From NCBI RefSeq assembly GCF_021228795.1, contig NZ_CP089309.1:2728001-2792000 (forward strand): a stretch of DNA of 64,000 nucleotides, read 5' to 3'. This DNA comes from Thiocapsa bogorovii. GTDB taxonomy: Bacteria > Pseudomonadota > Gammaproteobacteria > Chromatiales > Chromatiaceae. The position numbers and the translations under genes are program-made. Below, one piece after another: positions 1 through 64,000 of this stretch. The notes beneath the pieces are model-generated. The model was not told the DNA's origin and did no database searches. It saw nothing but the letters and a program-made list of their open reading frames with translations. Numbering within the stretch: the first letter of the stretch is position 1; every line of letters begins with the position of its first letter.

Positions 1-1350
1 GACGACGCCGGGCAATTCGTCCCCGAGTCGGCACTCAATGGCCCCCTGTCGGCCGGTATTCCGGGGACACCGGCCGCAATCGTGCAACTTGCCGAGCGCT
101 ACGGGCGCGTGCCGTTGGCGCAGACACTCGCTCCGGCGATCGGTCTCGCACGCGACGGTTTCGAGATCGGTGACGGTTATCGACGGGTGGCCGCATGGCG
201 TCTGTCCGCACTGCGAGCCTCGCCGGCAGCCGCCGCTCAGTTTCTCCTCGACGACGAGGTTCCGCCCCGCGGATATCGTCTGCGTCAGCCCGATCTCGCC
301 GGGACCCTGGAGCGCCTCGCGAGCGACGGGCATGCGGGCTTCTACGCGGGCGAAACCGCGGAACGCATGGTCGCCGGCGTGCGGGCCGCGGGCGGGATCT
401 GGACGCTCGAGGACCTCACCGAGTACCGTACCGTAGAACGCGAGCCGATCGTCGCGAGCTTCCGCGGCTGGCGCCTCGTCAGCGCTGCGCCGCCCTCGTC
501 CGGGGGCGTTCTTTTGGTCCAAATTCTCAACATGCTCTCCGCCATCGAGCCGCAACCGGATTCGGACACCGCGCGGATCCACGCGCTCACCGAGTCGATG
601 CGCCGGGCCTATCGCGATCGCGCCCGCTATCTCGGCGATCCCGATCAGGTGGAGATGCCGATCGAGCGCCTGACGCATCCCTACTATGCGGCCGGGTTGA
701 TTCGCGATTTCGATCCGACCCGCGCGACACCGAGTACGACCACCGGAACCGATGCGGCCTCCTCCGAGGGTCGCGACACCACCCATTTCTCGATCCTCGA
801 CCGCGAAGGCAACCGCGTTGCAGCGACACTCAGCATCAATTACCCCTTCGGTTCCGGATTCGTCCCGCCGGGGACCGGTGTCTTGCTGAACGATGAAATG
901 GACGACTTTTCGGCACAGCCGGGCGTCGCGAACGCCTATGGCTTGGTCGGCGGCGAGGCCAACGCCATCGCCCCCGGCAAGCGCATGCTCTCGAGCATGT
1001 CGCCGACGTTCCTGGAGTCGCCCGAGACGGTCGCCATCCTGGGCACACCCGGCGGCAGCCGTATCATCACCATGGTGCTGCAGGGCATCTTGGGAGCCCT
1101 CGACGGGGTCCCGCTCGAGGATTGGATCGCTCGACCCCGTATCCACCATCAGTATCTTCCGGATCGCCTCGAGTTCGAGTCCGGCGCACTGAGCCCGACG
1201 GAACAGCGCGATCTCACCGCAATGGGGCATCGTCTCGAGTTGCTGATCCGGCCCATCGGAGACATGCAAGCGATCCTTTGGGACCGCGCGAACGGTCAGG
1301 TGACGGCCGCGAGCGATCCGCGCGGCGCCGGCCACGCCGAGGTTCGGTGA
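1..1350 (+). CDS. ggt: Gamma-glutamyltransferase, C-terminal part (5' end outside the window)
   Basis: Periplasmic Ntn-hydrolase that cleaves gamma-glutamyl bonds of glutathione and related compounds. The frame is open from base 1 and encodes 449 residues; the N-terminal signal and first part of the precursor lie outside. The autoprocessing nucleophile is visible in DTTHFSILD, with the catalytic Thr codon at 778-780, followed by the GN-rich loop and LLNDEMDDF. The later SSMSPTF and GTPGGSRI motifs are the family's oxyanion and glycine loop. Both the large-subunit end and the whole small subunit are present, so the gene looks intact where visible. Family assignment is secure; the in vivo substrate is not readable from sequence. 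Confidence 0.95.
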   Translation, partial: DDAGQFVPESALNGPLSAGIPGTPAAIVQLAERYGRVPLAQTLAPAIGLARDGFEIGDGYRRVAAWRLSALRASPAAAAQFLLDDEVPPRGYRLRQPDLAGTLERLASDGHAGFYAGETAERMVAGVRAAGGIWTLEDLTEYRTVEREPIVASFRGWRLVSAAPPSSGGVLLVQILNMLSAIEPQPDSDTARIHALTESMRRAYRDRARYLGDPDQVEMPIERLTHPYYAAGLIRDFDPTRATPSTTTGTDAASSEGRDTTHFSILDREGNRVAATLSINYPFGSGFVPPGTGVLLNDEMDDFSAQPGVANAYGLVGGEANAIAPGKRMLSSMSPTFLESPETVAILGTPGGSRIITMVLQGILGALDGVPLEDWIARPRIHHQYLPDRLEFESGALSPTEQRDLTAMGHRLELLIRPIGDMQAILWDRANGQVTAASDPRGAGHAEVR

Positions 1351-1473
1351 ATTCGGCGGTTGCAGTGCCCGGCTCCGAATTGTTTTTTTGCACTGTAGCC
1401 CGGATCCTACAGCGTTAATGTCCAATACCGACATTCACCACGTCAATTCAACTACCGAGGAGTCCCGACTCGC

Positions 1474-2385
1474 ATGAGATTCAGAACACTCATGACCGCG
1501 GCCGCCGCTATGATTGCGGTCGCCGTCTTATCCGTTCCTGCCGATGTCGAGGCCAAACGCCTCGGCGGCGGCATGAACCTCGGCAAGCAGTCGAGCAGCA
1601 TGCAACGCCAGGCCAAGCCGGCCGCAACGGCGCAACGTCCGGCCCAGCCCAATGCGGCACAAGCCGCTGCCGGCCAACGCCCGGCGAGCGGTGCCAGCCG
1701 TTGGCTCGGGCCCTTAGCCGGTCTTGCAGCCGGAGGCCTCCTGGCCTCCATGTTCTTCGGCGACGGCTTCGAGGGTTTCCAGATCATGGATTTCCTGCTG
1801 ATCGCGCTGCTTGCGGTCGGGGGCTTCATGCTGTTCCGGATGTGGAAGCGTAATCAGGCCAGACCGGCGATGGCCGCGGCCGGTGTGGGCGGCGGATTCC
1901 AGCATGCCGGATCCGCTCCGGCCTACGAACGCCGCGGACAGGCGGACAGCGGCATCCTGCATCCGGGCATGGGCGCACAGGGCGGACCGGTGGCCGGTGA
2001 CAACCAGTCACCGAGCTGGTTCGACGGCGCCGGCTTCCTGGAAGGCGCGAAGTCGCACTTCATCAATCTTCAGGCGGCTTGGGACCAAGCCGACTTCGAC
2101 GGCATCCGCGAATACATGACACCTGAGCTCTTCGCCGATCTGCAGCGCGAGCGCCTCAAGACGGAAGGAAGCCAATCCACCGAGGTCGTGCGTCTGAACG
2201 CCGAGCTCGTCGGTGTCCGCCGCGAAGGGGATCTGGTGGTGGCGAGCGTGCTCTTCTCCGGCCTCGTCCGCGAGGATGAGAAGGGCACCGCCGATGCCTT
2301 CAGCGAGATCTGGCATGTCCAGCATCGCTGGGACAGCGCCGAGGGCGACTGGCTTATCGCCGGCATCCAGCAGGTCGAAGACTGA
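1474..2385 (+). CDS. Tim44-like domain membrane protein
   Basis: 303 residues. It has an N-terminal signal or anchor sequence (residues 1-27), a low-complexity Ala/Gln/Pro linker, two hydrophobic stretches at about 85-100 and 108-124, and a C-terminal Tim44-like domain (about 180-300) containing the WFDGAGFLEGAKSHF and LQAAWDQADFD blocks typical of bacterial TimA/Tim44 proteins. Bacterial members are membrane proteins of poorly defined role; relation to protein translocation is only by domain homology. The ATG is preceded by GAGG about 12 nt upstream. It is transcribed towards the next gene on the opposite strand with a strong hairpin between them. Confidence 0.85.
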   Translation: MRFRTLMTAAAAMIAVAVLSVPADVEAKRLGGGMNLGKQSSSMQRQAKPAATAQRPAQPNAAQAAAGQRPASGASRWLGPLAGLAAGGLLASMFFGDGFEGFQIMDFLLIALLAVGGFMLFRMWKRNQARPAMAAAGVGGGFQHAGSAPAYERRGQADSGILHPGMGAQGGPVAGDNQSPSWFDGAGFLEGAKSHFINLQAAWDQADFDGIREYMTPELFADLQRERLKTEGSQSTEVVRLNAELVGVRREGDLVVASVLFSGLVREDEKGTADAFSEIWHVQHRWDSAEGDWLIAGIQQVED

Positions 2386-2389
2386 CGGT

Positions 2390-2421
2390 GCCGGCCTGTG
2401 CCGCGCGCGGCGCAGGCCGGC
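2390..2421. terminator. Stem-loop between convergent genes
   Basis: GCCGGCCTG at 2390-2398 pairs with CAGGCCGGC at 2413-2421, and the stem continues inward with GCCGC/GCGGC across one T-G pair. It sits 4 bases after one stop codon and 4 bases before the stop of the convergent gene, so it can serve both strands. There is no clear T-run. Confidence 0.65.
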
Positions 2422-2425
2422 TTCG

Positions 2426-2809
2426 TCACTTGGCTTGACCAATCCGTGCCCTGTCGTCAAACCACTCGCGAGCGATGGAAAGACTGACATCCACGGCAAT
2501 CAAACCGAGGATCAAGAACCCCGTTGCAAGAAGCCAGTAGAGCCTTCGCAACAGCCCGCGCATCCGGCGGCGCCAGCCGCTGCCAGCCTCCGGAACCTTC
2601 GGGACTCGAGTAAACAGGTCGATGAAGACCACCCCCAACACGGCCCACAAAAGAACGACCAAGGCGGGGAATAGAACCAGATCTCCCTGCGCCGCCTCGA
2701 ACGCGACGAGCGAGATCCCCGCGGCCAATGCACCGACCAGGGCAAGGCCCATCAAGACGGTGCGGGCCGGTGCACAGCGCACGGCGATGTGCTGCATAAG
2801 ATCGAGCAT
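2426..2809 (-). CDS. Small inner-membrane protein of unknown function
   Basis: 127 residues from the ATG at 2809. Three hydrophobic segments (about 13-35, 44-63 and 88-110) are separated by short charged loops, including an Arg-rich loop before the third. I do not recognise a family. An upstream in-frame start at 2953 exists, but that extension is Arg/Ser-rich, unlike the rest, and would look like non-coding translation, so I chose the inner ATG (ribosome binding site weak). It converges on the Tim44-like gene. Predicted location is the cytoplasmic membrane. Confidence 0.6.
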   Translation of the reverse strand: MLDLMQHIAVRCAPARTVLMGLALVGALAAGISLVAFEAAQGDLVLFPALVVLLWAVLGVVFIDLFTRVPKVPEAGSGWRRRMRGLLRRLYWLLATGFLILGLIAVDVSLSIAREWFDDRARIGQAK

Positions 2810-3173
2810 GTCCGGTGCCTGGTGGTCTGAAGGTCGGGTGGCGGCTTGACGACGAAAGCGAGCATAGCGGCCTGCCTTGAGTAGGTGCAACGCGCTTTCA
2901 CGCCGCCTGTCGTCGTCCGATGACCTTTTGCGCACCCATCGAGACTGCCCCACGATGCGGCCCTTGCCGTCGTGATGCGGCTCGCTCTATTCTGTCGCGC
3001 GCAGGACCTGAGCCGCCGATGCGTCGGATGCTCAGCGAAGGATCCGACCCACCCGGCCGGTATCGCATCGTTCTTGGCGGGGGTTTCAGACATCCGCTCG
3101 CCCCGTCATCCTCGCGGCCGGCCGGCCAGCCAACCTCATCTTCAACTGTTCCAGATCCTACGGATATATCCCC
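2810..3173. other. Intergenic region, no supported gene
   Basis: 364 bases between a gene on the minus strand and the GT2 gene on the plus strand. Reading frames exist but have no family features. The region should hold the two divergent promoters; no confident sigma-70 site was identified by eye. Confidence 0.5.
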
Positions 3174-4625
3174 ATGCTCGCAGCGGAACCGATTGTCGAG
3201 CTGCTCCTCACGCTTGGCTTGATCCTCCTGGCGATGTCATCGCTCAACCTGCTCGGCTTGATGTTCGCCCGTCTGGTCACACCTGCCCGACAACTCGTTG
3301 GAGCTTGGCGCGGACCCGCTCAACTGCCGAGCGTGCTGATTCAGCTCCCGCTCTTCAACGAGGCGGAGCTGGTCGATCGCGTCCTCGAGGCCGTGACGGC
3401 ACTGGATTGGCCGAGAGACCTCTTGCAGATCCAGGTGCTCGACGACAGCACCGATGCGTTTTCGCTGTCGCTCAGCCAGCGAGCCGTCGCCAAGCTGCGC
3501 CGGGAAGGTGTCCAGATCGAACTCCTGCATCGAATCAAACGCACCGCCTTCAAGGCCGGTGCGCTGGCGGCCGGCCTCGAGCGCTCGGATGCGGAGTTCG
3601 TAGCCATCTTTGACGCCGATTTCATGCCGCCGTCGGATTTCCTGCGCAAAACCATCGCCCCCTTGCTCGCGCAGCCCGATCTCGCCTACGTCCAAGCCCG
3701 CTGGGCGCACACCAACCGAGACGACAGCCTGCTCACCCGCACGCAGGCGCGTCTGCTGGATTCGCATTTCCAGGTCGAACAGGAGGCGCGTTGGCGCCTG
3801 GGTCTGCCAGTCCCCTTCAACGGGACCTGCGGTGTCTGGCGTCGCCGCGCCATCGATGACGCCGGCGGCTGGCAAGGCGACACGCTTACCGAGGATCTGG
3901 ATCTGAGTCTGCGGGCCCGTCTGCGCGGTTGGCGCTCCGCATTCATGAAGGACCTCCCGGTCCCGGGCGTACTGCCCGTCTCGGTGCGTGCCTGGCGGAC
4001 GCAGCAGTTCCGCTGGACCAAGGGATTCGCGCAGTGCTTCTTCAAGCTGATGCCGATGATCTGGGCCAGCTCGGCGCTGCCGCGCTGGCAGAAGGTCATG
4101 ATCAGTTTCCAGCTGGGCCAACCCCTAGCGTTCCTGATCGGTGCTGCCTGCGTGGTCATGGGGCTGCCCTTCATCGCCGGCGCGGCGGTCCCCGGCGAGG
4201 CGCTGAGCCGAGTCGCGATCGTCACCTCGATGCTCGGCTTCGCAGCACCCATCGGCTTTCTGACACTCGCGGGCATGCGCTCGGGAGCCCGAGCAACGGC
4301 GACCGAGGTCTTCGCTGCGCTCTTCCTAACCACCGGGCTTCTCCTCTCCAATGCCCGCGCCGGCCTGGAGGCCGTGCTCGGTTATCGCAGCCCGTTCGTG
4401 CGAACCCCGAAGGGCGCGATCACGGCCGGCCCGCGCAGAATGGTGCGCTGGCCGAACGGACTCCTGGAGCTGAGCGCCGGACTTGGCCTCTTGGGCTTCG
4501 CGCTGCTGGAGGAGCCGGTCTCGGTCATCTACCTGGTCATGGTCATCGGCGGCCTGCTCGGCGTGGGGACATTGCAGTTCCTGGACGGCCGCGCGCTGTC
4601 GAAACAGACGGGGGCCGGTTCCTAA
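3174..4625 (+). CDS. Processive family 2 glycosyltransferase (cellulose synthase-like), membrane bound
   Basis: 483 residues. An N-terminal membrane segment is followed by a cytosolic GT2 domain beginning QLPLFNEAELV, with the nucleotide-sugar DxD in FDADFMPP (about residue 146), the TEDLDLSLR acceptor/base motif (about 240) and QQFRWTKG (about 277), the QxxRW signature of processive enzymes. Several membrane helices follow from about 310. This architecture matches bacterial glucosyl/mannosyltransferases related to cellulose and glucomannan synthases. It probably polymerises or transfers a hexose at the inner membrane; the sugar cannot be read from sequence. It stands alone, without a BcsB-like partner in the window. 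Confidence 0.85.
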   Translation: MLAAEPIVELLLTLGLILLAMSSLNLLGLMFARLVTPARQLVGAWRGPAQLPSVLIQLPLFNEAELVDRVLEAVTALDWPRDLLQIQVLDDSTDAFSLSLSQRAVAKLRREGVQIELLHRIKRTAFKAGALAAGLERSDAEFVAIFDADFMPPSDFLRKTIAPLLAQPDLAYVQARWAHTNRDDSLLTRTQARLLDSHFQVEQEARWRLGLPVPFNGTCGVWRRRAIDDAGGWQGDTLTEDLDLSLRARLRGWRSAFMKDLPVPGVLPVSVRAWRTQQFRWTKGFAQCFFKLMPMIWASSALPRWQKVMISFQLGQPLAFLIGAACVVMGLPFIAGAAVPGEALSRVAIVTSMLGFAAPIGFLTLAGMRSGARATATEVFAALFLTTGLLLSNARAGLEAVLGYRSPFVRTPKGAITAGPRRMVRWPNGLLELSAGLGLLGFALLEEPVSVIYLVMVIGGLLGVGTLQFLDGRALSKQTGAGS

Positions 4626-4873
4626 CGCTCTTCGCTCGGATCGGCCGACGCCGAACGCAGCCGATTCGGGCGAATGCACGACGACGCTTGGTGTTCGTAC
4701 GTGCCTGATATACTCCCAGACATGAACACGATCCCCACGCCCGCCGCCGCTGAGCCCGACGATGCCGACCCCACGGACCCCGACAGTCCGGGCTTGAACC
4801 CAACCCCGCAGGACCCGACCAATCCAACAACCCGGCGTTCGAGACGCCTGACCGGGCATTCCGGATCGGCCCG

Positions 4874-6217
4874 ATGAGCCTCTGGATGTTTCTCGTTGTC
4901 GGCCTTCTAATCCTGATCAACGCACTCTACGTCGCGGCCGAGTTCGCGATCGTGGGGGCTCGGGTGAGTCGCGTCGAGCATTTTTCCCGACAAGGTCATC
5001 GCCTCGCGGCGGCACTCTTGCCCATCGTCAGAGACACGACGCGCCTGGATCGCTACATCGCGACCTGCCAGATCGGGATCACACTCTCCAGCCTGATCCT
5101 CGGCGCCTTCGGGCAAGCGACGATCGCCCTTGCGCTCGGCGCACTGCTGATCTCGGACTGGGGGATGGAGACGGTGGGGGCCTACGCCTTGTCGGCGACC
5201 ATCGTACTGGTGGTGCTGACCTCGGCCCAGGTCGTGCTCGGCGAGCTGATCCCCAAGACGGTCGCTCTGCAATACCCGGTCGGGACGGCGATGTACACCT
5301 ACCTGCCGATGCGCTGGTCCCTGGTCTTGTTTCAGCCCTTCATCGGACTGCTCAACGGGAGCGGCAACCTGATCCTGAAACGGTTCGGCGTCGACCCGGA
5401 AGTCAGCCATCGGCATGTGCATTCTCCGGACGAGATCGAGCTGCTGATTCGCGAGAGCAACGAGGGCGGGATGCTGGAGACGAAGGCGAGCAAGCGTCTG
5501 CGCGAGGTGCTGCGCCTGAGTCGCCATACGGTGCGTCAGTTCATGGTGCCGCGACGACAGATCGCGAGTCTGGATTTGGCCGCACCGCTCGATCAACTCT
5601 TGGCCGAGATCGACGCGTCGCCCTACACCCGCCTGGTGGTCCATCGGGACGGACTCGACAACGTGCGTGGCTTCATCCATGTCAAAGATCTGGCGATCGC
5701 GACTGCCGGCGGGCGCGAGATCCTCGCGCTGCAGCCTCTGGTCCGGCCGCTCCTGGCGTTGCCGAATCGCTTGACCCTGGATCGGGTGCTGGGGCAGATG
5801 CGTGCTCGACGCGCCCGCATTGCACTGGTGGTGAGCGAGTACGGCGACGTCGAGGGTCTCATCAGCTTGGAAGACATCGTGCGCGAACTGATCGGCGAGC
5901 TGTCCGACGAGTTCAAATCCAACAGCGAGCTTGCCCCCGAGCAGCTCGACGACGACCGTTGGCGCCTGCCCGGACGTCTCCCGCTCGACGAGGCGATCGA
6001 TTGGGCAAGCCCCTACACCGATCCGTCCGTTTGGCACGACAGTCAAGCCGAGACTCTCGCCGGCTGGTTGCTCGAGCAGCTCGGCAACATCCCGGAGGCG
6101 GGCGACAGGCTCGAGGTGAGCGGCCTTGCGTTCGAGATCGAGGAGATGGACGGTCCGGCGATCGCATCCGTTTTGGCCAGCGTCCTCGGCACCGCATCGG
6201 GGGGCGAAGATGCATGA
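4874..6217 (+). CDS. CorC/HlyC-type (DUF21-CBS) membrane protein, first of a tandem pair
   Basis: 447 residues. The DUF21/CNNM transmembrane domain occupies about 1-190 (LINALYVAAEFAIVGAR and a LGELIPKTVAL segment), then a CBS pair (about 205-330, including TRLVVHRDG and EYGDVEGLISLEDIVRE) and a C-terminal CorC_HlyC domain. Members are linked to Mg2+/Co2+ efflux or resistance and often misnamed hemolysins. The stop overlaps the start of the next gene by 8 bases, so the pair is surely co-transcribed. Whether the two copies form a heteromer is inference. Confidence 0.88.
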   Translation: MSLWMFLVVGLLILINALYVAAEFAIVGARVSRVEHFSRQGHRLAAALLPIVRDTTRLDRYIATCQIGITLSSLILGAFGQATIALALGALLISDWGMETVGAYALSATIVLVVLTSAQVVLGELIPKTVALQYPVGTAMYTYLPMRWSLVLFQPFIGLLNGSGNLILKRFGVDPEVSHRHVHSPDEIELLIRESNEGGMLETKASKRLREVLRLSRHTVRQFMVPRRQIASLDLAAPLDQLLAEIDASPYTRLVVHRDGLDNVRGFIHVKDLAIATAGGREILALQPLVRPLLALPNRLTLDRVLGQMRARRARIALVVSEYGDVEGLISLEDIVRELIGELSDEFKSNSELAPEQLDDDRWRLPGRLPLDEAIDWASPYTDPSVWHDSQAETLAGWLLEQLGNIPEAGDRLEVSGLAFEIEEMDGPAIASVLASVLGTASGGEDA

Positions 6218-7562
6218 GCTTCTGATCGTCCTGGGCGTGGTGATGGCCTTGGTGGCCCTCAACGGACTCTTCGTCGCCGCCGAGTTCGCAATCATCGGCA
6301 CCTCCCGTGCCGCGATGGCCGCGCGTGCAGAGGCCGGCGACGCGCTCGCGCAGCGGATCGCCCGCATCCTCGACGAACCGGCGCGACTCGATCGCTATGT
6401 CGCCACCGCGCAGCTCGGCATCACCTTCGCGAGCCTCGGTCTGGGCATGTACGGCGAGCACACCCTGGCCGGGTTCTTCGCGGAATGGCTTCTGCTCGCG
6501 GGATTCACGGATCTCGGTGCGCTCGTGACGACTCACGGACTCGCGGCGGTACTGGCCATTACGGCGATCACCTATCTGCATATCGTCTTGGGCGAGATGG
6601 TCCCCAAAGCGCTTGCGCTGACCCGGCCCATGACAGTTGCCATGTGGGTCACCCCGCCGATGCTGGTGATCGGCTTGATCCTCTATCCCTTGGTACGAGC
6701 GCTCAATCTGACCGGCAACCTCCTGCTTGGCTTGGTCGGCTTCAAGCGCGGCCGCAGCGCGGCCCATTATCTGGGCCAGGACGAGCTGGAGTCGCTCGCC
6801 CGCGAGAGCCAAGAGAGCGGTCTCTTGAGCGAGGAGAGCGGCCGGATCTTCCTCGAGCTCGCCGACTTCAGCGAGATCGCCGCCGTGCAGGCGATGGTGC
6901 CGCGGGTGCGCGCGAGCGGGATCCCGGTCGGCGCAACCGACGCCATGCTCCGCGAGATCCTGCACCGGCATCGCCACACCCGTTATCCGGTCTACGAGGG
7001 CAGTCTCGACCAGATCATCGGGACCATCCACATCAAGGATCTGATGGGGCTGCTGCGCGCAGGCACCGGCCTCGATCCCGCAGTGATCCGAGAGACCGCC
7101 TACCTGCCCGAAACCGCAACCTTGGACGATGTCTTGGCCGCGATGGACCGGGTTCACAATCAGATGATCGTCGTGATGGACGAGCATGGCGGAACCGCGG
7201 GCATCCTCACCATGGAAGACATCTGCGCCGAGGCTGTCGGGGATATCGAGGAGGGTGTCGAGGACGTCCCGGATGTCTTGCCGGTCGGCACCGCGGGCTA
7301 CCAGGTCCAAGGCACGGTGCGCCTGGACACCCTGGGCGATCTGATCGGGCGCGAGCTCGAGCACCCAGAGATCGACACTGTCTCCGGGCTGATCCTCAGC
7401 GAGCTGGGCCGACCGCCCGTGCTCGGTGATTCGGTCCGGTGGAATGGCCTGCGATTCGAGGTCAGCGGCCTCTTCGGTCGCGGCGTCCGCCAGGCCACCC
7501 TGACGTTCGAGATGCCGGACACGCGGTACCACGAGAATCGCGAGCAGGGCGCGGAGCCCTGA
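6210..7562 (+). CDS. CorC/HlyC-type (DUF21-CBS) membrane protein, second of a tandem pair
   Basis: 450 residues from the ATG at 6210. It has the same architecture as the upstream gene: DUF21 (LNGLFVAAEFAIIGTSR, LGEMVPKALAL), a CBS pair with TRYPVYEG and DEHGGTAGILTMEDICAE, and the C-terminal CorC_HlyC domain. The upstream in-frame extension to 6126 lies entirely within the preceding gene and is Arg/Ser-rich, so the overlapping ATG is preferred. The two proteins are clearly diverged, suggesting an old duplication with separate roles. A magnesium transporter of a different family (MgtE) lies 600 bases further on, on the opposite strand. Confidence 0.88.
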   Translation: MHELLIVLGVVMALVALNGLFVAAEFAIIGTSRAAMAARAEAGDALAQRIARILDEPARLDRYVATAQLGITFASLGLGMYGEHTLAGFFAEWLLLAGFTDLGALVTTHGLAAVLAITAITYLHIVLGEMVPKALALTRPMTVAMWVTPPMLVIGLILYPLVRALNLTGNLLLGLVGFKRGRSAAHYLGQDELESLARESQESGLLSEESGRIFLELADFSEIAAVQAMVPRVRASGIPVGATDAMLREILHRHRHTRYPVYEGSLDQIIGTIHIKDLMGLLRAGTGLDPAVIRETAYLPETATLDDVLAAMDRVHNQMIVVMDEHGGTAGILTMEDICAEAVGDIEEGVEDVPDVLPVGTAGYQVQGTVRLDTLGDLIGRELEHPEIDTVSGLILSELGRPPVLGDSVRWNGLRFEVSGLFGRGVRQATLTFEMPDTRYHENREQGAEP

Positions 7563-7738
7563 CGCCCGAATTTGCCGTGTTCACAGCGTCTGCTGCTTCA
7601 CTGACGTTGCTCTGGGTGGACAAGCGCAGCGCAGCCACCGGCACCCGCGCAGGGCACGGCAAACTTTTCTCTCGCTCGTCCACCGGCCGCTCTCATGACG
7701 ACGTGAGCTCTTACGGCCGGGGCGCAAGACCCGACGTC

Positions 7739-8028
7739 TTAGCGCCGGACCCGATCGATGCGGAACAGGGTAGTCGTGCCGCTCACCTCGTTGGCGACAA
7801 CCAACAAGGGCACACCGCGGATCGGGCTCTTCGACGCCTCGATCACCGTCAGACCCTCGGCGCCACGATCTCCGCCGCCGATTCGCCGAACACGCCGGCA
7901 TCGTAGGTACCGAGCGGCGCAATGGAGATCGTGGGCCGAGATGCGTGGGGGCCCGCGAGGGCCGGAGCAGCGATACCGACTGCCAAAGCGCAGCCGGAAG
8001 CGAGTCGAAAAATGGTCATAATCGACAT
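7739..8028 (-). pseudogene. Internally deleted remnant of a secreted choice-of-anchor I-type protein
   Basis: From the ATG at 8028 the frame encodes a signal peptide ([11 protein letters not shown]) and the start of a mature protein, [17 protein letters not shown], and stops at 7849 just after AAEIVA. A second frame then reads [34 protein letters not shown] and stops at 7739. These two pieces look like the N- and C-terminal ends of choice-of-anchor I domain proteins (secreted beta-propeller/phosphatase-like, normally several hundred residues). The whole middle is missing and the ends are joined out of frame. Family identification rests on memory of the conserved ends; the two-piece structure is directly visible. 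Confidence 0.7.
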
Positions 8029-8162
8029 GAGACGGAGATCCTCGTTGGGTGAAAATCCCCGATTATCGCGATCAGGTATGACCGCACTGCGTCAATACGA
8101 TGACGATTTTGCTTCCTTCGGCGACATCCCGAGGGCCGGACGCCGATCACCGCAGGCGCCCG

Positions 8163-9575
8163 TCAGAGATAGAGCAGCGAGGCCACCAGGAAGAACACCA
8201 GGACCGCAATGATGTCGTTGCCGGTGGTAATGAAGATGCCCGTGGCCATCGCCGGATCGATCCGAAAGTGGTGGAGGATCAGCGGAACGGCCGCACCCAT
8301 GGTCACGGCGAGGAGTGTTACCACCGTCAAGGCCACGCCTGCGGTCAGCGCCAAGCGTATCGGATCGGCAACACCCACCAAGGGCCCCACGACGAGCACG
8401 ATCCCGGCGAGGATCAGCGCAGCGATCGACCCGTTCAGCAAGGCGCCGAGCATCTCCTTGACGAGACGCCATGGCAGATCGCCGATCCAGAGGGTGCCGG
8501 TCGCAAGGCCCTGGATGGCAACGGTCGCGGCCTGAATACCCGCGTTGCCGGCCATCGACATCACGATCGGGATGAAGCTCGCAAGGATGGCCGCGGCAGC
8601 GATCTCCGCCTCGTAGGAGCTGATGATGCTGCCCGAGACGAGCGCACCGACCAGCCCGGCGAGCAACCAGGGGAGGCGGTTCTTCACGATGCCGAGCACC
8701 GGGTCGTCGGCTCGCGCGTCGGGGGAGACACCGCTCAGCAGGCGCACGTCTTCGTCGGCCTCGTCGCGGACCACGCGCTGCAGCTCGTCCGCGGTGATGC
8801 GTCCAAGCAGTCGGCCGTCGGCATCCACCACCGGTACCGTGATGAGGTCGTTCTCCCGGGTGACGCGCACGACCTCTTCTTGATCCATGTCCGAGCTGAC
8901 GGCTACGAGATCGGTGCGCATCACCCGGTCCACCTGCGCATCGCTCGGGCGCAGCAGCAGGTCGCGAAGCTTCAGATAGCCGAGGAGCTTGCGGTCTGCA
9001 TCCACGACATACACCGCCGAGAGTTTCTTGATCAGATCGGCGCGACGGCGCACCTCGGCCACGACCTGCCCGACGCTCCAGTCAGGCGGCACCGCAACCA
9101 GCTTGCGAGTCATGATGCTGCCGGCGGAGTCTTCCTGATACGCCTTGAGCTCGCGGACGGCATCGGCATCGCGCAGTTGCGGGATGAGCCGCTCCTGGAC
9201 CTCTTCGGGGAGCTCGGTCAGGACCTGAACCACCTCCTCTGCGTCCCGGCCGTCAAGGATCTCGGCGAGGCGCTCGATCGTGGCGTCTTCGAGCAAGACC
9301 GCGCGAAAATCGCTGTTGAGTCCAGCAATCACCTTTGCGGCCGGTCCGGCCGGCAAGACCAAAAACAGCTTGCGCGCGCGTTTCAAGGGAAGCTGCACGA
9401 GCAACTCGACGATGTCGCGCGGGTGCCAGGTTCGCAACAGACGGCGAATCTCGTCGCGCTCGCCTGCCTTGATCATGCGCCCGATGGCCTTGACCACGGG
9501 GCGGTTGACGTCAAGGGACTCGCCCGGACGGCCGCGGATCCAACGCAGCCGAGGCGCTTCAGTGTTCACTGTCAT
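8163..9575 (-). CDS. mgtE: MgtE family magnesium transporter/channel
   Basis: 470 residues. Cytosolic N domain (about 45-145, helical repeats such as LLRTWHPRDIVELL and LTELPEEVQERLI), two CBS domains (about 150-270) and a membrane domain of five helices from about 300. The membrane part carries the conserved MSMAGNAGIQAATVAIQG segment and the terminal ITTGNDI helix whose acidic residue lines the ion pore in Thermus MgtE. The N and CBS domains gate the pore in response to cytosolic Mg2+. Length and domain order are normal for the family. It is transcribed alone. Confidence 0.95.
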   Translation of the reverse strand: MTVNTEAPRLRWIRGRPGESLDVNRPVVKAIGRMIKAGERDEIRRLLRTWHPRDIVELLVQLPLKRARKLFLVLPAGPAAKVIAGLNSDFRAVLLEDATIERLAEILDGRDAEEVVQVLTELPEEVQERLIPQLRDADAVRELKAYQEDSAGSIMTRKLVAVPPDWSVGQVVAEVRRRADLIKKLSAVYVVDADRKLLGYLKLRDLLLRPSDAQVDRVMRTDLVAVSSDMDQEEVVRVTRENDLITVPVVDADGRLLGRITADELQRVVRDEADEDVRLLSGVSPDARADDPVLGIVKNRLPWLLAGLVGALVSGSIISSYEAEIAAAAILASFIPIVMSMAGNAGIQAATVAIQGLATGTLWIGDLPWRLVKEMLGALLNGSIAALILAGIVLVVGPLVGVADPIRLALTAGVALTVVTLLAVTMGAAVPLILHHFRIDPAMATGIFITTGNDIIAVLVFFLVASLLYL

Positions 9576-9934
9576 GGCTGAGGCGGTCCCGGGTAGGATG
9601 GCTGATCTGAAGTTCCGAAGGCTCGAAATCGGCCGGAGTGTGGCAACACCGGCGGATCAAATCAAATCCGGCCGAGGTGTACCGAGCACACATGGGTTTT
9701 TCAGAACGCAGGGTACGTCCCGCGCGCGCCGAGACAAGGCGCGCCGACAAGGCGTAGCGGTCACTCCGGCGCGGATGCGCAACGCCGGCTAGGCGTGCGC
9801 GGGGCGTGCAATGCATCGGAAAACGCAGGTGCGCTCGGTATATCATGCCGCATCGAAGGTGTCGCCCGGGCCGGCACGCGCGATTGCCGACGCGGAGCCG
9901 GTCATAGCCACAAGTGGCGGAAGGAGGGTTCTCA
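9576..9934. other. Intergenic region, nothing supported
   Basis: 359 bases between divergent mgtE and a GNAT gene. Frames present are Arg-rich and lack family features. It should contain both promoters. Confidence 0.4.
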
Positions 9935-10531
9935 ATGTCCGAGTTGCATGTCGAGTGCCGCACGGGAGCGGATCTGATCGCCGACTTGCCGGCGCTGGCT
10001 CGCCTGCGCATCCGTGTCTTCCGTGAGTACCCCTATCTCTACGAGGGTGACGCGGAATACGAAGAGCGCTATCTGCGGACCTATGCCGAGGCACCGGACG
10101 GACTCGTCGTACTGGTGCGCGACGGCGCTCGGGTGGTGGGTGCCTCGAGCGCTCTGCCGCTTGCGGCCGAGCCCCCGAATGTGGTCGAGCCCTTCAGGAC
10201 GCACGGCTATGCGCCCGAGCGGATCTTCTACTACGGCGAATCGGTCCTGCTGCCGGAGTACCGAGGGCTAGGGCTCGGCCGGCGCTTTTTCGACGAGCGC
10301 GAGGCCCATACCCGCAGACTCGGCCGATTCGACTTCGCCTGTTTCTGCGCCGTGGAGCGACCCACCGACCACCCGCGACGTCCAGCGGATTATCGCCCGC
10401 TCGACGGCCTTTGGGAGAAACAGGGCTTCGTGAAACAACCGCAGTTGCGCACGACCTTCTCCTGGCGCGATCTCGACGAGACCGAAGAAACGCCTAAACC
10501 GATGGTGTTCTGGCTCAAGCGCCTTGACTGA
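9935..10531 (+). CDS. GNAT family N-acetyltransferase
   Basis: 198 residues from the ATG at 9935, chosen because GGAAGGAGG lies just upstream; a GTG seven codons earlier overlaps that ribosome binding site. The acetyl-CoA pyrophosphate loop is seen in LPEYRGLGLGRRFFDE (about residues 107-122), following a beta strand with YYGESVLL. Family members transfer an acetyl group to a small molecule or protein amine; the substrate is unknown. The next gene starts 17 bases after the stop, so the two are probably co-transcribed. Confidence 0.85.
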   Translation: MSELHVECRTGADLIADLPALARLRIRVFREYPYLYEGDAEYEERYLRTYAEAPDGLVVLVRDGARVVGASSALPLAAEPPNVVEPFRTHGYAPERIFYYGESVLLPEYRGLGLGRRFFDEREAHTRRLGRFDFACFCAVERPTDHPRRPADYRPLDGLWEKQGFVKQPQLRTTFSWRDLDETEETPKPMVFWLKRLD

Positions 10532-10548
10532 GACACAAGACAGGACCC

Positions 10549-11766
10549 ATGTCCCAAACCACCGCACCTCGTCGGGATTGGATCCCGCAAGGCATTGCCT
10601 TGGCCCTGATCGCCTTGCTCGGCACCCTGCCCTTTTGGCTGACCGATCTGGACATTCAGGCCGCCGCGCTCTTCTATCACCCGGAGGCGGACGACCCTTG
10701 GTACGAGGCTCAAGCACCGCTGTGGTCCTTCCTCTATGTCGCCTCGCCGCTCTTGACCGGCTTCGTCATGCTCGGCGGACTGCTGGTTCTCGGTGCCGGG
10801 GCGGTCTGGAAGTCGTTCAGGCAGCTGCGCTGCTACGCGATCCTGTTGATCGCCGCGACCGTGCTGGGACCCGGTCTGATCGTCAACGGTGTCTTCAAGG
10901 ACAACTGGGGGCGGCCAAGGCCGCACCAGATCGAGCAGCTCGGCGGAACACGCGACTATATTCCTCCGCTCGCGATCTCCGAGCACGGCGACGGAAAGTC
11001 CTTCCCCTGCGGGCACAGCTCGATCGGCTACATGCTCGGTGTCTTCTTCATCATTTGGCGCAGACGCAGGCCGGTGCTCGCCTGGACGGCGCTGGCCGGC
11101 TCGCTCGCCTTCGGCACCCTGCTCGGGATCGGGCGGATCGCGGCGGGCGATCACTTCCTCTCGGACGTGATCTGGTCAGGGGTTATCGCCTACGGGATTG
11201 CCTGGGGGCTTTACTATTTCGTCCTGCGCATCCCGCGGCGCGAGGCCGCCGAGGCGGCGGCACCGCCCTCGCCGATGCCCGAGTTGCGACGTCCGAAGCT
11301 CACGGCGGTGATCTATATGCTCGTCGCAGCCCTGATGATCGGGGCCATGCTGTTGGCCACACCGCTGAAGAACGTCCAGATCCAATGGGTCCGGCCGGGC
11401 GATTTCGATCCGCCGCCCAAGGTCCTTCGCCTGGTCGCCGATCAGGCTTACGTGATCCTCTTCTGGCCGGGCGGGGCGCACCGCACGGCCGAGATGCGCT
11501 TGGAGGCGCGCGGATTCGGGCTGCCCTGGAGCAAGGTCGAATCCGAAGTCACCAATGACCACCGGATGCTGACCTATCGGATCAGCCATCAGGGGATCTT
11601 CACCGAGAAGGACACCAAAATCGTCATGGGGATCGTCGCGAACGACTGGGATCGGGTCGAGGTTCGGATCGACTCCGGCGACATCCGGCTCCATCCCTCT
11701 CAGGACCCGCTTCCCGAGCTCGACCTGCAGACGGGAGACGGCGAGGTGATCCGAGTCGACCCCTGA
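10549..11766 (+). CDS. PAP2-superfamily phosphatase with a C-terminal extra domain
   Basis: 405 residues. The first about 230 form a PAP2 (type 2 phosphatidic acid phosphatase) membrane domain. Motif C1 is KDNWGRPRP, C2 is PCGHS, where Cys replaces the usual Ser of PSGH, and C3 is GRIAAGDHFLSD with the catalytic His. A further membrane helix (about 263-282) is followed by about 120 residues predicted outside the membrane, rich in beta-type sequence, that I cannot assign. Likely a lipid or isoprenoid phosphate phosphatase at the periplasmic face. It precedes the urease accessory genes by 90 bases; a functional link is not evident. Confidence 0.85.
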   Translation: MSQTTAPRRDWIPQGIALALIALLGTLPFWLTDLDIQAAALFYHPEADDPWYEAQAPLWSFLYVASPLLTGFVMLGGLLVLGAGAVWKSFRQLRCYAILLIAATVLGPGLIVNGVFKDNWGRPRPHQIEQLGGTRDYIPPLAISEHGDGKSFPCGHSSIGYMLGVFFIIWRRRRPVLAWTALAGSLAFGTLLGIGRIAAGDHFLSDVIWSGVIAYGIAWGLYYFVLRIPRREAAEAAAPPSPMPELRRPKLTAVIYMLVAALMIGAMLLATPLKNVQIQWVRPGDFDPPPKVLRLVADQAYVILFWPGGAHRTAEMRLEARGFGLPWSKVESEVTNDHRMLTYRISHQGIFTEKDTKIVMGIVANDWDRVEVRIDSGDIRLHPSQDPLPELDLQTGDGEVIRVDP

Positions 11767-11856
11767 GCGGCGAGTTGCGCAGATACCGAGCACACGTTTT
11801 ACCGACCGACAACCACCTGCGAGGATCGCAGTCTTGACCACAAACGGGGCGAAGCC

Positions 11857-12333
11857 GTGCCGCAAACCGAACCCTTGATCCGCTTCATCCGCACGACCGC
11901 CGCGGACATCCCGGCGGACGTGACCCTCACGCTCACGTTGGAGCAGCGGACTCGCTGTCGGCTGCGCGTCATGCTCGACGACGGTCGGGAGGCCGGACTC
12001 TTCCTGCCGCGGGGCACCGTTCTGCATCATGGGGACGCGCTGATCGCCGAAGACGGATTGGTCGCACGCATCATCGCGGCACCCGAGCCTCTTTCGCGGG
12101 TCGAGAGCGCAGACCCGTTGCTGCTCGCGCGCGCCTGTTATCACCTCGGCAACCGACATGTCCCTCTGCAGATCGACCCCGGGCGCCTCAGCTACCGACA
12201 AGATCAGGTCCTCGACGAGATGGTGCGCGGTCTCGGTCTCGAGGTCAGCCTCGTGGATGCCGGATTCGAGCCCGAGTCCGGTGCCTACGGCGGTCAGGGT
12301 GCGGATCATTCCGGCCATGCACACGAGCACTGA
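11857..12333 (+). CDS. ureE: Urease accessory protein UreE (nickel metallochaperone)
   Basis: 158 residues. N-terminal peptide-binding domain with RTRCRLRVMLDDGREAGLFL and GTVLHHGDAL, then a metal-binding domain with ACYHLGNRHVPLQI, whose His is the conserved Ni ligand of UreE dimers. It ends in a short His-containing tail (GHAHEH), a common Ni-storage feature. UreE delivers nickel to the UreG/UreF/UreD-urease complex. ureF overlaps its 3' end by 17 bases, giving the order ureE-ureF-ureG. Structural genes ureABC and ureD are not in the window. Confidence 0.95.
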   Translation: MPQTEPLIRFIRTTAADIPADVTLTLTLEQRTRCRLRVMLDDGREAGLFLPRGTVLHHGDALIAEDGLVARIIAAPEPLSRVESADPLLLARACYHLGNRHVPLQIDPGRLSYRQDQVLDEMVRGLGLEVSLVDAGFEPESGAYGGQGADHSGHAHEH

Positions 12334-13003
12334 GGGGGCCCTGCCCTTATTGCGCCTGCTGCACCTGGTCAGCCCCTCGCTGCCCGTCGGCGGCTTCACC
12401 TACTCGCAGGGCATCGAATGGGCGGTGGAGAACGGTTGGATCCGCGATGCCGACGACCTGGAGGCATGGATGGCCCACCAACTGCGGAGCGCCCTTCCTG
12501 ACCTGGACCTCCCGCTCTTGGTGCGGATGCAGGCTGCGACGCTTGAGCGCGATCAAGCGGTGATGTCCGGTTGGGTGGACATCCTTTTAGCCGGTCGAGA
12601 AACGGCCGAGCTGCGGCGCGAGGAGTCGGACCGCGGACGCGCGCTCGCCGATCTGATCATCGCCTGGGGGCTGGAAGACGCGCTCGCGTGGAAACCGCAG
12701 CTCGCCCGGAGTCAGACCGCCGGCTTCGCCTTCGCGGCGGCATCATGGCGGATCGAGCCGCGCGACGCGGCGACGGGCTATGCCTGGAGCTGGCTCGAGA
12801 ATCTCGTCCTGGCCGGGATCAAGCTTGTACCCTTGGGACAGACGCGCGGCCAACAGACTCTGGCGCGCCTGGCAACGCTCATCCCGAGCGCCGTCGTTGC
12901 GGCCCTAGAGGTCGCGGACGAGGAGATCGGCACCTCGACACCGGCCCTCGCGATCGCGAGCTCCGCTCACGAGACCCAATACACTCGCTTGTTTCGTTCC
13001 TGA
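12317..13003 (+). CDS. ureF: Urease accessory protein UreF
   Basis: 228 residues from the ATG at 12317. The start is placed by the family N-terminus, [25 protein letters not shown], one of the most conserved UreF segments; the frame extends further upstream but only as a shadow of ureE. The protein is all-helical and scaffolds UreG on the urease apoprotein to insert the Ni-containing carbamylated-lysine centre. The C-terminus retains the conserved [10 protein letters not shown] end. The stop is 10 bases from the ureG start. Confidence 0.95.
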
Positions 13004-13013
13004 AGGAGACACC

Positions 13014-13628
13014 ATGGTCGATGCAACACCCCTGCGCGTCGGTGTCGGCGGTCCCGTCGGCTCCGGCAAGACAGCCCTGCTGGATGCGCTTTGCAAGGCG
13101 CTGCGAGACCGCTACCAGTTGGCGGTGGTCACTAACGACATCTATACGCGCGAAGACGCCGAGTTCCTGATCCGTTCGCAAGCCCTGCCGGTCGAGCGCA
13201 TCGTCGGCGTGGAAACCGGCGGCTGTCCGCATACCGCCATTCGCGAGGACGCATCGATGAACCTGGCAGCGGTGGAGGATCTGCAGATCCGCTTCCCGGA
13301 TCTCGATCTCGTCTTCATCGAGAGCGGCGGCGATAACCTCGCCGCGACCTTCAGCCCGGAGCTCGCGGATCTGACCATCTATGTGATCGACGTCGCCGAG
13401 GGCGAGAAGATCCCGCGCAAGGGTGGGCCCGGCATCACCCGCTCGGACCTCCTCGTCATCAACAAGATCGATCTGGCGCCCTACGTAGGCGCATCGCTGG
13501 AGGTTATGGAGCGCGACTCCAAACGCATGCGCGGCGAGCGGCCGTTCGTCTTCACGAATCTGCGCACCGGCGAGGGACTTGAGCGGGTTCTCGACTTCAT
13601 CGAGCATCAAGGGATGCTCGGGGCTTAA
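13014..13628 (+). CDS. ureG: Urease accessory GTPase UreG
   Basis: 204 residues. SIMIBI-class GTPase with P-loop GPVGSGKT (residues 13-20), the Cys-Pro-His metal motif in [15 protein letters not shown] (about 65-79), [16 protein letters not shown] and the NKID guanine-specificity motif. GTP hydrolysis drives Ni transfer into urease. Start ATG follows AAGGAGA. The TAA stop (13626-13628) is embedded in the left end of the repeat element described at 13625-13711. Confidence 0.97.
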
Positions 13629-13711
13629 ACCGCGCCCGGCGCAATGTGCGATATTTTTGGATGGGATCAGCCCCGGCGGACTTTGCAACCGCTGGAGTCG
13701 GCGCGGTTTAA
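13625..13711 (+). repeat. TAAACCGCG-bounded element, copy A (overlaps the ureG stop)
   Basis: About 87 bases beginning TTAAACCGCG (13625-13634) and ending CGCGGTTTAA (13702-13711), so the ends are inverted. The left end contains the ureG stop codon. A further half-site TTTTAAACCGC follows at 13731. Similar elements lie at the 3' ends of yaiI, thiG and hypA; see findings. Confidence 0.7.
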
Positions 13712-13822
13712 GATATTAAAAAATACATTGTTTTAAACCGCATCATTCTACGGGCTGTCGACGCGCCATGGGTTAGGTTGACGTCCGAGAAGAAGCATTT
13801 CGACTGCGCATGCCCGGAAGAA

Positions 13823-13840
13823 GGGCGAATTCACTCGCCC
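13823..13840 (-). terminator. Probable terminator for moaE
   Basis: On the minus strand GGGCGA and TCGCCC (13835-13840 and 13823-13828) form a short stem directly after the moaE stop, followed by TTCTTCC. The stem is short, so confidence is limited. Confidence 0.45.
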
Positions 13841-14311
13841 CTACGGATCGGTGGATCCCTCCGCCCAGCGCCGTGCCGCTTCATCGTCCGTCACGCGTGC
13901 ATCGACCCACCGTTCGCCCTGCGCGGTTTGCTCCTTCTTCCAAAAGGGCGCGCGGGTCTTGAGGTAGTCGATCAGAAACTCGCAGGCACGAAAGGCCTCG
14001 CCGCGGTGCCGACTGCTGACACCCACGAACACGATCGGATCCTGCGGCCTCAGTTCGCCGACCCGATGCAGGATGCTGATGTCCTCAAGATCCCAGCGTT
14101 GCGCGGCCTCCTCGGCGATCGCGCCGAGTGCCTTCTCGGTCATCCCCGGATAGTGCTCCAGGGTCATGGCGGCCACCTCGACACCTTCGTTGATGTCGCG
14201 CATCAAGCCGACAAAGGTGACCACGGCGCCGACCTGCGGCTTGCCGCGGGAGAGAATTTTTTGCTCCTCCGCAATGTCGAACAGATCGCGTTGAACTCGA
14301 ATGCGTTGCAT
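13841..14311 (-). CDS. moaE: Molybdopterin synthase catalytic (large) subunit MoaE
   Basis: 156 residues. MoaE transfers sulfur from MoaD thiocarboxylate to precursor Z (cPMP) to build the molybdopterin dithiolene. Visible family motifs are GAVVTFVGLMRD, LEHYPGMTEK, IVFVGVSSRHRGEAF and LKTRAPFWKKE, the last with the catalytic lysines. Length is normal. It is alone here; moaD is not adjacent. Confidence 0.95.
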   Translation of the reverse strand: MQRIRVQRDLFDIAEEQKILSRGKPQVGAVVTFVGLMRDINEGVEVAAMTLEHYPGMTEKALGAIAEEAAQRWDLEDISILHRVGELRPQDPIVFVGVSSRHRGEAFRACEFLIDYLKTRAPFWKKEQTAQGERWVDARVTDDEAARRWAEGSTDP

Positions 14312-14547
14312 GTCCGGTTTCTCCGACGCTGGTCACCGGGGCTCGTCCGCGGCCTTAACGGTCCACTCGGCAGGGGTATCCGCGGGATTCTATACTTCTG
14401 AAGGCAAACGTTTGGCCCGGACCCTCACCGGTTTTTGCTCCGGGTGGGGCGTCGCCCCCGCGGAGGAAACTGCTCAGCGGCGAATCATGCTTGATAGCGT
14501 CATCCGAGTCCCTGTTTCGGTCGACCATCCACCAAGAGGAAACGACG

Positions 14548-14973
14548 ATGAACTGGAAAGAACAACTCGACAAAGCGGTTGCTGCGGTGAAAGAGGCCGC
14601 TACCAGCGAGAACGCACGGGATATCGCGGGGAGGGCAAAATCGGCGGCCATCGGTCTGGTCGACAAGGTCAAGACCGGCGCGGTCGATGCCGCCGATGCC
14701 TTCGTCGAGGCCAATCGTGATCCCTCCGCGCTTTCGGTGCGCTTCCTGAACGCCGACCTGACCGTGCTCTCGCCCGCGGAGGGCATCTCGATCACCAGAC
14801 CGGATGCGGCCACCCTTGTGGTCGACGATGGTACGGGGAATGGCCTTGTCATCAACGCGGGGGCCGATCCCGCCTATGTTGCCGAGACCATTGGAACCGT
14901 CGCCAGGCTGAGCGGCAATACCTTCGACTTGGGTCAGGAAGACGGTATCAACGTCGTCGTGACCAAATTCTGA
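14548..14973 (+). CDS. Conserved-looking protein of unknown function
   Basis: 141 residues from the ATG at 14548, preceded by AAGAGGAAAC. Residues 1-60 are predicted amphipathic helix rich in Ala/Lys (EQLDKAVAAVKEAA, GRAKSAAIGLVDKVKTGAVDAADAF), resembling apolipoprotein-like or coiled membrane-associated segments. The second half is beta-rich, with ADLTVLSP and TLVVDDGTGNGLVIN. No signal peptide. I do not recognise a family. A perfect stem-loop follows the stop. Confidence 0.65.
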   Translation: MNWKEQLDKAVAAVKEAATSENARDIAGRAKSAAIGLVDKVKTGAVDAADAFVEANRDPSALSVRFLNADLTVLSPAEGISITRPDAATLVVDDGTGNGLVINAGADPAYVAETIGTVARLSGNTFDLGQEDGINVVVTKF

Positions 14974-14983
14974 TCGGTCCGAG

Positions 14984-15009
14984 TCGCGAGGCGCCGAAGC
15001 GCCTCGCGA
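14984..15009. terminator. Stem-loop after the 14548 gene
   Basis: TCGCGAGGCGC (14984-14994) and GCGCCTCGCGA (14999-15009) form an 11-bp perfect stem with loop CGAA, 10 bases after a stop codon. No strong T-run follows. Confidence 0.6.
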
Positions 15010-15022
15010 TGATCATTCAACG

Positions 15023-15277
15023 ATGCCTCCGCTCATCTCGCGAATCGCCGGGTGGCCCCGCCGTGTCATCCACTGGCTCTGTAGCGGGCGAGCCGACTAC
15101 GCCGCCTTCCAGAGGCGCAAATCGACACGGGCCCACCGCGCACGACGCACGCTCTGTCTGTTTGTCTGGAGCGGTGCCGCCATCTTGATGCTGCTTTGCC
15201 CGAGCCCGGGCTGTATCGCGACCTTCATCCTGATCGCGACGTTCGTGAGCTTCTCGCTCTTGGACGAACATGCTTAA
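15023..15277 (+). CDS. Small membrane protein, unknown
   Basis: 84 residues. A basic N-terminal half (RRKSTRAHRARRTLCL) precedes a hydrophobic C-terminal half of one or two helices (about 46-80). The composition is typical of small inner-membrane proteins, but there is no recognised domain. It converges on the NnrU-like gene, with 7 bases between the stops. It could be spurious. Confidence 0.4.
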   Translation: MPPLISRIAGWPRRVIHWLCSGRADYAAFQRRKSTRAHRARRTLCLFVWSGAAILMLLCPSPGCIATFILIATFVSFSLLDEHA

Positions 15278-15284
15278 TCCTCGG

Positions 15285-15857
15285 TTACCCGATCGGTGCC
15301 ACGCCCATCAGGACCTTGTGCAGCCAGAACATGAAGAGGAAATAGAGCCCGATGCCGCCGATGATCGCAATCGCGTCGTTCACCTGGTTGGGAGGCGCGC
15401 CGTAGACGGTCGGGGTTGTGCGGCGCTTCAGCGAGATCCGGTCGGCGACCGCCCAGGCGAGGAAGGTTCCGAACAACAGGACGTCGGGGAGCGTTCCGTT
15501 GGCCAGCAGATGGGCCGTCGCCCAGATCTTCACCGCGAGCAACATCGGATGCTTGGTCGCGGACTGGATCCGACCGGGAAGATAGGCAGCCAACAGCAGC
15601 GGAAAGACCGGCACCATCAACAACAGGCTGATATGCCGCATCCAGACCGGCGGTTCGTAAACGATGACGGGCGACAGGCGAGCGGCCCCGTATCCAGAAA
15701 CGATCAAATAAAACCCGATCAGGGCCATGAGCCCATAGACGGCTTTCCATGGGATCTCGCCGAATCGCGCGACCAGGTCGGTCCGCCACTGACTGTTGAT
15801 GATGGACACCGAATGAATCCCGAGAAACAGGATCAAACCGAGGACGAGTACTGCCAT
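15285..15857 (-). CDS. NnrU family membrane protein
   Basis: 190 residues from the ATG at 15857, preceded on the minus strand by GGAGGAATCCTCGG. The start is also supported because the upstream extension is non-hydrophobic and Arg-rich. Five to six membrane helices carry NnrU-family features: LILFLGIHS at the N-terminus, YGLMALIGFYLIVSGYG, HPMLLAVKIWATAHLLANG and the LKRRTTPTVYG cytosolic loop. NnrU proteins were named from denitrification clusters and are related to isoprenylcysteine methyltransferase-like membrane enzymes; the true role is unsettled. Confidence 0.85.
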   Translation of the reverse strand: MAVLVLGLILFLGIHSVSIINSQWRTDLVARFGEIPWKAVYGLMALIGFYLIVSGYGAARLSPVIVYEPPVWMRHISLLLMVPVFPLLLAAYLPGRIQSATKHPMLLAVKIWATAHLLANGTLPDVLLFGTFLAWAVADRISLKRRTTPTVYGAPPNQVNDAIAIIGGIGLYFLFMFWLHKVLMGVAPIG

Positions 15858-16021
15858 CCGAGGATTCCTCCAAGACCATTGAAAAATCGGATTCCCTAAA
15901 CAACGTCCGACGCGACCTGCGACGTTGTCGCGAGGATTCCGCCTCGCGCCGGCGCAGTTTGAGCTGCGCTGCCGGACGCGATCGTGCGAGACAGTTCCTC
16001 CGAATTTTGAAAAAACCATCT

Positions 16022-16102
16022 CAACCGCGTCTTGCAGTCATCGTGGATCGCGACAAGCTCCATCCCGCTTGCGGCCGTGCGGATCACGCCGAACGCGGTT
16101 TC
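16022..16102 (-). repeat. TAAACCGCG-type element, copy D (degenerate, overlaps the 3' end of yaiI)
   Basis: On the minus strand it starts AAACCGCGTT (16101 downwards), inside the last codons of the yaiI-like gene, and ends GACGCGGTTGAG near 16022. Spacing of the inverted ends matches the other copies, and the sequence near its left end (CGTTCGGCG) resembles copy A. Three or four end positions differ from the consensus. Confidence 0.5.
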
Positions 16103-16542
16103 GATCTGGCAAGAAACGCATCCAAGGCGTTCGCGAACGCCTGCCGATCGCGCGGCCCGAAGGCGGGCGGCCCGCCGATGTTGATACCGCTGCCGCGCAG
16201 GGTGTCCATGAAGTCGCGCATCGTCAATCGCTCGCGGATATTGTCCTTGGTATAGAGCTCGCCGCGGGGATTTAGGGCTTGGCCGCCCCCGTCGATGACC
16301 TCCGCCGCGAGCGGGATGTCCGCGGTGACGACCAGGTCACCGGGGTTGAGTCGCTTCAGGATCTCGTTGTCGGCCACGTCGAACCCGGCGGAGACGCGCA
16401 CGGAACCCACCAAGGGCGAGGGCGGCGTGCTCACCGGCCCGTTCGCCACCAGCGTGACCTGAACGCCGAGCCGTTCCGAGGCGCGAAAGAGGATCTCCTT
16501 CACGGCATTCGGACAGGCGTCGGCGTCGACCCAGATCTCCAC
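16084..16542 (-). CDS. YaiI/YqxD family protein (UPF0178, DUF188)
   Basis: 152 residues. The family's hallmark N-terminus [19 protein letters not shown] is present, followed by [41 protein letters not shown] and the [13 protein letters not shown] end. The fold is a PIN-like putative nuclease domain; no biochemical role is established. The last codons (SKPRSA) lie inside a repeat element, so its natural C-terminus may have been replaced by that insertion. Its start is 14 bases from the end of glgB on the same strand, so the two could be co-transcribed. Confidence 0.9.
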
Positions 16543-16556
16543 CTGTCTCGGTCCCG

Positions 16557-18842
16557 CTAGCTCGCCTCCGCCGCAACAGGTGACGCCGCCGGCAGGTCGT
16601 CGGCATCGGCGATCGAGCCGTCGGCCTCGCTTTCGATCGCGTCGTCGGGCGCGGGCTCGTGCACCAGAATTAGCCCGGCGAGCGGAGGCAAGGCGATCGG
16701 GATGGAGTAAGGGCGTCCCATCCAGCTCACCGGCTCGGCCTCGACACCGCCCTGGTTACCGACATTGCTGCCGCCGTAGAGCTCCGCGTCCGAGTTCAGT
16801 GCCTCGCGATAGAAGCCGGGCTCGGGTACACCGATGCGATAGTTGGTGCGCGGTACGGGAGTGAAGTTGAATGCGGCAGCCACGATCTGCTTGCCGGAAA
16901 GGTCCTTGCGCAGATAACTGAGCACGGACTGCGAGCTGTCGTGACAATCGATCCACTCGAACCCGGAGCTGTCGAAGTCGACCTCATACAGCGCGGGTTG
17001 CTCCCGGTAGAGCCGGTTGAGGTCCGCAACGATCTGCTTGATGCCTTCGTGCTGCGGACGCTCGAGCAGATCCCAGTCCATCGCCTCGTCGAAGTCCCAT
17101 TCGGCACCGTGTGCGAACTCGCAGCCCTGGAAGAGCAACTTCTTGCCCGGGTAGCTGAACATAAAGGTGTAGAGAAGTCGCAGGCTGGCGAATTTCTGCC
17201 AGGCATCACCAGGCATCTTGTCCAGCATGGACTTCTTTCCGTGCACGACCTCGTCGTGCGAGAAGGGGAGCACGAAGTTTTCAGTGAAAGCATAGAGAAG
17301 GCCGAACGTCAGCAGGTCGTGATGATAGTGACGATAGATCGGATCCTTCTGCATATAGGACAGGGTGTCGTGCATCCAACCCATATTCCATTTCATGCTG
17401 AAGCCGAGACCGCCGAGATAGGTCGGACGCGAGACCGCAGGCCACGCGGTCGACTCTTCTGCGATCATCAGGGTGCCGGGGTGCTGCTCATGAGTCACGG
17501 TATTGAGTTGGCGGATGAAATCCACGGCTTCGAGATTCTCGTTGCCGCCGTATTTGTTCGGGATCCATTCACCGGCATTGCGCGAATAGTCCAGATATAG
17601 CATGGAAGCGACGGCGTCCACGCGCAACCCGTCGAGATGGAACTCGTCGAGCCAATAGAGCGCACTCGACAGCAGAAAGTTCTTCACCTCGTTGCGGCCG
17701 AAATTGAAGATCAGGGTTCCCCAATCCTTGTGTTCACCCATCCGCGGATCGGCATGCTCGTAAAGGGCTGTACCGTCGAAACGCGCCAGGGCATAAGCGT
17801 CCTTCGGGAAATGCGCGGGCACCCAGTCCAGCAGCACGCCGATGCCCCGACGGTGCAGGTAATCGACGAAGAAGCGGAAGTCGTCCGGCGAGCCGAAACG
17901 GGCACTCGGCGCGAAATAACCGGTGCATTGATAACCCCAAGAGGCATCCAAGGGGTGTTCCGTAATGGGAAGAAGCTCGATATGGGTAAAGCCCAACTCG
18001 GTCACATAATCGGCGAGCTGCTTAGCAAGAACCCGGTAGTTGAGAAACTCTCCATTCGCCCCTCGCTGCCATGATCCGAGATGGACCTCGTAAACGGAAA
18101 AGGGCCGATGCTGCCAATCCGATTCCGCGCGAGCCGCCAGCCAACCCTGATCGGCCCAACGGAACCGGCTTTCCGGACAGATGAAACCGGCAGTCTGCGG
18201 GCGCTCCTGAAAGGCCTGTGCGTAGGGGTCGATCTTGACGTGGATGTTGGTCGCGCGATCGCGGATCTCGTACTTGTAGAAACCGCCTTGCCCGATCCCG
18301 GGGATGAACAACTCCCAAACGCCGGTTCCGCCTCGCACCCGCATCGGGTGGGCGCGCCCGTCCCACTGGTTGAAATCTCCGACGACGCTTACGCGCTCGG
18401 CACTCGGCGCCCAGACCGCGAACTGCACGCCCGATACGCCGTCGACATCGGTCAGGTGCGAGCCCAAAAACCGATAGGCATGCCAGTGACGCCCCTCGCC
18501 GAAGAGGTGGAGGTCGAAATCCGGGAGCTGGGGAGGAAAGCAGTAAGGATCGTGATGGACGTGATGTTCACCGGCGGCATCGACCCAGTCGATGCGATAA
18601 CGCTCGGGAACCTTGGACGCCGAGCCTTCCCAAAGGAATAAATCCGTTCCCTCGATCCGCGCGAAGGGCTCGGATGCCTCGACCAAGGTGACCGATTCGG
18701 CGCCCGGCAGGAACGCGCGGACCACTGCCCGATCGCCCTCGAGGTGCCGGCCGAGGACCTCGAACGGGTCGTGGTGACGCGCCTCGATGATGCGCTGCAA
18801 GGGTTCCGGAACCTTGGGGACTTGCTGTGTCGCGGTTGCCAT
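16557..18842 (-). CDS. glgB: 1,4-alpha-glucan branching enzyme GlgB
   Basis: 761 residues from the ATG at 18842 (AAGGA upstream). N-terminal branching-enzyme domain with HHDPFEVLG, then a CBM48 domain (about 120-215, [18 protein letters not shown]) and the GH13 barrel. Catalytic regions visible are [13 protein letters not shown] (nucleophile Asp), MIAEESTAW (acid/base Glu) and [14 protein letters not shown] (third acidic residue). GlgB forms alpha-1,6 branches in glycogen. The C-terminus has an acidic tail of about 30 residues ([15 protein letters not shown]...) beyond the usual end. Divergent from glgC. Confidence 0.96.
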
Positions 18843-19114
18843 TCTGAAGTATTTCCTTCGCTGTCGGCTCTCGATGTCGCCTCTGATCGGCGCTGTCACG
18901 GAAACCGTTCGATATCGCGGCGCCACGCCCTGGATCTGCGGGTCGGCAGCAGGTGGGCGGACAGGTTCGGGGGTCTCGTCGGGATCGACGGCCCGAGGCG
19001 CGGCGAGGGGATCACCCGACCGCAGGGCAGTGTGCCGACGCTTCGTACCGTCTTGATGTTAACATAAGGGGGACTACTCTTAATGCCCTCGTCTAGACGA
19101 CAACAGGAGGACCT
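18843..19114. promoter_or_regulatory. Divergent glgB/glgC control region
   Basis: 272 bases separating the divergent glycogen genes. It must hold both promoters. An AT-rich patch TTGATGTTAACATAAG near 19052-19067 stands out in otherwise GC-rich sequence and is a candidate promoter core for glgC; the assignment is by inspection only. AGGAGG sits 8 bases before the glgC ATG. Confidence 0.4.
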
Positions 19115-20386
19115 ATGCCCCAAACGAATCCCCGGTTCGTCAGCCGCCTGACTCGAAATACCCTGGCGCTGATCCTGGCCGGGGGACGGGGCTCTCGCCT
19201 GATGCACCTGACGGCGTGGAGATCCAAGCCAGCCGTGCCTTTCGGCGGAAAGTTCCGCATCGTGGATTTCCCGCTTTCAAACTGCATCAATTCGGGAATT
19301 CGGCGCATCGGCGTCTTGACGCAATACAAGGCGCATTCACTGATTCTGCATATCCAGAAAGGATGGGGGTTTTTGCGCGGCGAATTCGGCGAATTCGTGG
19401 AATTATGGCCTGCCCAACAACGCGTTGCGGAGACCGCCTGGTATGCGGGAACAGCGGACGCGGTATTCCAGAACCTCGATATCATTCGCGATCACAATCC
19501 GGACTATATCCTCGTGCTTGCCGGCGATCACATCTACAAGATGGATTACGGCGCCATGATCGCCTATCACGTCGAATCCGGCGCCGATATGACGGTCGGC
19601 TGCCTCGAGATGGATACCGATCGCGCCGCCGAGTTCGGAGTCATGTCGGTCGACACCGAGGGGCGAGTGCTGCAATTTGCCGAGAAACCGAAGGAGCCCG
19701 AATCCATCCCCGGATCGCCCGGCAAGAGCCTCGTTTCGATGGGCATCTATGTGTTCAATCGCGGCTTCCTATTCGAGCAGCTGATCAGGGATGCCGACAC
19801 ACCACGCTCGTCGCACGACTTCGGGAAGGACATCATTCCCGCCGTGATCAAACACTATCGCGTCATGGCCCATACCTTTCGCGACCCACGCAGCGGAGAG
19901 CAGGCCTATTGGCGGGACGTGGGTACACTCGACGCCTTTTGGGAGGCAAACCTCGAGCTGATCGGCGTCACGCCGCCCTTGAGCCTCTACGACAAGAGCT
20001 GGCCGATCTGGACCTATCAGGAGCAACTGCCGCCGGCGAAGTTCGTGTTCGACGACGAAGATCGACGCGGAATGGCGGTCGACTCCATGGTCTCGGGCGG
20101 CTGCATCATCTCCGGTTCTACGGTTCGACATTCGTTGTTGTTCTCGAACGTGCGCGTGAACTCCTACGCCTACGTGAAGGATTCGGTGATCCTGCCGGAT
20201 GTCGTGATCGGCCGAAACTGCACGATCCGCAACGCCGTGATCGATCGCTATTGCCAGATCGACGAGGGAACCGTGATCGGACTCGACCAGGAAGCGGATC
20301 GTAAAGCGGGCTTCTACGTCAGCGAGGGCGGTGTCACCCTCGTCACCCCCGAGATGCTCGGGCAAGACGCCAACCACGTTCGTTGA
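19115..20386 (+). CDS. glgC: Glucose-1-phosphate adenylyltransferase GlgC
   Basis: 423 residues. Makes ADP-glucose, the committed step of bacterial glycogen synthesis. The N-terminal nucleotidyltransferase domain has [13 protein letters not shown] (about 13-25), [31 protein letters not shown] and [12 protein letters not shown]; the C-terminal left-handed helix domain has [17 protein letters not shown] and [15 protein letters not shown] perfect AGGAGG precedes the ATG. thiS begins 13 bases after the stop, so thiamin genes are transcribed behind a glycogen gene. Confidence 0.97.
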
Positions 20387-20399
20387 GGGGCTCGTGCGA

Positions 20400-20600
20400 A
20401 TGCAGATCATCCTAAACGGTGCCGCCACCGAGGTGGCCGACGCCATCACCATGGCCGAGCTGATCGAGCAACTCGAGCTCGGCACCCGCCGCCTGGCCGT
20501 CGAGGTCAACGCCGAGCTGGTGCCGCGCAGCCGCTTTCCCGACCACAGGCTCGCACCGCACGATCAGGTCGAGATCATCCACGCCGTCGGTGGCGGATGA
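20400..20600 (+). CDS. thiS: Sulfur carrier protein ThiS
   Basis: 66 residues from the ATG at 20400 (GAGGGG upstream). Ubiquitin-like fold, with the family features MQIILNG, LAVEVNAELVPRS and the C-terminal HAVGGG, whose terminal Gly-Gly is adenylated and thiocarboxylated. It donates sulfur to ThiG for the thiamin thiazole ring. thiG follows after 65 bases. Normal length. Confidence 0.93.
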   Translation: MQIILNGAATEVADAITMAELIEQLELGTRRLAVEVNAELVPRSRFPDHRLAPHDQVEIIHAVGGG

Positions 20601-20665
20601 CCCGGCTTGGGCGCCCTGCCCCGAATCCTTCATCCTGAATCATTTTCTATTTGGCCACGAAATCC

Positions 20666-21469
20666 ATGCCCACCGAGACCGCCGCAACCGATCGCTTGAC
20701 CCTTGCCGGACGCGACTACAGCTCCCGCCTCCTCGTCGGAACGGGAAAATACAAAGACATGGCCGAGACCGCACGGGCCATCGAGGCGAGCGGCGCCGAG
20801 ATCGTCACGGTCGCGGTGCGGCGTACCAACCTCGGCCAGACCCCCGGCGAACCGAACATCCTCGATATCCTGCCGCCCGAGCGCTACACCATCCTGCCCA
20901 ATACCGCAGGCTGCTACGATGTCGAGACCGCCGTGCGCACCTGCCGGCTGGCGCGCGAGCTTCTCGACGGGCATAACCTGGTCAAGCTCGAGGTCCTCGG
21001 CGACGAGAAGACCCTCTTCCCGGATGTGATCGCCACGCTCAAGGCGGCCGAGGAATTGGTCAAGGACGGCTTCCAGGTCATGGTCTACACGAACGACGAC
21101 CCCATCGTCGCCCGGCAGCTCGAGGAGATCGGCTGCATCGCCGTCATGCCCCTCGCAGCACCGATCGGCTCGGGGCTCGGCATCCGCAACCCGCTCAACA
21201 TCCGCACCATCGTCGAGAACGCCGGTGTTCCGATCTTGGTCGATGCGGGTGTCGGCACCGCGTCCGATGCGGCCGTGGCGATGGAGCTCGGCTGCGACGG
21301 CGTACTGATGAACACCGCGATCGCGGCGGCACGCGATCCCGTCCTGATGGCCAGTGCCATGCGCAAGGGGATCGAGGCCGGACGCGAGGCATTCCTCGCC
21401 GGGCGCATGGCGCCGAAGCGGTTCGCCTCGGCCTCGTCGCCGATCGAAGGGCTGTTCTTCCAGAACTAA
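20666..21469 (+). CDS. thiG: Thiazole synthase ThiG
   Basis: 267 residues from the ATG at 20666; a TTG five codons upstream is possible. TIM-barrel enzyme that condenses DXP, dehydroglycine and ThiS thiocarboxylate. Visible motifs: [48 protein letters not shown] with the Schiff-base Lys, [16 protein letters not shown] and [20 protein letters not shown]. The TAA stop is the left end of repeat copy B. Confidence 0.96.
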
Positions 21470-21551
21470 ACCGCGTTTCAAGCAGAATCAGGCGGTCGTT
21501 GTGGGACGGCCGTCCGGTGCAAGGAATGGGGTTCGTGCCGGACGCGGTTTA
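21467..21551 (+). repeat. TAAACCGCG-bounded element, copy B (overlaps the thiG stop)
   Basis: 85 bases from TAAACCGCG (21467-21475) to CGCGGTTTA (21543-21551), a 9-bp perfect inverted pair. The first three bases are the thiG stop codon. The interior differs from the other copies. Confidence 0.75.
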
Positions 21552-21636
21552 GGATTTTTCAATCCAATGATCAACGCACTGCGGCTGCGAAAGCAGTCAA
21601 CGCGTGTATGGCCGAGACGCCAGTTGTAAGGACCTC

Positions 21637-22338
21637 ATGACGGCCGAGACGACACCCAAATTCCTGCGACCCGTCCGGAGCTTCGTCCTGCGCGAGGGTC
21701 GTTTGACCTCCGCGCAGGAGCGCGCCTTTCCAGACCTCTGGCCGCGCTACGGGGTGGACTGGACGCCTGACGTGCCGATCGACCTCGCGGGGCTCTTTGG
21801 CAACGCGCACCCCGTTGTTCTTGAGATCGGGTTCGGCAACGGCGATTCGCTCGCCGAGATGGCCGAGCAGGATCCGCACAGCAATTGGATGGGAATCGAG
21901 GTCCATCGTCCCGGTGTCGGGCACTTGCTGCTCGAGATCGAGCGACGCGGGTTGGCCAATCTGAGGCTGATTCGGCACGACGCGGTCGAGGTGCTGGCCC
22001 GAGGCATCGCGCCCGGCAGCTTGGACCGCGTTCAGCTCTTCTTTCCCGACCCCTGGCCGAAACGACGTCATCACAAGCGTCGCATCTTGACGCCCGAATT
22101 GATCGGGCTCCTCGCGCGGGCGATCCGTCCGGGCGGCGTCTTTCACGCGGCGACCGATTGGGAGCCCTACGCCGATCAGATGCTCGAGATCCTGGAGACC
22201 TCCTCCGAGTCCTTCGAGAATCTCGCCGGGCCCGGCGGCTTCTCGCCCCGCCCGATGTCACGTCCGCTCACCCGCTTCGAGCAACGCGGCGAGCGCCTCG
22301 GTCATCGGGTCCGCGACCTGATGTTTCGCCGGCGCTGA
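21637..22338 (+). CDS. trmB: tRNA (guanine-N7-)-methyltransferase TrmB
   Basis: 233 residues from the ATG at 21637 (AAGGA upstream). Rossmann-like SAM methyltransferase that makes m7G46 in tRNA. Conserved blocks are RSFVLREGRLT, VVLEIGFGNGDSL (SAM motif I), WMGIEVHRPGVG, LFFPDPWPKRRHHKRR (tRNA/active-site loop) and HAATDWEPYADQM. C-terminal RPLTRFEQRGERLGH is the family end. The fetA-like gene starts 14 bases later. Confidence 0.95.
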   Translation: MTAETTPKFLRPVRSFVLREGRLTSAQERAFPDLWPRYGVDWTPDVPIDLAGLFGNAHPVVLEIGFGNGDSLAEMAEQDPHSNWMGIEVHRPGVGHLLLEIERRGLANLRLIRHDAVEVLARGIAPGSLDRVQLFFPDPWPKRRHHKRRILTPELIGLLARAIRPGGVFHAATDWEPYADQMLEILETSSESFENLAGPGGFSPRPMSRPLTRFEQRGERLGHRVRDLMFRRR

Positions 22339-22352
22339 TACCGAGGATGCCG

Positions 22353-23102
22353 ATGTCCGAGCTCAGACTCGACGGGATCCGGTCGCGCACGCTCGGGCCG
22401 CTCGATCTCACGATCGTCGCGGCCGAGCTGGTCTTCGTGTCTGGTCCGTCCGGCTCCGGCAAGAGTCTCCTGCTGCGTGCCGTGGCCGACCTGGATCCGC
22501 ATGATGGCGAGGTCTGGCTCGGCGGGGAGCCGCGCTCGCGCATCGCGCCCTCGACCTGGCGGCGGCGGGTCGGTCTTCTCCCTGCCGAGGCGTTCTGGTG
22601 GGCGGAGACCGTCGGCGAGCATCTGCCGGGCATCCGGAGCACGCACGCGGATGTGGCCACGCCGGAACCCTCTCCGCCGCCGCGGCTCCCCTCGCCGCTT
22701 CGTCCGGCGATCCTGCGGCTGCCCAAGCCCTTTCGCCGCCCGCCTGGGCGCGTCGCGAACCATCCTGCTTTGCCGGATCCCTCGACCGTCACCGATTGGC
22801 TGAGCCAACTCGGCTTCTCGCCCGACGTTCTCGGCTGGTCGGTCACGCGTCTCTCGACCGGCGAGCGTCAGCGGCTGGCGCTGGTGCGCCTGCTCGCACA
22901 GACACCCGAGGCGCTGCTGCTCGACGAGGCCACCGCAAACCTGGATCCGAGCAACGGAGCACGCGTGGAAGCCGTCGTCGAGACCTATCGCAAGGCGCAG
23001 GGTGCGGCCGTTCTCTGGGTCAGCCACGACCCGGAGCAACGCCGTCGGATCGGCGGACGCTCGCTGATCATCCGCAACGAGCGGCTGGAGCCCGAAGCGT
23101 GA
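22353..23102 (+). CDS. fetA: ABC transporter ATP-binding protein, FetA-like
   Basis: 249 residues from the ATG at 22353, six bases after GAGG. Walker A is GPSGSGKS (about 33-40), the signature LSTGERQRLALVR, Walker B ALLLDEATANLD, then the H-loop WVSHD. Compared with FetA (YbbL) it has an extra Pro/Arg-rich stretch of about 50 residues (roughly 90-140) between the Q-loop region and the signature. With the downstream permease it forms a FetAB-type exporter implicated in iron homeostasis and peroxide tolerance in E. coli. The stop overlaps the permease start by 4 bases. Confidence 0.85.
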   Translation: MSELRLDGIRSRTLGPLDLTIVAAELVFVSGPSGSGKSLLLRAVADLDPHDGEVWLGGEPRSRIAPSTWRRRVGLLPAEAFWWAETVGEHLPGIRSTHADVATPEPSPPPRLPSPLRPAILRLPKPFRRPPGRVANHPALPDPSTVTDWLSQLGFSPDVLGWSVTRLSTGERQRLALVRLLAQTPEALLLDEATANLDPSNGARVEAVVETYRKAQGAAVLWVSHDPEQRRRIGGRSLIIRNERLEPEA

Positions 23103-23908
23103 CCCTCATCCATCTGAGCCCTTTCGATCTGGGACTGGCCTCCATCCTGGTCCTTTTGCTCGCCGGCATGTCTTGGCGACTGCGCCTCGGGATCGAGCGG
23201 CGAGTCCTGATCTCGGCCGCACGCAGCACGGTCCAGCTCATGCTCGTCGGGCTGGTGCTGAAGGTGCTCTTCGCCCAGACCAGTCTGCCGTTGATCGGAC
23301 TGATGGCCCTTGTGATGCTCTCGGTCGCCGGATACGAAGTGATGCAGCGACAGAAGCGCCGGTACCGGGGCGTCTGGGGTTACGGGATCGGCGCACTCTC
23401 GATGTTCCTGTCGGCCTTCACCGTCACCCTACTCGCCCTAACGGTCATCATCGGGGTCGAGCCCTGGTATCAACCGCAGTATCTGATCCCGCTGCTCGGC
23501 ATGCTGCTCGGCAACACCATGAGCGGCACCGCCATCGCGCTCGACAGCTTGACCCGCCAGGCCTGGGATGCACGGGGCCGCATCGAGGCTCGCCTGCTCG
23601 CCGGCGGTACCTGGGACGACGCCATCGAGGAGGTGCGTCGCGACGCCCTGCGCTCGGGTCTCATCCCCATCATCAACGCCATGGCCACCGCCGGCCTGGT
23701 CAGCCTCCCCGGCATGATGACCGGACAGATCCTCGCCGGCAGTCCGCCAATGGAAGCCGCCAAGTACCAGCTCCTCATCATGTTCCTCATCGCCGCCGGC
23801 ACCGGACTCGGCGCGATGGCCGCCGTCTGGATCGGCTCGCGCCGTTTGTTCGACGACCGCCAACGGCTGCGCCTGGACCGGCTCGCCGCGGCGAATCGGT
23901 CGAGTTGA
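23099..23908 (+). CDS. fetB: FetB-like ABC transporter permease
   Basis: 269 residues from a GTG at 23099 that overlaps the fetA-like stop (GTGA). Six to seven membrane helices with the family blocks GIERRVLISAARSTVQL, VMLSVAGYEVMQRQKRRY, LIPLLGMLLGNTMSGTAIALD and NAMATAGLVSLPGMMTGQILAG. Matches the UPF0014/FetB family. The frame is open further upstream but only as an fetA shadow. Confidence 0.88.
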   Translation: MTLIHLSPFDLGLASILVLLLAGMSWRLRLGIERRVLISAARSTVQLMLVGLVLKVLFAQTSLPLIGLMALVMLSVAGYEVMQRQKRRYRGVWGYGIGALSMFLSAFTVTLLALTVIIGVEPWYQPQYLIPLLGMLLGNTMSGTAIALDSLTRQAWDARGRIEARLLAGGTWDDAIEEVRRDALRSGLIPIINAMATAGLVSLPGMMTGQILAGSPPMEAAKYQLLIMFLIAAGTGLGAMAAVWIGSRRLFDDRQRLRLDRLAAANRSS

Positions 23909-25326
23909 GAACAACCGCTTCCTCGGCCTATTGGAAAGCCTGCTCCCGTTTATATGGCGGGCCCGGAGGAACAAACGTAGCGCAGTTCACCGAACTTTGC
24001 GCCGGCGCAGGTAGGCGGAAAAGAAGAAAGCGTTCATGTCCAGTTGGTAGCAGTATCACTACGACGTCTTAGGGATCCATGTCCTTGGTCTACAGAGGCG
24101 AGGCATGACGTGAGGATGGCACAAACCTTCCGTTCCTAGCTGATGCAGTACACCCGCCCGCTTGAGTCGGAGTGGTCTGGCCATGGAGTTAGCTCAGCCA
24201 AGATGCAGGATAACAAGACCTGACCCTGCGCCCTCGCCTGTTGGTGGCGGCGGTGACTTGTACTCCGCGCCCCGAGCCGTGGATCCGGCGCGTGGCTGAA
24301 CTTCCTTGCTAATCAGGATCTGCTTTACACCGCCGTAACACGTTGACGCAAGTTGGTGGTGATCATCGCCGAGGCGAAGGCGCTGCGGATGGCGGTCAAG
24401 CGGCGGGAGTCGCAGCGGCGGGTGACAAGGTTGGGGGAGCGGTTGCGTGAGGTGGCCAGGAATTCGATTCCTTAGTGCTGGGAGGTTTAGTGAGCGGCGG
24501 CTCGGTTGCGACCGGTCACCCAGCGCCCGAAAGGCGGTGACTCTTCAATCCTGATACCGGTCACCCGCCATCCTGCGTCCGACGGATCGTTCACGCCCCA
24601 GAAGCAACATTGGCCGTCGCAGCGGTATTGACCGGATTCTGAACGGTAGCGGACGCCAAGAGCAGAGCTGCGTTGATCGTCGATGCGGCGCCCGTCGAGC
24701 GGATCCTCACTCAGATCGGTTAGCCATCACGCCCGCCCCAAGTGGTCCCCGCACGCGGACCGCCCATCGGAGAGCTTGCTCCCGAGCCGCTGCCGGACTG
24801 GGGCGTCTTCGCCCAGTCCGCTCCCGACTTCGAGTTTGACCGGCGCGTTGCCTGTTAGCCGTCGTCTCTCTGCTGCAGGAGACGGTGCAGCCGCCCCCGT
24901 CTTCCGGCGTCTCGCTGCCCCGCAGATGCCCGACCCAGCAACGAGGAACGGCCGAGCCTGCATCGCTCGCGACGTCCGCCCGCCAAAGCGCTGCGAGTTG
25001 ACGGCCCCTCCCGTCCGCGCTGATGTCCCGTCGCGGGCCAACCTGGACCTGGACGCTCAGAGCGGCTTGCATTTCCTATCTGTTACCGGTCCCACTCCGT
25101 CGCGCCTGACCCTGATCAACAACTGAACGATCTGCGCACAAAACACGGGCACGTGCCGTGGTAATCTCTTTGTCAAGGTTTGTGTGTGTGCCCCCGCCGG
25201 GGCCGGCTCGCGAACCGAGAGGCGCGACGTGAGGGTCCCCCCACGTTCAGCCGCCGGAGGGGCCGAAAGCGGCGGCGGATCCCCGCGCCGCTGGGTCGCA
25301 GAACATCCCGAGAGAGGGTAGAGACC
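23909..25326. other. Decayed stretch between fetB and the secreted-protein cluster
   Basis: 1.4 kb without an intact gene. It contains an IS91-type transposase tail (24682-24858, listed separately). At about 24358-24474 a short frame ends LRMAVKRRESQRRVTRLGERLREVA then stops; it looks like a coding remnant of unknown family. The rest shows no convincing frame on either strand. Confidence 0.6.
24682..24858 (+). pseudogene. Remnant of an IS91-family transposase C-terminus
   Basis: The frame reads DAAPVERILTQIG, an in-frame TAG, then PSRPPQVVPARGPP, PLPDWGVFAQSAPDFEFDRRVAC and a stop. This resembles the C-terminal end of IS91-type (Y2 HUH) transposases, which close with ...PARGPP... and ...FEFDQRV. 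The catalytic domain is absent and the internal stop confirms decay. Family call is from recognition of this tail, not a full domain. Confidence 0.6.
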
Positions 25327-25725
25327 ATGACGCCGAACTTTCGCTGCCGCGCGCTCGCGGCCGTGTCCTTCACGTTTCTGCTCACCAGCACCGGAGTACG
25401 CGCGGACAGTTCCGTCCGCTGGTCCGGCTACGACGCCATGCGCCTGGAGAACGAGGCCGCCTACGCGCAGCAGCAGCGCCAGCAGCAGCAGCTTGAGGCG
25501 GAGTTCCAGCGCTCCCGGACCCAGATCTTCAACCTCACCGACGGTGAGGGCGGGGCGGACCTGGGGGCCGCGCCGGCTCGCCGGCGCGTGGACCCCGCAC
25601 CCGACCCCGTCGCGCCGGTGGTGGACTACGGGGGGATTCAGGGCGAGGTCCCCATGGTTCCCTACGACGAAAACTGCTACATGGGCCTGTTGGGATCGGT
25701 GGGGAGCTGTTTGCCCAGCCGCTGA
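25327..25725 (+). CDS. Secreted protein of unknown function (cluster gene 1)
   Basis: 132 residues from the ATG at 25327 (GAGAGAGGGTAGAGACC upstream). A signal peptide (about 1-25, AAVSFTFLLTSTGVRAD) precedes a Gln-rich segment (AAYAQQQRQQQQLEAEF) likely helical or coiled coil, then a Pro/Asp-rich linker and a C-terminal segment with two Cys (ENCYMG, GSCLPS) that could pair. No recognised family. It is followed after 82 bases by a large secreted protein and then a third small one, all on the same strand. Confidence 0.6.
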   Translation: MTPNFRCRALAAVSFTFLLTSTGVRADSSVRWSGYDAMRLENEAAYAQQQRQQQQLEAEFQRSRTQIFNLTDGEGGADLGAAPARRRVDPAPDPVAPVVDYGGIQGEVPMVPYDENCYMGLLGSVGSCLPSR

Positions 25726-25807
25726 CGGGCCGGCGTCACTGCCGTTGGGTTTCGGCGGGTCCCGCGGGTGCCCGTCGTTGCGATCAATGAACGACGGGGG
25801 TAGTGTC

Positions 25808-27262
25808 ATGGCGCCACGGGGCGTTCGGTGGGTTCGCGCGGTCGGGCGGGGGCTGGCAGTCCTGGCCCTGATGCTGCCGTTGCCGGCGGCTACGGGCGGG
25901 TTCGACGTGCCCGCCTGGACCGCGCTGTGGGACCAGGTCGACCGCCTCGAGGAGCAGCTCGGGGCCGTGAGCCTGATGGAACACATGCTCGCGGTGGACG
26001 CGGCCATCCGCAAGCAGCCCTCCTGCGCCGCGATCTATGCGGGGATCGAGGCCGCCCGCGCCGAGATGAAGCGGCTCAACGCCGACACCCGGCTCAGCCA
26101 GTCCGCCTACGACCAGGCGTTCGGCCGGGAGGAGGCGCGCCTGCGCACCAAGACCCAGGAGTACAAGGACTGCTTTGCCGCCGCGTTCCCAGGCGTTGCG
26201 GCCCGCTATCCAGACGTGCTCGCCCTGGGGGTGAGCGGCAACGATGCCTTCGAGGCGCGGTACGCCGGACTCAAGCAGCCCTACTACGGCGGCCAGCGGA
26301 TCGCGGACCTCGGCGCTGAGCGAAAGAGGCTCAACGATCAGATCGAGGCCCTGCTCCCCAAGCGGCTCGAGGACTACAAGCAGTGGCGGGACTTCCGCGG
26401 GATGGACGACCGGCGCGAGTCCGCGGCCGCCTGGAGCGCCTGGATCGAAGCCAGCCTCCAGGATCTGGTGGCGAAGGCCCATGGCTACACCCGCTCGACG
26501 GACGTCTCCATCCCCGGGGAGACCGAGGAGGACCGGGAGGACGGGATCGTGTTCGGCTACCAGAAGGGCGCGCTGAGTGATTACGTCACCAACCTCGTGA
26601 ACTGGGTGACCGGGGAGAAACCCGTGAACACGGATCCCGGCCGGCTGATCCAGATGCTCGCCTTCGACGACCTGGCCCCGGAGCGCCGCGGCAGGAACCC
26701 CTACGCGGACTGGACCGCAGCCACCGAGGAGCCGCTGCGGGAGTTGATCCTGGCGGCCCCGGAGGACTCCCTGCTCCCCGCGGACGTGATGCGGATGGCC
26801 CTGAAGGTGTCCGGCGGCAATTACCCGCTGGCCGTGATGACCGCAACCGCGGTGCTCAAGTACGCCACCAAGAAGGGGCGCGACGAGAAGAATCAGATGG
26901 TCGCCCGGGCCAAGATGGATAAATGGCGGCTGATCTACCACAGCGCTGTCGCCCTGGAGCCCCACGCGGACCTCGCGCTGCGGCTGCGCAACCTGCGCCC
27001 GGCAGGGGACGACAGCGGCGACAAGCTCGGCCCCTGGTACCACGGCTTCGGCATCCTCGCGGCTGGGGCCCTGTCCAGCCCCCTCGGCGGATGGGTCGGC
27101 CAGAAGGGAGAGCACACGCTGAAATACATGGGGTCCTTCGTCACCGAGGCCGGATACAACCCGAACAAGGCCGGCACCGACGGGGCGTTCGCCGCGGCGG
27201 CCTGGGCCCTGGCCGAATACAACCGGTACTACGAGCGGGGTCCGCGGGATCCCGGTTACTGA
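25808..27262 (+). CDS. Large secreted protein of unknown function (cluster gene 2)
   Basis: 484 residues from the ATG at 25808 (GGGGGT upstream; an ATG at 25787 is an alternative). Signal peptide about 1-30 (LAVLALMLPLPAATGG). The mature part is mostly helical and charged, with coiled-coil-like stretches (IEAARAEMKRLNADTRLS, LGAERKRLNDQIEALLPKR) and a pair of Cys near residues 72 and 120. The C-terminal domain contains DKLGPWYHGFGILAAG and KYMGSFVTEAGYNPNK. I do not recognise a family; the GPWYHGFG block is the best handle for a profile search. The neighbours on both sides are also small secreted proteins, suggesting an envelope or secreted complex (inference). Confidence 0.65.
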   Translation: MAPRGVRWVRAVGRGLAVLALMLPLPAATGGFDVPAWTALWDQVDRLEEQLGAVSLMEHMLAVDAAIRKQPSCAAIYAGIEAARAEMKRLNADTRLSQSAYDQAFGREEARLRTKTQEYKDCFAAAFPGVAARYPDVLALGVSGNDAFEARYAGLKQPYYGGQRIADLGAERKRLNDQIEALLPKRLEDYKQWRDFRGMDDRRESAAAWSAWIEASLQDLVAKAHGYTRSTDVSIPGETEEDREDGIVFGYQKGALSDYVTNLVNWVTGEKPVNTDPGRLIQMLAFDDLAPERRGRNPYADWTAATEEPLRELILAAPEDSLLPADVMRMALKVSGGNYPLAVMTATAVLKYATKKGRDEKNQMVARAKMDKWRLIYHSAVALEPHADLALRLRNLRPAGDDSGDKLGPWYHGFGILAAGALSSPLGGWVGQKGEHTLKYMGSFVTEAGYNPNKAGTDGAFAAAAWALAEYNRYYERGPRDPGY

Positions 27263-27323
27263 TGGGCCGCCGCGGCGGCCAGCGCCGCGCGACTGGTCCG
27301 TCCCATCCTGTCGGGAGGTCGAG

Positions 27324-27638
27324 TTGACTATTTCAGCAAATCGCCTGGTCGCGCTGTTGGCGCTGTCCGTCCCCTGTGTGTTCGGCGCGTCCGGCGCCTG
27401 GGCTGCTGGGGGGAACCTGTGGAACCCGAGCTATCTGCCCGAATCGACCCGCCAAGAGCTCGAGTGGCGGCAGGAGGGGCAGCGGCGGTTGCAGGAGAAC
27501 CCCGACGCCTACGAGCAGACCTACTACGGATACCGGAAGAAGGGCACCTACGCGCCCACGCAGGAGGACCCCTACGCCGAGACCAACCGCCGGCAGCTCC
27601 AGCTCCTGCAGGACCACCTGAACCAGATGGGCAGGTAG
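27324..27638 (+). CDS. Small secreted protein of unknown function (cluster gene 3)
   Basis: 104 residues from a TTG at 27324, chosen because GGGAGG lies 7 bases upstream and a good signal peptide follows (LVALLALSVPCVFGASGAWA). The mature part, about 77 residues, is rich in Gln/Glu/Arg/Tyr (LEWRQEGQRRLQE, YEQTYYGYRKKGTYAP, RRQLQLLQDHLNQM), probably helical. No family recognised. The rare start codon may keep its expression low relative to gene 2. Confidence 0.55.
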   Translation: MTISANRLVALLALSVPCVFGASGAWAAGGNLWNPSYLPESTRQELEWRQEGQRRLQENPDAYEQTYYGYRKKGTYAPTQEDPYAETNRRQLQLLQDHLNQMGR

Positions 27639-27749
27639 TCCCTCCGGGGCAGCGGTTGCGCCGCAACGGGCATCCCGCGCGCCGGCCCCTCTCCTTCCTG
27701 GGGCCCTGACCGCCCCGGCCGCGGGGGCGCGGTGCCGCGTGGGGAAGGA

Positions 27750-28067
27750 TTACTTCACCATGCCCTTCATCTGATCCACGGCCGCGTCCTGGGCCGCCCC
27801 AGAGGCGTCGTCCTTGGAGACGTCTACGGCTTGCCTGCGACCCCGGCATCGACCGCGCCGGTCGGCACGGCGGGCTCCCGAACGCCCGGCGTCCACGGCC
27901 GCCTCAGCGCCGGGGATGGCGCCGATCCGATCCTAGGCCGTGTCCGTGGCCTGCTCCCTGGCCATGTCCACGGCCTGGTCCTGGACGGCGCCGCCCACGT
28001 CCGCTGCCCCAGCGACGGCGAGCGCGAAGGCGGCCGCGGCAAGTGCACGTGTCGGGCTCCTCTGCAT
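27750..28067 (-). pseudogene. Broken gene for an Ala-rich secreted protein
   Basis: From the ATG at 28067, preceded by a clean GAGGAG, the frame encodes a signal peptide (TRALAAAAFALAVAGAA) and AVQDQAVDMAREQATDTA, then an in-frame TAG at codon 44. After it the pattern resumes (DRIGAIPGAEAAVDAG; later DVSKDDASGAAQDAAVDQMKGMVK and TAA at 27750). The middle reads better in another frame (VREPAVPTGAVDAGVAGKP), suggesting compensating frameshifts as well. Repeats of the type QxxxDxAxxQ recall small secreted Ala-rich helical proteins. Non-functional unless recoded. Confidence 0.6.
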
Positions 28068-28251
28068 AGTTGGTCTCCTCGTGGTCCTGATGGTGTGCCG
28101 GCTCCCCAGGCGGGGAGGATGCGCGCCGGATGCGGCGACGCCCGTCGTGGATATCGTCGTTGCCGCGTGCGGCTCCCCTCGCCGGTGCGCAGGTTCCGCC
28201 GGACGGTACTCTTGCCCTGATCGACCCGCGCTCAGGCCGCCGCCCGTCGAC

Positions 28252-28404
28252 TCAGGAGTGGGCGTAAGCGTCGCGCAGCCGCCGGGTCTTGTCGACCATG
28301 CGGTAGGTGAAGCCGTTGTTGTTGAAGCGGGAGACCTCCATCAGCGGCACCCACAGGATTTCGTGTGATTCGTCGTTGCCTGGAATGGGCAAGTCGTCGT
28401 TCAT
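28252..28404 (-). pseudogene. C-terminal gene fragment, possibly Nudix-like
   Basis: The last 50 residues of a frame read NDDLPIPGNDESHEILWVPLMEV and NNNGFTYRMVDKTRRL before the stop. The ESHEILWVPL segment resembles the end of Nudix hydrolase domains. Upstream of 28404 the frame loses protein-like character, so the 5' part is missing. The Nudix call is tentative. Confidence 0.35.
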
Positions 28405-28812
28405 CTTATCACTCGACGCTGCGCTGCGCGTCGCGGCGCATGATCGCGCCGGACTGGGGGGCTGCTGCGCCAGCATACTCGGCAACCCAATCTCTGGTCT
28501 GTCGAACATTGCTGCCTATGGCAATCGAAGGACTGATGTCTCTTGCTGGACGGGCCCTTCCCCCCAAACCCCTCGTAGCCAGCGAGCGCTCATGGGCTGA
28601 CTGACCGCTCGCGTCGAAGGGGCAGGTGTCTGCTCCGCGTCGGCAAAAGACTATCGCGGCGCAGCAATTGGTGCACCTTTGCATTGGCGGTGGGTTTCGC
28701 CTCCGGTCGGCTAAACTGAGACGGATCAGTCGATTCGGGTGCGAACAAAGGTCATAGCGAAGCGCTATGGCTACAGCAGCGCAACCGGTCTCTTGGGACC
28801 GGCCCGGAGATG
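28405..28812. other. Non-coding stretch with small hairpins
   Basis: About 400 bases without a supported gene. Two short palindromes are visible near the right end: CATAGCG-AAG-CGCTATG around 28753-28769 and CCGGTC-TCTTGG-GACCGG around 28786-28803. No function assigned. Confidence 0.4.
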
Positions 28813-29001
28813 TTAGCTAACGACCGGCTCAAACGGTTTGGCTCCAGGGACGAAGACCACGCTCACGCTTAGTTGATGGGAGCTGTAGACGGTCGTGCGC
28901 AGAAGCACGCCCTTTTTCTTGACGATCGCCTGCTCGGTCATGGTGCGGATTTTGGTCGTGTCGTCGTAGATGTCCTCGATCTCTTCGTACTCTAGCTTCA
29001 T
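28813..29001 (-). CDS. Small protein of unknown function
   Basis: 62 residues from the ATG at 29001 with GAGG 7 bases upstream. The sequence is well-formed for a small alpha/beta protein (EYEEIEDIYDDTTKIRTMTEQAIVKKKGVLL, then a beta-like TTVYSS and SVSVVFVPG). No family recognised. It lies about 45 bases outside the left end of the ISAzo13-type element and is transcribed in the same direction as that transposase. Confidence 0.45.
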   Translation of the reverse strand: MKLEYEEIEDIYDDTTKIRTMTEQAIVKKKGVLLRTTVYSSHQLSVSVVFVPGAKPFEPVVS

Positions 29002-29046
29002 GGTGCACCTCGATACTCGGACGGAGTACGCACAACTTTAGCCCGT

Positions 29047-30470
29047 CAGTAAGCGTTCAAAAACAAGTTAAACATGTCAACAGGCGAGCCCATTCGGATC
29101 GACGAGGTAGTTCCATTGTCCGTTCACGCGGTCATGGCGAATGAACCGATCCTTGACGTCGCGGAACGTGTCGGAGCACGTGCGCCCGATCTCGTAAGTT
29201 GCATCGAGAATACGCGCGGTCACGCTCAGTCCCGTTTGGGTGCGTGTCTGCTCGACGGTGCGCAGAGCCGTCTGCGGGCAGTCGAGCATGACCCCGCTCC
29301 AGGTGCGCTCGACCTGGCTGAACAGGCGGTGTTCGATGGGGTTCCACGTGGAGGTGTAAGGAGGATAGTGGGCGATGCGCAGACGCACGCCCAAGCGTGT
29401 GGCCAGATCGATCAGATCCTCCTTGAAGCGCAGCGAGCGCGCGGCATTGGCACCGCCGCAGTCGCACAGCAACACCAGCTCGGTCGCGTTGGGGTACATC
29501 GCCCGGAACAGCACCGTCTAGGCCAAGGCGATGGCGTCGCAGACGAAGGCGCTGGTCTCGCGCGAGGTCCCGAGCGTGATGAAGCCGACGTTGGCGCGCA
29601 CGTCGTAGACCCCGTGCGGCACCAGCACGCCGTCGGCGAGGTGGCGGAAGTCGTGATCGAAGACCGTTTGCGGTGCGGTGCTGTAAGACTGTCCCGGCCG
29701 ATGCAGGGTGCCGAGCAACTCCTTCTTCTTGGTGTCGATACTGAACACCGGAATGCCGCGCCGACGCGCCAGGCGGCGCAGCGCGGCGATGTGGCGGAAC
29801 TGCTCCTCGCGCGCCGTCGGATCGACCACGCCGGTGATCAACTCCTTGCGCAGCGCACGGCGGCGAAAGCCGGCCCGATCCAGCAATGCGGCGGCCGTGT
29901 TGCGACTGATCTCGAACCCTCGTTCGAGCAGGTGATGGGCCAACTGCAGTGGTTTCAGATCGGTCCAGCGCACCCGTTCGTCGGTCGGACTGCCGGCACT
30001 GTGGGTCTCGAGCACCTCGTGCAGCGTCGATTCCAGCAACGGCTTGCGTTCGGTGATCGGCGGGCGACCGCCGCCGCGACGGCGCACCCGCTTGGCATCG
30101 CCGCTCGGGCGCTGCGGATGGTCCGGGTCGTCCTCGCGCAACCGCTCCAACTCGCGAATCCCGGTGTAGAGCGTGCGTCGACTCATCCCGAGCACGCGCG
30201 CCACGTAGGCGATGCCGCCGAAACCGATCTTCAGCGCCTCGATCGCCGCGTAGCGGCGGCGATGGTCCTCGTCCAAGGTGCGCGAGAACATCCGCATCGT
30301 CTCCTCATGCGCTGCGGCATAGCCCGGAAATTCGTTCATAGAGCGACCACTCCCGTTCGGATCGTCGGGAGCGATGCTCGCAGCAGGTTGATGCTTTTTC
30401 AGGTCGGTAACGCTTTTTTATACAAAAAGCATGAGATAAACTGCTTTACTTGTTAATGAATCGTTACTAA
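29047..30470 (-). mobile_element. ISAzo13-family insertion sequence
   Basis: About 1.42 kb. The ends are imperfect inverted repeats of about 26 bp: CAGTAAGCGTTCAAAAACAA at 29047 and the related TTACTTGTTAATGAATCGTT near the right end at 30446-30465. It encloses one transposase gene that carries a single amber codon. No clear target duplication was identified. The IS1380-like element begins 10 bases to its right. Confidence 0.7.
29077..30339 (-). pseudogene. ISAzo13-family transposase interrupted by one in-frame TAG
   Basis: 421 codons. The N-terminal 273 residues include a helix-turn-helix (IAYVARVLGMSRRTLYTGI), an RRRGGGRPP hinge and the first catalytic Asp in FSIDTKKKELLG. Then comes a TAG at 29518-29520, and the same frame continues with LVLLCDCGGANAARS (second Asp) and TSTWNPIEHRLFSQV (Glu). 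Homologues have Trp near this point, so TGG to TAG is the simplest explanation. Everything else looks intact, so this is a recent single-base inactivation. Confidence 0.85.
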
Positions 30471-30480
30471 GCCCTTTGAC

Positions 30481-32168
30481 CCTAAAAAGAGCAGTTAAAC
30501 CTTGCCTCGAGTGATCCAAGCGGCTGAAATATCGGCGCAAGGAGGTCCCGATGAGCAATCCGATCCCTCACCCGCAGGGTGAACCCGAAACCACTGCGCT
30601 GGTGCCGCATGCCGGCCCGGTTGCGGTGGACACCTTTGGCGGCCGCGTCCACGTCGAGTGGGATGCGCAGGCGGCGGTCACCCCGCTGGGGCAGCTGCCG
30701 TTCTTCACCGAGTTTCTGCGCCTGGGCGGGCGCTTCGATGCCTGGGTCGAGAGCTGCCCGCTGAAGCTGACCAGCCCGAACGCCCCGAGCACGCGCGACG
30801 TGCTCGGTACCGCCATCCTGGCGGTGCTGTCCGGGCATCAGCGCTATGCCCACATCAGTGCCCTGCGCGGCGACACCATCAACGCCGCCCTGCTGGGCAT
30901 GGAGGCGGTGGTCAGCGAGGACTCGGTGCGCCGCAACCTCGGCAAGCTCGATGAAGCCGACGGGGTGGCCTGGTTGCAGAACCATCTGGACGCCTGCGTG
31001 GCCCCGGTGCCGGGCGTGCCCTGGATTCTCGATACCGACGTGACGGTCAAGCCGCTCTACGGACATCAAAAGGGTGCGCTCAAGGGCCACAACCCGCACA
31101 AGCCGGGTCGGCCCTCGCACACCTACCACACCTATTTCGTCGCCGGTCTGCGTCTGATCCTGGACGTGGAGGTGCTGGCCGGCAATCAAACCGCGTCGAA
31201 ATACAGCGCGCCGGGGCTGTGGGAGTTGCTCGCGCGCCTGCCGCGGGCGCACTGGCCGCTGTGCATTCGCGGCGACCGCGATTGGGGCACCCAAGCCAAC
31301 ATGGCACGGGCCGAGCAGGAGGGGATCCCCTATCTGTTCAAGCTGCGCATGACCTCCAAGGTCAAACACACCGTCGAGCGCCTGATGCGCGACGCCGAGT
31401 GGCGCGATGCCGGTCAAGGCTGGCAGGGGGCCGAGACGACCCTGCGTCTGTCGGGCTGGAGCCGTGCCCGGCGCGCCGTCGTGCTGCGCCGGCGCATCAA
31501 GGCCGACCTGGCCGTCGTCGAGCAGGGTGATCCCGAGCAGCTGCGCCTGAGCTTCGCCGAGTTCACCGACCAGACGATCCTCTACGAGTACGCCGTGCTG
31601 GTGACCTCGCTGCCCCATGAGATCCTGAGCGTGGCGCAACTCTATCGCGATCGCGCCGACGCGGAGAATCCCTTCGACGAGCTCAAGAACCATTGGGGCT
31701 GGGGCGGCTTCACCACCCGCGACATCAAGCGCTGCCGCTTCATGGCGCGCATCACCGCCTTGACCTACAACTGGTGGAGCCTGTTCGTGCGCCTGGCCGA
31801 CCCGACTCGGCACACCGAGGCGATCACCAGCCGCCCGCTGCTGCTCAGCGCACCGGCACGACTGACCCGTCACGGCGGGCAGAGGCGCCTGACCATCAGC
31901 CATCCCCATGCCGAAGCCGGGTGGGTGGAGGCGACCTGCCGCGAGATCGCGGCCTTCTTCAACACCCCGCGCCGAACTGCGGAGCAGTTGAGTCCCCTGC
32001 AACGCTGGTACCGGATGCTCTCGCGTGCGCTGGTGAAGTACCTCAACGGCCGCCAATTGCAGCCGCCGGCGGTGTTACCGGCGCCGGCGTAGCCGCCGAA
32101 CCGCCGGTATGTGTACTCGCCCGCGGGCCGAAAACGCTCCGCGACGGGCGCTAACTGCTCTTTTTAGG
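30481..32168 (+). mobile_element. IS1380-like insertion sequence, copy 1
   Basis: 1688 bp with perfect 17-bp inverted ends, CCTAAAAAGAGCAGTTA at 30481-30497 and its complement at 32152-32168. Both sides are flanked by TTGAC (30476-30480 and 32169-32173), a 5-bp target duplication. It carries one full-length transposase. A second copy of identical length lies at 58175-59862 in the opposite orientation. Confidence 0.92.
30551..32092 (+). CDS. IS1380-like DDE transposase (copy 1)
   Basis: 513 residues, with an AAGGAGG just upstream of the ATG. RNase H-type DDE transposase: the first catalytic Asp in WILDTDVTVKPLYGHQ, a second in CIRGDRDWGTQ, and the YRDRADAENPFDELKNHWGWGG block with the catalytic Glu, typical of the IS4/IS1380 superfamily. 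The gene is uninterrupted. It differs from the copy at 58251-59792 by only about 15 residues, so both may be active. Confidence 0.88.
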   Translation: MSNPIPHPQGEPETTALVPHAGPVAVDTFGGRVHVEWDAQAAVTPLGQLPFFTEFLRLGGRFDAWVESCPLKLTSPNAPSTRDVLGTAILAVLSGHQRYAHISALRGDTINAALLGMEAVVSEDSVRRNLGKLDEADGVAWLQNHLDACVAPVPGVPWILDTDVTVKPLYGHQKGALKGHNPHKPGRPSHTYHTYFVAGLRLILDVEVLAGNQTASKYSAPGLWELLARLPRAHWPLCIRGDRDWGTQANMARAEQEGIPYLFKLRMTSKVKHTVERLMRDAEWRDAGQGWQGAETTLRLSGWSRARRAVVLRRRIKADLAVVEQGDPEQLRLSFAEFTDQTILYEYAVLVTSLPHEILSVAQLYRDRADAENPFDELKNHWGWGGFTTRDIKRCRFMARITALTYNWWSLFVRLADPTRHTEAITSRPLLLSAPARLTRHGGQRRLTISHPHAEAGWVEATCREIAAFFNTPRRTAEQLSPLQRWYRMLSRALVKYLNGRQLQPPAVLPAPA

Positions 32169-32367
32169 TTGACTTTCACGGTAGACTCGCTGCGTCTTCA
32201 CGCTCGGCTGACGTGGTCCGGTCCATGGCCTCGGCTTCCCCCGCAACGTGTGCGAGGAATATAGCACAACCCTCATGTGCAGCTAGCGATGCGCCGAGAG
32301 CTTCGCAGGATCTCGGGAACCCCTGCGCTCCCTGCTCCTCGAACCGCTCTTGGATCCATGACAAGCC

Positions 32368-33057
32368 ATGTCCGTGCCCATGCCCTACCTTATCGTTCTG
32401 CTGCTTCTCACCGCCTCCTCTTGGGTCTTCGCCGAGACCCCGGCGGTCGACCCGGAGATCAACGCCTACTACCGAGATGCCGATTACGCCCGCTGGAAGA
32501 GCATCTTCGAGAGCCCCGGTCGGGAGGTCTTCGATCGACGGGGCGAGATCCTCAAGGTGCTGGAGATCCGACCGGGCATGCGGATCGCCGATGTCGGGGC
32601 CGGAACAGGGCTCTATACGATGCTCTTTGCCGAGGGCGTCGAACCGAGCGGGAAGGTCTATGCCGTGGATATCTCGAAGAGTTTCCTGGAGGCGATCGGG
32701 CAGCGTGCCCAAGAGGCGGGTCTCGACACTGTCATCACGGTGCTGAACGAACAGACGAGCACGGAACTGCCGCCCGGGAGCGTGGATTTAGTGTTCATGG
32801 CCGACACCTATCATCACTTCGAGTACCCGCGGGCCATGCTCGACTCGATCCGCGCGGCACTGATGCCCGGCGGAATACTGGCGATCATCGATTTCAGACG
32901 CGAGCCGGGGGTCAGCAATCGCTGGATCCTCGGGCACGTGAGGGCAGGGCGGGAGGAGGTGATTCGGGAGGTCGAGCAGGCCGGTTTCAAGCTGATCGAC
33001 GAGCCGATCAGGCTGCGCGAGAACTATTTCGTGCGTTTTCGAAAGATTGACGCCTGA
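32368..33057 (+). CDS. SAM-dependent methyltransferase with a signal peptide
   Basis: 229 residues. Residues 1-22 form a signal peptide (YLIVLLLLTASSWVFAE), followed by DPEINAYYRDADYARWKSIFESPGREVFDRRGEIL and a class I methyltransferase core: MRIADVGAGTGLYTMLFA (motif I), GKVYAVDIS, DLVFMADTYHHFEYP and MPGGILAIIDFRR. The C-terminus (EVEQAGFKLIDEPIRLRENYFVRFRK) is intact. A methyltransferase directed to the periplasm is odd because SAM is cytosolic; the protein may stay as an anchored enzyme or bind another ligand. The IS1380-like element ends about 200 bases upstream. Confidence 0.82.
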   Translation: MSVPMPYLIVLLLLTASSWVFAETPAVDPEINAYYRDADYARWKSIFESPGREVFDRRGEILKVLEIRPGMRIADVGAGTGLYTMLFAEGVEPSGKVYAVDISKSFLEAIGQRAQEAGLDTVITVLNEQTSTELPPGSVDLVFMADTYHHFEYPRAMLDSIRAALMPGGILAIIDFRREPGVSNRWILGHVRAGREEVIREVEQAGFKLIDEPIRLRENYFVRFRKIDA

Positions 33058-33179
33058 CGGCCTTCACCTGTCCGATTCCACACTCTCTGCAACTTCAGAT
33101 GCTTCAATAGGGGATAGCGGTGAGCGGGTCACCCCGAGACTGGCGCCGACCTTCACCCGATCGCACCACGGAGGTATCC

Positions 33180-33821
33180 ATGAAGACGACGATGCGTAGA
33201 TCCATCCTGGCACTGACGGTCGCGGCGGCCTTCGCCGCACCCTTGGCCGTCGCCCAGCAACCCCCGCCGCCGCGCGGCCCGATGACCTTCTCGGCGTTCG
33301 ATCTCGACGGAGACGGGATCGTAATCGAGCAGGAGTTCGACACCGCGCGGGCTCAACGCATGGCCGAGCGTGCGGCGCAGGGTGCGCCGATGCGCGGGGC
33401 GGCCAACGCGCCGGCGTTCTCGGACTTTGACCTGAACGGGGACGGACAGATGACAACGGAGGAATTCGCAACGGTTCAGCAATCCCGCATGCAGGGGCGG
33501 CCCGGCGGGGGTATGGGACCGGGCGGCGGTATGGGACCTGGCGCAGGGATGGGGATGGGACCCGGCGCGGGCATGGGGCGCAACATGCCGTCCTTCGCCG
33601 AATTCGACTTGAACAGCGACGGCGCGTTGACGGAGCAGGAGTTTTACGAGGCGCGGGCCAATCGCATCGCGGAGCGCTCGCAGCAGGGCTATCCGATGCG
33701 AAACCTCGCGAACGCGCCGTCATTCGAGGTGATCGATCTGAACGGCGACGGGCAAATCACACCCGATGAGTTCTCGGCCGGTCAGGCGCAGCATCGCCAA
33801 CAGGGTATGCGGACGCCCTGA
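33180..33821 (+). CDS. Secreted EF-hand calcium-binding protein
   Basis: 213 residues from the ATG at 33180, preceded by GGAGG. Signal peptide about 1-27 (LTVAAAFAAPLAVAQ). Four EF-hand loops are visible: DLDGDGIVIEQE, DLNGDGQMTTEE, DLNSDGALTEQE and DLNGDGQITPDE, arranged as two pairs separated by a Gly/Met/Pro-rich linker with repeated GGGMGPG units (about 122-150). Each loop keeps the acidic residues at positions 1, 3, 5 and 12. Likely a periplasmic Ca2+-binding protein; partner unknown. Confidence 0.88.
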   Translation: MKTTMRRSILALTVAAAFAAPLAVAQQPPPPRGPMTFSAFDLDGDGIVIEQEFDTARAQRMAERAAQGAPMRGAANAPAFSDFDLNGDGQMTTEEFATVQQSRMQGRPGGGMGPGGGMGPGAGMGMGPGAGMGRNMPSFAEFDLNSDGALTEQEFYEARANRIAERSQQGYPMRNLANAPSFEVIDLNGDGQITPDEFSAGQAQHRQQGMRTP

Positions 33822-33839
33822 GTCGGGATCGGATCGCCC

Positions 33840-35096
33840 TCAATATCGGTCGGGGAAGAGTCCGGGCATCCAGCGGGGTGCGAGGGCGGCGGGGAATGCC
33901 AGTTTCAGGGGCGCGCGGGTGCTTTCTGAAGCGAGGACCCCACGGTCCAGCAGCGCCGCGGTGACCCGGCGCGCCTGGCGGTTTCCGACGCCGAGGAGGC
34001 CCGCGACATCGCCGCGGGATAGCGCGCCTCGGTAGAGGACGGATTCCAACAGGGTCCCGGAATGTGCGGGCAGGCGTTCGGCACGCATCTCGTCTTCCGC
34101 CCAAGCCCGGATGCGTTGCCGAAGTCGCTCCGGCTGAACCAAGCCCTCCATGAAATCGACCTGGTCGATGCAGATCCGCAGGAAGAAGGCGGTAAAGTCG
34201 ACGAGGGCTTCCTCGCTGAGATGTCCGCGCCCGTCGAGATCGTTGCGGCGCGGACGATTGCAGTTGGCGAGCAGTGACGTGTAGGTGGTTTCGTTGCGGG
34301 CCAACCCACGGGCAACGGACCTGAGACCGCCGGTCTCCAGGGTTCGGCGCAGAACGGCGTAGGACATCAGGCGTGCAACCCGACCGTTCCCGTCCAGGAA
34401 CGGGTGTATCCACAAGAGTCTATGGTGCGCCGTCGCTGCGGCCAGGATGGCGCCCGTCGTTCCCCGGTTGGCGTAGGTGTCCTCGAACCGGGCGAGGAAG
34501 CGGGGAACGGCGCCCGGACTCACGGCGATATGGCGGCCGACACGTACGTCCCGAGTGCGCAACGCGCCCGGCACGACCCGCATGCGTGCCTTGGTCTCGG
34601 GCTCAATGACCCAAAGGAGCTCATCCGGAAGCCGCTCGCCGAAACGCTTGCTCAGCTCGCACAACCCGGCGACCGTGAAGGCACGATCATCGAGCCCGCC
34701 CGCGTCGATCCATGCCTGCACGGCGATATGGGCTTGCGCTTCGAGCTGAAGGTTGCTTTTCTCCGGATCGCCGCTGTAGTCGCCCTTGAGCGCGCGCTCG
34801 ATGTCGACCGGATGGGTGTCGTGCCCCTCGATCAGGTTGCTGTAGTAGCAGTTCATCGACCGCACCAGATCGGCCAACGCGCTGACGATGCCGGACGGTA
34901 GGCTCCGTCGCAGGCCTGCCGACTTCGCTGCCAGCTCGATGGCCAGGTCGGTCAAAGCGGCGCGTTGCCTCGCACCTTCGCCGATGAGAAGGGGCTCCAT
35001 CAGCGCAACGGATTCCCGGCGGTCTACGGCCGGCTCCGCGTCGGCCCTCATGTCCGCTGGGATGTCCGCTTTCCGTTCCGGTGGCTTGACTGTCAT
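33840..35096 (-). CDS. Fic family protein (probable AMPylase) with its own inhibitory motif
   Basis: 418 residues. The Fic core motif HPFLDGNGRVAR (about 231-242) carries catalytic His, acidic residue and anion-binding GNGR. Upstream, YYSNLIEGH (about 84-92) is the N-terminal [ST]xxxE[GN] inhibitory helix of class II Fic proteins, whose Glu blocks productive ATP binding. A C-terminal winged-helix-like region (LSRGDVAGLLGVGNRQARRVTAALL) is typical of the Fic/DUF4172-type architecture. It transfers AMP to a protein Ser/Thr/Tyr; target unknown. No antitoxin gene is adjacent, consistent with self-inhibition. Confidence 0.9.
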   Translation of the reverse strand: MTVKPPERKADIPADMRADAEPAVDRRESVALMEPLLIGEGARQRAALTDLAIELAAKSAGLRRSLPSGIVSALADLVRSMNCYYSNLIEGHDTHPVDIERALKGDYSGDPEKSNLQLEAQAHIAVQAWIDAGGLDDRAFTVAGLCELSKRFGERLPDELLWVIEPETKARMRVVPGALRTRDVRVGRHIAVSPGAVPRFLARFEDTYANRGTTGAILAAATAHHRLLWIHPFLDGNGRVARLMSYAVLRRTLETGGLRSVARGLARNETTYTSLLANCNRPRRNDLDGRGHLSEEALVDFTAFFLRICIDQVDFMEGLVQPERLRQRIRAWAEDEMRAERLPAHSGTLLESVLYRGALSRGDVAGLLGVGNRQARRVTAALLDRGVLASESTRAPLKLAFPAALAPRWMPGLFPDRY

Positions 35097-35207
35097 TTCA
35101 TCATCTTATCATTGGGTTGAGGCGTCTCGTACGGTCCTCGTGACGTCGGCAGCGTCCGGTTTGAAGGCCGCATCCGGGAGAACAGACCGCTGTACAACCC
35201 CGGAGGC

Positions 35208-36287
35208 TTATCGCCCGGACCACTCCTCGAGGATGGCGACGATGTGCGGGATGGCTTCCGGCTCCGGGTCGCTCGGGAACAGGCGCGCGAGCATCCCGCG
35301 ATGCGAGGCGCGCACGAGGAGAGGCGGGGGCGCGCCCGGGAACCGCAGCGAGGGGAGAGGGACGACACCGTCGCCAAGGCCCTCGCCGAGGCTCGACCAC
35401 CAGTCTTCGAGCACCTCTGCGATATCGGGGGCGACATCGCGGGCGAGATCGGTCGATCCCAACTCGGCGGGGATGGCTTCAAGACTGGCGACCATCAACT
35501 CGGGCGGCTCGGTCAGTAAACCGCCGATCAGACGAACAGGGATGGACTCGGGCCAGGGCCGCGCGTTCAGATCGTCCAGAAAGGCGCTGCCGGGGCGCAG
35601 GTCGATCTTGGCCTCGCCGGTGCCGTCGCGCAGCCCGGCGAAGAGCGAAAAGCGCCGCTCCGGACCGGCGGCCAGATGGTCGCGCAGCTCCAGCCAGATC
35701 CGCAGACGCGCCCACTCCGAGCCCTGGTTGGGTGTGCCGACCAGGATGACGCCGCGCACGGCGGCACCCTCGACCCGTGCGGGGGCGCCGACCGGGCTGC
35801 GCCAGCGGGTAACGAAATCGCGGATGATCAGACCGCCCATGCTGTGCCCGATCAAGACGACCGGACGATCCGAGGGAAGCTCGGGCCAATGCGCGGCGAG
35901 GAGATCTGTACTGCGGTCGACACCTTGGTCGTTGGGATAGCGGAACTCCCAGACCTCGAAACCGTTCGCGCCGAGCACGGGGATGAGGTCGTCCCAGATG
36001 TCGCCCGGCTCGTCGAGTCCGTGGACAAGCAGGATCCGGGGCGGGACGGGCTCCGACCCGTCCTGGATGACCTGGATGCGCGGAATGAGACCATGCCAGC
36101 CGTCCACCGGCGCCATCGCCTGCGGAAACCAGGCATCGAGCCGGTCATGGACGAGCACCCGTAGACGCCGCTCCTCGCGCGGATGCCCCTCGGCCCACCA
36201 GGTCCAGGCCGCGACCGCAAGCAGGAGAGCGATCGGGATCAGGAACAGCACCGAACGACGGCGGAACCGCACGGATTTCGCATTCAT
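35208..36287 (-). CDS. Membrane-anchored alpha/beta hydrolase (lipase/esterase-like)
   Basis: 359 residues. An N-terminal anchor or uncleaved signal (about 9-30, SVLFLIPIALLLAVAAWTWW) is followed by an alpha/beta hydrolase fold: ILLVHGLDEPGDIWDDL (oxyanion region), the nucleophile elbow VVLIGHSMGGLI (Ser near residue 148), then GVILVGTPNQGSEWA, and a likely catalytic His in VRASHRGML near the C-terminus. This resembles PGAP1/LipA-type lipases. Predicted periplasmic face; substrate unknown. Divergent from speA. Confidence 0.85.
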   Translation of the reverse strand: MNAKSVRFRRRSVLFLIPIALLLAVAAWTWWAEGHPREERRLRVLVHDRLDAWFPQAMAPVDGWHGLIPRIQVIQDGSEPVPPRILLVHGLDEPGDIWDDLIPVLGANGFEVWEFRYPNDQGVDRSTDLLAAHWPELPSDRPVVLIGHSMGGLIIRDFVTRWRSPVGAPARVEGAAVRGVILVGTPNQGSEWARLRIWLELRDHLAAGPERRFSLFAGLRDGTGEAKIDLRPGSAFLDDLNARPWPESIPVRLIGGLLTEPPELMVASLEAIPAELGSTDLARDVAPDIAEVLEDWWSSLGEGLGDGVVPLPSLRFPGAPPPLLVRASHRGMLARLFPSDPEPEAIPHIVAILEEWSGR

Positions 36288-36332
36288 GCCTTACCATCCT
36301 CCCATCGACATCGCTGCAAGAGACCCGTCGCA

Positions 36333-38213
36333 ATGGACCCAGATGTGAAGCGCTGCAATCAGATCTATGCCATCGACCGTTGGGGCGAGGGCTATTTCGG
36401 GATCAACCCCACGGGGCATCTCTATGCACGACCGGATCCAGACGGCGCGACCGAGGTCGATCTGGCCCTTTTGGCCGAGCAGCTCGACGCGGAGGGCCTG
36501 TCGCTGCCGGTGCTGGTGCGTTTCAACGATATCCTGCGCCATCGGGTGGAGTCGCTTCACCGTGCCTTCGTGGATGCGAGCGCGGCGCACGGCTACAGCG
36601 GGCGCTACCAACCCGTCTATCCGATCAAGGTCAACCAGCAGGCCGGCGTGGTGCGCGAGATCCTGCGCTCCGGTCATGCGGGTCTGGAGGCCGGCAGCAA
36701 GCCCGAGCTGATGGCGGTGCTGGCACTCTCGCCACCCGACGGTCTGGTGGTCTGCAACGGATACAAGGACCGCGAGTATATCCGGCTCGCCCTGATCGGG
36801 AGACGGCTCGGCCTGCGGGTGCAGATCGTGATCGAGAAGCCGTCCGAGGTGGGACTCATCCTCGAGGAGGCCGAACGGCTCGGTGTGGAGCCCCTGCTGG
36901 GCGTACGGGCGCGGCTCGCCGCCGCGGCGGCGGGGAACTGGCAGAGCAGCGGCGGGGAGAAGGCCAAGTTCGGGCTCTCGGCCAACCAGATCCTGGATCT
37001 GGTCCGCACGTTGGACTCCGCCGGGCGGCTGAATCGGCTCAATCTACTGCATGCCCACCTGGGCTCTCAGATCCCGAACCTTCAGGACATCCGCTCCGGT
37101 GTCGCCGAGCTGGTGCGCTTCTATGCCGAGCTGCGGCGGCTGGGCGCGCCGATCACCATCCTTGATGTCGGCGGCGGACTGGGTGTCGACTACGAGGGGA
37201 CCCGCACGCGCAACTACTGCTCGGTCAACTACAGCTTCGCGGGTTACGCGAGCGCGATCGTCGAGAGCGTCGCGGCCGAGTGCCGTCGTCGCGATCTGCC
37301 CGAGCCGGATCTGCTGAGTGAGTCGGGTCGTGCGCTCACCGCGCATCACGCCGTCTTGATGACCAACGTGATCGATCGCGAGGAGGCCGGCGGCCAAGGC
37401 GTGCGGCCCAAGTCCGACGAGGGGGATCCGCTGCTCGATGCACTGGCCGGACAGCTTCGCGCCGCGGACGAGGCGCCTCCCCAGGAGGTCTATTCGGAGG
37501 CGCGCGAGCTGATGGCGGCCGCACGCGAGCGGTTTGCGGCCGATCGACTCGACCTGACCGGACGGGCGCGCGCGGAGGAGCTTTTCTTCGCCATCTGCCG
37601 GCGCCTGGCCGGACGGCTGGATCCGGCGATCCGGCGCCACCGCGAGCTGGCGGACGAGGTCAACGCCCTGCTGGCCGACAAGCTCTTCTGCAACTTCTCC
37701 CTGTTCCAGTCGATGCCGGACGTCTGGGCGCTCGATCAGATCTTTCCGATCGTGCCGATCCAGCGTCTCGACGAGCTGCCGAGTGCGCGAGCGATGGTGC
37801 ATGATCTCACCTGCGACTCCGACGGCTGTATCGACCACTATGTCGACGAGGGTGGGGTGGAGGCGAGTCTCCCGGTGCATGCCGGCGCCGGGTCGGAGGC
37901 GCCCTATCTCATCGGTTTCTTCATGGTCGGCGCCTATCAGGAGATCCTCGGCGACATCCACAACCTCTTCGGCGACACGGATGCCGTGAACGTCGAGCTG
38001 GATGCGAGCGCACCGACCGGCTACCGTCTGCTCGACGCCGAGCGTGGCGACTCCACCGACGAGCTGCTGAGCTATGTCCACTTCGAGCCGCGCACCCTGC
38101 TCGCGCACTATCGACGCAAGCTGGACGCCGCCGGTCTGGACCGGGCGACCCGCGAGCACTTCTTCGTCGAGCTCAAGGCCGGGCTCTACGGCTATACCTA
38201 TCTGGGCAGCTGA
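36333..38213 (+). CDS. speA: Biosynthetic arginine decarboxylase SpeA
   Basis: 626 residues from the ATG at 36333; the frame is open upstream but that part overlaps the divergent hydrolase. PLP-dependent fold III enzyme converting arginine to agmatine for putrescine synthesis. Motifs: IDRWGEGYFGINPTG, PVYPIKVNQQ with the PLP Lys (about 99), LEAGSKPEL, GGEKAKFGLS, HLGSQIPN, ILDVGGGLGVDYEGT, LLSESGRALTAHHAVL and DLTCDSDGCID with the active-site Cys. A little shorter than E. coli SpeA. hypA starts 3 bases after the stop. Confidence 0.96.
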   Translation: MDPDVKRCNQIYAIDRWGEGYFGINPTGHLYARPDPDGATEVDLALLAEQLDAEGLSLPVLVRFNDILRHRVESLHRAFVDASAAHGYSGRYQPVYPIKVNQQAGVVREILRSGHAGLEAGSKPELMAVLALSPPDGLVVCNGYKDREYIRLALIGRRLGLRVQIVIEKPSEVGLILEEAERLGVEPLLGVRARLAAAAAGNWQSSGGEKAKFGLSANQILDLVRTLDSAGRLNRLNLLHAHLGSQIPNLQDIRSGVAELVRFYAELRRLGAPITILDVGGGLGVDYEGTRTRNYCSVNYSFAGYASAIVESVAAECRRRDLPEPDLLSESGRALTAHHAVLMTNVIDREEAGGQGVRPKSDEGDPLLDALAGQLRAADEAPPQEVYSEARELMAAARERFAADRLDLTGRARAEELFFAICRRLAGRLDPAIRRHRELADEVNALLADKLFCNFSLFQSMPDVWALDQIFPIVPIQRLDELPSARAMVHDLTCDSDGCIDHYVDEGGVEASLPVHAGAGSEAPYLIGFFMVGAYQEILGDIHNLFGDTDAVNVELDASAPTGYRLLDAERGDSTDELLSYVHFEPRTLLAHYRRKLDAAGLDRATREHFFVELKAGLYGYTYLGS

Positions 38214-38216
38214 GCC

Positions 38217-38567
38217 ATGCACGAGCTTTCCATCTGTCAGGCCCTGCTCGATCAGGTCGAGCGCATCGCCGCCGAGCACGGGGCGAGCGGGGTCGAGCGC
38301 ATCCTGCTGCGGGTCGGCCCGCTCTCAGGTGTCGAGGGGCCTTTGCTCCAGCACGCCTATCCGCTCGCCGCAGCAGGGACCATCGCGGAGAACGCGGAGC
38401 TATTGATCGAAACCGCACCCGTGCGGGTCGCCTGCAGCGACTGCGGCGCCGAGACGGACGCCACCCCGAACAGGCTCCTATGCGGGGCCTGCGGCAGCTA
38501 CAAGACGCGGCTGGTGAGCGGGGACGAGCTCCTGTTGGCGAATCTGGAGCTGACCATCCCGGACTAA
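38217..38567 (+). CDS. hypA: Hydrogenase nickel-insertion protein HypA
   Basis: 116 residues. The N-terminal MHE nickel-binding motif is present (MHELSICQALLDQ), and the zinc domain has two Cys pairs, CSDCG and CGACG. HypA delivers Ni to [NiFe]-hydrogenase large subunits with HypB, and in some bacteria also feeds urease. It follows speA by 3 bases, an unusual partner that suggests read-through expression. hypB lies 336 bases downstream, separated by repeat elements. Confidence 0.94.
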   Translation: MHELSICQALLDQVERIAAEHGASGVERILLRVGPLSGVEGPLLQHAYPLAAAGTIAENAELLIETAPVRVACSDCGAETDATPNRLLCGACGSYKTRLVSGDELLLANLELTIPD

Positions 38568-38570
38568 AGC

Positions 38571-38654
38571 TAAACCGCGTTCTGCGTTCATCCGGATCGT
38601 TCGGTGTGTATCTTGGCCTCGCACGCATCCAAAGCGCCGGCGCGACGCGGTTTA
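38571..38654 (+). repeat. TAAACCGCG-bounded element, copy C (after hypA)
   Basis: 84 bases from TAAACCGCG (38571-38579) to CGCGGTTTA (38646-38654), a perfect 9-bp inverted pair, starting 3 bases after the hypA stop. Confidence 0.75.
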
Positions 38655-38673
38655 GACTACAGAAGGAAAAATG

Positions 38674-38763
38674 TCTAAAACGCGTCACCCACCAAGCTTC
38701 TGAGTGGCTATCGAGGCAAGCCCAAACCGATGAGCGCGCATAACATGCTTGACGCGTTTTAGA
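38674..38763. repeat. Inverted pair TCTAAAACGCGTC between hypA and hypB
   Basis: TCTAAAACGCGTC at 38674-38686 and its exact complement GACGCGTTTTAGA at 38751-38763 bound a 90-base segment. The ends resemble the TAAACCGCG family with A for C, and the spacing is the same, so it looks like a variant element inserted next to copy C. Confidence 0.6.
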
Positions 38764-38903
38764 GGCGTACACTCGGGTTTCTGCGCTCGCCGGGAGCGGC
38801 AATGCGCGACGAATCCGGAGTCGACCTCGCTTGATGTCGAGATCCGAATGCCCCGGCCTCACCTGGACAGCAAGGCGGGGCGGTGTCTATGGAGCGATCA
38901 CTC

Positions 38904-39824
38904 ATGTGCGATACCTGCGGCTGCAATATCACCCCCGGCAACGAGCATCTGGTCCGTGCGGACGGCAAACACGCCAAGACCGCCGACGGCCGTGCGGCGG
39001 TCACCGTGCTCCAAGCACTGCTCTCGGAGAACGATCACGAGGCGGCCCACAATCGGGAGCATTTCGATCGTCATCAGGTGCTGGCGCTGAATCTCATGTC
39101 CTCGCCCGGCGCCGGCAAGACCAGTCTGCTGGAGCGGACCATCGACGCCTTTGCCGGTCAAGTGCGCATCGCCGTGATCGAAGGCGATCTCGAGACCGAG
39201 AACGATGCCGAGCGTATCCGCGCCAAGGGTGTCCCGGCGGTGCAGATCGCAACCGGAAGCGCCTGCCACCTCGATGCCCACATGGTGCACGATGCCCTGC
39301 ATCGGCTTGATCTCAACGAGGTCGACATCCTCTTTATCGAGAACGTCGGCAACCTGGTGTGCCCCGCCAGCTTCGACCTCGGGCAGCACCGCAACGTCAC
39401 GCTCCTCTCGGTGCCGGAAGGCGACGACAAGCCGGCGAAATATCCGGTCATGTTCCGCGCGGCGGACCTGGTACTCTGCACCAAATCGGATCTTCTGAAC
39501 GTACTGCCCGAGTTCTCGGTCGAGCGTGCGGAGCACCATCTGCGACAGCTGGCCAGCGTGGTGCCGTTCGAGTCGGTCTCCACGCGCGGCGAAGGCGACA
39601 TCGAGCCCTGGCTGAATTGGTTGAGCGACGAGCTTGCGGCCCAGCGCTCGCGCCTCGAGCTCGGGCGGACCATCCGCCCCTCGGTGCAACCCGACGGGGC
39701 TCGACTGCATGGTCACGCCTCGGACGGGCATACCCACGATCATCATGGCCACGGCCATACCCATCATCACGACCACGAGCACGGCCATGCTCACCATCAT
39801 ACCCACGCCCATGAGCAGGACTGA
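38904..39824 (+). CDS. hypB: Hydrogenase nickel-incorporation GTPase HypB with C-terminal His tail
   Basis: 306 residues from the ATG at 38904, chosen because HypB proteins begin MCxxCGC; ATG at 38889 is possible. The N-terminal CDTCGC is the high-affinity Ni site. P-loop SSPGAGKTS (about 66-74), then VIEGDLETENDAERI, the CHLDAHM metal site, LFIENVGNLVCPASFDLG and CTKSDLL. The last 38 residues contain 19 His. In most His-rich HypB proteins this store follows the N-terminal CGC motif; here it is at the C-terminus. It probably stores or buffers nickel. Confidence 0.94.
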   Translation: MCDTCGCNITPGNEHLVRADGKHAKTADGRAAVTVLQALLSENDHEAAHNREHFDRHQVLALNLMSSPGAGKTSLLERTIDAFAGQVRIAVIEGDLETENDAERIRAKGVPAVQIATGSACHLDAHMVHDALHRLDLNEVDILFIENVGNLVCPASFDLGQHRNVTLLSVPEGDDKPAKYPVMFRAADLVLCTKSDLLNVLPEFSVERAEHHLRQLASVVPFESVSTRGEGDIEPWLNWLSDELAAQRSRLELGRTIRPSVQPDGARLHGHASDGHTHDHHGHGHTHHHDHEHGHAHHHTHAHEQD

Positions 39825-39948
39825 GCCTATTGCGACGCCTTGCTGTTGGGTGTAATTAGTGGCCGGGTTGCCGTCGACAGACCGCAACCCGCGAAGATTT
39901 CCGGATGCGCGACACGAGAGAAATCACACCAACCCCGGAGGAACCCCG

Positions 39949-40458
39949 ATGCCGATCAAACCGATCACGACCCTGTCCGCCGTATCACTCGCCGCGCTGG
40001 CTGCGCTGACCATCTATGCACCTGTCAGCCAAGCCTTCAACTTCGGCAACATGATGAACCCGAGCCGCTGGATGGGCGGCGACCGTTACGACGACTACGA
40101 CGAGGGCTATTACGGCGGCCCTTACGGCGGTCCCGGCTTCGGTTACCCCTACGGCGGCTACGCGCCCGGTTACGGCGCGCCGGGATATGGGGCACCCGGT
40201 TACGGTGCACCTGCCCCGGGTTACGCGGCGCCCGGCTACCCGGTCGCGCCCGCCGCCGTCCCCGGAGTCGCGCCTGCGCCGGCTCAGGCGCCTTCCACGG
40301 GTGCAGCACCTGTCGACAGCGCCGAGGTCCAGGCGCTCAAGCGGCGTGTCGAGGAGCTCGAGGCGGCGCAACAACAGCAGCGTTCGGCCCCGCCGGCCGC
40401 ACCGCCAGCGGGCGACTGGCCGTCCGCACCGGCCTTCCGCCCGATGAACCAGTACTGA
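39949..40458 (+). CDS. Secreted Gly/Tyr/Pro-rich protein, probable sulfur globule protein
   Basis: 169 residues from the ATG at 39949 (GGAGGAACCCC upstream). Signal peptide about 1-25 (LAALAALTIYAPVSQA). The mature start FNFGNMMNPSRWMGG is followed by repeated YGGPYGG/GYGAPGYGAP units, then Ala/Pro-rich sequence and a short coiled coil (VQALKRRVEELEAAQQQQ). Low-complexity Gly/Tyr-rich exported proteins with an NPSRW-type start are found as envelope proteins of periplasmic sulfur globules in purple sulfur bacteria; the coiled coil fits the SgpD type. A function in the globule coat is inferred, not proven. A clear terminator follows. Confidence 0.6.
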   Translation: MPIKPITTLSAVSLAALAALTIYAPVSQAFNFGNMMNPSRWMGGDRYDDYDEGYYGGPYGGPGFGYPYGGYAPGYGAPGYGAPGYGAPAPGYAAPGYPVAPAAVPGVAPAPAQAPSTGAAPVDSAEVQALKRRVEELEAAQQQQRSAPPAAPPAGDWPSAPAFRPMNQY

Positions 40459-40491
40459 CGCATCGTCGATTCGACGCCTTGTCGGTCATCA

Positions 40492-40513
40492 CCCCGCCAC
40501 TCGGCGGGGTTTT
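40492..40513 (+). terminator. Rho-independent terminator
   Basis: CCCCGCC (40492-40498), loop ACTC, GGCGGGG (40503-40509) followed by TTTT. It ends the transcript of the globule-like protein. Confidence 0.85.
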
Positions 40514-40587
40514 ACGTCTCGCGCGGGACGCGGTTTCGATCCGTGATCGGCGTTGCGAGACGGCCCATCAAGAGAGGATTCAGACGC

Positions 40588-41061
40588 ATGTTCAAACTCA
40601 AGCGCGGCCTCGCCGGACTGCTGCTGGCCGGCGGGCTCCTGTCCCAAGCCGCCTTCGGCGGGGGCTATGCCGTCTACACCAGTGACTCCGAGTTCGCAGA
40701 CGTGCTCGAAGGGCTCAAGATGGCGATCCAAGAGCGCGGCATGTACATCAACAACGTGATGAACATGGGCGAGATGCTCGAGCGCACCGGAAAGGATCTC
40801 GGCATGGATACCCCGCTCTTCGACGAGGCCGAGTCCATCGAGTTCTGTAGTGCGGTGCTCTCGCGCGAGATGATCTCCGAGAACCCGTCCCAGGTGGTGA
40901 ATTGCCCCTTCATCATCGCCGTCTACACGCTGCCCGAGAAGACGGGGACGACCTATGTCGCCCACCGCGAGATCCCGGCGGATCAGATCGAATCCAGCCC
41001 GGCGATGGCCAAAGTCGCGGACATGCTCGAGGCGATCTCGGAGGCCGCCGTCTCCTGGTAG
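40588..41061 (+). CDS. Secreted DUF302 family protein
   Basis: 157 residues from the ATG at 40588 (AGAGAGGATT upstream). Signal peptide about 1-23 (LAGLLLAGGLLSQAAFG). The mature region follows the DUF302 pattern: a strand, FADVLEGLKMAIQERGMYINNVMNMGEML, then FCSAVLSREMISENPSQVVNCPFIIAVYTLPEKTGTTYVAHR with two Cys that could bind a ligand or pair. DUF302 proteins are small alpha/beta domains often near sulfur or redox genes; biochemical role unknown. Confidence 0.8.
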   Translation: MFKLKRGLAGLLLAGGLLSQAAFGGGYAVYTSDSEFADVLEGLKMAIQERGMYINNVMNMGEMLERTGKDLGMDTPLFDEAESIEFCSAVLSREMISENPSQVVNCPFIIAVYTLPEKTGTTYVAHREIPADQIESSPAMAKVADMLEAISEAAVSW

Positions 41062-41069
41062 ATGGTAGG

Positions 41070-43187
41070 ATGACGGCCGTCGGATCGACTGCCGGAACGC
41101 ACGCCCTGGACATCATCCTCCGCTATTTCCCCCGCGCCCTCCATGTCCTGCGCACGGAGGGCGTCTCCGTTCTGCTGCGCAAACTCAAGCGCCGCCTCGG
41201 CACCACGCCGCTGCGTGTGGCCGACCCGCCGCGTCTGCTCGCGCTCGGCGAGCCCTTCGAGCCGGTGGACCTGACGCCGAGCGGTCCGCCGTTAGTTTCG
41301 GTGGTGATCCCGGTCCACAACCAGTTCAGCTACACACACCACTGTCTCGCCGCGCTGGCTCGCGCCGGCGCCGGACGGCCTTTCGAGGTGATCGTCGTCG
41401 ACGATTGCTCGAGCGACGGGACCGCCGAGCGTCTCGCGCGCTACCCCGGTCTGCGCCTGATCCGCAACCCCGAGAATCTCGGGTTCGTCGGATCCTGCAA
41501 TCGCGGCGCCGAGGCGGGGCAGGGCGCCTATCTGGTCTTCCTGAACAACGACACCCAGGTCCAACCCGACTGGCTGGATGCGCTGATCGACACCTTCGAG
41601 GATGCGCCGGACACCGGAATCGTCGGCAGCCGTCTCCTCTATCCGGACGGTCGCCAGCAGGAGGCCGGGGCTATCCTCTTTTCCGACGGCACGGCCTGGA
41701 ACTACGGGCACCTGGACGCCCCGGACAAACCCCGATACAGCTATCGACGCGCCGTCGACTATTGCTCGGGCGCGGCACTCGCCATCGAGACCCCACTGTT
41801 CAGGCGGCTCGGCGGCTTCGACAGCGCCTTCGCACCGGCCTATTACGAGGATGCCGATCTGGCCTTCCGCGTGCGTGCCGCCGGACGCGCGGTCTACTAT
41901 CAACCGCTCTCGCGGGTCGTTCATTTCGAGGGGGTCAGCGCGGGTCGCGACGAGCAGGCCGCGACGGGGTTGAAGCGCTATCAAGGGATCAACGCCGAGA
42001 CCTTCAGGACGCGTTGGGCCGAGGTCTTGGCCGGCTTCGGCGAGCGCGGCGAGGATCTGGAGCGGGCGAAGGAGCGCGGCGTGCGACGCCGGGCCCTGGT
42101 GATCGACAACTACATGGTCACTCCGGATCGCGAGTCCGGCTCGGTGAGGATGCTGAATCTATTCCGCATCCTGCAAGGGCTCGGCTTCAAGGTGACCTTC
42201 GCGGCCGCGAATCTGGAGGCACCCGAGCCCTATGTCGCCGACCTGCAGCGCATCGGTGTGGAGGTGCTCTACCGGCCCTATGTGCGCCGTATCCGTGACC
42301 ACCTGGCGAGCCATGGCAGCGACTACGACCTGGTGATCCTGAGCCGTGCCGATGCGGCAGCGGCAACACTCGACGCCGCCAGGACCCATTGCACCAAGGC
42401 ACGCATCGTCTTCGATACGGTCGATCTGCACTTCCTGCGCGAACGGCGACTCGCGCAGCTGCAAGACAATCGCGCAACCCTTCGCGTCGCCGAGCAGCGC
42501 AAGGCGCAGGAGCTCGACCTCATGCGTCGGGCCGATCTGATCTTCGTGGTGAGCGAGGCCGAGCGCGACATCCTCGCGGTGGAGGCCCCGGATGTCCGGG
42601 TCTATGTCGTCTCGAACATCCACCGGGTCTTCGGCTCGGCCAGGCCCTTCGAGGCTCGGCGCGGCATCCTCTTCATCGGCGCATTCGCACACCCCCCGAA
42701 TACGGACGCCGTCCTCTTTCTCTGTCGCGAGATCATGCCCTTGCTGCGCGAGCGGGTGCCGGACATCCGACTCAGCATCATCGGCGCGGATCCGCCGCGC
42801 GAGGTTCTTGCCTGCGCCGGGCCGAACATCGAGATCGCGGGGCATGTCCCGGATGTCGAGCCCTTCTTCGCCGCGTGCCGTGTCTCGGTCGCGCCCCTGC
42901 GTTACGGCGCCGGCGTGAAGGGCAAGATCAATCAGAGCCTCGCCCACGGGGTTCCCGTCGTTGCGACCCGCGTCGCCGCGGAGGGCATGCACCTGGTCGA
43001 CGGCGAATCCGTACTGATCGCGGACGATGCGCCCGCATTCGCGGAGGCGATCGCGCGGCTCGATCGGGATCCGCTGCTCTGGCAGCGTCTCTCCGATGGC
43101 GGGATCCGGGTGATGGAGACCCATTTCGGCTTCGCCGCAGCGGAGCACGCGCTTAGAGAAGCACTCGACCTGGAGCCCGACACATGA
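41070..43187 (+). CDS. Two-domain glycosyltransferase (GT2 plus GT4-like)
   Basis: 705 residues from the ATG at 41070. The N-terminal GT2 domain (about 75-320) has VSVVIPVHNQFSYTHHCLAAL, VIVVDDCSSDGTAERL, LVFLNNDTQVQPDWLDALI with the metal-binding DT and AYYEDADLAFRVRAAG. A second domain (about 345-700) is GT-B like: ALVIDNYMVTPDRESGSVRMLN, the FEARRGILFIGAFAHPPNTDAV strand and APLRYGAGVKGKINQSLAHGVPVVAT, a GT4 nucleotide-sugar region. The fusion probably makes two successive linkages of a surface glycan. It overlaps the next gene by 4 bases. Confidence 0.88.
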   Translation: MTAVGSTAGTHALDIILRYFPRALHVLRTEGVSVLLRKLKRRLGTTPLRVADPPRLLALGEPFEPVDLTPSGPPLVSVVIPVHNQFSYTHHCLAALARAGAGRPFEVIVVDDCSSDGTAERLARYPGLRLIRNPENLGFVGSCNRGAEAGQGAYLVFLNNDTQVQPDWLDALIDTFEDAPDTGIVGSRLLYPDGRQQEAGAILFSDGTAWNYGHLDAPDKPRYSYRRAVDYCSGAALAIETPLFRRLGGFDSAFAPAYYEDADLAFRVRAAGRAVYYQPLSRVVHFEGVSAGRDEQAATGLKRYQGINAETFRTRWAEVLAGFGERGEDLERAKERGVRRRALVIDNYMVTPDRESGSVRMLNLFRILQGLGFKVTFAAANLEAPEPYVADLQRIGVEVLYRPYVRRIRDHLASHGSDYDLVILSRADAAAATLDAARTHCTKARIVFDTVDLHFLRERRLAQLQDNRATLRVAEQRKAQELDLMRRADLIFVVSEAERDILAVEAPDVRVYVVSNIHRVFGSARPFEARRGILFIGAFAHPPNTDAVLFLCREIMPLLRERVPDIRLSIIGADPPREVLACAGPNIEIAGHVPDVEPFFAACRVSVAPLRYGAGVKGKINQSLAHGVPVVATRVAAEGMHLVDGESVLIADDAPAFAEAIARLDRDPLLWQRLSDGGIRVMETHFGFAAAEHALREALDLEPDT

Positions 43188-44101
43188 GCACCGGCGCTTC
43201 AAGTCCCGCTGTCAGCGTGATCGTCGTCAACTACAACGCAGGCGATCTGCTGGGCGAGTGTGTCGGGGCGGTGCTCGGATCGGATGTGGCGGTCGAGGTC
43301 GTCGTGAGCGACAACGGGTCGGACGACGGGAGCATCGAGCATCTGCGCGCGATATTCGGCGCGGACCCGCGACTGCGCATCCTCGAGAACCGCGCCAATC
43401 TGGGCTTCGCCAAGGCCAACAATCGCGCCTTGCCGCTCGTCCGGGCCGATCGACTGTTGTTCCTGAATCCGGACTGCCTGGTCGACCGCGACACCCTGCC
43501 GCGGATGCTCGCCTTCATGGACAGCCGCCGGGATGTCGGCATGGCCGGCTGCATCGTGCGCAACCCGGACGGGAGCGAGCAGGTGGCCAGCCGCCGGTCG
43601 ATCCCGGATCCCTGGATCGCGCTCAAGCGCATCCTGAGGCTCGATCGACTCCTGCCCCATCGAGGCGGACGCCGCCTGAACCTGCATCAGGAGCCGTTGC
43701 CCGCCGAGCCGGTCGAAGTCGAGGCGATCTCCGGATCCTTCATGCTGGTGAGCCGGCGCGCGCTCGATGCCGTCGGCCCGCTCGACGAGGGCTATTTCCT
43801 TCACTGCGAGGATCTCGACTGGTTCGTGCGGTTTCGACAGGCCGGTTGGACCATCGCGCTCGTCCCGGATGTCAGCGTGATCCATCACAAGGGTGCCTGC
43901 AGCCGACGCAGCCCTCTGCTGGTCGAGCGTCACAAACATCGCGGGATGGAGCGCTTTTATCGCAAATTCCAGGCACGCGAGTATCCGATGCTCTTCAATG
44001 GGTTGGTCATCTTCGGTATTCGGGCCCATCTTTGGGGCCGGATTCTCGTCGACACCCTGGACCGGATCTTCACTCGCGCCGGACCGCGGACGGCGGACTG
44101 A
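43184..44101 (+). CDS. Family 2 glycosyltransferase (rhamnosyltransferase-like)
   Basis: 305 residues, overlapping the previous stop (ATGA). GT2 fold: VSVIVVNYNAGDLLGECV, VVSDNGSDDGSIEHL, LGFAKANNRALPL, LLFLNPDCLVD and FLHCEDLDWFVRFRQAGW. The pattern matches the WbbL/rhamnosyltransferase branch used in O-antigen and exopolysaccharide assembly. No membrane segments. Sugar specificity is not readable. Confidence 0.88.
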   Translation: MSTGASSPAVSVIVVNYNAGDLLGECVGAVLGSDVAVEVVVSDNGSDDGSIEHLRAIFGADPRLRILENRANLGFAKANNRALPLVRADRLLFLNPDCLVDRDTLPRMLAFMDSRRDVGMAGCIVRNPDGSEQVASRRSIPDPWIALKRILRLDRLLPHRGGRRLNLHQEPLPAEPVEVEAISGSFMLVSRRALDAVGPLDEGYFLHCEDLDWFVRFRQAGWTIALVPDVSVIHHKGACSRRSPLLVERHKHRGMERFYRKFQAREYPMLFNGLVIFGIRAHLWGRILVDTLDRIFTRAGPRTAD

Positions 44102-44103
44102 CC

Positions 44104-45156
44104 ATGAAGCGAGACGAAAGCGCGCCGCTCGGCTCGATCCTGGTCACCGGGGCGACCGGCAAGGTAGGCCGACGGCTGGTCGCGGAGCTGCTCGGAGCCG
44201 GTCACCGGGTGGCGATCGTGACGCGATCCTCGGATGCGGCGCGGACACTCTGGCAAGGGCAAGAACCCAGGCCGGGTCCCGAGATCCGCACCGCCGACCT
44301 GACCGACCCGTCGAGTCTCGGATCGGTCTGCGACGGCATCGACACGCTGTTCCACCTCGCGAGCTATTCGCCGCGCCCGGACGAGCCGGACATCTACGAG
44401 GCACCGCCCCACTGGCCGGTGACCGCCGTGGGCACAGCCAACCTGATGGCTCGGGTCGAGCCGTCGGGCATTCGGCGGGTGATCTATCTGAGCAGCATCA
44501 AGGCGATGGGCGATCGAGCCGGTGCACTCGGCCGACCTGCCGACGAGTCGAGCATCCCGGCGCCCGATAGCCTTTACGGTCGCGCCAAGCTGGCCGCCGA
44601 GCGCAGCGTCCTCGAGCTCGGAAGGACGACCGGACGACACGCCGCGGTTCTGCGGCTGCCCATGGTCTATGGACTCGGGGAGAGCGGCAACATCGCCCGC
44701 ATGGTCAAGGCGGTCGCCGCGGGGCGCTTCCCGCCTTGGCCTCGGATCGAGAACCACCGCGCCGCGATCCATGTGGAGGATGCCGTCGCCGCCGCAATCC
44801 TGGTGGCCAACCATCCGGAGACGGCCGGCGAGGTCTACCTGGTCACCGACGGCCGAGACTATTCCACCCGTTGGCTCTACGAACAAAGCCTGATCGCACT
44901 CGGTCGACCCGTACCGCGCTGGACGATCCCGCTTCCCGTCCTGCGCCTCGCGGCCGGCATCGGTACGTTGGGCGAGCGCCTGACCCGGCGGCGCATGCCG
45001 CTGACCCTGGCCGGGCTCGGCAAGCTCACCGGCGACGCCTGGTTCTCGTCGGCGAAGTTGGAGCGCGATTTGGGGTTCCGCGCGCGCCGAACACTGGAGA
45101 CCGAGATCCCGCAACTGTCGAGGGCGCTGGCCCAAGTGTCGGACGCCGGGACCTGA
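44104..45156 (+). CDS. NAD-dependent epimerase/dehydratase (extended SDR)
   Basis: 350 residues, starting 2 bases after the glycosyltransferase stop. Rossmann motif ILVTGATGKVGRRLV (the GxxGxxG loop), then DTLFHLASYSPR, VIYLSSIKAMGD with the active-site Ser region, and YGRAKLAAER giving the YxxxK catalytic pair. RLPMVYG and EVYLVTDGRDYS match nucleotide-sugar epimerases. It likely supplies or modifies a sugar nucleotide for the two upstream transferases. Confidence 0.88.
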   Translation: MKRDESAPLGSILVTGATGKVGRRLVAELLGAGHRVAIVTRSSDAARTLWQGQEPRPGPEIRTADLTDPSSLGSVCDGIDTLFHLASYSPRPDEPDIYEAPPHWPVTAVGTANLMARVEPSGIRRVIYLSSIKAMGDRAGALGRPADESSIPAPDSLYGRAKLAAERSVLELGRTTGRHAAVLRLPMVYGLGESGNIARMVKAVAAGRFPPWPRIENHRAAIHVEDAVAAAILVANHPETAGEVYLVTDGRDYSTRWLYEQSLIALGRPVPRWTIPLPVLRLAAGIGTLGERLTRRRMPLTLAGLGKLTGDAWFSSAKLERDLGFRARRTLETEIPQLSRALAQVSDAGT

Positions 45157-45222
45157 TCGAACCGTTTCGAACGCAGAGGCACGCGCGGCCTGGCCCCGGG
45201 AGACGGGCAGCTTGAGAGGCCG

Positions 45223-47610
45223 TCAGCCGGAATCGCTCGTCGTCTCGGGCATGACCTGCTCGAGCACTTGGGCCACCGCACGATCCGTCAAGGGATCCTG
45301 GCTCAAGACCCGGGCCGTACCCTTGCGCAGATGACCGGCGAGACTGGTGGTGGCCAGGGTCAAGGCGTTGTCGCCCTGCCGATTGGTAAAGAGGTAGACC
45401 CCGCGATATTTGCTGACCCAGCCCAACCGTAAGGTCTTGCGGGTCCCCCGAAAACTCTGAAACTCCACCCAGTCGCCGACTTCGAGCGAACGGGCGAGCA
45501 GCAGATACTGGTCCGGCGGCCCCGTCTCGTCGGACGTCGGCGTCGACTCCTCGCCTTGCGCCAGGTCCTCGGCGAATTCCGGCGCGCTCGCAGCGCCCGC
45601 CGTCTGTAACGACTCCGCCGCGGATGTGGGGAAGGCGTTTTGATCAAACATCGGGTCGGATGTTTGCTCGGGCGGCGGCTCCTTGTGCAGGGCGCCCATG
45701 TGGAGCCGGATCAAGCGGTCGAAGAAGGGATCCCAAGCTTCCTCGAGATGGACGGTTTCCAGGCCTCGGCGCAGGCGCTTGAGGAGATCCGGGAGCGCCG
45801 TGAGGAGCCGGCTGCGCTCTTGCGCCGTGTCTTTGGGCTTGACGCTCCAGATCAGGTCGTCCATCGTCGCCAGCGCTTCGCGCCACGGCTCGCCGGCGTC
45901 GCCGAAGCGGATGAAGACGTCGATCATCACCCGACGCCAAAAGCGATCGAAAAACGATGCAACCAGAACGGGAAGCCCGGAGTCGGTGGTCCGGGTCGCC
46001 AACTCCACGCCGACTCGCGAGGCGGCAATCTCCTGGCGATCGCGTTGCTCGAGCTGATCGAAGACACGCTGCGACTTGCTTTGCGCGTGCTCCTCTTCCT
46101 CGCGCAGGAACTCTTCGAGATTGTAGGTTTGAACCGCGAAGACGTTCAGGTCCGTGTCGAACCCCTCGACGACCGCATCGACGATTTCACGGACCTTGTC
46201 GACGAAACGGGGCTCGTCCTTCTCGTTGCGACCGATTCCGGAGCTCGCGACCACGTCGAGCAGCCGACGGGCGGGGTGCCTGCGATCGGAAAAAAAGGAC
46301 TTGTCTACCAGCGCGACCTTGAGCACCGGAATCTGCAGCTTGGCCAACTCCGCGCGCACGGTCGCCGAGAGCTCGGGGTCGTTGAAGATGGCATCGAACA
46401 GCCGCGAGACGATGTCGATGGTCATGGCATCAAGCGGCCTCGACCACATCATCATGGGTGTGGCGCGAATCTGTTGAAGCACGTTGCCGCGCCGCGGATC
46501 GATGTTCGCGGTTCTCAGGCCCGGAATCTGACGAAAATCCGTAAACCCTCGCTGAAGCGCGTTCAACGCCTCGATCAGCTGGGCAAGGCCGAACGCGGGT
46601 GTTTCCTGACCGCCCGGTGCGGAGCCGCCCTTCGGCGCACCGGGCGCAGCTGTCGTCCGGGAGAGTCGTCCGCGACTCGCGGTCTGGATCGCTCTGGCCA
46701 ACTGGCCGAAGACGTCATCGTTCGAAAGACGTGGAACCCGCCCGAAGTCCACCTGCGTTTCGATCCGGGCATCCTGGTCGGCAACGCCCCGTTCCTCCTG
46801 CTCGGCCAATCCCGGATCCTCCGAAGGCTCGAACCCGGCCCACCCCGTCATCCCGCCGAAAGTCCCCCCGGGCTGGTCGGGAGTCTCGCTGCGGGGAGCC
46901 GACAGGGGTCCCGCAAGCGGGATGGTCGGAAGTACGCCCGACTGAACGAGAAAACGATTCAGATCCGCGTAGACGCCGGGAAGCTCGACGGAGGTCTGAC
47001 GCTCGAACTCATGCAACAGGATCAGCGCGAGCTGCTCGCGAACATCCATGTCGTTCAGGGCCTGGAGCATGGCGCTGAAAAGGGTACGCGGGTACAGCGG
47101 ATTGTCGTCCTGGCTGATCCGAGGCACGCGCAACAGCGCCGCGAGACGGCGGTCGAGCGCTGTAAGCTGCTGGGAGCAATTGCATGCCGCGCGGGCCGAG
47201 AGTTTACCGATGGCCAGATCACGCTCGAAATCGTCCGTGTCCACGAGACGCAGCTCGTCGGTCTCGTGCATCGCCGTCGCAGCCTCCTTCGACTGCAAGG
47301 CGGCGACGCTCGCGTCAAAGCAGGCGACATAGGCGCTGCGGAACTGCTGCAAGAGCTGTTGCCCGCGGTTGTCGAGGAAATCCATCGCCGAGAAATAGAG
47401 CTGTTGTTGCTCGAGGCTAGTCGCGCGGTCGGCCATCCCGAGGAAATCTTCGCTCGCCCCGCCGAGATGCTGCGCGAAAACGGTCGCCAGACCGTGCGCG
47501 AGCCGATCGCGACACCCGGTCAGCAGCGCGTCCGCGTCCATCGACGTCAGACCGGCGACGACGTCCGGCGTCTCGGGCGGGGGACGGGAGGAGGTCGTGG
47601 TATCGGCCAT
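45223..47610 (-). CDS. DUF1631 family protein
   Basis: 795 residues. Recognised by the overall DUF1631 layout: an N-terminal helical part with GASEDFLGMADRATSLEQQQLYFSAMDFLDNR, the NPLYPRTLFSAMLQAL segment, VSRLFDAIFNDPELSATVRAELAKLQIPVLKVALVDKSFFSDRRHPARRLLD and a C-terminal PilZ-like beta domain (VGDWVEFQSFRGTRKTLRLGWVS). Family members are large cytosolic proteins, sometimes labelled thymidine phosphorylase without support. The PilZ-like end suggests c-di-GMP response (inference). Convergent with the glycosyltransferase operon. Confidence 0.85.
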   Translation of the reverse strand: MADTTTSSRPPPETPDVVAGLTSMDADALLTGCRDRLAHGLATVFAQHLGGASEDFLGMADRATSLEQQQLYFSAMDFLDNRGQQLLQQFRSAYVACFDASVAALQSKEAATAMHETDELRLVDTDDFERDLAIGKLSARAACNCSQQLTALDRRLAALLRVPRISQDDNPLYPRTLFSAMLQALNDMDVREQLALILLHEFERQTSVELPGVYADLNRFLVQSGVLPTIPLAGPLSAPRSETPDQPGGTFGGMTGWAGFEPSEDPGLAEQEERGVADQDARIETQVDFGRVPRLSNDDVFGQLARAIQTASRGRLSRTTAAPGAPKGGSAPGGQETPAFGLAQLIEALNALQRGFTDFRQIPGLRTANIDPRRGNVLQQIRATPMMMWSRPLDAMTIDIVSRLFDAIFNDPELSATVRAELAKLQIPVLKVALVDKSFFSDRRHPARRLLDVVASSGIGRNEKDEPRFVDKVREIVDAVVEGFDTDLNVFAVQTYNLEEFLREEEEHAQSKSQRVFDQLEQRDRQEIAASRVGVELATRTTDSGLPVLVASFFDRFWRRVMIDVFIRFGDAGEPWREALATMDDLIWSVKPKDTAQERSRLLTALPDLLKRLRRGLETVHLEEAWDPFFDRLIRLHMGALHKEPPPEQTSDPMFDQNAFPTSAAESLQTAGAASAPEFAEDLAQGEESTPTSDETGPPDQYLLLARSLEVGDWVEFQSFRGTRKTLRLGWVSKYRGVYLFTNRQGDNALTLATTSLAGHLRKGTARVLSQDPLTDRAVAQVLEQVMPETTSDSG

Positions 47611-47836
47611 GGATGCAGGTCTCGAATGTTCAGCCGCACCGTCGCGGCGTCGGAGGCATCGTTTGCCGTCATCGACCCACGAGATGCTCGGGGCTCTGCA
47701 CTACGACGGCAGCCACGCCTCACGAGCCGTGTGGGGTCGACAATCAGGGCAAGTATAGGGCAGGACCGAAACCGATGCCGCAGCTCGATGTCCCCGTCGG
47801 CTCCACAAGAGGGTAGACATCCCGCTAGCACAGCGT

Positions 47837-48175
47837 TCAATCGCGGGGCGGGCCTCCGGCAAGAGAGATCCCAGGTCGTCGCGGAGGGTCGGAACGTCGA
47901 CTGTCGGTCACCTCGACGTCATAGGCGTCATGCTCCTCTCATCGGAAACAGATACGCCATTGGTCGTTGATGCGAATGCTCCACTGACCCGCACGGTCTT
48001 CGCGAAGCTGTTCCAGGCGGTTGGACGGCGGCACGCGCAGAAAGTCGAGTGGGTCCGCCGCATCGATGGCTTGCAGCTTGGCGTAGGCGCGGCGATGGAT
48101 GTCCGGCGGAAGACCCCGCACGCGTCGACCCGAGAACAGGGCGGCGGTCGCATTGTCAGCGAAGCTCTTGATCAC
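47837..48175 (-). pseudogene. HigB/RelE-like toxin gene with a premature TGA
   Basis: From a GTG at 48175: IKSFADNATAALFSGRRVRGLPPDIHRRAYAKLQAIDAA, then RLEQLREDRAGQWSIRINDQWRICFR and TGA (47939-47941). In HigB toxins the next residue is Trp, then acidic-rich DAYDVEVxDYH. Here the same frame after the stop continues EEHDAYDVEVTD, so TGG has become TGA; the frame finally ends at 47837. No HTH antitoxin gene follows. The toxin lacks its last strand and is probably dead. Confidence 0.75.
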
Positions 48176-48293
48176 CTACCGAGGGTAGTACATGTGACGT
48201 TTAGCCTAAAGAAGCTCATAACACGGCCTGCGCTTATGACGAGGACGTTCTTTCTCGTTGCTGACTCAGAGACCCTGATCGAAGTGCTGCCGC

Positions 48294-48842
48294 TCAGGAC
48301 GCAGTGCGCGGCTTAGCCGCAGTTCGGGCAGCGAAACCCGTCCGGCAAGCGCGTGTGTTGGATTGGTGGGTACCAGGCAAGGGAACCGATGGGCCTTCGG
48401 CCGAGCGGCGCAGCTGGCCTACCGCGGCCAAGTGGCGTTCATCCACGAGGCCAGCCTCGGCGAGCGCGAGGAGAAGATCGTCAGAGCCCGCCCCGGCCAG
48501 GTGAGTGAAGAAAGGTGAGCAGCGTTCGCCCTCATCCAACCAGTCCTGCCAGTGCGCTTCGAATTGATCCTCGATCCGGGCGGGGAGGTTCCAGAGCGTC
48601 ATGCATCCGGGCGGGTCGAAGAGCTCATGGCAACGGCTGTGCGCGACCGCAAAGGCGATCCGAGCCTGGGCGAAATGATGGGTTGAGGGAACTCCGCGCT
48701 GCAGCGCCAGCGCGCCATGTCGACCGAGGCTTCCATTGGTATTCCACCAGCCTGCCCCGTCCATCTCCCCGTAACGGGCGACGATCCACATTGAGCACGC
48801 GGTCCAAAACCTAAAGAAGAACTGCTTGCTCGAGGTTTTCAC
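48294..48842 (-). CDS. BrxE-like protein (BREX phage-defence accessory), orphan
   Basis: 182 residues. FFFRFWTACSMWIVARYGEMDGAGWWNTNGSLG, the RGVPSTHHFAQARIAFAVAHSRC segment and LRRSAEGPSVPLPGTH resemble BrxE family proteins found at the start of some BREX loci. The identification is from recalled family pattern and is moderate. No other BREX gene (brxA, brxB, brxC, pglX, pglZ, brxL) is present; downstream lies a dead toxin gene, so this is probably the remains of a defence island. The C-terminal tail (CRTGFAARTAAKPRTAS) looks unlike the rest and may be a replaced end. Confidence 0.5.
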   Translation of the reverse strand: MKTSSKQFFFRFWTACSMWIVARYGEMDGAGWWNTNGSLGRHGALALQRGVPSTHHFAQARIAFAVAHSRCHELFDPPGCMTLWNLPARIEDQFEAHWQDWLDEGERCSPFFTHLAGAGSDDLLLALAEAGLVDERHLAAVGQLRRSAEGPSVPLPGTHQSNTRACRTGFAARTAAKPRTAS

Positions 48843-48889
48843 GGGCTCTTCGTACGATTAAGTCTGTGATTTTTCAGTTTCTAAAACAA

Positions 48890-49250
48890 TGATTTATATG
48901 ATTGATAAATTTCGTACAAACGGGTCAAGGTCAGTACCGAATCCATCACCGAAATCCGGTCGCACCGGACCCCGCAAAGGTCTCCCCCGCCTCGGGGAGA
49001 GCTGGATTCGTGACAAGCATCGAACTGATCGATAGCGGCTGGCTTTTCCGCTGCGTCGGCGCCGTCCAGATCCGCTGTAGGTCGGTGCTGGGTGGTTGGC
49101 GATAGTCAAGAGCCCGAGCGGAGGAGCCCCACGATCGACCAGGAAATGGCGCTCGGATTCGCCATCTCCACCAGCCGGTCGCCTCGGTTAAACTCCGACA
49201 GCTTGAGCGCCCCAATGAAGGCGCCCGGCGGGGAGCCGTCGCTCGTCGCG
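48890..49250 (+). repeat. 361-bp repeat, copy 1 (inverted partner at 63191-63551)
   Basis: Read on the complementary strand, the segment matches 63191-63551 along its full length with scattered differences. On the minus strand it ends a frame ...GAFIGALKLSEFNRGDRLVEM and ...SIVGLLRSGS, also present in copy 2. One edge has AT-rich TGATTGATAAATTT. Confidence 0.85.
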
Positions 49251-49362
49251 ACTTCGGCGACGACCCCGGTCCAACCGGGAGCCGCCACTCGGCCCGCCAT
49301 GTTCGGCGTCCGCTGGATCCTGATAGCGGGCGCCTGGCACCGGTTCCCGTCGCGATGCGCTG

Positions 49363-50355
49363 CTACTCTTCCTTCAGCCTTCGCGAGCCTTCGATCAGGG
49401 GGTGCCAGCCGAACACCAGCGTGGCCATGAAACCATCCATCTGCAGGTCACCGGGGGCGTTGTCGTTGATGGTCGACTTGTAGCCGACGGTCAGATTCAG
49501 GTTCTCTTTGATCGTGTAACCGAGTGTGAGCCCGACACCGAGATTGTCGAGCTTTTCCCCCTGGACGCCGTCGATACTCGCCTGGCCCCCGTTGTACCAG
49601 ACGGCGTCGAGCGAGCCCCAGAGATGCTCGGTGAAGTCGCGCGTCAAGTGCGCATCCAACTGGAACAGCGGATCGGTCTCCAAGGTCTGGCCGACATAAT
49701 CGGTGTTGTTGCCGAACAGCCAAACCGCGGGCAGGAGCTCCAGGGTCGTGCGCCGGCCCGGCACCCAGGGGCCGAGCTGCCAGATGACGGGCAGACCGAG
49801 GCGCCCGTACCAGCGGTTCTGGCCGATGTTCAGGGGTTGGTCGCTGTCGTATTCGCCGATCGGCAGGGCCAGGTCGGCGAGCAATTTCACTGTGAACCCC
49901 GGCTCATAGCGCATGACGTCGGGAATATTTTTTTGCGCCGGCGGACCGATGACGGTGATGCCGAGCTCGAGCATCGGATCGCCGAAGCCGCTGGCCGACT
50001 GGTTGAACGTCCTGCCGGCGACGGTCACGTCGCCCGAGATCCGCCCCATCGGCAGCAGGATGGCGGCCATGGCCGAGCGATCGAACAATGCGAATGTCCG
50101 CGCGTATCCGGCGATGGCCATGGTAGCGTCGAAGTTCGCGCCCGGTGTCACGATGTGCGCCGGATCGAAGGGGTTGGTGTTGCCGTTGATCGATTCGAAA
50201 ATGAGCGGCACCGCAATCGCGCCTGAGAGCGTATCCCAAGAGAAGCGCGCCGGCACTTGGGCGAGCGCTTGGAGTGGACCGAGCGCGCCTATGGCGAGCA
50301 GCGTAACGAGCGCAAACCGCGATCGCATGGCCTGTTTCATCGAACCTGTGTTCAT
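49363..50355 (-). CDS. Outer membrane beta-barrel protein (phenol-degradation MetA-like channel family)
   Basis: 330 residues from the ATG at 50355. Signal peptide (LVTLLAIGALGPLQALAQ) then a beta-rich sequence with alternating hydrophobics: FDATMAIAGYARTF, FGDPMLELGITVIGPP, DLALPIGEYDSDQPLNIGQNRW, RTTLELLPAVWLFGNNTDY, and the C-terminal strands LGVGLTLGYTIKENLNLTVGYKSTI and MDGFMATLVFGW. This is the pattern of the 'transporter/MetA pathway of phenol degradation' barrels. The stop of a sulfatase remnant lies about 60 bases upstream on the same strand, so they may have formed an operon. Confidence 0.8.
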   Translation of the reverse strand: MNTGSMKQAMRSRFALVTLLAIGALGPLQALAQVPARFSWDTLSGAIAVPLIFESINGNTNPFDPAHIVTPGANFDATMAIAGYARTFALFDRSAMAAILLPMGRISGDVTVAGRTFNQSASGFGDPMLELGITVIGPPAQKNIPDVMRYEPGFTVKLLADLALPIGEYDSDQPLNIGQNRWYGRLGLPVIWQLGPWVPGRRTTLELLPAVWLFGNNTDYVGQTLETDPLFQLDAHLTRDFTEHLWGSLDAVWYNGGQASIDGVQGEKLDNLGVGLTLGYTIKENLNLTVGYKSTINDNAPGDLQMDGFMATLVFGWHPLIEGSRRLKEE

Positions 50356-50417
50356 GGACGTGAGATCACTATCCTGCTTGATGAATGATTGGGTCGGCAC
50401 CGTATTTCGCTTGGGGG

Positions 50418-51917
50418 TCAACGCTCGGGATCGGCCAGCATGTCCTCGGGCGGCACGAACTGCCCCTTGTTGATCAGCGGCGGAAAACCGGGGTCATCCG
50501 GGACACGCGGCGGAAGCTGATCTTTCAGGGTCTCGAACGGAGAGCGGCTCGGCAGGATCACGTTGTTCGTGCGGACGTAACGATCCCAAAGCGCGACCAT
50601 CTGCCGCACCTTGTCCGGTCGTGCCGCGGCCAGATCCTGGCGCTCGGCAGGATCCGCAGCGAGGTTGTAGAGTTCCCAATCGCGGGTGCCCAGTGGCTCG
50701 TACTGCCAACGCAGCTTCCAGTCGCCCTGTCGCACCGCGGGATTGCCGAAGATCTCCCAGGCAAGGGTGTCCTCGTCGGTCCGCGGCGACTGTGCTTGAC
50801 CGCTCAGCATGCGGTTCCAGAACTTGCCGATGAGTGCGGGGACGTCACGCCCCTCGTAGGTCTTCGGATAGTCGGTCCCGGCAATCTCGAGCAGGGTCGG
50901 CATGATGTCGGCCACATGCATGACCCCATCGTTGATGCTGCCCTTCGGCCGCTCGTCGGCCGGGCCGCTGACAATGAGCGCGTTGCGGATGCCGCCTTCG
51001 GCGACCCAACCCTTGTACTGGCTGAAGGGCGTCATCGAGACCTGCGCCCACATCGGGCCGTAGCCGACGTAGGAGCCGGGGTCGCCCCAGGCCTTCGGAT
51101 GGGTCTGCGACCACTTGATCGCCGCAAAGAGGAAGTCGCGCGTGCCCGGCTGACCCGCGATCATCTTGAACAGATCGGTGCCCTCGGCACCGTTGTCGCC
51201 GAACACGATGAAGATGGTGTTCTCGTACTCGCCGATCTTCCTGAGGTGGTCGATTAGCCGGCCGACGTGGAAGTCCATGTTCTCCACCATCCCGGCGTAG
51301 AGTTCCATCTTCTTGCCACGGGTTGCCTGGGCCGCCGGCGCGAGCGTGACGGGATCGGGGACGAACCACATCCGTTCGGCGAGCTGCGTGCCCGGCGGCA
51401 GGATGCCGAGCGCGATCTGGCGCTGCAAGCGCTCCTGTCGCACCGCGTCCCAACCCTTGTCGTACTCCCCGACATGACGGTTACGCCACTCCCGGGGCAG
51501 GTGATAGGGATCATGCGGCGCCTGGTGGGAGACATAGGCAAAGAAGGGTTTGCCGTCGCCCTGATTGGCGTCGATGAACTCGATCAACTTATCGGTGTAG
51601 GTCTTGGTCGCGTAGTAGTCCTTGGGCAGCTTGGTGAGATAACGCCCGTCTTCGGTGAAGACCGATTTGGGCGATGCACCGGTGAAATTGGTCATGTCCC
51701 AGTAGCTGCCCGCCCCGTCGAGCAGCGAGAAGTCGCGCTCGAATCCGCGCGCGGCCGGAATCAACTCCGGCGCCTTGCCCAGGTGCCACTTGCCGACCAT
51801 GTAGGTGTGATAGCCGGCGTCGCGCAGCAACTGGGGCAGCGTGAGCACATCGGTGTTGAGATAGCCTTCGTAGCCGGGGACGCCGCGCTGGTTGGGCGCA
51901 GTCCATTCGTGGCCCTG
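50418..51917 (-). pseudogene. Arylsulfatase missing its N-terminal catalytic part
   Basis: The frame is open from 51917 (stop just upstream at 51918-51920) and encodes GHEWTAPNQRGVPGYEGYLNTDVLTLPQLLRDAGYHTYMVGKWHLGKAPE through the rest of a type I sulfatase: FSLLDGAGSYWDM, FIVFGDNGAEGTDLF, GGIRNALIVSGPADE, GDWKLRWQYEPLGTRDWELYNL. Homologues such as Pseudomonas AtsA carry about 90 more N-terminal residues including the CxPTR formylglycine Cys and two metal-binding Asp; all are missing here. The break is about 115 bases from the IS3 element's left end. Confidence 0.88.
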
Positions 51918-52100
51918 TTACGTTTCCTGTGGGTCAGGGCTTGACTCCGGCCCTGCCGATTCACACCCTTTGGAGCACATTTCGTAAAACCTGTTGCTGT
52001 GCCTGTGGGCATGTGGGCGCGAGCCCCAGGTGTCAGGATAGATGTCGCCTCCCTTTGGGAGAATGTGTGGGAGGATGGGGCATCACCGACCCGGGGCTTT

Positions 52101-52164
52101 GCGCCCTCCGGGGTCAGCCGGGAAGGAGCCCGAAGGGCGACTGACGGCTGACCCCGGAGGGCGC
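52101..52164. repeat. Long perfect hairpin upstream of IS3 orfA
   Basis: GCGCCCTCCGGGGTCAGCC (52101-52119) pairs exactly with 52146-52164, loop 26 bases. It lies 37 bases before the orfA start and would form a stable RNA or cruciform, possibly insulating the transposase from external transcription. Confidence 0.7.
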
Positions 52165-52653
52165 GGCGCAAGCGCCCCGAGGCATGAGAAGGCGAGCGAC
52201 ATGACAACCTATTCGAGCGAACTGAAAGACAGCATCCTGACGAAGCTACTGCCGCCCAACAACGTCGGCGTCCCGCAGTTGGCCGCGCAAACCGGCATCC
52301 CGCGCGACACCCTCTACGGCTGGCGGCGCGAGGCGTTGGGTCGGGCGCGTCGACCACGGGCATCGACGGTGCCTGCCGGGACGCTCGGCAGCGAGGAGAA
52401 GTTTGCCGTGGTGATGGAGACCGCCACCCTCAATGAGTTGGAGCTGGGCGCGTACTGTCGGCGCAAGGGCCTGTTCGCCGAGCAGATCAGCGCGTGGCGC
52501 ACGACCTGCCAGCAGGCCAATGCGCCGCTGACGAGCACGACCGAGCGGGCCGAGCGGCGCGCCGAGCAGGCGGAGATCGTGCGCCTGGGTCGGGAGTTGC
52601 AGCGCAAGGACCGAGCCTTGGCCGAAGCCGCCACGTTGCTGGTGCTCCAAAAA

Positions 52654-52891
52654 ACCCTCCTCGGGGCGCGCCCCGCTCCTGTAGGCGCACAAACTCCTTT
52701 CGGCATAGACTTGGGGCGACTTCGAGAGCCGAGGCCGTCTGCTTTTTGGTGGCGTTGACCCCGTAAAAAAACGTGGCCCGGGGACTGTTGCGAGTCTGCG
52801 TGTGATGACGCCGTTCGGCGATCCCGAATAGGAAGGTGATTGATCTCGCTGTCCCTGCTCTCGATCCTGTTCGACTGTCGAGGGCCATGTC
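52654..52891 (+). ncRNA. Candidate bridge RNA region of the IS110 element
   Basis: IS110-group elements express a structured bridge RNA from their left non-coding end, with loops pairing to target and donor DNA. This element has a 238-base left non-coding end and none on the right, matching that layout. The RNA was not folded; the prediction rests on family knowledge and position. Confidence 0.4.
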
Positions 52892-54256
52892 ATGAAGCCG
52901 ATCCCGTCCAAGAAGAGCCGTCGCGCCAAACCGCTGTCCACCGTCAATCCCCGTGCGGCGGGGATCGACGTCGGTGCACAATTTCATGTTGTTGCCGTCC
53001 CGCCGGAGTGCGATGCCGAGGCGGTGCGCACCTTTCGGAGTTTCACCGGCGATCTGCATCGCCTCGCGGACTGGCTGGTCGCCTGCCGGATCGAAACGGT
53101 GGCCATGGAGTCGACGGGCGTGTACTGGATTGCCCTCTACGAGATCCTCGAGGCACGCGGGATCCGCGTGGTCGTCGCCAATGCTCGCGACGTCAAGCAT
53201 GTGCCGGGGCGCAAGACCGACGTCAACGACGCCCAGTGGCTGCAACAACTGCATACCTATGGCCTGCTGCGCGGCAGCTTTCATCCTCCGGGCGACATTG
53301 CCGCCTTGCGCGCCTATCTGCGCCAGCGCGAGCGTCTGCTCGACTACGCAGCCTCCCACATCCAGCACATGCAGAAGGCGCTGACGCAGATGAATCTGCA
53401 GCTGCACCACGTCGTCTCCGACATCACCGGCAAGACCGGGATGCGCATCATCCGCGCGATCCTTGACGGGACACGGGATCCGCAGGTGCTCGCGAGCTAT
53501 CGCGACGGGCGCTGCAAGGCGTCGGTCGAGACCATTGCTCAGGCGCTGGAGGGCAACTATCGACCCGAGCACCTGTTTGCCCTTGAACAGGCGGTGGCGC
53601 TCTACGACGCCTATCAGGAACGGGTTGTGGCCTGTGATCGGCGCATCGAAGCGGCGCTCGCACAACTGGCGCCACCCGAGCCGCCGGCCGAGCCCTTATC
53701 CGCCCCCCGACACAAGACCCGCCAGCCCAATGCCCTCGCTTTCGAGGTTCGCCAGGCGCTGCATGCCGTCATCGGCGTGGATCTGACGCAGATCCACGGC
53801 ATCGGCCCCTATCTGGCACTCAAGCTCGTCGGCGAATGCGGAACCGACCTGTCCGCCTGGCCGACCGCCAAGCACTTCACCTCCTGGCTGTGCCTCTCGC
53901 CCGGCAACAAGATCTCGGGCGGCAAGGTCCTCTCGGCGCGCACCCGCCGCTCGCACAACCGCGCCAGTGCCCTGCTACGCTTGGCGGCCGTCAACGTCGG
54001 CAAGACCGACAGCGCGCTCGGCGCCTTCTATCGTCGCCTGGCGATGCGTGTCGGCAAGGCCAAGGCCGTCACCGCCACCGCACGCAAGCTCGCGGTGCTC
54101 TTCTACAACACGCTTCGCCATGGAATGGACTACAGTGATCCGGGAGCGTCCGACTACGAAGAGCGGCATCGCCGGCGGGTGGTGCAAAACCTCGAGCGTC
54201 GCGCCAAACAGCTCGGTTTCACCCTTGAGCCCGCCCCGGCAGCCGGAGTTTCTTAG
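52892..54256 (+). CDS. IS110-family transposase/recombinase
   Basis: 454 residues. N-terminal RuvC-like DEDD domain: AGIDVGAQFHV, VAMESTGVYWIALYE, ARDVKHVPGRKTDVNDAQWLQQL. C-terminal Tnp20 domain: TQIHGIGPYLALKLVGECG and SWLCLSPGNKISGGKVLSAR with the catalytic Ser region, then FYRRLAMRVGKAKAVTATARKLAVLFYNTL. Uninterrupted and full length, so probably active. It acts with a bridge RNA to recombine donor and target DNA. Confidence 0.92.
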   Translation: MKPIPSKKSRRAKPLSTVNPRAAGIDVGAQFHVVAVPPECDAEAVRTFRSFTGDLHRLADWLVACRIETVAMESTGVYWIALYEILEARGIRVVVANARDVKHVPGRKTDVNDAQWLQQLHTYGLLRGSFHPPGDIAALRAYLRQRERLLDYAASHIQHMQKALTQMNLQLHHVVSDITGKTGMRIIRAILDGTRDPQVLASYRDGRCKASVETIAQALEGNYRPEHLFALEQAVALYDAYQERVVACDRRIEAALAQLAPPEPPAEPLSAPRHKTRQPNALAFEVRQALHAVIGVDLTQIHGIGPYLALKLVGECGTDLSAWPTAKHFTSWLCLSPGNKISGGKVLSARTRRSHNRASALLRLAAVNVGKTDSALGAFYRRLAMRVGKAKAVTATARKLAVLFYNTLRHGMDYSDPGASDYEERHRRRVVQNLERRAKQLGFTLEPAPAAGVS

Positions 54257-54318
54257 GAAGTCCGGGCGATCTGGGAGGAGCCAGAGGACGCTCGCTCGCC
54301 TATGAGCGGCGCGTACAA

Positions 54319-55371
54319 GTGAGCGAGTCCATCGCCCAAGCCTGTGCCGAGGGCGCCCGCCTGAGTCGCGCCTGCGCCGCCGTGGGGCTGTCCGAGCGCA
54401 CCCTGCAGCGCTGGCGTCGCGACGGGGCGATCGGCGGCGACGGGCGCACGCGCGAGCACCGGACCGAAGGCGCGGTACGCACCCCGGCCAATCGGCTCTC
54501 GCCCCACGAGCGACAAGCCGTCCTCACAGCCGCCAACGCGCCCAGGTTCGCGAGCTTGAGTCCGCATCAGATCGTCCCGGCGCTGGCCGACGAGGGCTGC
54601 TACCTGGGATCCGAGTCGACCTTCTACCGCGTGCTGCGCGACGCCGGGCAGCTCGCCCGCCGCGGTCGCGCCAAGGCGCCGGCACGCCTGCGCCCGCAGC
54701 CGTTGGAGGCGACCGGGCCGAATCGGGTCTGGAGCTGGGACATCACCTACCTGGCCAGTACCGTGCAGGGGATGTTCTTCTATCTGTACCTGATCATGGA
54801 TGTCTACAGCCGCAAGATCGTCGGCTGGGAGGTCTACCCGCAGGAGTCCGCCGCGCACGCCGCCAGCGTCCTGCACAAGGCTTACCTGCGCGAAGGCGTG
54901 CACCCGGGCACACTGGTCCTGCACTCGGACAACGGCTCGCCGATGAAAGGCGCCACCATGCTGGTGATGCTTCAACGCTTGGGCGTCGTGCCGTCCTTTA
55001 GTCGCCGGGCGGTGAGCAACGACAACCCCTACTCGGAGTCGCTGTTCAACACCGTCAAGGGGCGCCCGGACTTTCCCTCCGATCCCTTCGACGACGTCGA
55101 GGTGGCACGCCGCTGGATGACGACATTCACCGCCTGGTACAACACCATTCACCTGCACAGCGCGCTGAAGTTCGTCACCCCGGCACAGCGCCATCGCGGC
55201 GAGGATGTCGACCTGCTGGCACGGCGCGACGCGCTCTATCAAGCCGCCAGAGACGACAACCCGACGCGCTGGTCCGGACCCACCCGCAATTGGACGCCGC
55301 CCCCTTCGGTCTTGCTCAACCCGGGAAAACCCCCTCGTGAACAGGAGAAGGCCGACACGAACATGACATGA
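54319..55371 (+). CDS. IS3-family transposase OrfB (integrase-type)
   Basis: 350 residues from a GTG at 54319. N-terminal helix-turn-helix (CAAVGLSERTLQRWRRDG), HTH_21-like region (LSPHQIVPALADEGCYLGSESTFYRVL), then an rve integrase core with WSWDITYLAS, the DVYSRKIVGWEV strand, HSDNGSPMKG and SNDNPYSESLFNTVK, the D, D and E catalytic residues. Intact, but its OrfA partner is disrupted by IS110. Confidence 0.92.
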   Translation: MSESIAQACAEGARLSRACAAVGLSERTLQRWRRDGAIGGDGRTREHRTEGAVRTPANRLSPHERQAVLTAANAPRFASLSPHQIVPALADEGCYLGSESTFYRVLRDAGQLARRGRAKAPARLRPQPLEATGPNRVWSWDITYLASTVQGMFFYLYLIMDVYSRKIVGWEVYPQESAAHAASVLHKAYLREGVHPGTLVLHSDNGSPMKGATMLVMLQRLGVVPSFSRRAVSNDNPYSESLFNTVKGRPDFPSDPFDDVEVARRWMTTFTAWYNTIHLHSALKFVTPAQRHRGEDVDLLARRDALYQAARDDNPTRWSGPTRNWTPPPSVLLNPGKPPREQEKADTNMT

Positions 55372-55394
55372 TTGATGCGACAACTACCTTGACA

Positions 55395-55507
55395 CTTACC
55401 GCTAGGCCGACGATCCAAAACGCGCAAATCAGGTTGCCGGCCTTTCGGACGGTGGCTCGGAGCAAGCGCGGCAATACGGCCTTCATCAGCAACCCTCGTT
55501 GCATCAC
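55395..55507 (-). pseudogene. 5' fragment of a membrane protein cut by the IS3 element
   Basis: On the minus strand a start near 55507 gives a basic segment and then a hydrophobic run: LLMKAVLPRLLRATVRKAG, NLICAFWIVGLAVS, after which the sequence enters the IS3 right end. It looks like the N-terminus of an exported or membrane protein whose remainder has been lost. Family unknown. Confidence 0.35.
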
Positions 55508-55540
55508 AATCCCACCTCGATTCCCTGCGCCTTCCCTAAC

Positions 55541-56410
55541 TCAGGGAAGGCCCGCCCCAGGCACCTCGACCTCGACCACCCGCAGGGTCGCGCTCGGACA
55601 CTGTGCAATCTCCGCCGGATCGTGGGAGTCCGAGCCGCAGATGAAGAGACTGCGGCGCTCCGGCCCGCCCAGCATCACCGCATAGCACTGCGTGTCCAGC
55701 TCGACCCGCTCGACGATCTCGCGGTCTTTGCGCACGCGCAAGGCACCGAACTGGCCTTCCGGGTTGGCGAGCCACACGGCCCCCTCGACGTCGAGCGCGA
55801 TGCCATCGGGACTCAGGTCCTCGGGCAACTGGGCATAGAGGCGCCGGTTGGCGAGCGACCCGTCGGCCTGGACGTCGAAGGCGGTCAGGCGGTGACCCAT
55901 GGTCTCGGCGACGATCAGGGTCTTGCCGTCGGGCGTGATCACCATGCCGTTCGGGAAGCTCAAGTCCTGGGCGACGACCCGGACGCGCCCATCGGGATCG
56001 ACGCAGGCGATCACACAGGTGTCCACAGGTTTGCTCGCGGGATCGAAGAAGTTGTAGCCGATGTCGCCGACGTACATCCGGTCTTGCGCATCGACGATGC
56101 CGTCGCTCAGGCAGAAGGTGGTGATGCCGCTGAGGTCGGCTAGGGGCTGAAGGGCCTCGCCATCCCAGCGGTGGATCTGCCGCTGCATCGCGTCGCCGAC
56201 CAGCAGGCTGCCGTCGCGCCGGAATCCGAAGGCGTTCGGGATGAATGGCAGTTCCACCGCCGTCTCGACCCGGCCCTCGAGGTCCGCGGTCTTGATCCGC
56301 TTGTCGTGGATGTCCAGGAACCACAGCTTGCCGTCATGCCAGCGCGGGCTCTCCGTGAACTTCAGACCCTGCGTCTTGTCGGTCAGAGCGTGTGCGGTAT
56401 GGGTTTCCAT
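55541..56410 (-). CDS. SMP-30/gluconolactonase family protein
   Basis: 289 residues. Six-bladed propeller family, with FTESPRWHDGKLWFLDIHDKRI (metal Glu near the N-terminus), NAFGFRRDGSLLVGD, SFPNGMVITPDGKTLIVAET with the metal-binding Asn, SPDGIALDVEGAVWLANP with the catalytic Asp region. Such enzymes hydrolyse sugar or aldonic lactones. It is the last gene of a minus-strand group after a cupin and a damaged FAH gene, together suggesting catabolism of a sugar acid or aromatic acid (inference). Confidence 0.88.
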   Translation of the reverse strand: METHTAHALTDKTQGLKFTESPRWHDGKLWFLDIHDKRIKTADLEGRVETAVELPFIPNAFGFRRDGSLLVGDAMQRQIHRWDGEALQPLADLSGITTFCLSDGIVDAQDRMYVGDIGYNFFDPASKPVDTCVIACVDPDGRVRVVAQDLSFPNGMVITPDGKTLIVAETMGHRLTAFDVQADGSLANRRLYAQLPEDLSPDGIALDVEGAVWLANPEGQFGALRVRKDREIVERVELDTQCYAVMLGGPERRSLFICGSDSHDPAEIAQCPSATLRVVEVEVPGAGLP

Positions 56411-56459
56411 GAGTCCTCCTGTGCAAGTCGCCGGCGAGTCCGGGTGGTCTGCCGCCGGA

Positions 56460-56828
56460 CTATTCGCCGGTCCGGTTGATGAAGGCGAGTCGGATGTCGG
56501 TGATCGACCGGGTCACATGGCCCTTGCCGGTGGTGTCGTCGCAATAGAGCACTTCACCAGGACCCAGGCGCAGGGTCGTGCCGTCGCTGGTCTCCACCTC
56601 GCCCTCGACGGAGAGAACGATGCAGATGTATGGCTGCGGGGCGTTGTGCGATGGCACCTTGGTCTCGGCCGGGGCCGAAAAGACGACGAAGGTACTGGCG
56701 GCGTCGGCCTCGGTCATCTGCCCCACCGGGTTCGGCGGTGGCCCGAGGGGGGCCTCATGCTCCGGGATGTCACGGACGCCGATGTGCGTCTCACCCTGTT
56801 CGTCGGCGTAGATACGGGGGAACTTCAT
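56460..56828 (-). CDS. Cupin-domain protein
   Basis: 122 residues. Single small cupin: HNAPQPYICIVLSVEGEVETSDGTTLRLGPGEVLYCDDTTGKGHVTRS shows the G(X)5-like turn, LGPGEVLYCDD and a trailing His. Its ATG overlaps the stop of the upstream FAH-like gene (ATGA), so the two were translationally coupled. Probably binds a metal and small ligand; substrate unknown. Confidence 0.8.
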   Translation of the reverse strand: MKFPRIYADEQGETHIGVRDIPEHEAPLGPPPNPVGQMTEADAASTFVVFSAPAETKVPSHNAPQPYICIVLSVEGEVETSDGTTLRLGPGEVLYCDDTTGKGHVTRSITDIRLAFINRTGE

Positions 56829-57154
56829 GATCGGATGTCCGCCTGATGGGACGGCAAGTTGTCCTGAGAGGAGTCCGGCGGCCGGTGCCTACGGGCTATG
56901 GAACTTCTGCAGCGCCGGGCGAAGCGGAAGCGCAAGCTGCCCAGCCGTTCGAAGCGAATCTCGATCGCCGCGCCCGGATCGATGAAGTCGTCATGATCCA
57001 GGCCGGTGCAGTCCGGGATGGTGCCTAACCCGATGACGGTTCCGGGCTTGATGGGCGTGATGAATCCGAGCCAGGCGAAAACGTCCTCGGCCTCGTGGCG
57101 GAGCTCCCGGTAGGCCCGCTCGACGTTCATATAGAGCCGCGTCGGGCGCGCCAC
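56825..57154 (-). pseudogene. Fumarylacetoacetate hydrolase (FAH) family protein, 5' end deleted
   Basis: Only the C-terminal region is left: VERAYRELRHEAEDVFAWLGFITPIKPGTVIGLGTIPDCTGLDHDDFIDPGAAIEIRFERLGSLRFRF, containing the GTIPDCTG loop and DPG-AIEI strand of FAH-type enzymes. The upstream half with the metal-binding acidic residues is missing, and the frame runs into the start of the divergent AraC gene. The stop overlaps the cupin start. Confidence 0.75.
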
Positions 57155-57215
57155 CCGCCGTAAGGCCCGAACTCGCGTCGCAGGCGCGATTCTTCTCGTT
57201 CAGCACCGCAAGATC

Positions 57216-58072
57216 GTGCGCCTCGGGGCAACCAGCGTGGTCTTCCACACCAGCAATCAGCGCCTGCGAACCAGCACCAGCGTGCGCAAGGGTCTGCTCG
57301 GCTACGTCACCTTCGGCCCGCAGGCGCGGGGGACGGTGAACGGGGTGCCGGTCCGCCCAGCTATGCTGCTGGCCGCGGCGCCGGACTCCGAGGCCGGATT
57401 CGTGGTGGAGCCTGGCTGGGAGAGCATCACCTTTCTGCTCCCGCCCGAGGAGATCCGCCTCCATTGGACGGCGCGCCAGTGGGCGGGGGAGTTTCTTCTT
57501 CCGCAGGGGGTGGAGACGCGACAGGCCAGCGAGGCGCTGGTGTGCGGACTCTTCGGCTGGGGAAGCGTCTGGTGGAGATCGCGGTCGCGCAGCCTGCCCT
57601 GTTCGACGATGAGGAGGGAGAACGGGTCGCCGCGCGGATCGAGTTGATCGAATTACTGTTGGCGACGCTCCGGCAGGCCGGCGATCTCGTGCCCGTCCGC
57701 GGCGACCGGACCCGGCGGTCCCGCAGCCGGATCGTGCGGCGCGCCGAGAAGTATTGCCTGGCGCGCAACGGCGCCGATCTCTGCGTCAGCGATCTGTGCC
57801 GGGTCGCCGGCGTGAGCGAGCGCACCCTGGACTATGCCTTCAAGGAGGTCATGGGTCTGACCCCATTAGCCTATCTGACTCGGCTGCGGCTGCATCGGGT
57901 TCGCAAGGCCCTAATGGCGGCGGCCCCGGGATCGACCACCGTCTCCGCGCAGGCGCTCACGTGGGGCTTCTGGCATTTCGGGGAGTTCTCGCAAGCCTAC
58001 CGGGCGTGTTTCGGCGAGCTGCCTTCGCAGACGCTGCAGCGGCGCCCAAAGCCCGCCGACCTGCGGGAGTAG
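57216..58072 (+). pseudogene. AraC-family regulator with a frameshift and probably missing its 5' end
   Basis: The N-terminal sensor part reads in one frame (RLGATSVVFHTSNQRLRTST, LLGYVTFGPQARGTVNG, WESITFLLPPEEI, ending near LVCGLFGWG at about 57560). The rest is in another frame from KRLVEIAVAQPALFDDEEGERVA through the DNA-binding domain (LCVSDLCRVAGVSERTLDYAFKEVMGLTPLAYLTRLRLHRVRKAL, TWGFWHFGEFSQAYRACFGELPSQTL). One base appears lost around 57555-57580. The frame is open upstream of 57216 but the true start is not visible. Confidence 0.75.
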
Positions 58073-58174
58073 GACGCCAACTGCAAGACTCCTCAAGGGC
58101 ATTTCAGGCAAGTCAGCGGGACCCGGAACCGGTACGGGGCTGGTCGGTATTTCAGTGGCCTGAACACCGTTGAC

Positions 58175-59862
58175 CCTAAAAAGAGCAGTTAGCGCCCGTC
58201 GCGGAGCGTTTTCGGCCCGCGGGCGAGTACACATACCGGCGGTTCGGCGGCTACGCCGGCGCCGGTAACACCGCCGGCGGCTGCAATTGGCGGCCGTTGA
58301 GATACTTCACCAGCGCCCGCGAGAGGAGCCGGTACCAGCGTTGCAGGGGACTCAACTGCTCCGCAGTTCGGCGCAGCGTGTTGAAGAAGGCCGTGATCTC
58401 GCGGCAGGTCGCCTCCACCCACCCGGCTTCGGCATGGGGATGGCTGATGGTCAGGCGCGTCTGCCCGCCGTGACGGGTCAGTCGTGCCGGTGCGCTGAGC
58501 AGCAGCGGGCGGCTGGTGATCGCCTCGGTGTGCCGAGTCGGGTCGGCCAGGCGCACGAACAGGCTCCACCAGTTGTAGGTCAAGGCGGTGATGCGCGCCA
58601 TGAAGCGGCAGCGCTTGATGTCGCGGGTGGTGAAGCCGCCCCAGCCCCAATGGTTCTTGAGCTCGTCGAAGGGATTCTCCGCGTCGGCGCGATCGCGATA
58701 GAGTTGCGCCACGCTCAGGATCTCATGGGGCAGCGAGGTCACCAGCACGGCGTACTCGTAGACGATCGTCTCGTCGGTGAGCTCGGCGAAGCTCAGGCGC
58801 AGCTGCTCGGGATCACCCTGCTCGACGACGGCCAGGTCGGCCTTGATGCGCCGGCGCAGCACGACGGCGCGCCGGGCACGGCTCCAGCCCGACAGACGCA
58901 GGGTCGTCTCGGCCCCCTGCCAGCCTTGACCGGCATCGCACCACTCGGCATCGCGCATCAGGCGCTCGACGGTCTGCTTGACCTTGGAGGTCATGCGCAG
59001 CTTGAACAGATACGGGATCCCCTCCTGCTCGGCCCGTGCCATGTTGGCTTGGGTGCCCCAATCGCGGTCGCCGCGAATGCACAGCGGCCAGTGCGCCCGC
59101 GGCAGGCGCGCGAGCAACTCCCACAGGCCCGGCGCGCTGTACTTGGACGCGGTTTGGTTGCCGTCCAGCACCTCCACGTCCAGGATCAGACGCAGACCGG
59201 CGACGAAATAGGTATGGTAGGTGTGCGAGGGCCGACCCGGCTTGTGCGGATTGTAGCCTTTGACCGCACCCTCTTGATGCCCGTAGAGCGGCTTGACCGT
59301 CACGTCGGCATCGAGAATCCAGGGCACGCCCAGCACCGGCGCCACGCAGGCGTCCAGGTGGTTCTGCAACCAGGCCACCCCGTCGGCTTCATCGAGCTTG
59401 CCGAGGTTGCGGCGCACCGAGTCCTCGCTCACCACCGCCTCCATGCCCAGCAGGGCGGCGTTGATGGTGTCGCCGCGCAGGGCACTGATGTGGGCATAGC
59501 GCTGATGCCCGGACAGCACCGCCAGGATGGCGGTACCCAGAACGTCGCGCGTGCTCGGGGCGTTCGGGCTGGTCAGCTTCAGCGGGCAGCTCTCGACCCA
59601 GGCATCGAAGCGCCCGCCCAGGCGCAAAAACTCGGTGAAGAACGGCAGCTGCCCCAGCGGGGTGACCGCCGCCTGCGCATCCCACTCGACGTGGACGCGC
59701 CCGCCAAACGTGTCCACCGCAACCGGGCCGGCATGCGGTACCAATGCGGTGGTTTCGGGTTCACCCTGCGGGTGAGGGATCGGGTTGCTCATGGGGACCT
59801 CCTTGCGCCGATATTTCAGCGGCTTGGATCACTCGAGGCAAGGTTTAACTGCTCTTTTTAGG
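58175..59862 (-). mobile_element. IS1380-like insertion sequence, copy 2
   Basis: 1688 bp, the same length as copy 1, with the same 17-bp inverted ends at 58175-58191 and 59846-59862, and the same 5-bp flank TTGAC on both sides (58170-58174 and 59863-59867). Opposite orientation to copy 1. Confidence 0.92.
58251..59792 (-). CDS. IS1380-like DDE transposase (copy 2)
   Basis: 513 residues, uninterrupted. Differs from copy 1 at about 15 positions, for example DADVTVKPLYGHQEG for DTDVTVKPLYGHQKG and FAELTDETIVY for FAEFTDQTILY. The catalytic blocks (CIRGDRDWGTQ, YRDRADAENPFDELKNHWGWGG) are unchanged. Confidence 0.88.
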   Translation of the reverse strand: MSNPIPHPQGEPETTALVPHAGPVAVDTFGGRVHVEWDAQAAVTPLGQLPFFTEFLRLGGRFDAWVESCPLKLTSPNAPSTRDVLGTAILAVLSGHQRYAHISALRGDTINAALLGMEAVVSEDSVRRNLGKLDEADGVAWLQNHLDACVAPVLGVPWILDADVTVKPLYGHQEGAVKGYNPHKPGRPSHTYHTYFVAGLRLILDVEVLDGNQTASKYSAPGLWELLARLPRAHWPLCIRGDRDWGTQANMARAEQEGIPYLFKLRMTSKVKQTVERLMRDAEWCDAGQGWQGAETTLRLSGWSRARRAVVLRRRIKADLAVVEQGDPEQLRLSFAELTDETIVYEYAVLVTSLPHEILSVAQLYRDRADAENPFDELKNHWGWGGFTTRDIKRCRFMARITALTYNWWSLFVRLADPTRHTEAITSRPLLLSAPARLTRHGGQTRLTISHPHAEAGWVEATCREITAFFNTLRRTAEQLSPLQRWYRLLSRALVKYLNGRQLQPPAVLPAPA

Positions 59863-60440
59863 TTGACTGTTGAAAGTCTTTACTGGGGGGGGTCGCGTGC
59901 GAGACCGAGTATCCGCTTCCCGCCATCTTGCGGCCTTTCCCCATAGACCGGCGGTTGACGGGCTTTAGCCGGCTGCTGTCGGTCAGCAGCGTCGGAGGCC
60001 CACTACGGCCAGTCGCTCAGCCCACTGACAGCACATGACCCAGACCCGCCGCTCGGCGCCTGGTCTTGAGCGACCGCCCTGGACGCAGAGCAGTCTCCCA
60101 GGATTGCTTATGGCTGGCGATGCTTACCGCTGCGAGCAGGCACCCAAAGCGAACGCGCTAGCGGATCGGACACGATCTGTGAAGGACATCGGCTCTATCG
60201 CCTGCGGTCGCACCGCAATGAACCACGACAGAGGCTATGCGCATCGTCGCACTTAACGACTGAAGCGTCCTCGACGCGGCAGGTTCTCACCCGTCACCGC
60301 GGTATCACGTGCACGATCATCCTGGCTGCGCCGCAAGCAAGCTCGAGTCACAGATCGGGATGAACCCGCCGCTGTTCGGAACGGCGCCCAGCCGCGATGC
60401 GCGAGCTATGCGCGGTTCTGGTGTATGAGCGGGGACTGAT
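59863..60440. other. Non-coding/degenerate region
   Basis: About 580 bases with no gene I can support on either strand. Frames are short and Arg/Ser-rich. Confidence 0.5.
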
Positions 60441-60677
60441 CCTAGATCCGGCAGTTGACCGCTTCGTGCCGCATGCAAGGGTTTGACCTTGTTGAGCATC
60501 ATGGTCATCTGATGCCTCACCCGCCGGGTGGCGGCCGCTACGACCCCTGGAGCACGTCCCGCGCGGCGCCCGACCGCGTTGCAACTCGTTGTCGTAGAAC
60601 CACTACGACGCCTCGTTGCGCCTTGCCGGACACCACGCGGGACGCACTCCAGGGGCCGTTCAACTGCCGGATCTAGG
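60441..60677. mobile_element. MITE with 18-bp inverted ends and a 5-bp target duplication
   Basis: 237 bp. CCTAGATCCGGCAGTTGA at 60441-60458 and its exact complement at 60660-60677. CTGAT flanks both sides (60436-60440 and 60678-60682). Inside, CCCCTGGAGCACGTCCCGCG at 60544-60563 pairs with 60636-60655 (2 mismatches), and GTCGTAG/CTACGAC forms a central hairpin near 60591. No coding capacity. Confidence 0.85.
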
Positions 60678-60808
60678 CTGATAGATCTTGAGCAGGCGAC
60701 GCACCGTTGCCGACCATGTGGTTGTCGAGACCCAACGCAGCAACTAAAGAAGCGCGCCGCAAGCGGCGATACGAGTAAGGGGCCGGGAGGGCACGAGGGG
60801 ATCAGGGG

Positions 60809-61015
60809 GTGCCGCAGGCGGAGCCGCGGCTGCCGTTGGAGGAACTGGTGCGCCGAGGGGCGCGCGAGATCCTGCGGCGCGCCCTCGGGGCGGAGGTGGA
60901 GCAACTGCTCGAGGAGTTTGCCGGGGTCTTTCTGATGGACGGACGCCGGGCTGTGGTGCGCAACCGTTATCTGCCGGCGCGTGAGATTGCGCCGCGAAGC
61001 GACCTTCGCAGGTGA
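60809..61015 (+). pseudogene. N-terminal fragment of an IS256-family transposase
   Basis: LEELVRRGAREILRRALGAEVEQLLEEFAGVFLMDGRRAVVRNRYLPAREI matches the start of Mutator/IS256 transposases (the ..AREIL..AL..EV..LL.. helix and VVRNGYLPxREI). The frame then drifts and stops at 61015. The DDE core is missing. Confidence 0.7.
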
Positions 61016-61222
61016 CGGACGGTTCGAAATTGCCGCGTTCACCCGAATGCCCCGCTCCCGGCCAACCGTGCGGGAGGCCGCTCGGGCGGGTTGCGCGCTG
61101 CCTCGGCGATCAGGATCTCCTCCCCGGCCCGGGGCGCGACGATCGACGCGCGAACCCTGCGAAAAGTCCGTTGTTGCCGACGGCGTTTTCCTCCCTATTT
61201 GCCGCGTCCGCCGGCCACATAT

Positions 61223-61240
61223 GCCGTCGCTAGCGACGGC
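61223..61240. repeat. Palindrome upstream of soxA
   Basis: GCCGTCGC-TA-GCGACGGC, an 8-bp perfect stem about 83 bases before the soxA ATG. It could be a terminator for upstream transcription or an operator; no evidence decides. Confidence 0.4.
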
Positions 61241-61322
61241 CGATTTTCGTATGTCTCGATCAGCCGCCGCCTCTGCTTTCCCCTGATAACGATACCCCTG
61301 GGAGCGGGGAGGAGTTCACCGA

Positions 61323-62165
61323 ATGTTCCGATCGATCCTAGGTGCCGCCTGCGTGGCGGCGAGCCTGTCCACTGCGGCGTTTGCCGAACAATGGCGTGCG
61401 CCGGAAGAGGTTTTGCAGGAGCTCATCGACAGCAAGGAGTCGGCCTATCTAACCCAAAGCGAGCAGAACATCATGATGATGCCGGACAACGCGGCCCTGT
61501 TCGTCGCGGAAGAAGGAAAGGTGTTGTTTCACGAGCCGCGAGGTCCGAACGCGGTATCGCTGGAGACCTGCGACCTGGGCAAGGGTCCGGGTGTCGTCGA
61601 CGGCGCCTACGTGGAGCTGCCGCGCTACTTCGAGGACACGGGCCGGGTCATGGACCTCGAGAGTCGGCTCGTCCACTGCATGACAAGCATTCAGGGCTTC
61701 GCGCCGGATTCGCCGGAGGTGAAGACGCGGCATGGCTCGACGTCGGACATGATGAAGCTGCAGACCTACATCGCAAGCCAGTCGAGCGGCTACCCGTGGA
61801 ATCCGCCCCTGGACCATCCTCTCGAGAAAGCCATGCGCGACGCGGGCGAGGTGCTCTTCTACCGCCGTTCCGGCACCTCGGACTTCGCGTGCAGTACCTG
61901 CCACACCCAGACCGGCAAGCGCATCCGCGCATCGGTGCTTCCGAACGTGAAGGATCCCCAGGAATGGACCAAGGCGATCTCCTGGCCTGCCTTCAGCGTT
62001 GGTCCGCAGGAGGTGCGCAGCAGCAATCATCGCATTCAGGGCTGCTACTGGCAGATGCGCCAGCCCCAGAGCATCCCGGGCTCGGACGCCGCCATCGCGC
62101 TCCTGTCGTTCTGGACCGATGCGGCACGCGGGCAAGCGGCGATCCTGCCGGACAAAAAACGCTGA
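61323..62165 (+). CDS. soxA: SoxA, cytochrome subunit of L-cysteine S-thiosulfotransferase
   Basis: 280 residues with a signal peptide (about 1-21). SoxAX couples thiosulfate to the carrier SoxYZ in the periplasm. One haem c site is present, CSTCH (190-194). Where di-haem SoxA has a first haem, here only isolated Cys83 and Cys119 remain, likely a disulfide, so this is a mono-haem SoxA. Cys241 in GCYWQMR is the cysteine persulfide haem ligand essential for catalysis. Start context is GGGGAGGAG. It precedes soxX by 26 bases, the reverse of the usual soxX-soxA order. Confidence 0.95.
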   Translation: MFRSILGAACVAASLSTAAFAEQWRAPEEVLQELIDSKESAYLTQSEQNIMMMPDNAALFVAEEGKVLFHEPRGPNAVSLETCDLGKGPGVVDGAYVELPRYFEDTGRVMDLESRLVHCMTSIQGFAPDSPEVKTRHGSTSDMMKLQTYIASQSSGYPWNPPLDHPLEKAMRDAGEVLFYRRSGTSDFACSTCHTQTGKRIRASVLPNVKDPQEWTKAISWPAFSVGPQEVRSSNHRIQGCYWQMRQPQSIPGSDAAIALLSFWTDAARGQAAILPDKKR

Positions 62166-62191
62166 TTCCTGCTGATCACGGAGACACCCCC

Positions 62192-62929
62192 ATGACGATC
62201 GATCGACAGACCGCTTTCGGCGCGGCCCTCGCTGCCGGCCTGCTGGTACTCACCTCCGCTGCCTCGGCCGGACCGCCCGCGCCCCAGGCCGCCTACACCG
62301 CCATGAGTCCGGAAGAGCTCGCGGACTATCTGATCTTCGAGGCCGGCGGCTTCGACCTCAACGCACCCACCCAGGACGGCGGCACGGCCCGCGATCGGAT
62401 GGTCCAGGACCGGATCCAGAAGGTCTGCTCGGCCATCGGGCGCAGCGGCAAGGCGCTGGATCGAGCGACGGCCGCCAAGATCAGTGCCTTGGCCGAAGAG
62501 TCCATGGTCTTCCCGGAGGGCGGCATCGTGCTCGGCGATTGGAAGCGCGGCGAGAAGATCGCTCGCTCCGGCTTCGGCTATCGCATCGGCCGGGATACCG
62601 ACGATCACACCCGCGAGCCGCCCGGCGGCAACTGCTACGCCTGCCATCAGCTCGACCCGAAGGAGATCGCGCACGGCACGGTTGGCCCGAGTCTCGCCAA
62701 CTACGGCACACTGCGCGGAACCAATGACGCGATGCTGAAACACACCTATCAGATCCTCTACAACGCGCACCTGTTCTTCCCGTGCACGACCATGCCGCGC
62801 TTCGGCGAGCACGGCACGCTCACGGCGGAGCAGATCGCCGACGTCATGGCCTACCTGCTCGATCCCGCGTCGCCGGTGAACCAAGCGGCGCTCCCGACGG
62901 CGGAGACGGCGCAGGCGGCCAGGGACTGA
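62192..62929 (+). CDS. soxX: SoxX, mono-haem c partner of SoxA
   Basis: 245 residues from the ATG at 62192 (GGAGACACC upstream). Signal peptide about 1-27 (AALAAGLLVLTSAASA). A long N-terminal region (SPEELADYLIFEAGGFDLN..., FPEGGIVLGDWKRGEKIARSGFGYRIG) precedes the haem site NCYACHQLDPKE (CYACH at 148-152) and a distal MPRFGEHGTLTAEQIADVMAYLLDP with the Met haem ligand. The long form matches the partner of mono-haem SoxA. It accepts electrons from SoxA during thiosulfate oxidation. Confidence 0.94.
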   Translation: MTIDRQTAFGAALAAGLLVLTSAASAGPPAPQAAYTAMSPEELADYLIFEAGGFDLNAPTQDGGTARDRMVQDRIQKVCSAIGRSGKALDRATAAKISALAEESMVFPEGGIVLGDWKRGEKIARSGFGYRIGRDTDDHTREPPGGNCYACHQLDPKEIAHGTVGPSLANYGTLRGTNDAMLKHTYQILYNAHLFFPCTTMPRFGEHGTLTAEQIADVMAYLLDPASPVNQAALPTAETAQAARD

Positions 62930-62958
62930 GGCGCGCGATTCCAGGCTCGCAGCGGAGC

Positions 62959-62979
62959 CGGCGCCTCGCCGAGGCGCCG
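62959..62979. terminator. Stem-loop after soxX
   Basis: CGGCGCCTCG (62959-62968) and CGAGGCGCCG (62970-62979) form a near-complete palindrome 30 bases after the soxX stop. No T-run follows. Confidence 0.6.
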
Positions 62980-63190
62980 ACAGCTCGGGTCGACGGCGTC
63001 CTGGATGATTTCGAGGACCTCCGTCCGCGTCCGTGCACCGAGATTGAGGTCACAGACGCTGGATCAACGGTGGGGATCCTCTGCGCAGAACGCCGCGAAG
63101 CGCCTCCGGTATCGGGGTCGTCTACCGCCTTGTCGAGCGTCTCGTTGCCGAGACACGGATGCCTGCAAACAAGATCCGAACCCAGCGGCC

Positions 63191-63551
63191 GCGACGAGCG
63201 ACGGCTACCCGCCGGGCGCCATCATTGGGGCACTCAAGCTGCCGGAGTTTAACCGAGGCGACCGGCTGGTGGAGATAGCCAATCCGAGCGGCATATCCTG
63301 GCCGATCGTGGGGCTCCTCCGCTCGGGCTCTTGACTATCGCCAAACACGTCAGAACCGACCTACAGGGGATCTGGACGGCGCCGACGCAGTGGGAACGCC
63401 AGCCGCTATCGATCAGATCGATGCTTGTCACGAATCCAGCTCTCCCTGAGGCGGGGGAGACCTTTGCGAGGTCCGGTGCGACCGGATTTCGGTGATAATC
63501 TTCGTACAGATTTTGATCCGTTTGTACTAAATTTATCAATCACTTAAATCA
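63191..63551 (-). repeat. 361-bp repeat, copy 2 (inverted partner at 48890-49250)
   Basis: Complementary match to copy 1 over 361 bases. On the plus strand it includes a frame end ...GAIIGALKLPEFNRGDRLVEI, SWPIVGLLRSGS and a stop at 63334. The bases between soxX and this copy (62980-63190) show no gene. Confidence 0.85.
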
Positions 63552-63616
63552 GTGTGGTAGCAGCGGAAGAATTACAGACATCATTGTACAAGAATACCGA
63601 GCCCTCGGGTCATGGC

Positions 63617-64000
63617 CTACTCCACCGTGACGGATTTCGCGAGATTGCGTGGCTGATCGACATCGGTCCCCTTGAGGACGGCCACGTGATAGGCAAGCAG
63701 TTGCAGTGGAATGGTGAAGATGATTGGGTCGATCAGATCGTCTGTCTCGGGGAGACGGATGACGGTGACGCCCTCCTCTTCGACCATGGGGACATGTAGA
63801 TCGGCAAAGACATAGAGCTGACCGCCGCGTGCGCGGACCTCTTCGAGATTGGATTTGAGCTTTTCGAGCAGGGCGTTGTTGGGCGCGACTGCGACAACGG
63901 GCATCTGCTCGTCGATCAAGGCAAGGGGTCCGTGCTTGAGCTCGCCCGCCGGATATGCCTCGGCGTGGATGTAGGAGATCTCCTTGAGCTTGAGCGCGCC
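63617..64000 (-). CDS. glmS: Glucosamine-fructose-6-phosphate aminotransferase GlmS, C-terminus (5' part outside the window)
   Basis: 127 residues. The C-terminal isomerase (SIS) domain is recognised from [75 protein letters not shown]. The terminal [13 protein letters not shown] is the classic GlmS end. Makes glucosamine-6-phosphate for peptidoglycan and LPS. Confidence 0.96.

What the first reader, a model, noticed from the sequence alone, without database searches (positions are those of the whole stretch)
13625..38654. A small repeat family bounded by TAAACCGCG/CGCGGTTTA that sits exactly at gene 3' ends
Four similar-sized (about 81-87 bp) elements with inverted ends occur after ureG (13625), thiG (21467), hypA (38571) and, degenerate, yaiI (16022-16102, minus strand). 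In two cases the TAA of the repeat is the stop codon, in a third it begins 3 bases later, and in yaiI the repeat supplies the last codons. Interiors differ, ends are conserved. This looks like a mobile or amplified element with insertion specificity for gene ends, or a conserved 3'-UTR RNA element. I know of no named family with this signature.
Basis: partly seen in the sequence, partly recalled or inferred. Interest (0 to 1): 0.75.

Follow-up and report, generated by a model that had tools for sequence, protein, structure and literature searches.

The report
Mobile hairpin pairs at stop codons
Purple sulfur bacteria of the genus Thiocapsa carry hundreds of copies of a small paired-hairpin DNA element that very often sits exactly on a gene's stop codon and supplies the new stop itself, a placement that lets it spread in a crowded genome while leaving the protein unchanged.

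Summary
The own genome holds 213 perfect-ended copies against 0 for the reversed control pattern; 8 of 11 genomes of the genus (Thiocapsa) carry it. The full unit is a doublet of about 193 bp: two hairpins of about 85 bp, tail to tail, around an AT-rich linker. Each hairpin has a 12-bp paired end, Y-TAAACCGCGYC, and a variable interior of nearly fixed length. The arms covary: of 27 own copies changed once at each end, 23 match.

Placement at stop codons holds genome-wide. Of 203 clusters facing a gene 3' end, 100 have the stop as first codon, against 8.7 expected from uniform placement. Young and old doublets show similar fractions. At 11 of 12 loci an element-free ortholog has its stop (TGA, TAG or TAA) at that same codon (collapsed by me). 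Doublets no more alike than random pairs occupy identical sites.

Best reading: a non-autonomous, dimeric, REP/MITE-like element with stop-directed insertion and later selection on its paired ends. No mobilising enzyme was found; RAYT genes are not linked. New variant of a known kind.

The parts
13626..13710 (+). hairpin (class B) whose first TAA (13626-13628) is the stop codon of ureG
13711..13742 (+). AT-rich linker (13711-13733) and the recognisable start (TAAACCGCA) of a decayed partner hairpin; complete partners stand here in G004, G005 and G009
16021..16102 (-). degenerate hairpin; yaiI (minus strand) runs 19 nt into it
21467..21551 (+). hairpin whose first TAA is the stop codon of thiG; five relatives have TGA..TCA instead of TAA..TTA at this site
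38571..38654 (+). left hairpin of the doublet after hypA; begins 3 nt after the stop
38655..38675 (+). linker of the hypA doublet (21 nt)
38676..38761 (-). right hairpin of the hypA doublet, compensated ends TAAAACGCG/CGCGTTTTA, found at the same site in G002, G003 and G005

Best explanation
A high-copy, non-autonomous mobile element. Its full form is a tail-to-tail dimer of two hairpins of about 85 bp (classes A and B) around an AT-rich linker; many singles are dimers that lost or decayed in one half. It is moved in trans by an enzyme not identified here (inferred). At clean empty sites the element stands in place of about two bases and brings its own TA at both ends (shown at a few sites). 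Because it begins with TAA on both strands, insertion on the first two bases of a TAA, TAG or TGA stop leaves the protein unchanged. Placement on stop codons goes beyond what a YTAR or TA motif predicts and is already there in the youngest copies (shown); that this reflects directed insertion rather than very early selection is inferred. After insertion the 12-bp paired end changes less than the interior and is in part compensated, so the hairpin or cruciform probably has a role at gene 3' ends, by analogy with REPs near stop codons in translation termination, mRNA stability or insulation (inferred).
For: 213 copies, control 0. Doublets of about 193 bp repeat between genomes. Empty alleles with about 2 bp between the flanks. 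100 of 203 clusters exactly on a stop, 8.7 expected if uniform; the YTAR share at stops is 14.6%. Exact fraction 15 of 31 in doublets nearest the consensus, 17 of 30 in the most diverged. Element-free orthologs with the stop at the same codon at 11 of 12 loci (my collapse of the rows). Opposite doublets at one site no more alike than random pairs. Matching changes at both ends 23, non-matching 4. Stem divergence 6.4%, interior 24% in 43 same-site pairs. Exact placement also in Thiobaca 7 of 13, Thiocystis 4 of 4 and other Chromatiaceae 5 of 5.
Against: No mobilising gene found; among 45 orphan ends in 2.56 Mb no pair flanks a gene. Clean empty sites are few, and their dinucleotides differ (GA, TG, CA, TC, TA), so the target rule is not settled. 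71 of the 203 clusters are neither exact nor within 12 nt after a stop. Element-free orthologs have the stop elsewhere in 14 of 36 comparisons. Lamprocystis 0 of 1 exact. The gene calls are from my own script, and old sites shared by species are counted once per genome. Some of the 43 same-site pairs are probably different elements at one site, which inflates the interior figure.
Confidence: 0.6

Rival explanations
1. A 3'-UTR RNA hairpin or terminator kept by selection: copies insert anywhere between genes, and those at stop codons survive because the RNA hairpin is useful there.
For: Stems conserved and in part compensated. Most diverged doublets are at or within 12 nt after a stop in 27 of 30, youngest in 17 of 31. 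Convergent contexts are over-represented, 58 of 174 clusters against 235 of 1637 gene pairs.
Against: The youngest doublets are already exact in 15 of 31. Mismatches show no clear strand bias: 49 GU against 36 CA on the transcript strand. No Rfam match in the window. RNA folding of the window copies is only partly better than shuffles, z from -1.4 to -4.2. I did not run the terminator scan.
Confidence: 0.2
2. A REP/REPIN-type element moved by a RAYT (Y1 tyrosine transposase) acting on single-stranded hairpins.
For: Inverted dimer of hairpins, hundreds of copies, 3'-end placement; REP termini that supply a stop codon are described (PMC3733652, section 15). 14 PF01797 hits in the own genome.
Against: Long loop of about 61 nt against 2-20 bp (PMC3733652, passages). 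No conserved unpaired tag: constraint stops at the paired base -1. Around 44 PF01797 hits only 4 element clusters, each more than 1.2 kb from the hit (10 of the 44 loci are from non-carriers). PF01797 hits: 14 in the non-carrier G001, 4 each in G007 and G010, 6-19 in carriers.
Confidence: 0.08
3. A TA-targeting MITE (IS630/Tc1-like) whose stop-codon bias follows only from TA being present in TAA and TAG and rare elsewhere.
For: TA at both ends; TA in the empty allele at two clean sites; both-end stop placement at 8 convergent clusters, and 5 of 226 element-free convergent pairs whose stops share one TA.
Against: Only 14.6% of YTAR (6.3% of TA) at stops or between genes is at stops, against 100 of 203 observed. 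Element-free orthologs end in TGA at 4 of the 11 loci. Other empty dinucleotides are GA, TC, CA and TG. The TA itself is changed in TGAACC..GGTTCA copies.
Confidence: 0.1

Closest known systems
REP dimers / BIMEs / REPINs (GTAG and CGTC families, PMC3733652: passages and section 15 read)
   Same: Intergenic palindromes in inverted dimers with spacers, hundreds of copies, at 3' ends and between convergent genes; termini of GTAG REPs often give the TAG stop
   Different: Here each unit is about 85 bp with a 12-bp stem and a variable interior of about 61 nt; no unpaired tag; no RAYT link; about half of the clusters exactly on the stop, with TAA or TGA
MIRU of mycobacteria (PMC12548453: one passage read; stop/start overlap is recalled)
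   Same: Mobile repeat that inserts at a codon boundary with little effect on the gene
   Different: MIRUs sit at start codons and carry a coupled ORF; here the site is the stop codon and there is no inverted-arm ORF role known
TA-flanked bacterial MITEs: ERIC, RUP, Correia/Nemis (recalled)
   Same: Short, non-autonomous, inverted ends, many intergenic copies
   Different: Fixed TA duplication is not borne out by the empty sites seen here; the ends covary; dimeric
Group II introns in stop codons, e.g. groEL of Azotobacter (recalled; PMC4465626 seen as a listing only)
   Same: Insertion in a stop codon that leaves the protein intact
   Different: A large ribozyme at few sites; here a 193-bp dimer at hundreds of sites
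Integron attC sites (recalled)
   Same: Hairpin-forming site right after a gene's stop, conserved paired ends, variable interior
   Different: Ends YTRAAC..GTTYAR do not fit RYYYAAC..GTTRRRY; dispersed, not in cassette arrays; integrase not searched

Membership tests
REP / REPIN (RAYT-mobilised) | Inverted dimers of short hairpins, many copies, intergenic | tested here: met
REP / REPIN (RAYT-mobilised) | Short loop (2-20 bp) and total unit of 20-40 bp | tested here: not met
   lengths 82-88 in nearly all copies; limits from PMC3733652
REP / REPIN (RAYT-mobilised) | Conserved unpaired tag (GTAG, CGTC) outside the stem | tested here: not met
   no constraint at -2 and beyond; base -1 is paired
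REP / REPIN (RAYT-mobilised) | RAYT gene flanked by the repeat | tested here: not met
   44 PF01797 loci, 4 clusters, none within 1.2 kb of the hit; the own genome's 14 hits and the best 30 hits of 8 other genomes only
TA-targeting MITE (IS630/Tc1-like) | TA target, duplicated on insertion | tested here: inconclusive
   TA at both ends; empty alleles TA at two sites but GA, TG, CA, TC at others
TA-targeting MITE (IS630/Tc1-like) | A transposase gene bearing the same ends | tested here: inconclusive
   no orphan-end pair around a gene in 2.56 Mb; rest of the genomes and DDE families not searched
Known RNA families (Rfam 15) | Covariance-model match at gathering score | tested here: not met
   0 matches in the window
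Integron attC | Core ends RYYYAAC / GTTRRRY (recalled) | tested here: not met
   the third pair is R-Y, not Y-R, in nearly all copies
Integron attC | Tyrosine integrase acting on the bottom strand hairpin | not tested
   no integrase search made

The most novel reading that the evidence does not exclude
A mobile element whose insertion is aware of the reading frame: it finds true stop codons of all three kinds, TGA included, although no DNA motif seen here marks them. Target choice would then be coupled to translation termination or to the 3' ends of translated mRNAs. It replaces about two bases so that a stop is regenerated, for two convergent genes at once where their stops overlap.
Probability: 0.22. 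Interest if true: 0.92.

Novelty: new variant of a known kind. Interest (0 to 1): 0.7.

Why it matters
How short palindromic repeats spread, and why they gather at gene 3' ends, is an old question. Here one family offers hundreds of natural insertions in several species of one genus, with filled and empty orthologs, old and young copies and an exact site, so targeting and selection can be told apart by counting. If stop-codon targeting by the mobilising machinery is proved, it would be a new way for a mobile element to choose a safe site.

Tried and rejected
RAYT as mobiliser: PF01797 hits in carriers and non-carriers, no adjacent copies. A larger autonomous element bounded by the ends: no pair among 45 orphan ends; I did not test two whole elements around a gene, nor other transposase or recombinase families. 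Inversion in place as the cause of opposite doublets at one site: not favoured, since they are no more alike than random pairs (ureG 0.736 twice; site 213870 of G000a 0.658 and 0.637; random mean 0.761, 5-95% 0.658-0.870); an old, diverged inversion is not strictly excluded. A YTAR or TA motif as sole cause. Conserved RNA structure of the interiors: alignment folding found little beyond the end stem. Laspinema copy (L227): taken as a chance match, since its flank matches clpX genes. My first same-site set mixed loci through flanks that hold elements themselves; its counts are not used, and it was redone on masked sequence. The 400 kb of G003 added clusters but no clean empty site to the list. 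Papers: searches listed no paper on this family; I make no wider claim of absence.
Full report
Observation. The window holds three perfect copies of TAAACCGCG-N66/67-CGCGGTTTA, a degenerate one at yaiI and a missed partner with compensated ends after hypA. The genes are UreG, ThiG, HypA and YaiI, with MoaE convergent to UreG. The genome (5.65 Mb, one contig) holds 213 perfect-ended copies against 0 for the reversed control pattern. In 864 kb of it, copies with 0, 1 and 2 changed bases number 40, 17 and 33 at outer lengths 81-89, against 0, 0.2 and 1.2 expected from other spacings.

Host range. 8 of 11 genomes of the genus, the own one included, carry 121-588 copies; three carry none. Of 146 sampled genomes of the family 18 have a match: five of the genus, four outside it with 46-269 copies, nine with 1-3.

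Anatomy. The hairpins fall into two common classes, A and B (79 and 100 of 342 elements, 163 others; sequences of relatives and one overlapping stretch included). They are paired tail to tail across an AT-rich linker, 22-23 bp in 29 of 51 doublets. The doublet of about 193 bp is what recurs in other genomes. Interiors of the other elements are hardly more alike than shuffled ones (0.547 against 0.526), yet 130 of 163 are 84-86 bp long. In 270 elements oriented outer end first, 12 positions (k=0 to 11) pair in 194 to 265 of 270, and pairing drops to 79 and 65 just outside. The search that found them accepts symmetric ends more freely, which raises these figures. The base before the motif is nearly always a pyrimidine, its partner a purine, C-G or T-A in 81 of 103.

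Covariation. A test free of that bias: in the own 864 kb, 27 copies have exactly one change at each end, and 23 match by complement, of nine kinds; one in 27 would match by chance. In all segments it is 58 of 70, relatives counted repeatedly. On a masked set of 20 shared loci (75 sequences), stems differ by 6.4% and interiors by 24% in 43 reference pairs; a few of these pairs are probably different elements at one site. At thiG the window has TAA..TTA where all five relatives have TGA..TCA, one with a further change; at a second locus two species have each form. Mismatches show no clear strand bias: 51 GU and 52 CA for k=1-11 in 270 elements (sums), 49 and 36 on the transcript strand in tandem contexts. 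So pairing in DNA is at least as likely as in RNA.

Place. Seven segments of five genomes hold 220 clusters, 2 inside a called gene; 203 have a gene 3' end facing them. In 100 the stop codon is the first codon of the element; in 32 more a stop lies 1-12 nt before it; 71 are further away. Uniform placement in the present gaps predicts 8.7. Of YTAR tetramers at stops or between genes 14.6% are at stops. The elements supply TAA 82, TGA 25 and TAG 1 times, while all called genes use TGA 1316, TAA 354 and TAG 312 times. In the own 864 kb, 42 element ends carry a stop among 104 elements (my count of the table). Caveats: own gene caller; old shared sites count once per genome. In 79 named loci, exact placement is 37 of 66 in Thiocapsa, 7 of 13 in Thiobaca, 4 of 4 in Thiocystis, 5 of 5 in other Chromatiaceae and 0 of 1 in Lamprocystis.

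Targeting or selection. With identity to the class consensus as a rough measure of age, doublets at 0.86 or more are exact in 15 of 31, those at 0.80-0.86 in 3 of 6, at 0.68-0.80 in 10 of 19, below 0.68 in 17 of 30. Exactness is thus there early. At or within 12 nt after a stop, the oldest have 27 of 30 and the youngest 17 of 31 (Fisher p 0.004), so selection or decay adds to it. In orthologs without the element the stop is at the same codon in 22 of 36 comparisons. Collapsed by me to 12 loci, 11 have at least one such ortholog. At thiG this holds for the copy of G003, while the window and three others have two further codons. At moaE the TAG belongs to another, GTAG-type palindrome in the own genome and G003. 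At 87231 of G005 the empty allele is probably a loss. The stops there are TGA at four loci, TAG at three and TAA at four. At ureG and at site 213870 of G000a, species hold doublets in opposite orientation that are no more alike than random pairs: the same codon was hit more than once, or one doublet replaced another.

Empty sites. Between the flanks of filled sites relatives have GA at 14044 of G003 (three genomes), TA, A or TGTA at 27475, TC (or 20 nt) at 46120, CA at 171320 (where the base before also differs) and TA at 87231 of G005. At site 213870, G004 and G005 read GAT TGA GCG where others have GAT TAA..TTA A GCG. The element therefore brings its own TA. Eight clusters between convergent genes have stops at both ends; 5 of 226 element-free convergent pairs have stops that share one TA, a state from which one insertion would give both.

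Mechanism. Shown: filled and empty alleles, dimeric unit, exact site, paired ends. Inferred: an enzyme acting in trans on the paired ends, exchange of about two bases, and some link to translation or mRNA ends that makes real stops visible. Not found: the enzyme. 44 PF01797 loci hold only 4 clusters, each more than 1.2 kb from the hit.

Known kinds. REP dimers come closest. PMC3733652 (passages and section 15 read) says that GTAG REP termini often give the TAG stop and that in two species most REPs between convergent genes lie within 20 bp of both 3' ends. PMC12306157 (passages read) says that REPs within 15 nt of a stop can stall ribosomes, 446 of 4072 predicted REPs in E. coli. This family lacks the short loop, the unpaired tag and the RAYT link. 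MIRUs insert at start codons (PMC12548453, one passage read).

Noticed in passing
window 13823-13844: A different palindrome, GGGCGAATTCACTCGCCCCTAC, whose GTAG end supplies the TAG stop of moaE. In G005 the doublet of this report supplies the moaE stop at the same codon, so two repeat families share one stop codon.
   Followed up: partly
G003 and G009 downstream of ureG (L105, L101): Runs of ACGACA-type tandem repeats stand where other species have the right half of the doublet.
   Followed up: no
G009w (L101-L104) 33753-49886: About 16 kb of extra DNA in G009 directly after hypA, at the place of the element in the other species.
   Followed up: no
G000a 254421, 430786 and 572249 (own genome 200 kb onward): Three stretches identical over the 60 nt shown, probably one mobile gene, contain the 9-mer by chance.
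   Followed up: no
G005: The held assembly is 10.4 Mb in 40 contigs, of which contig 1 is 5.07 Mb; the rest may be foreign.
   Followed up: no
window 16084-16102: The yaiI stop now lies inside the hairpin; the right arm reads TTTC where G004 keeps TTTA, so loss of the element's stop probably lengthened the protein by a few codons.
   Followed up: partly
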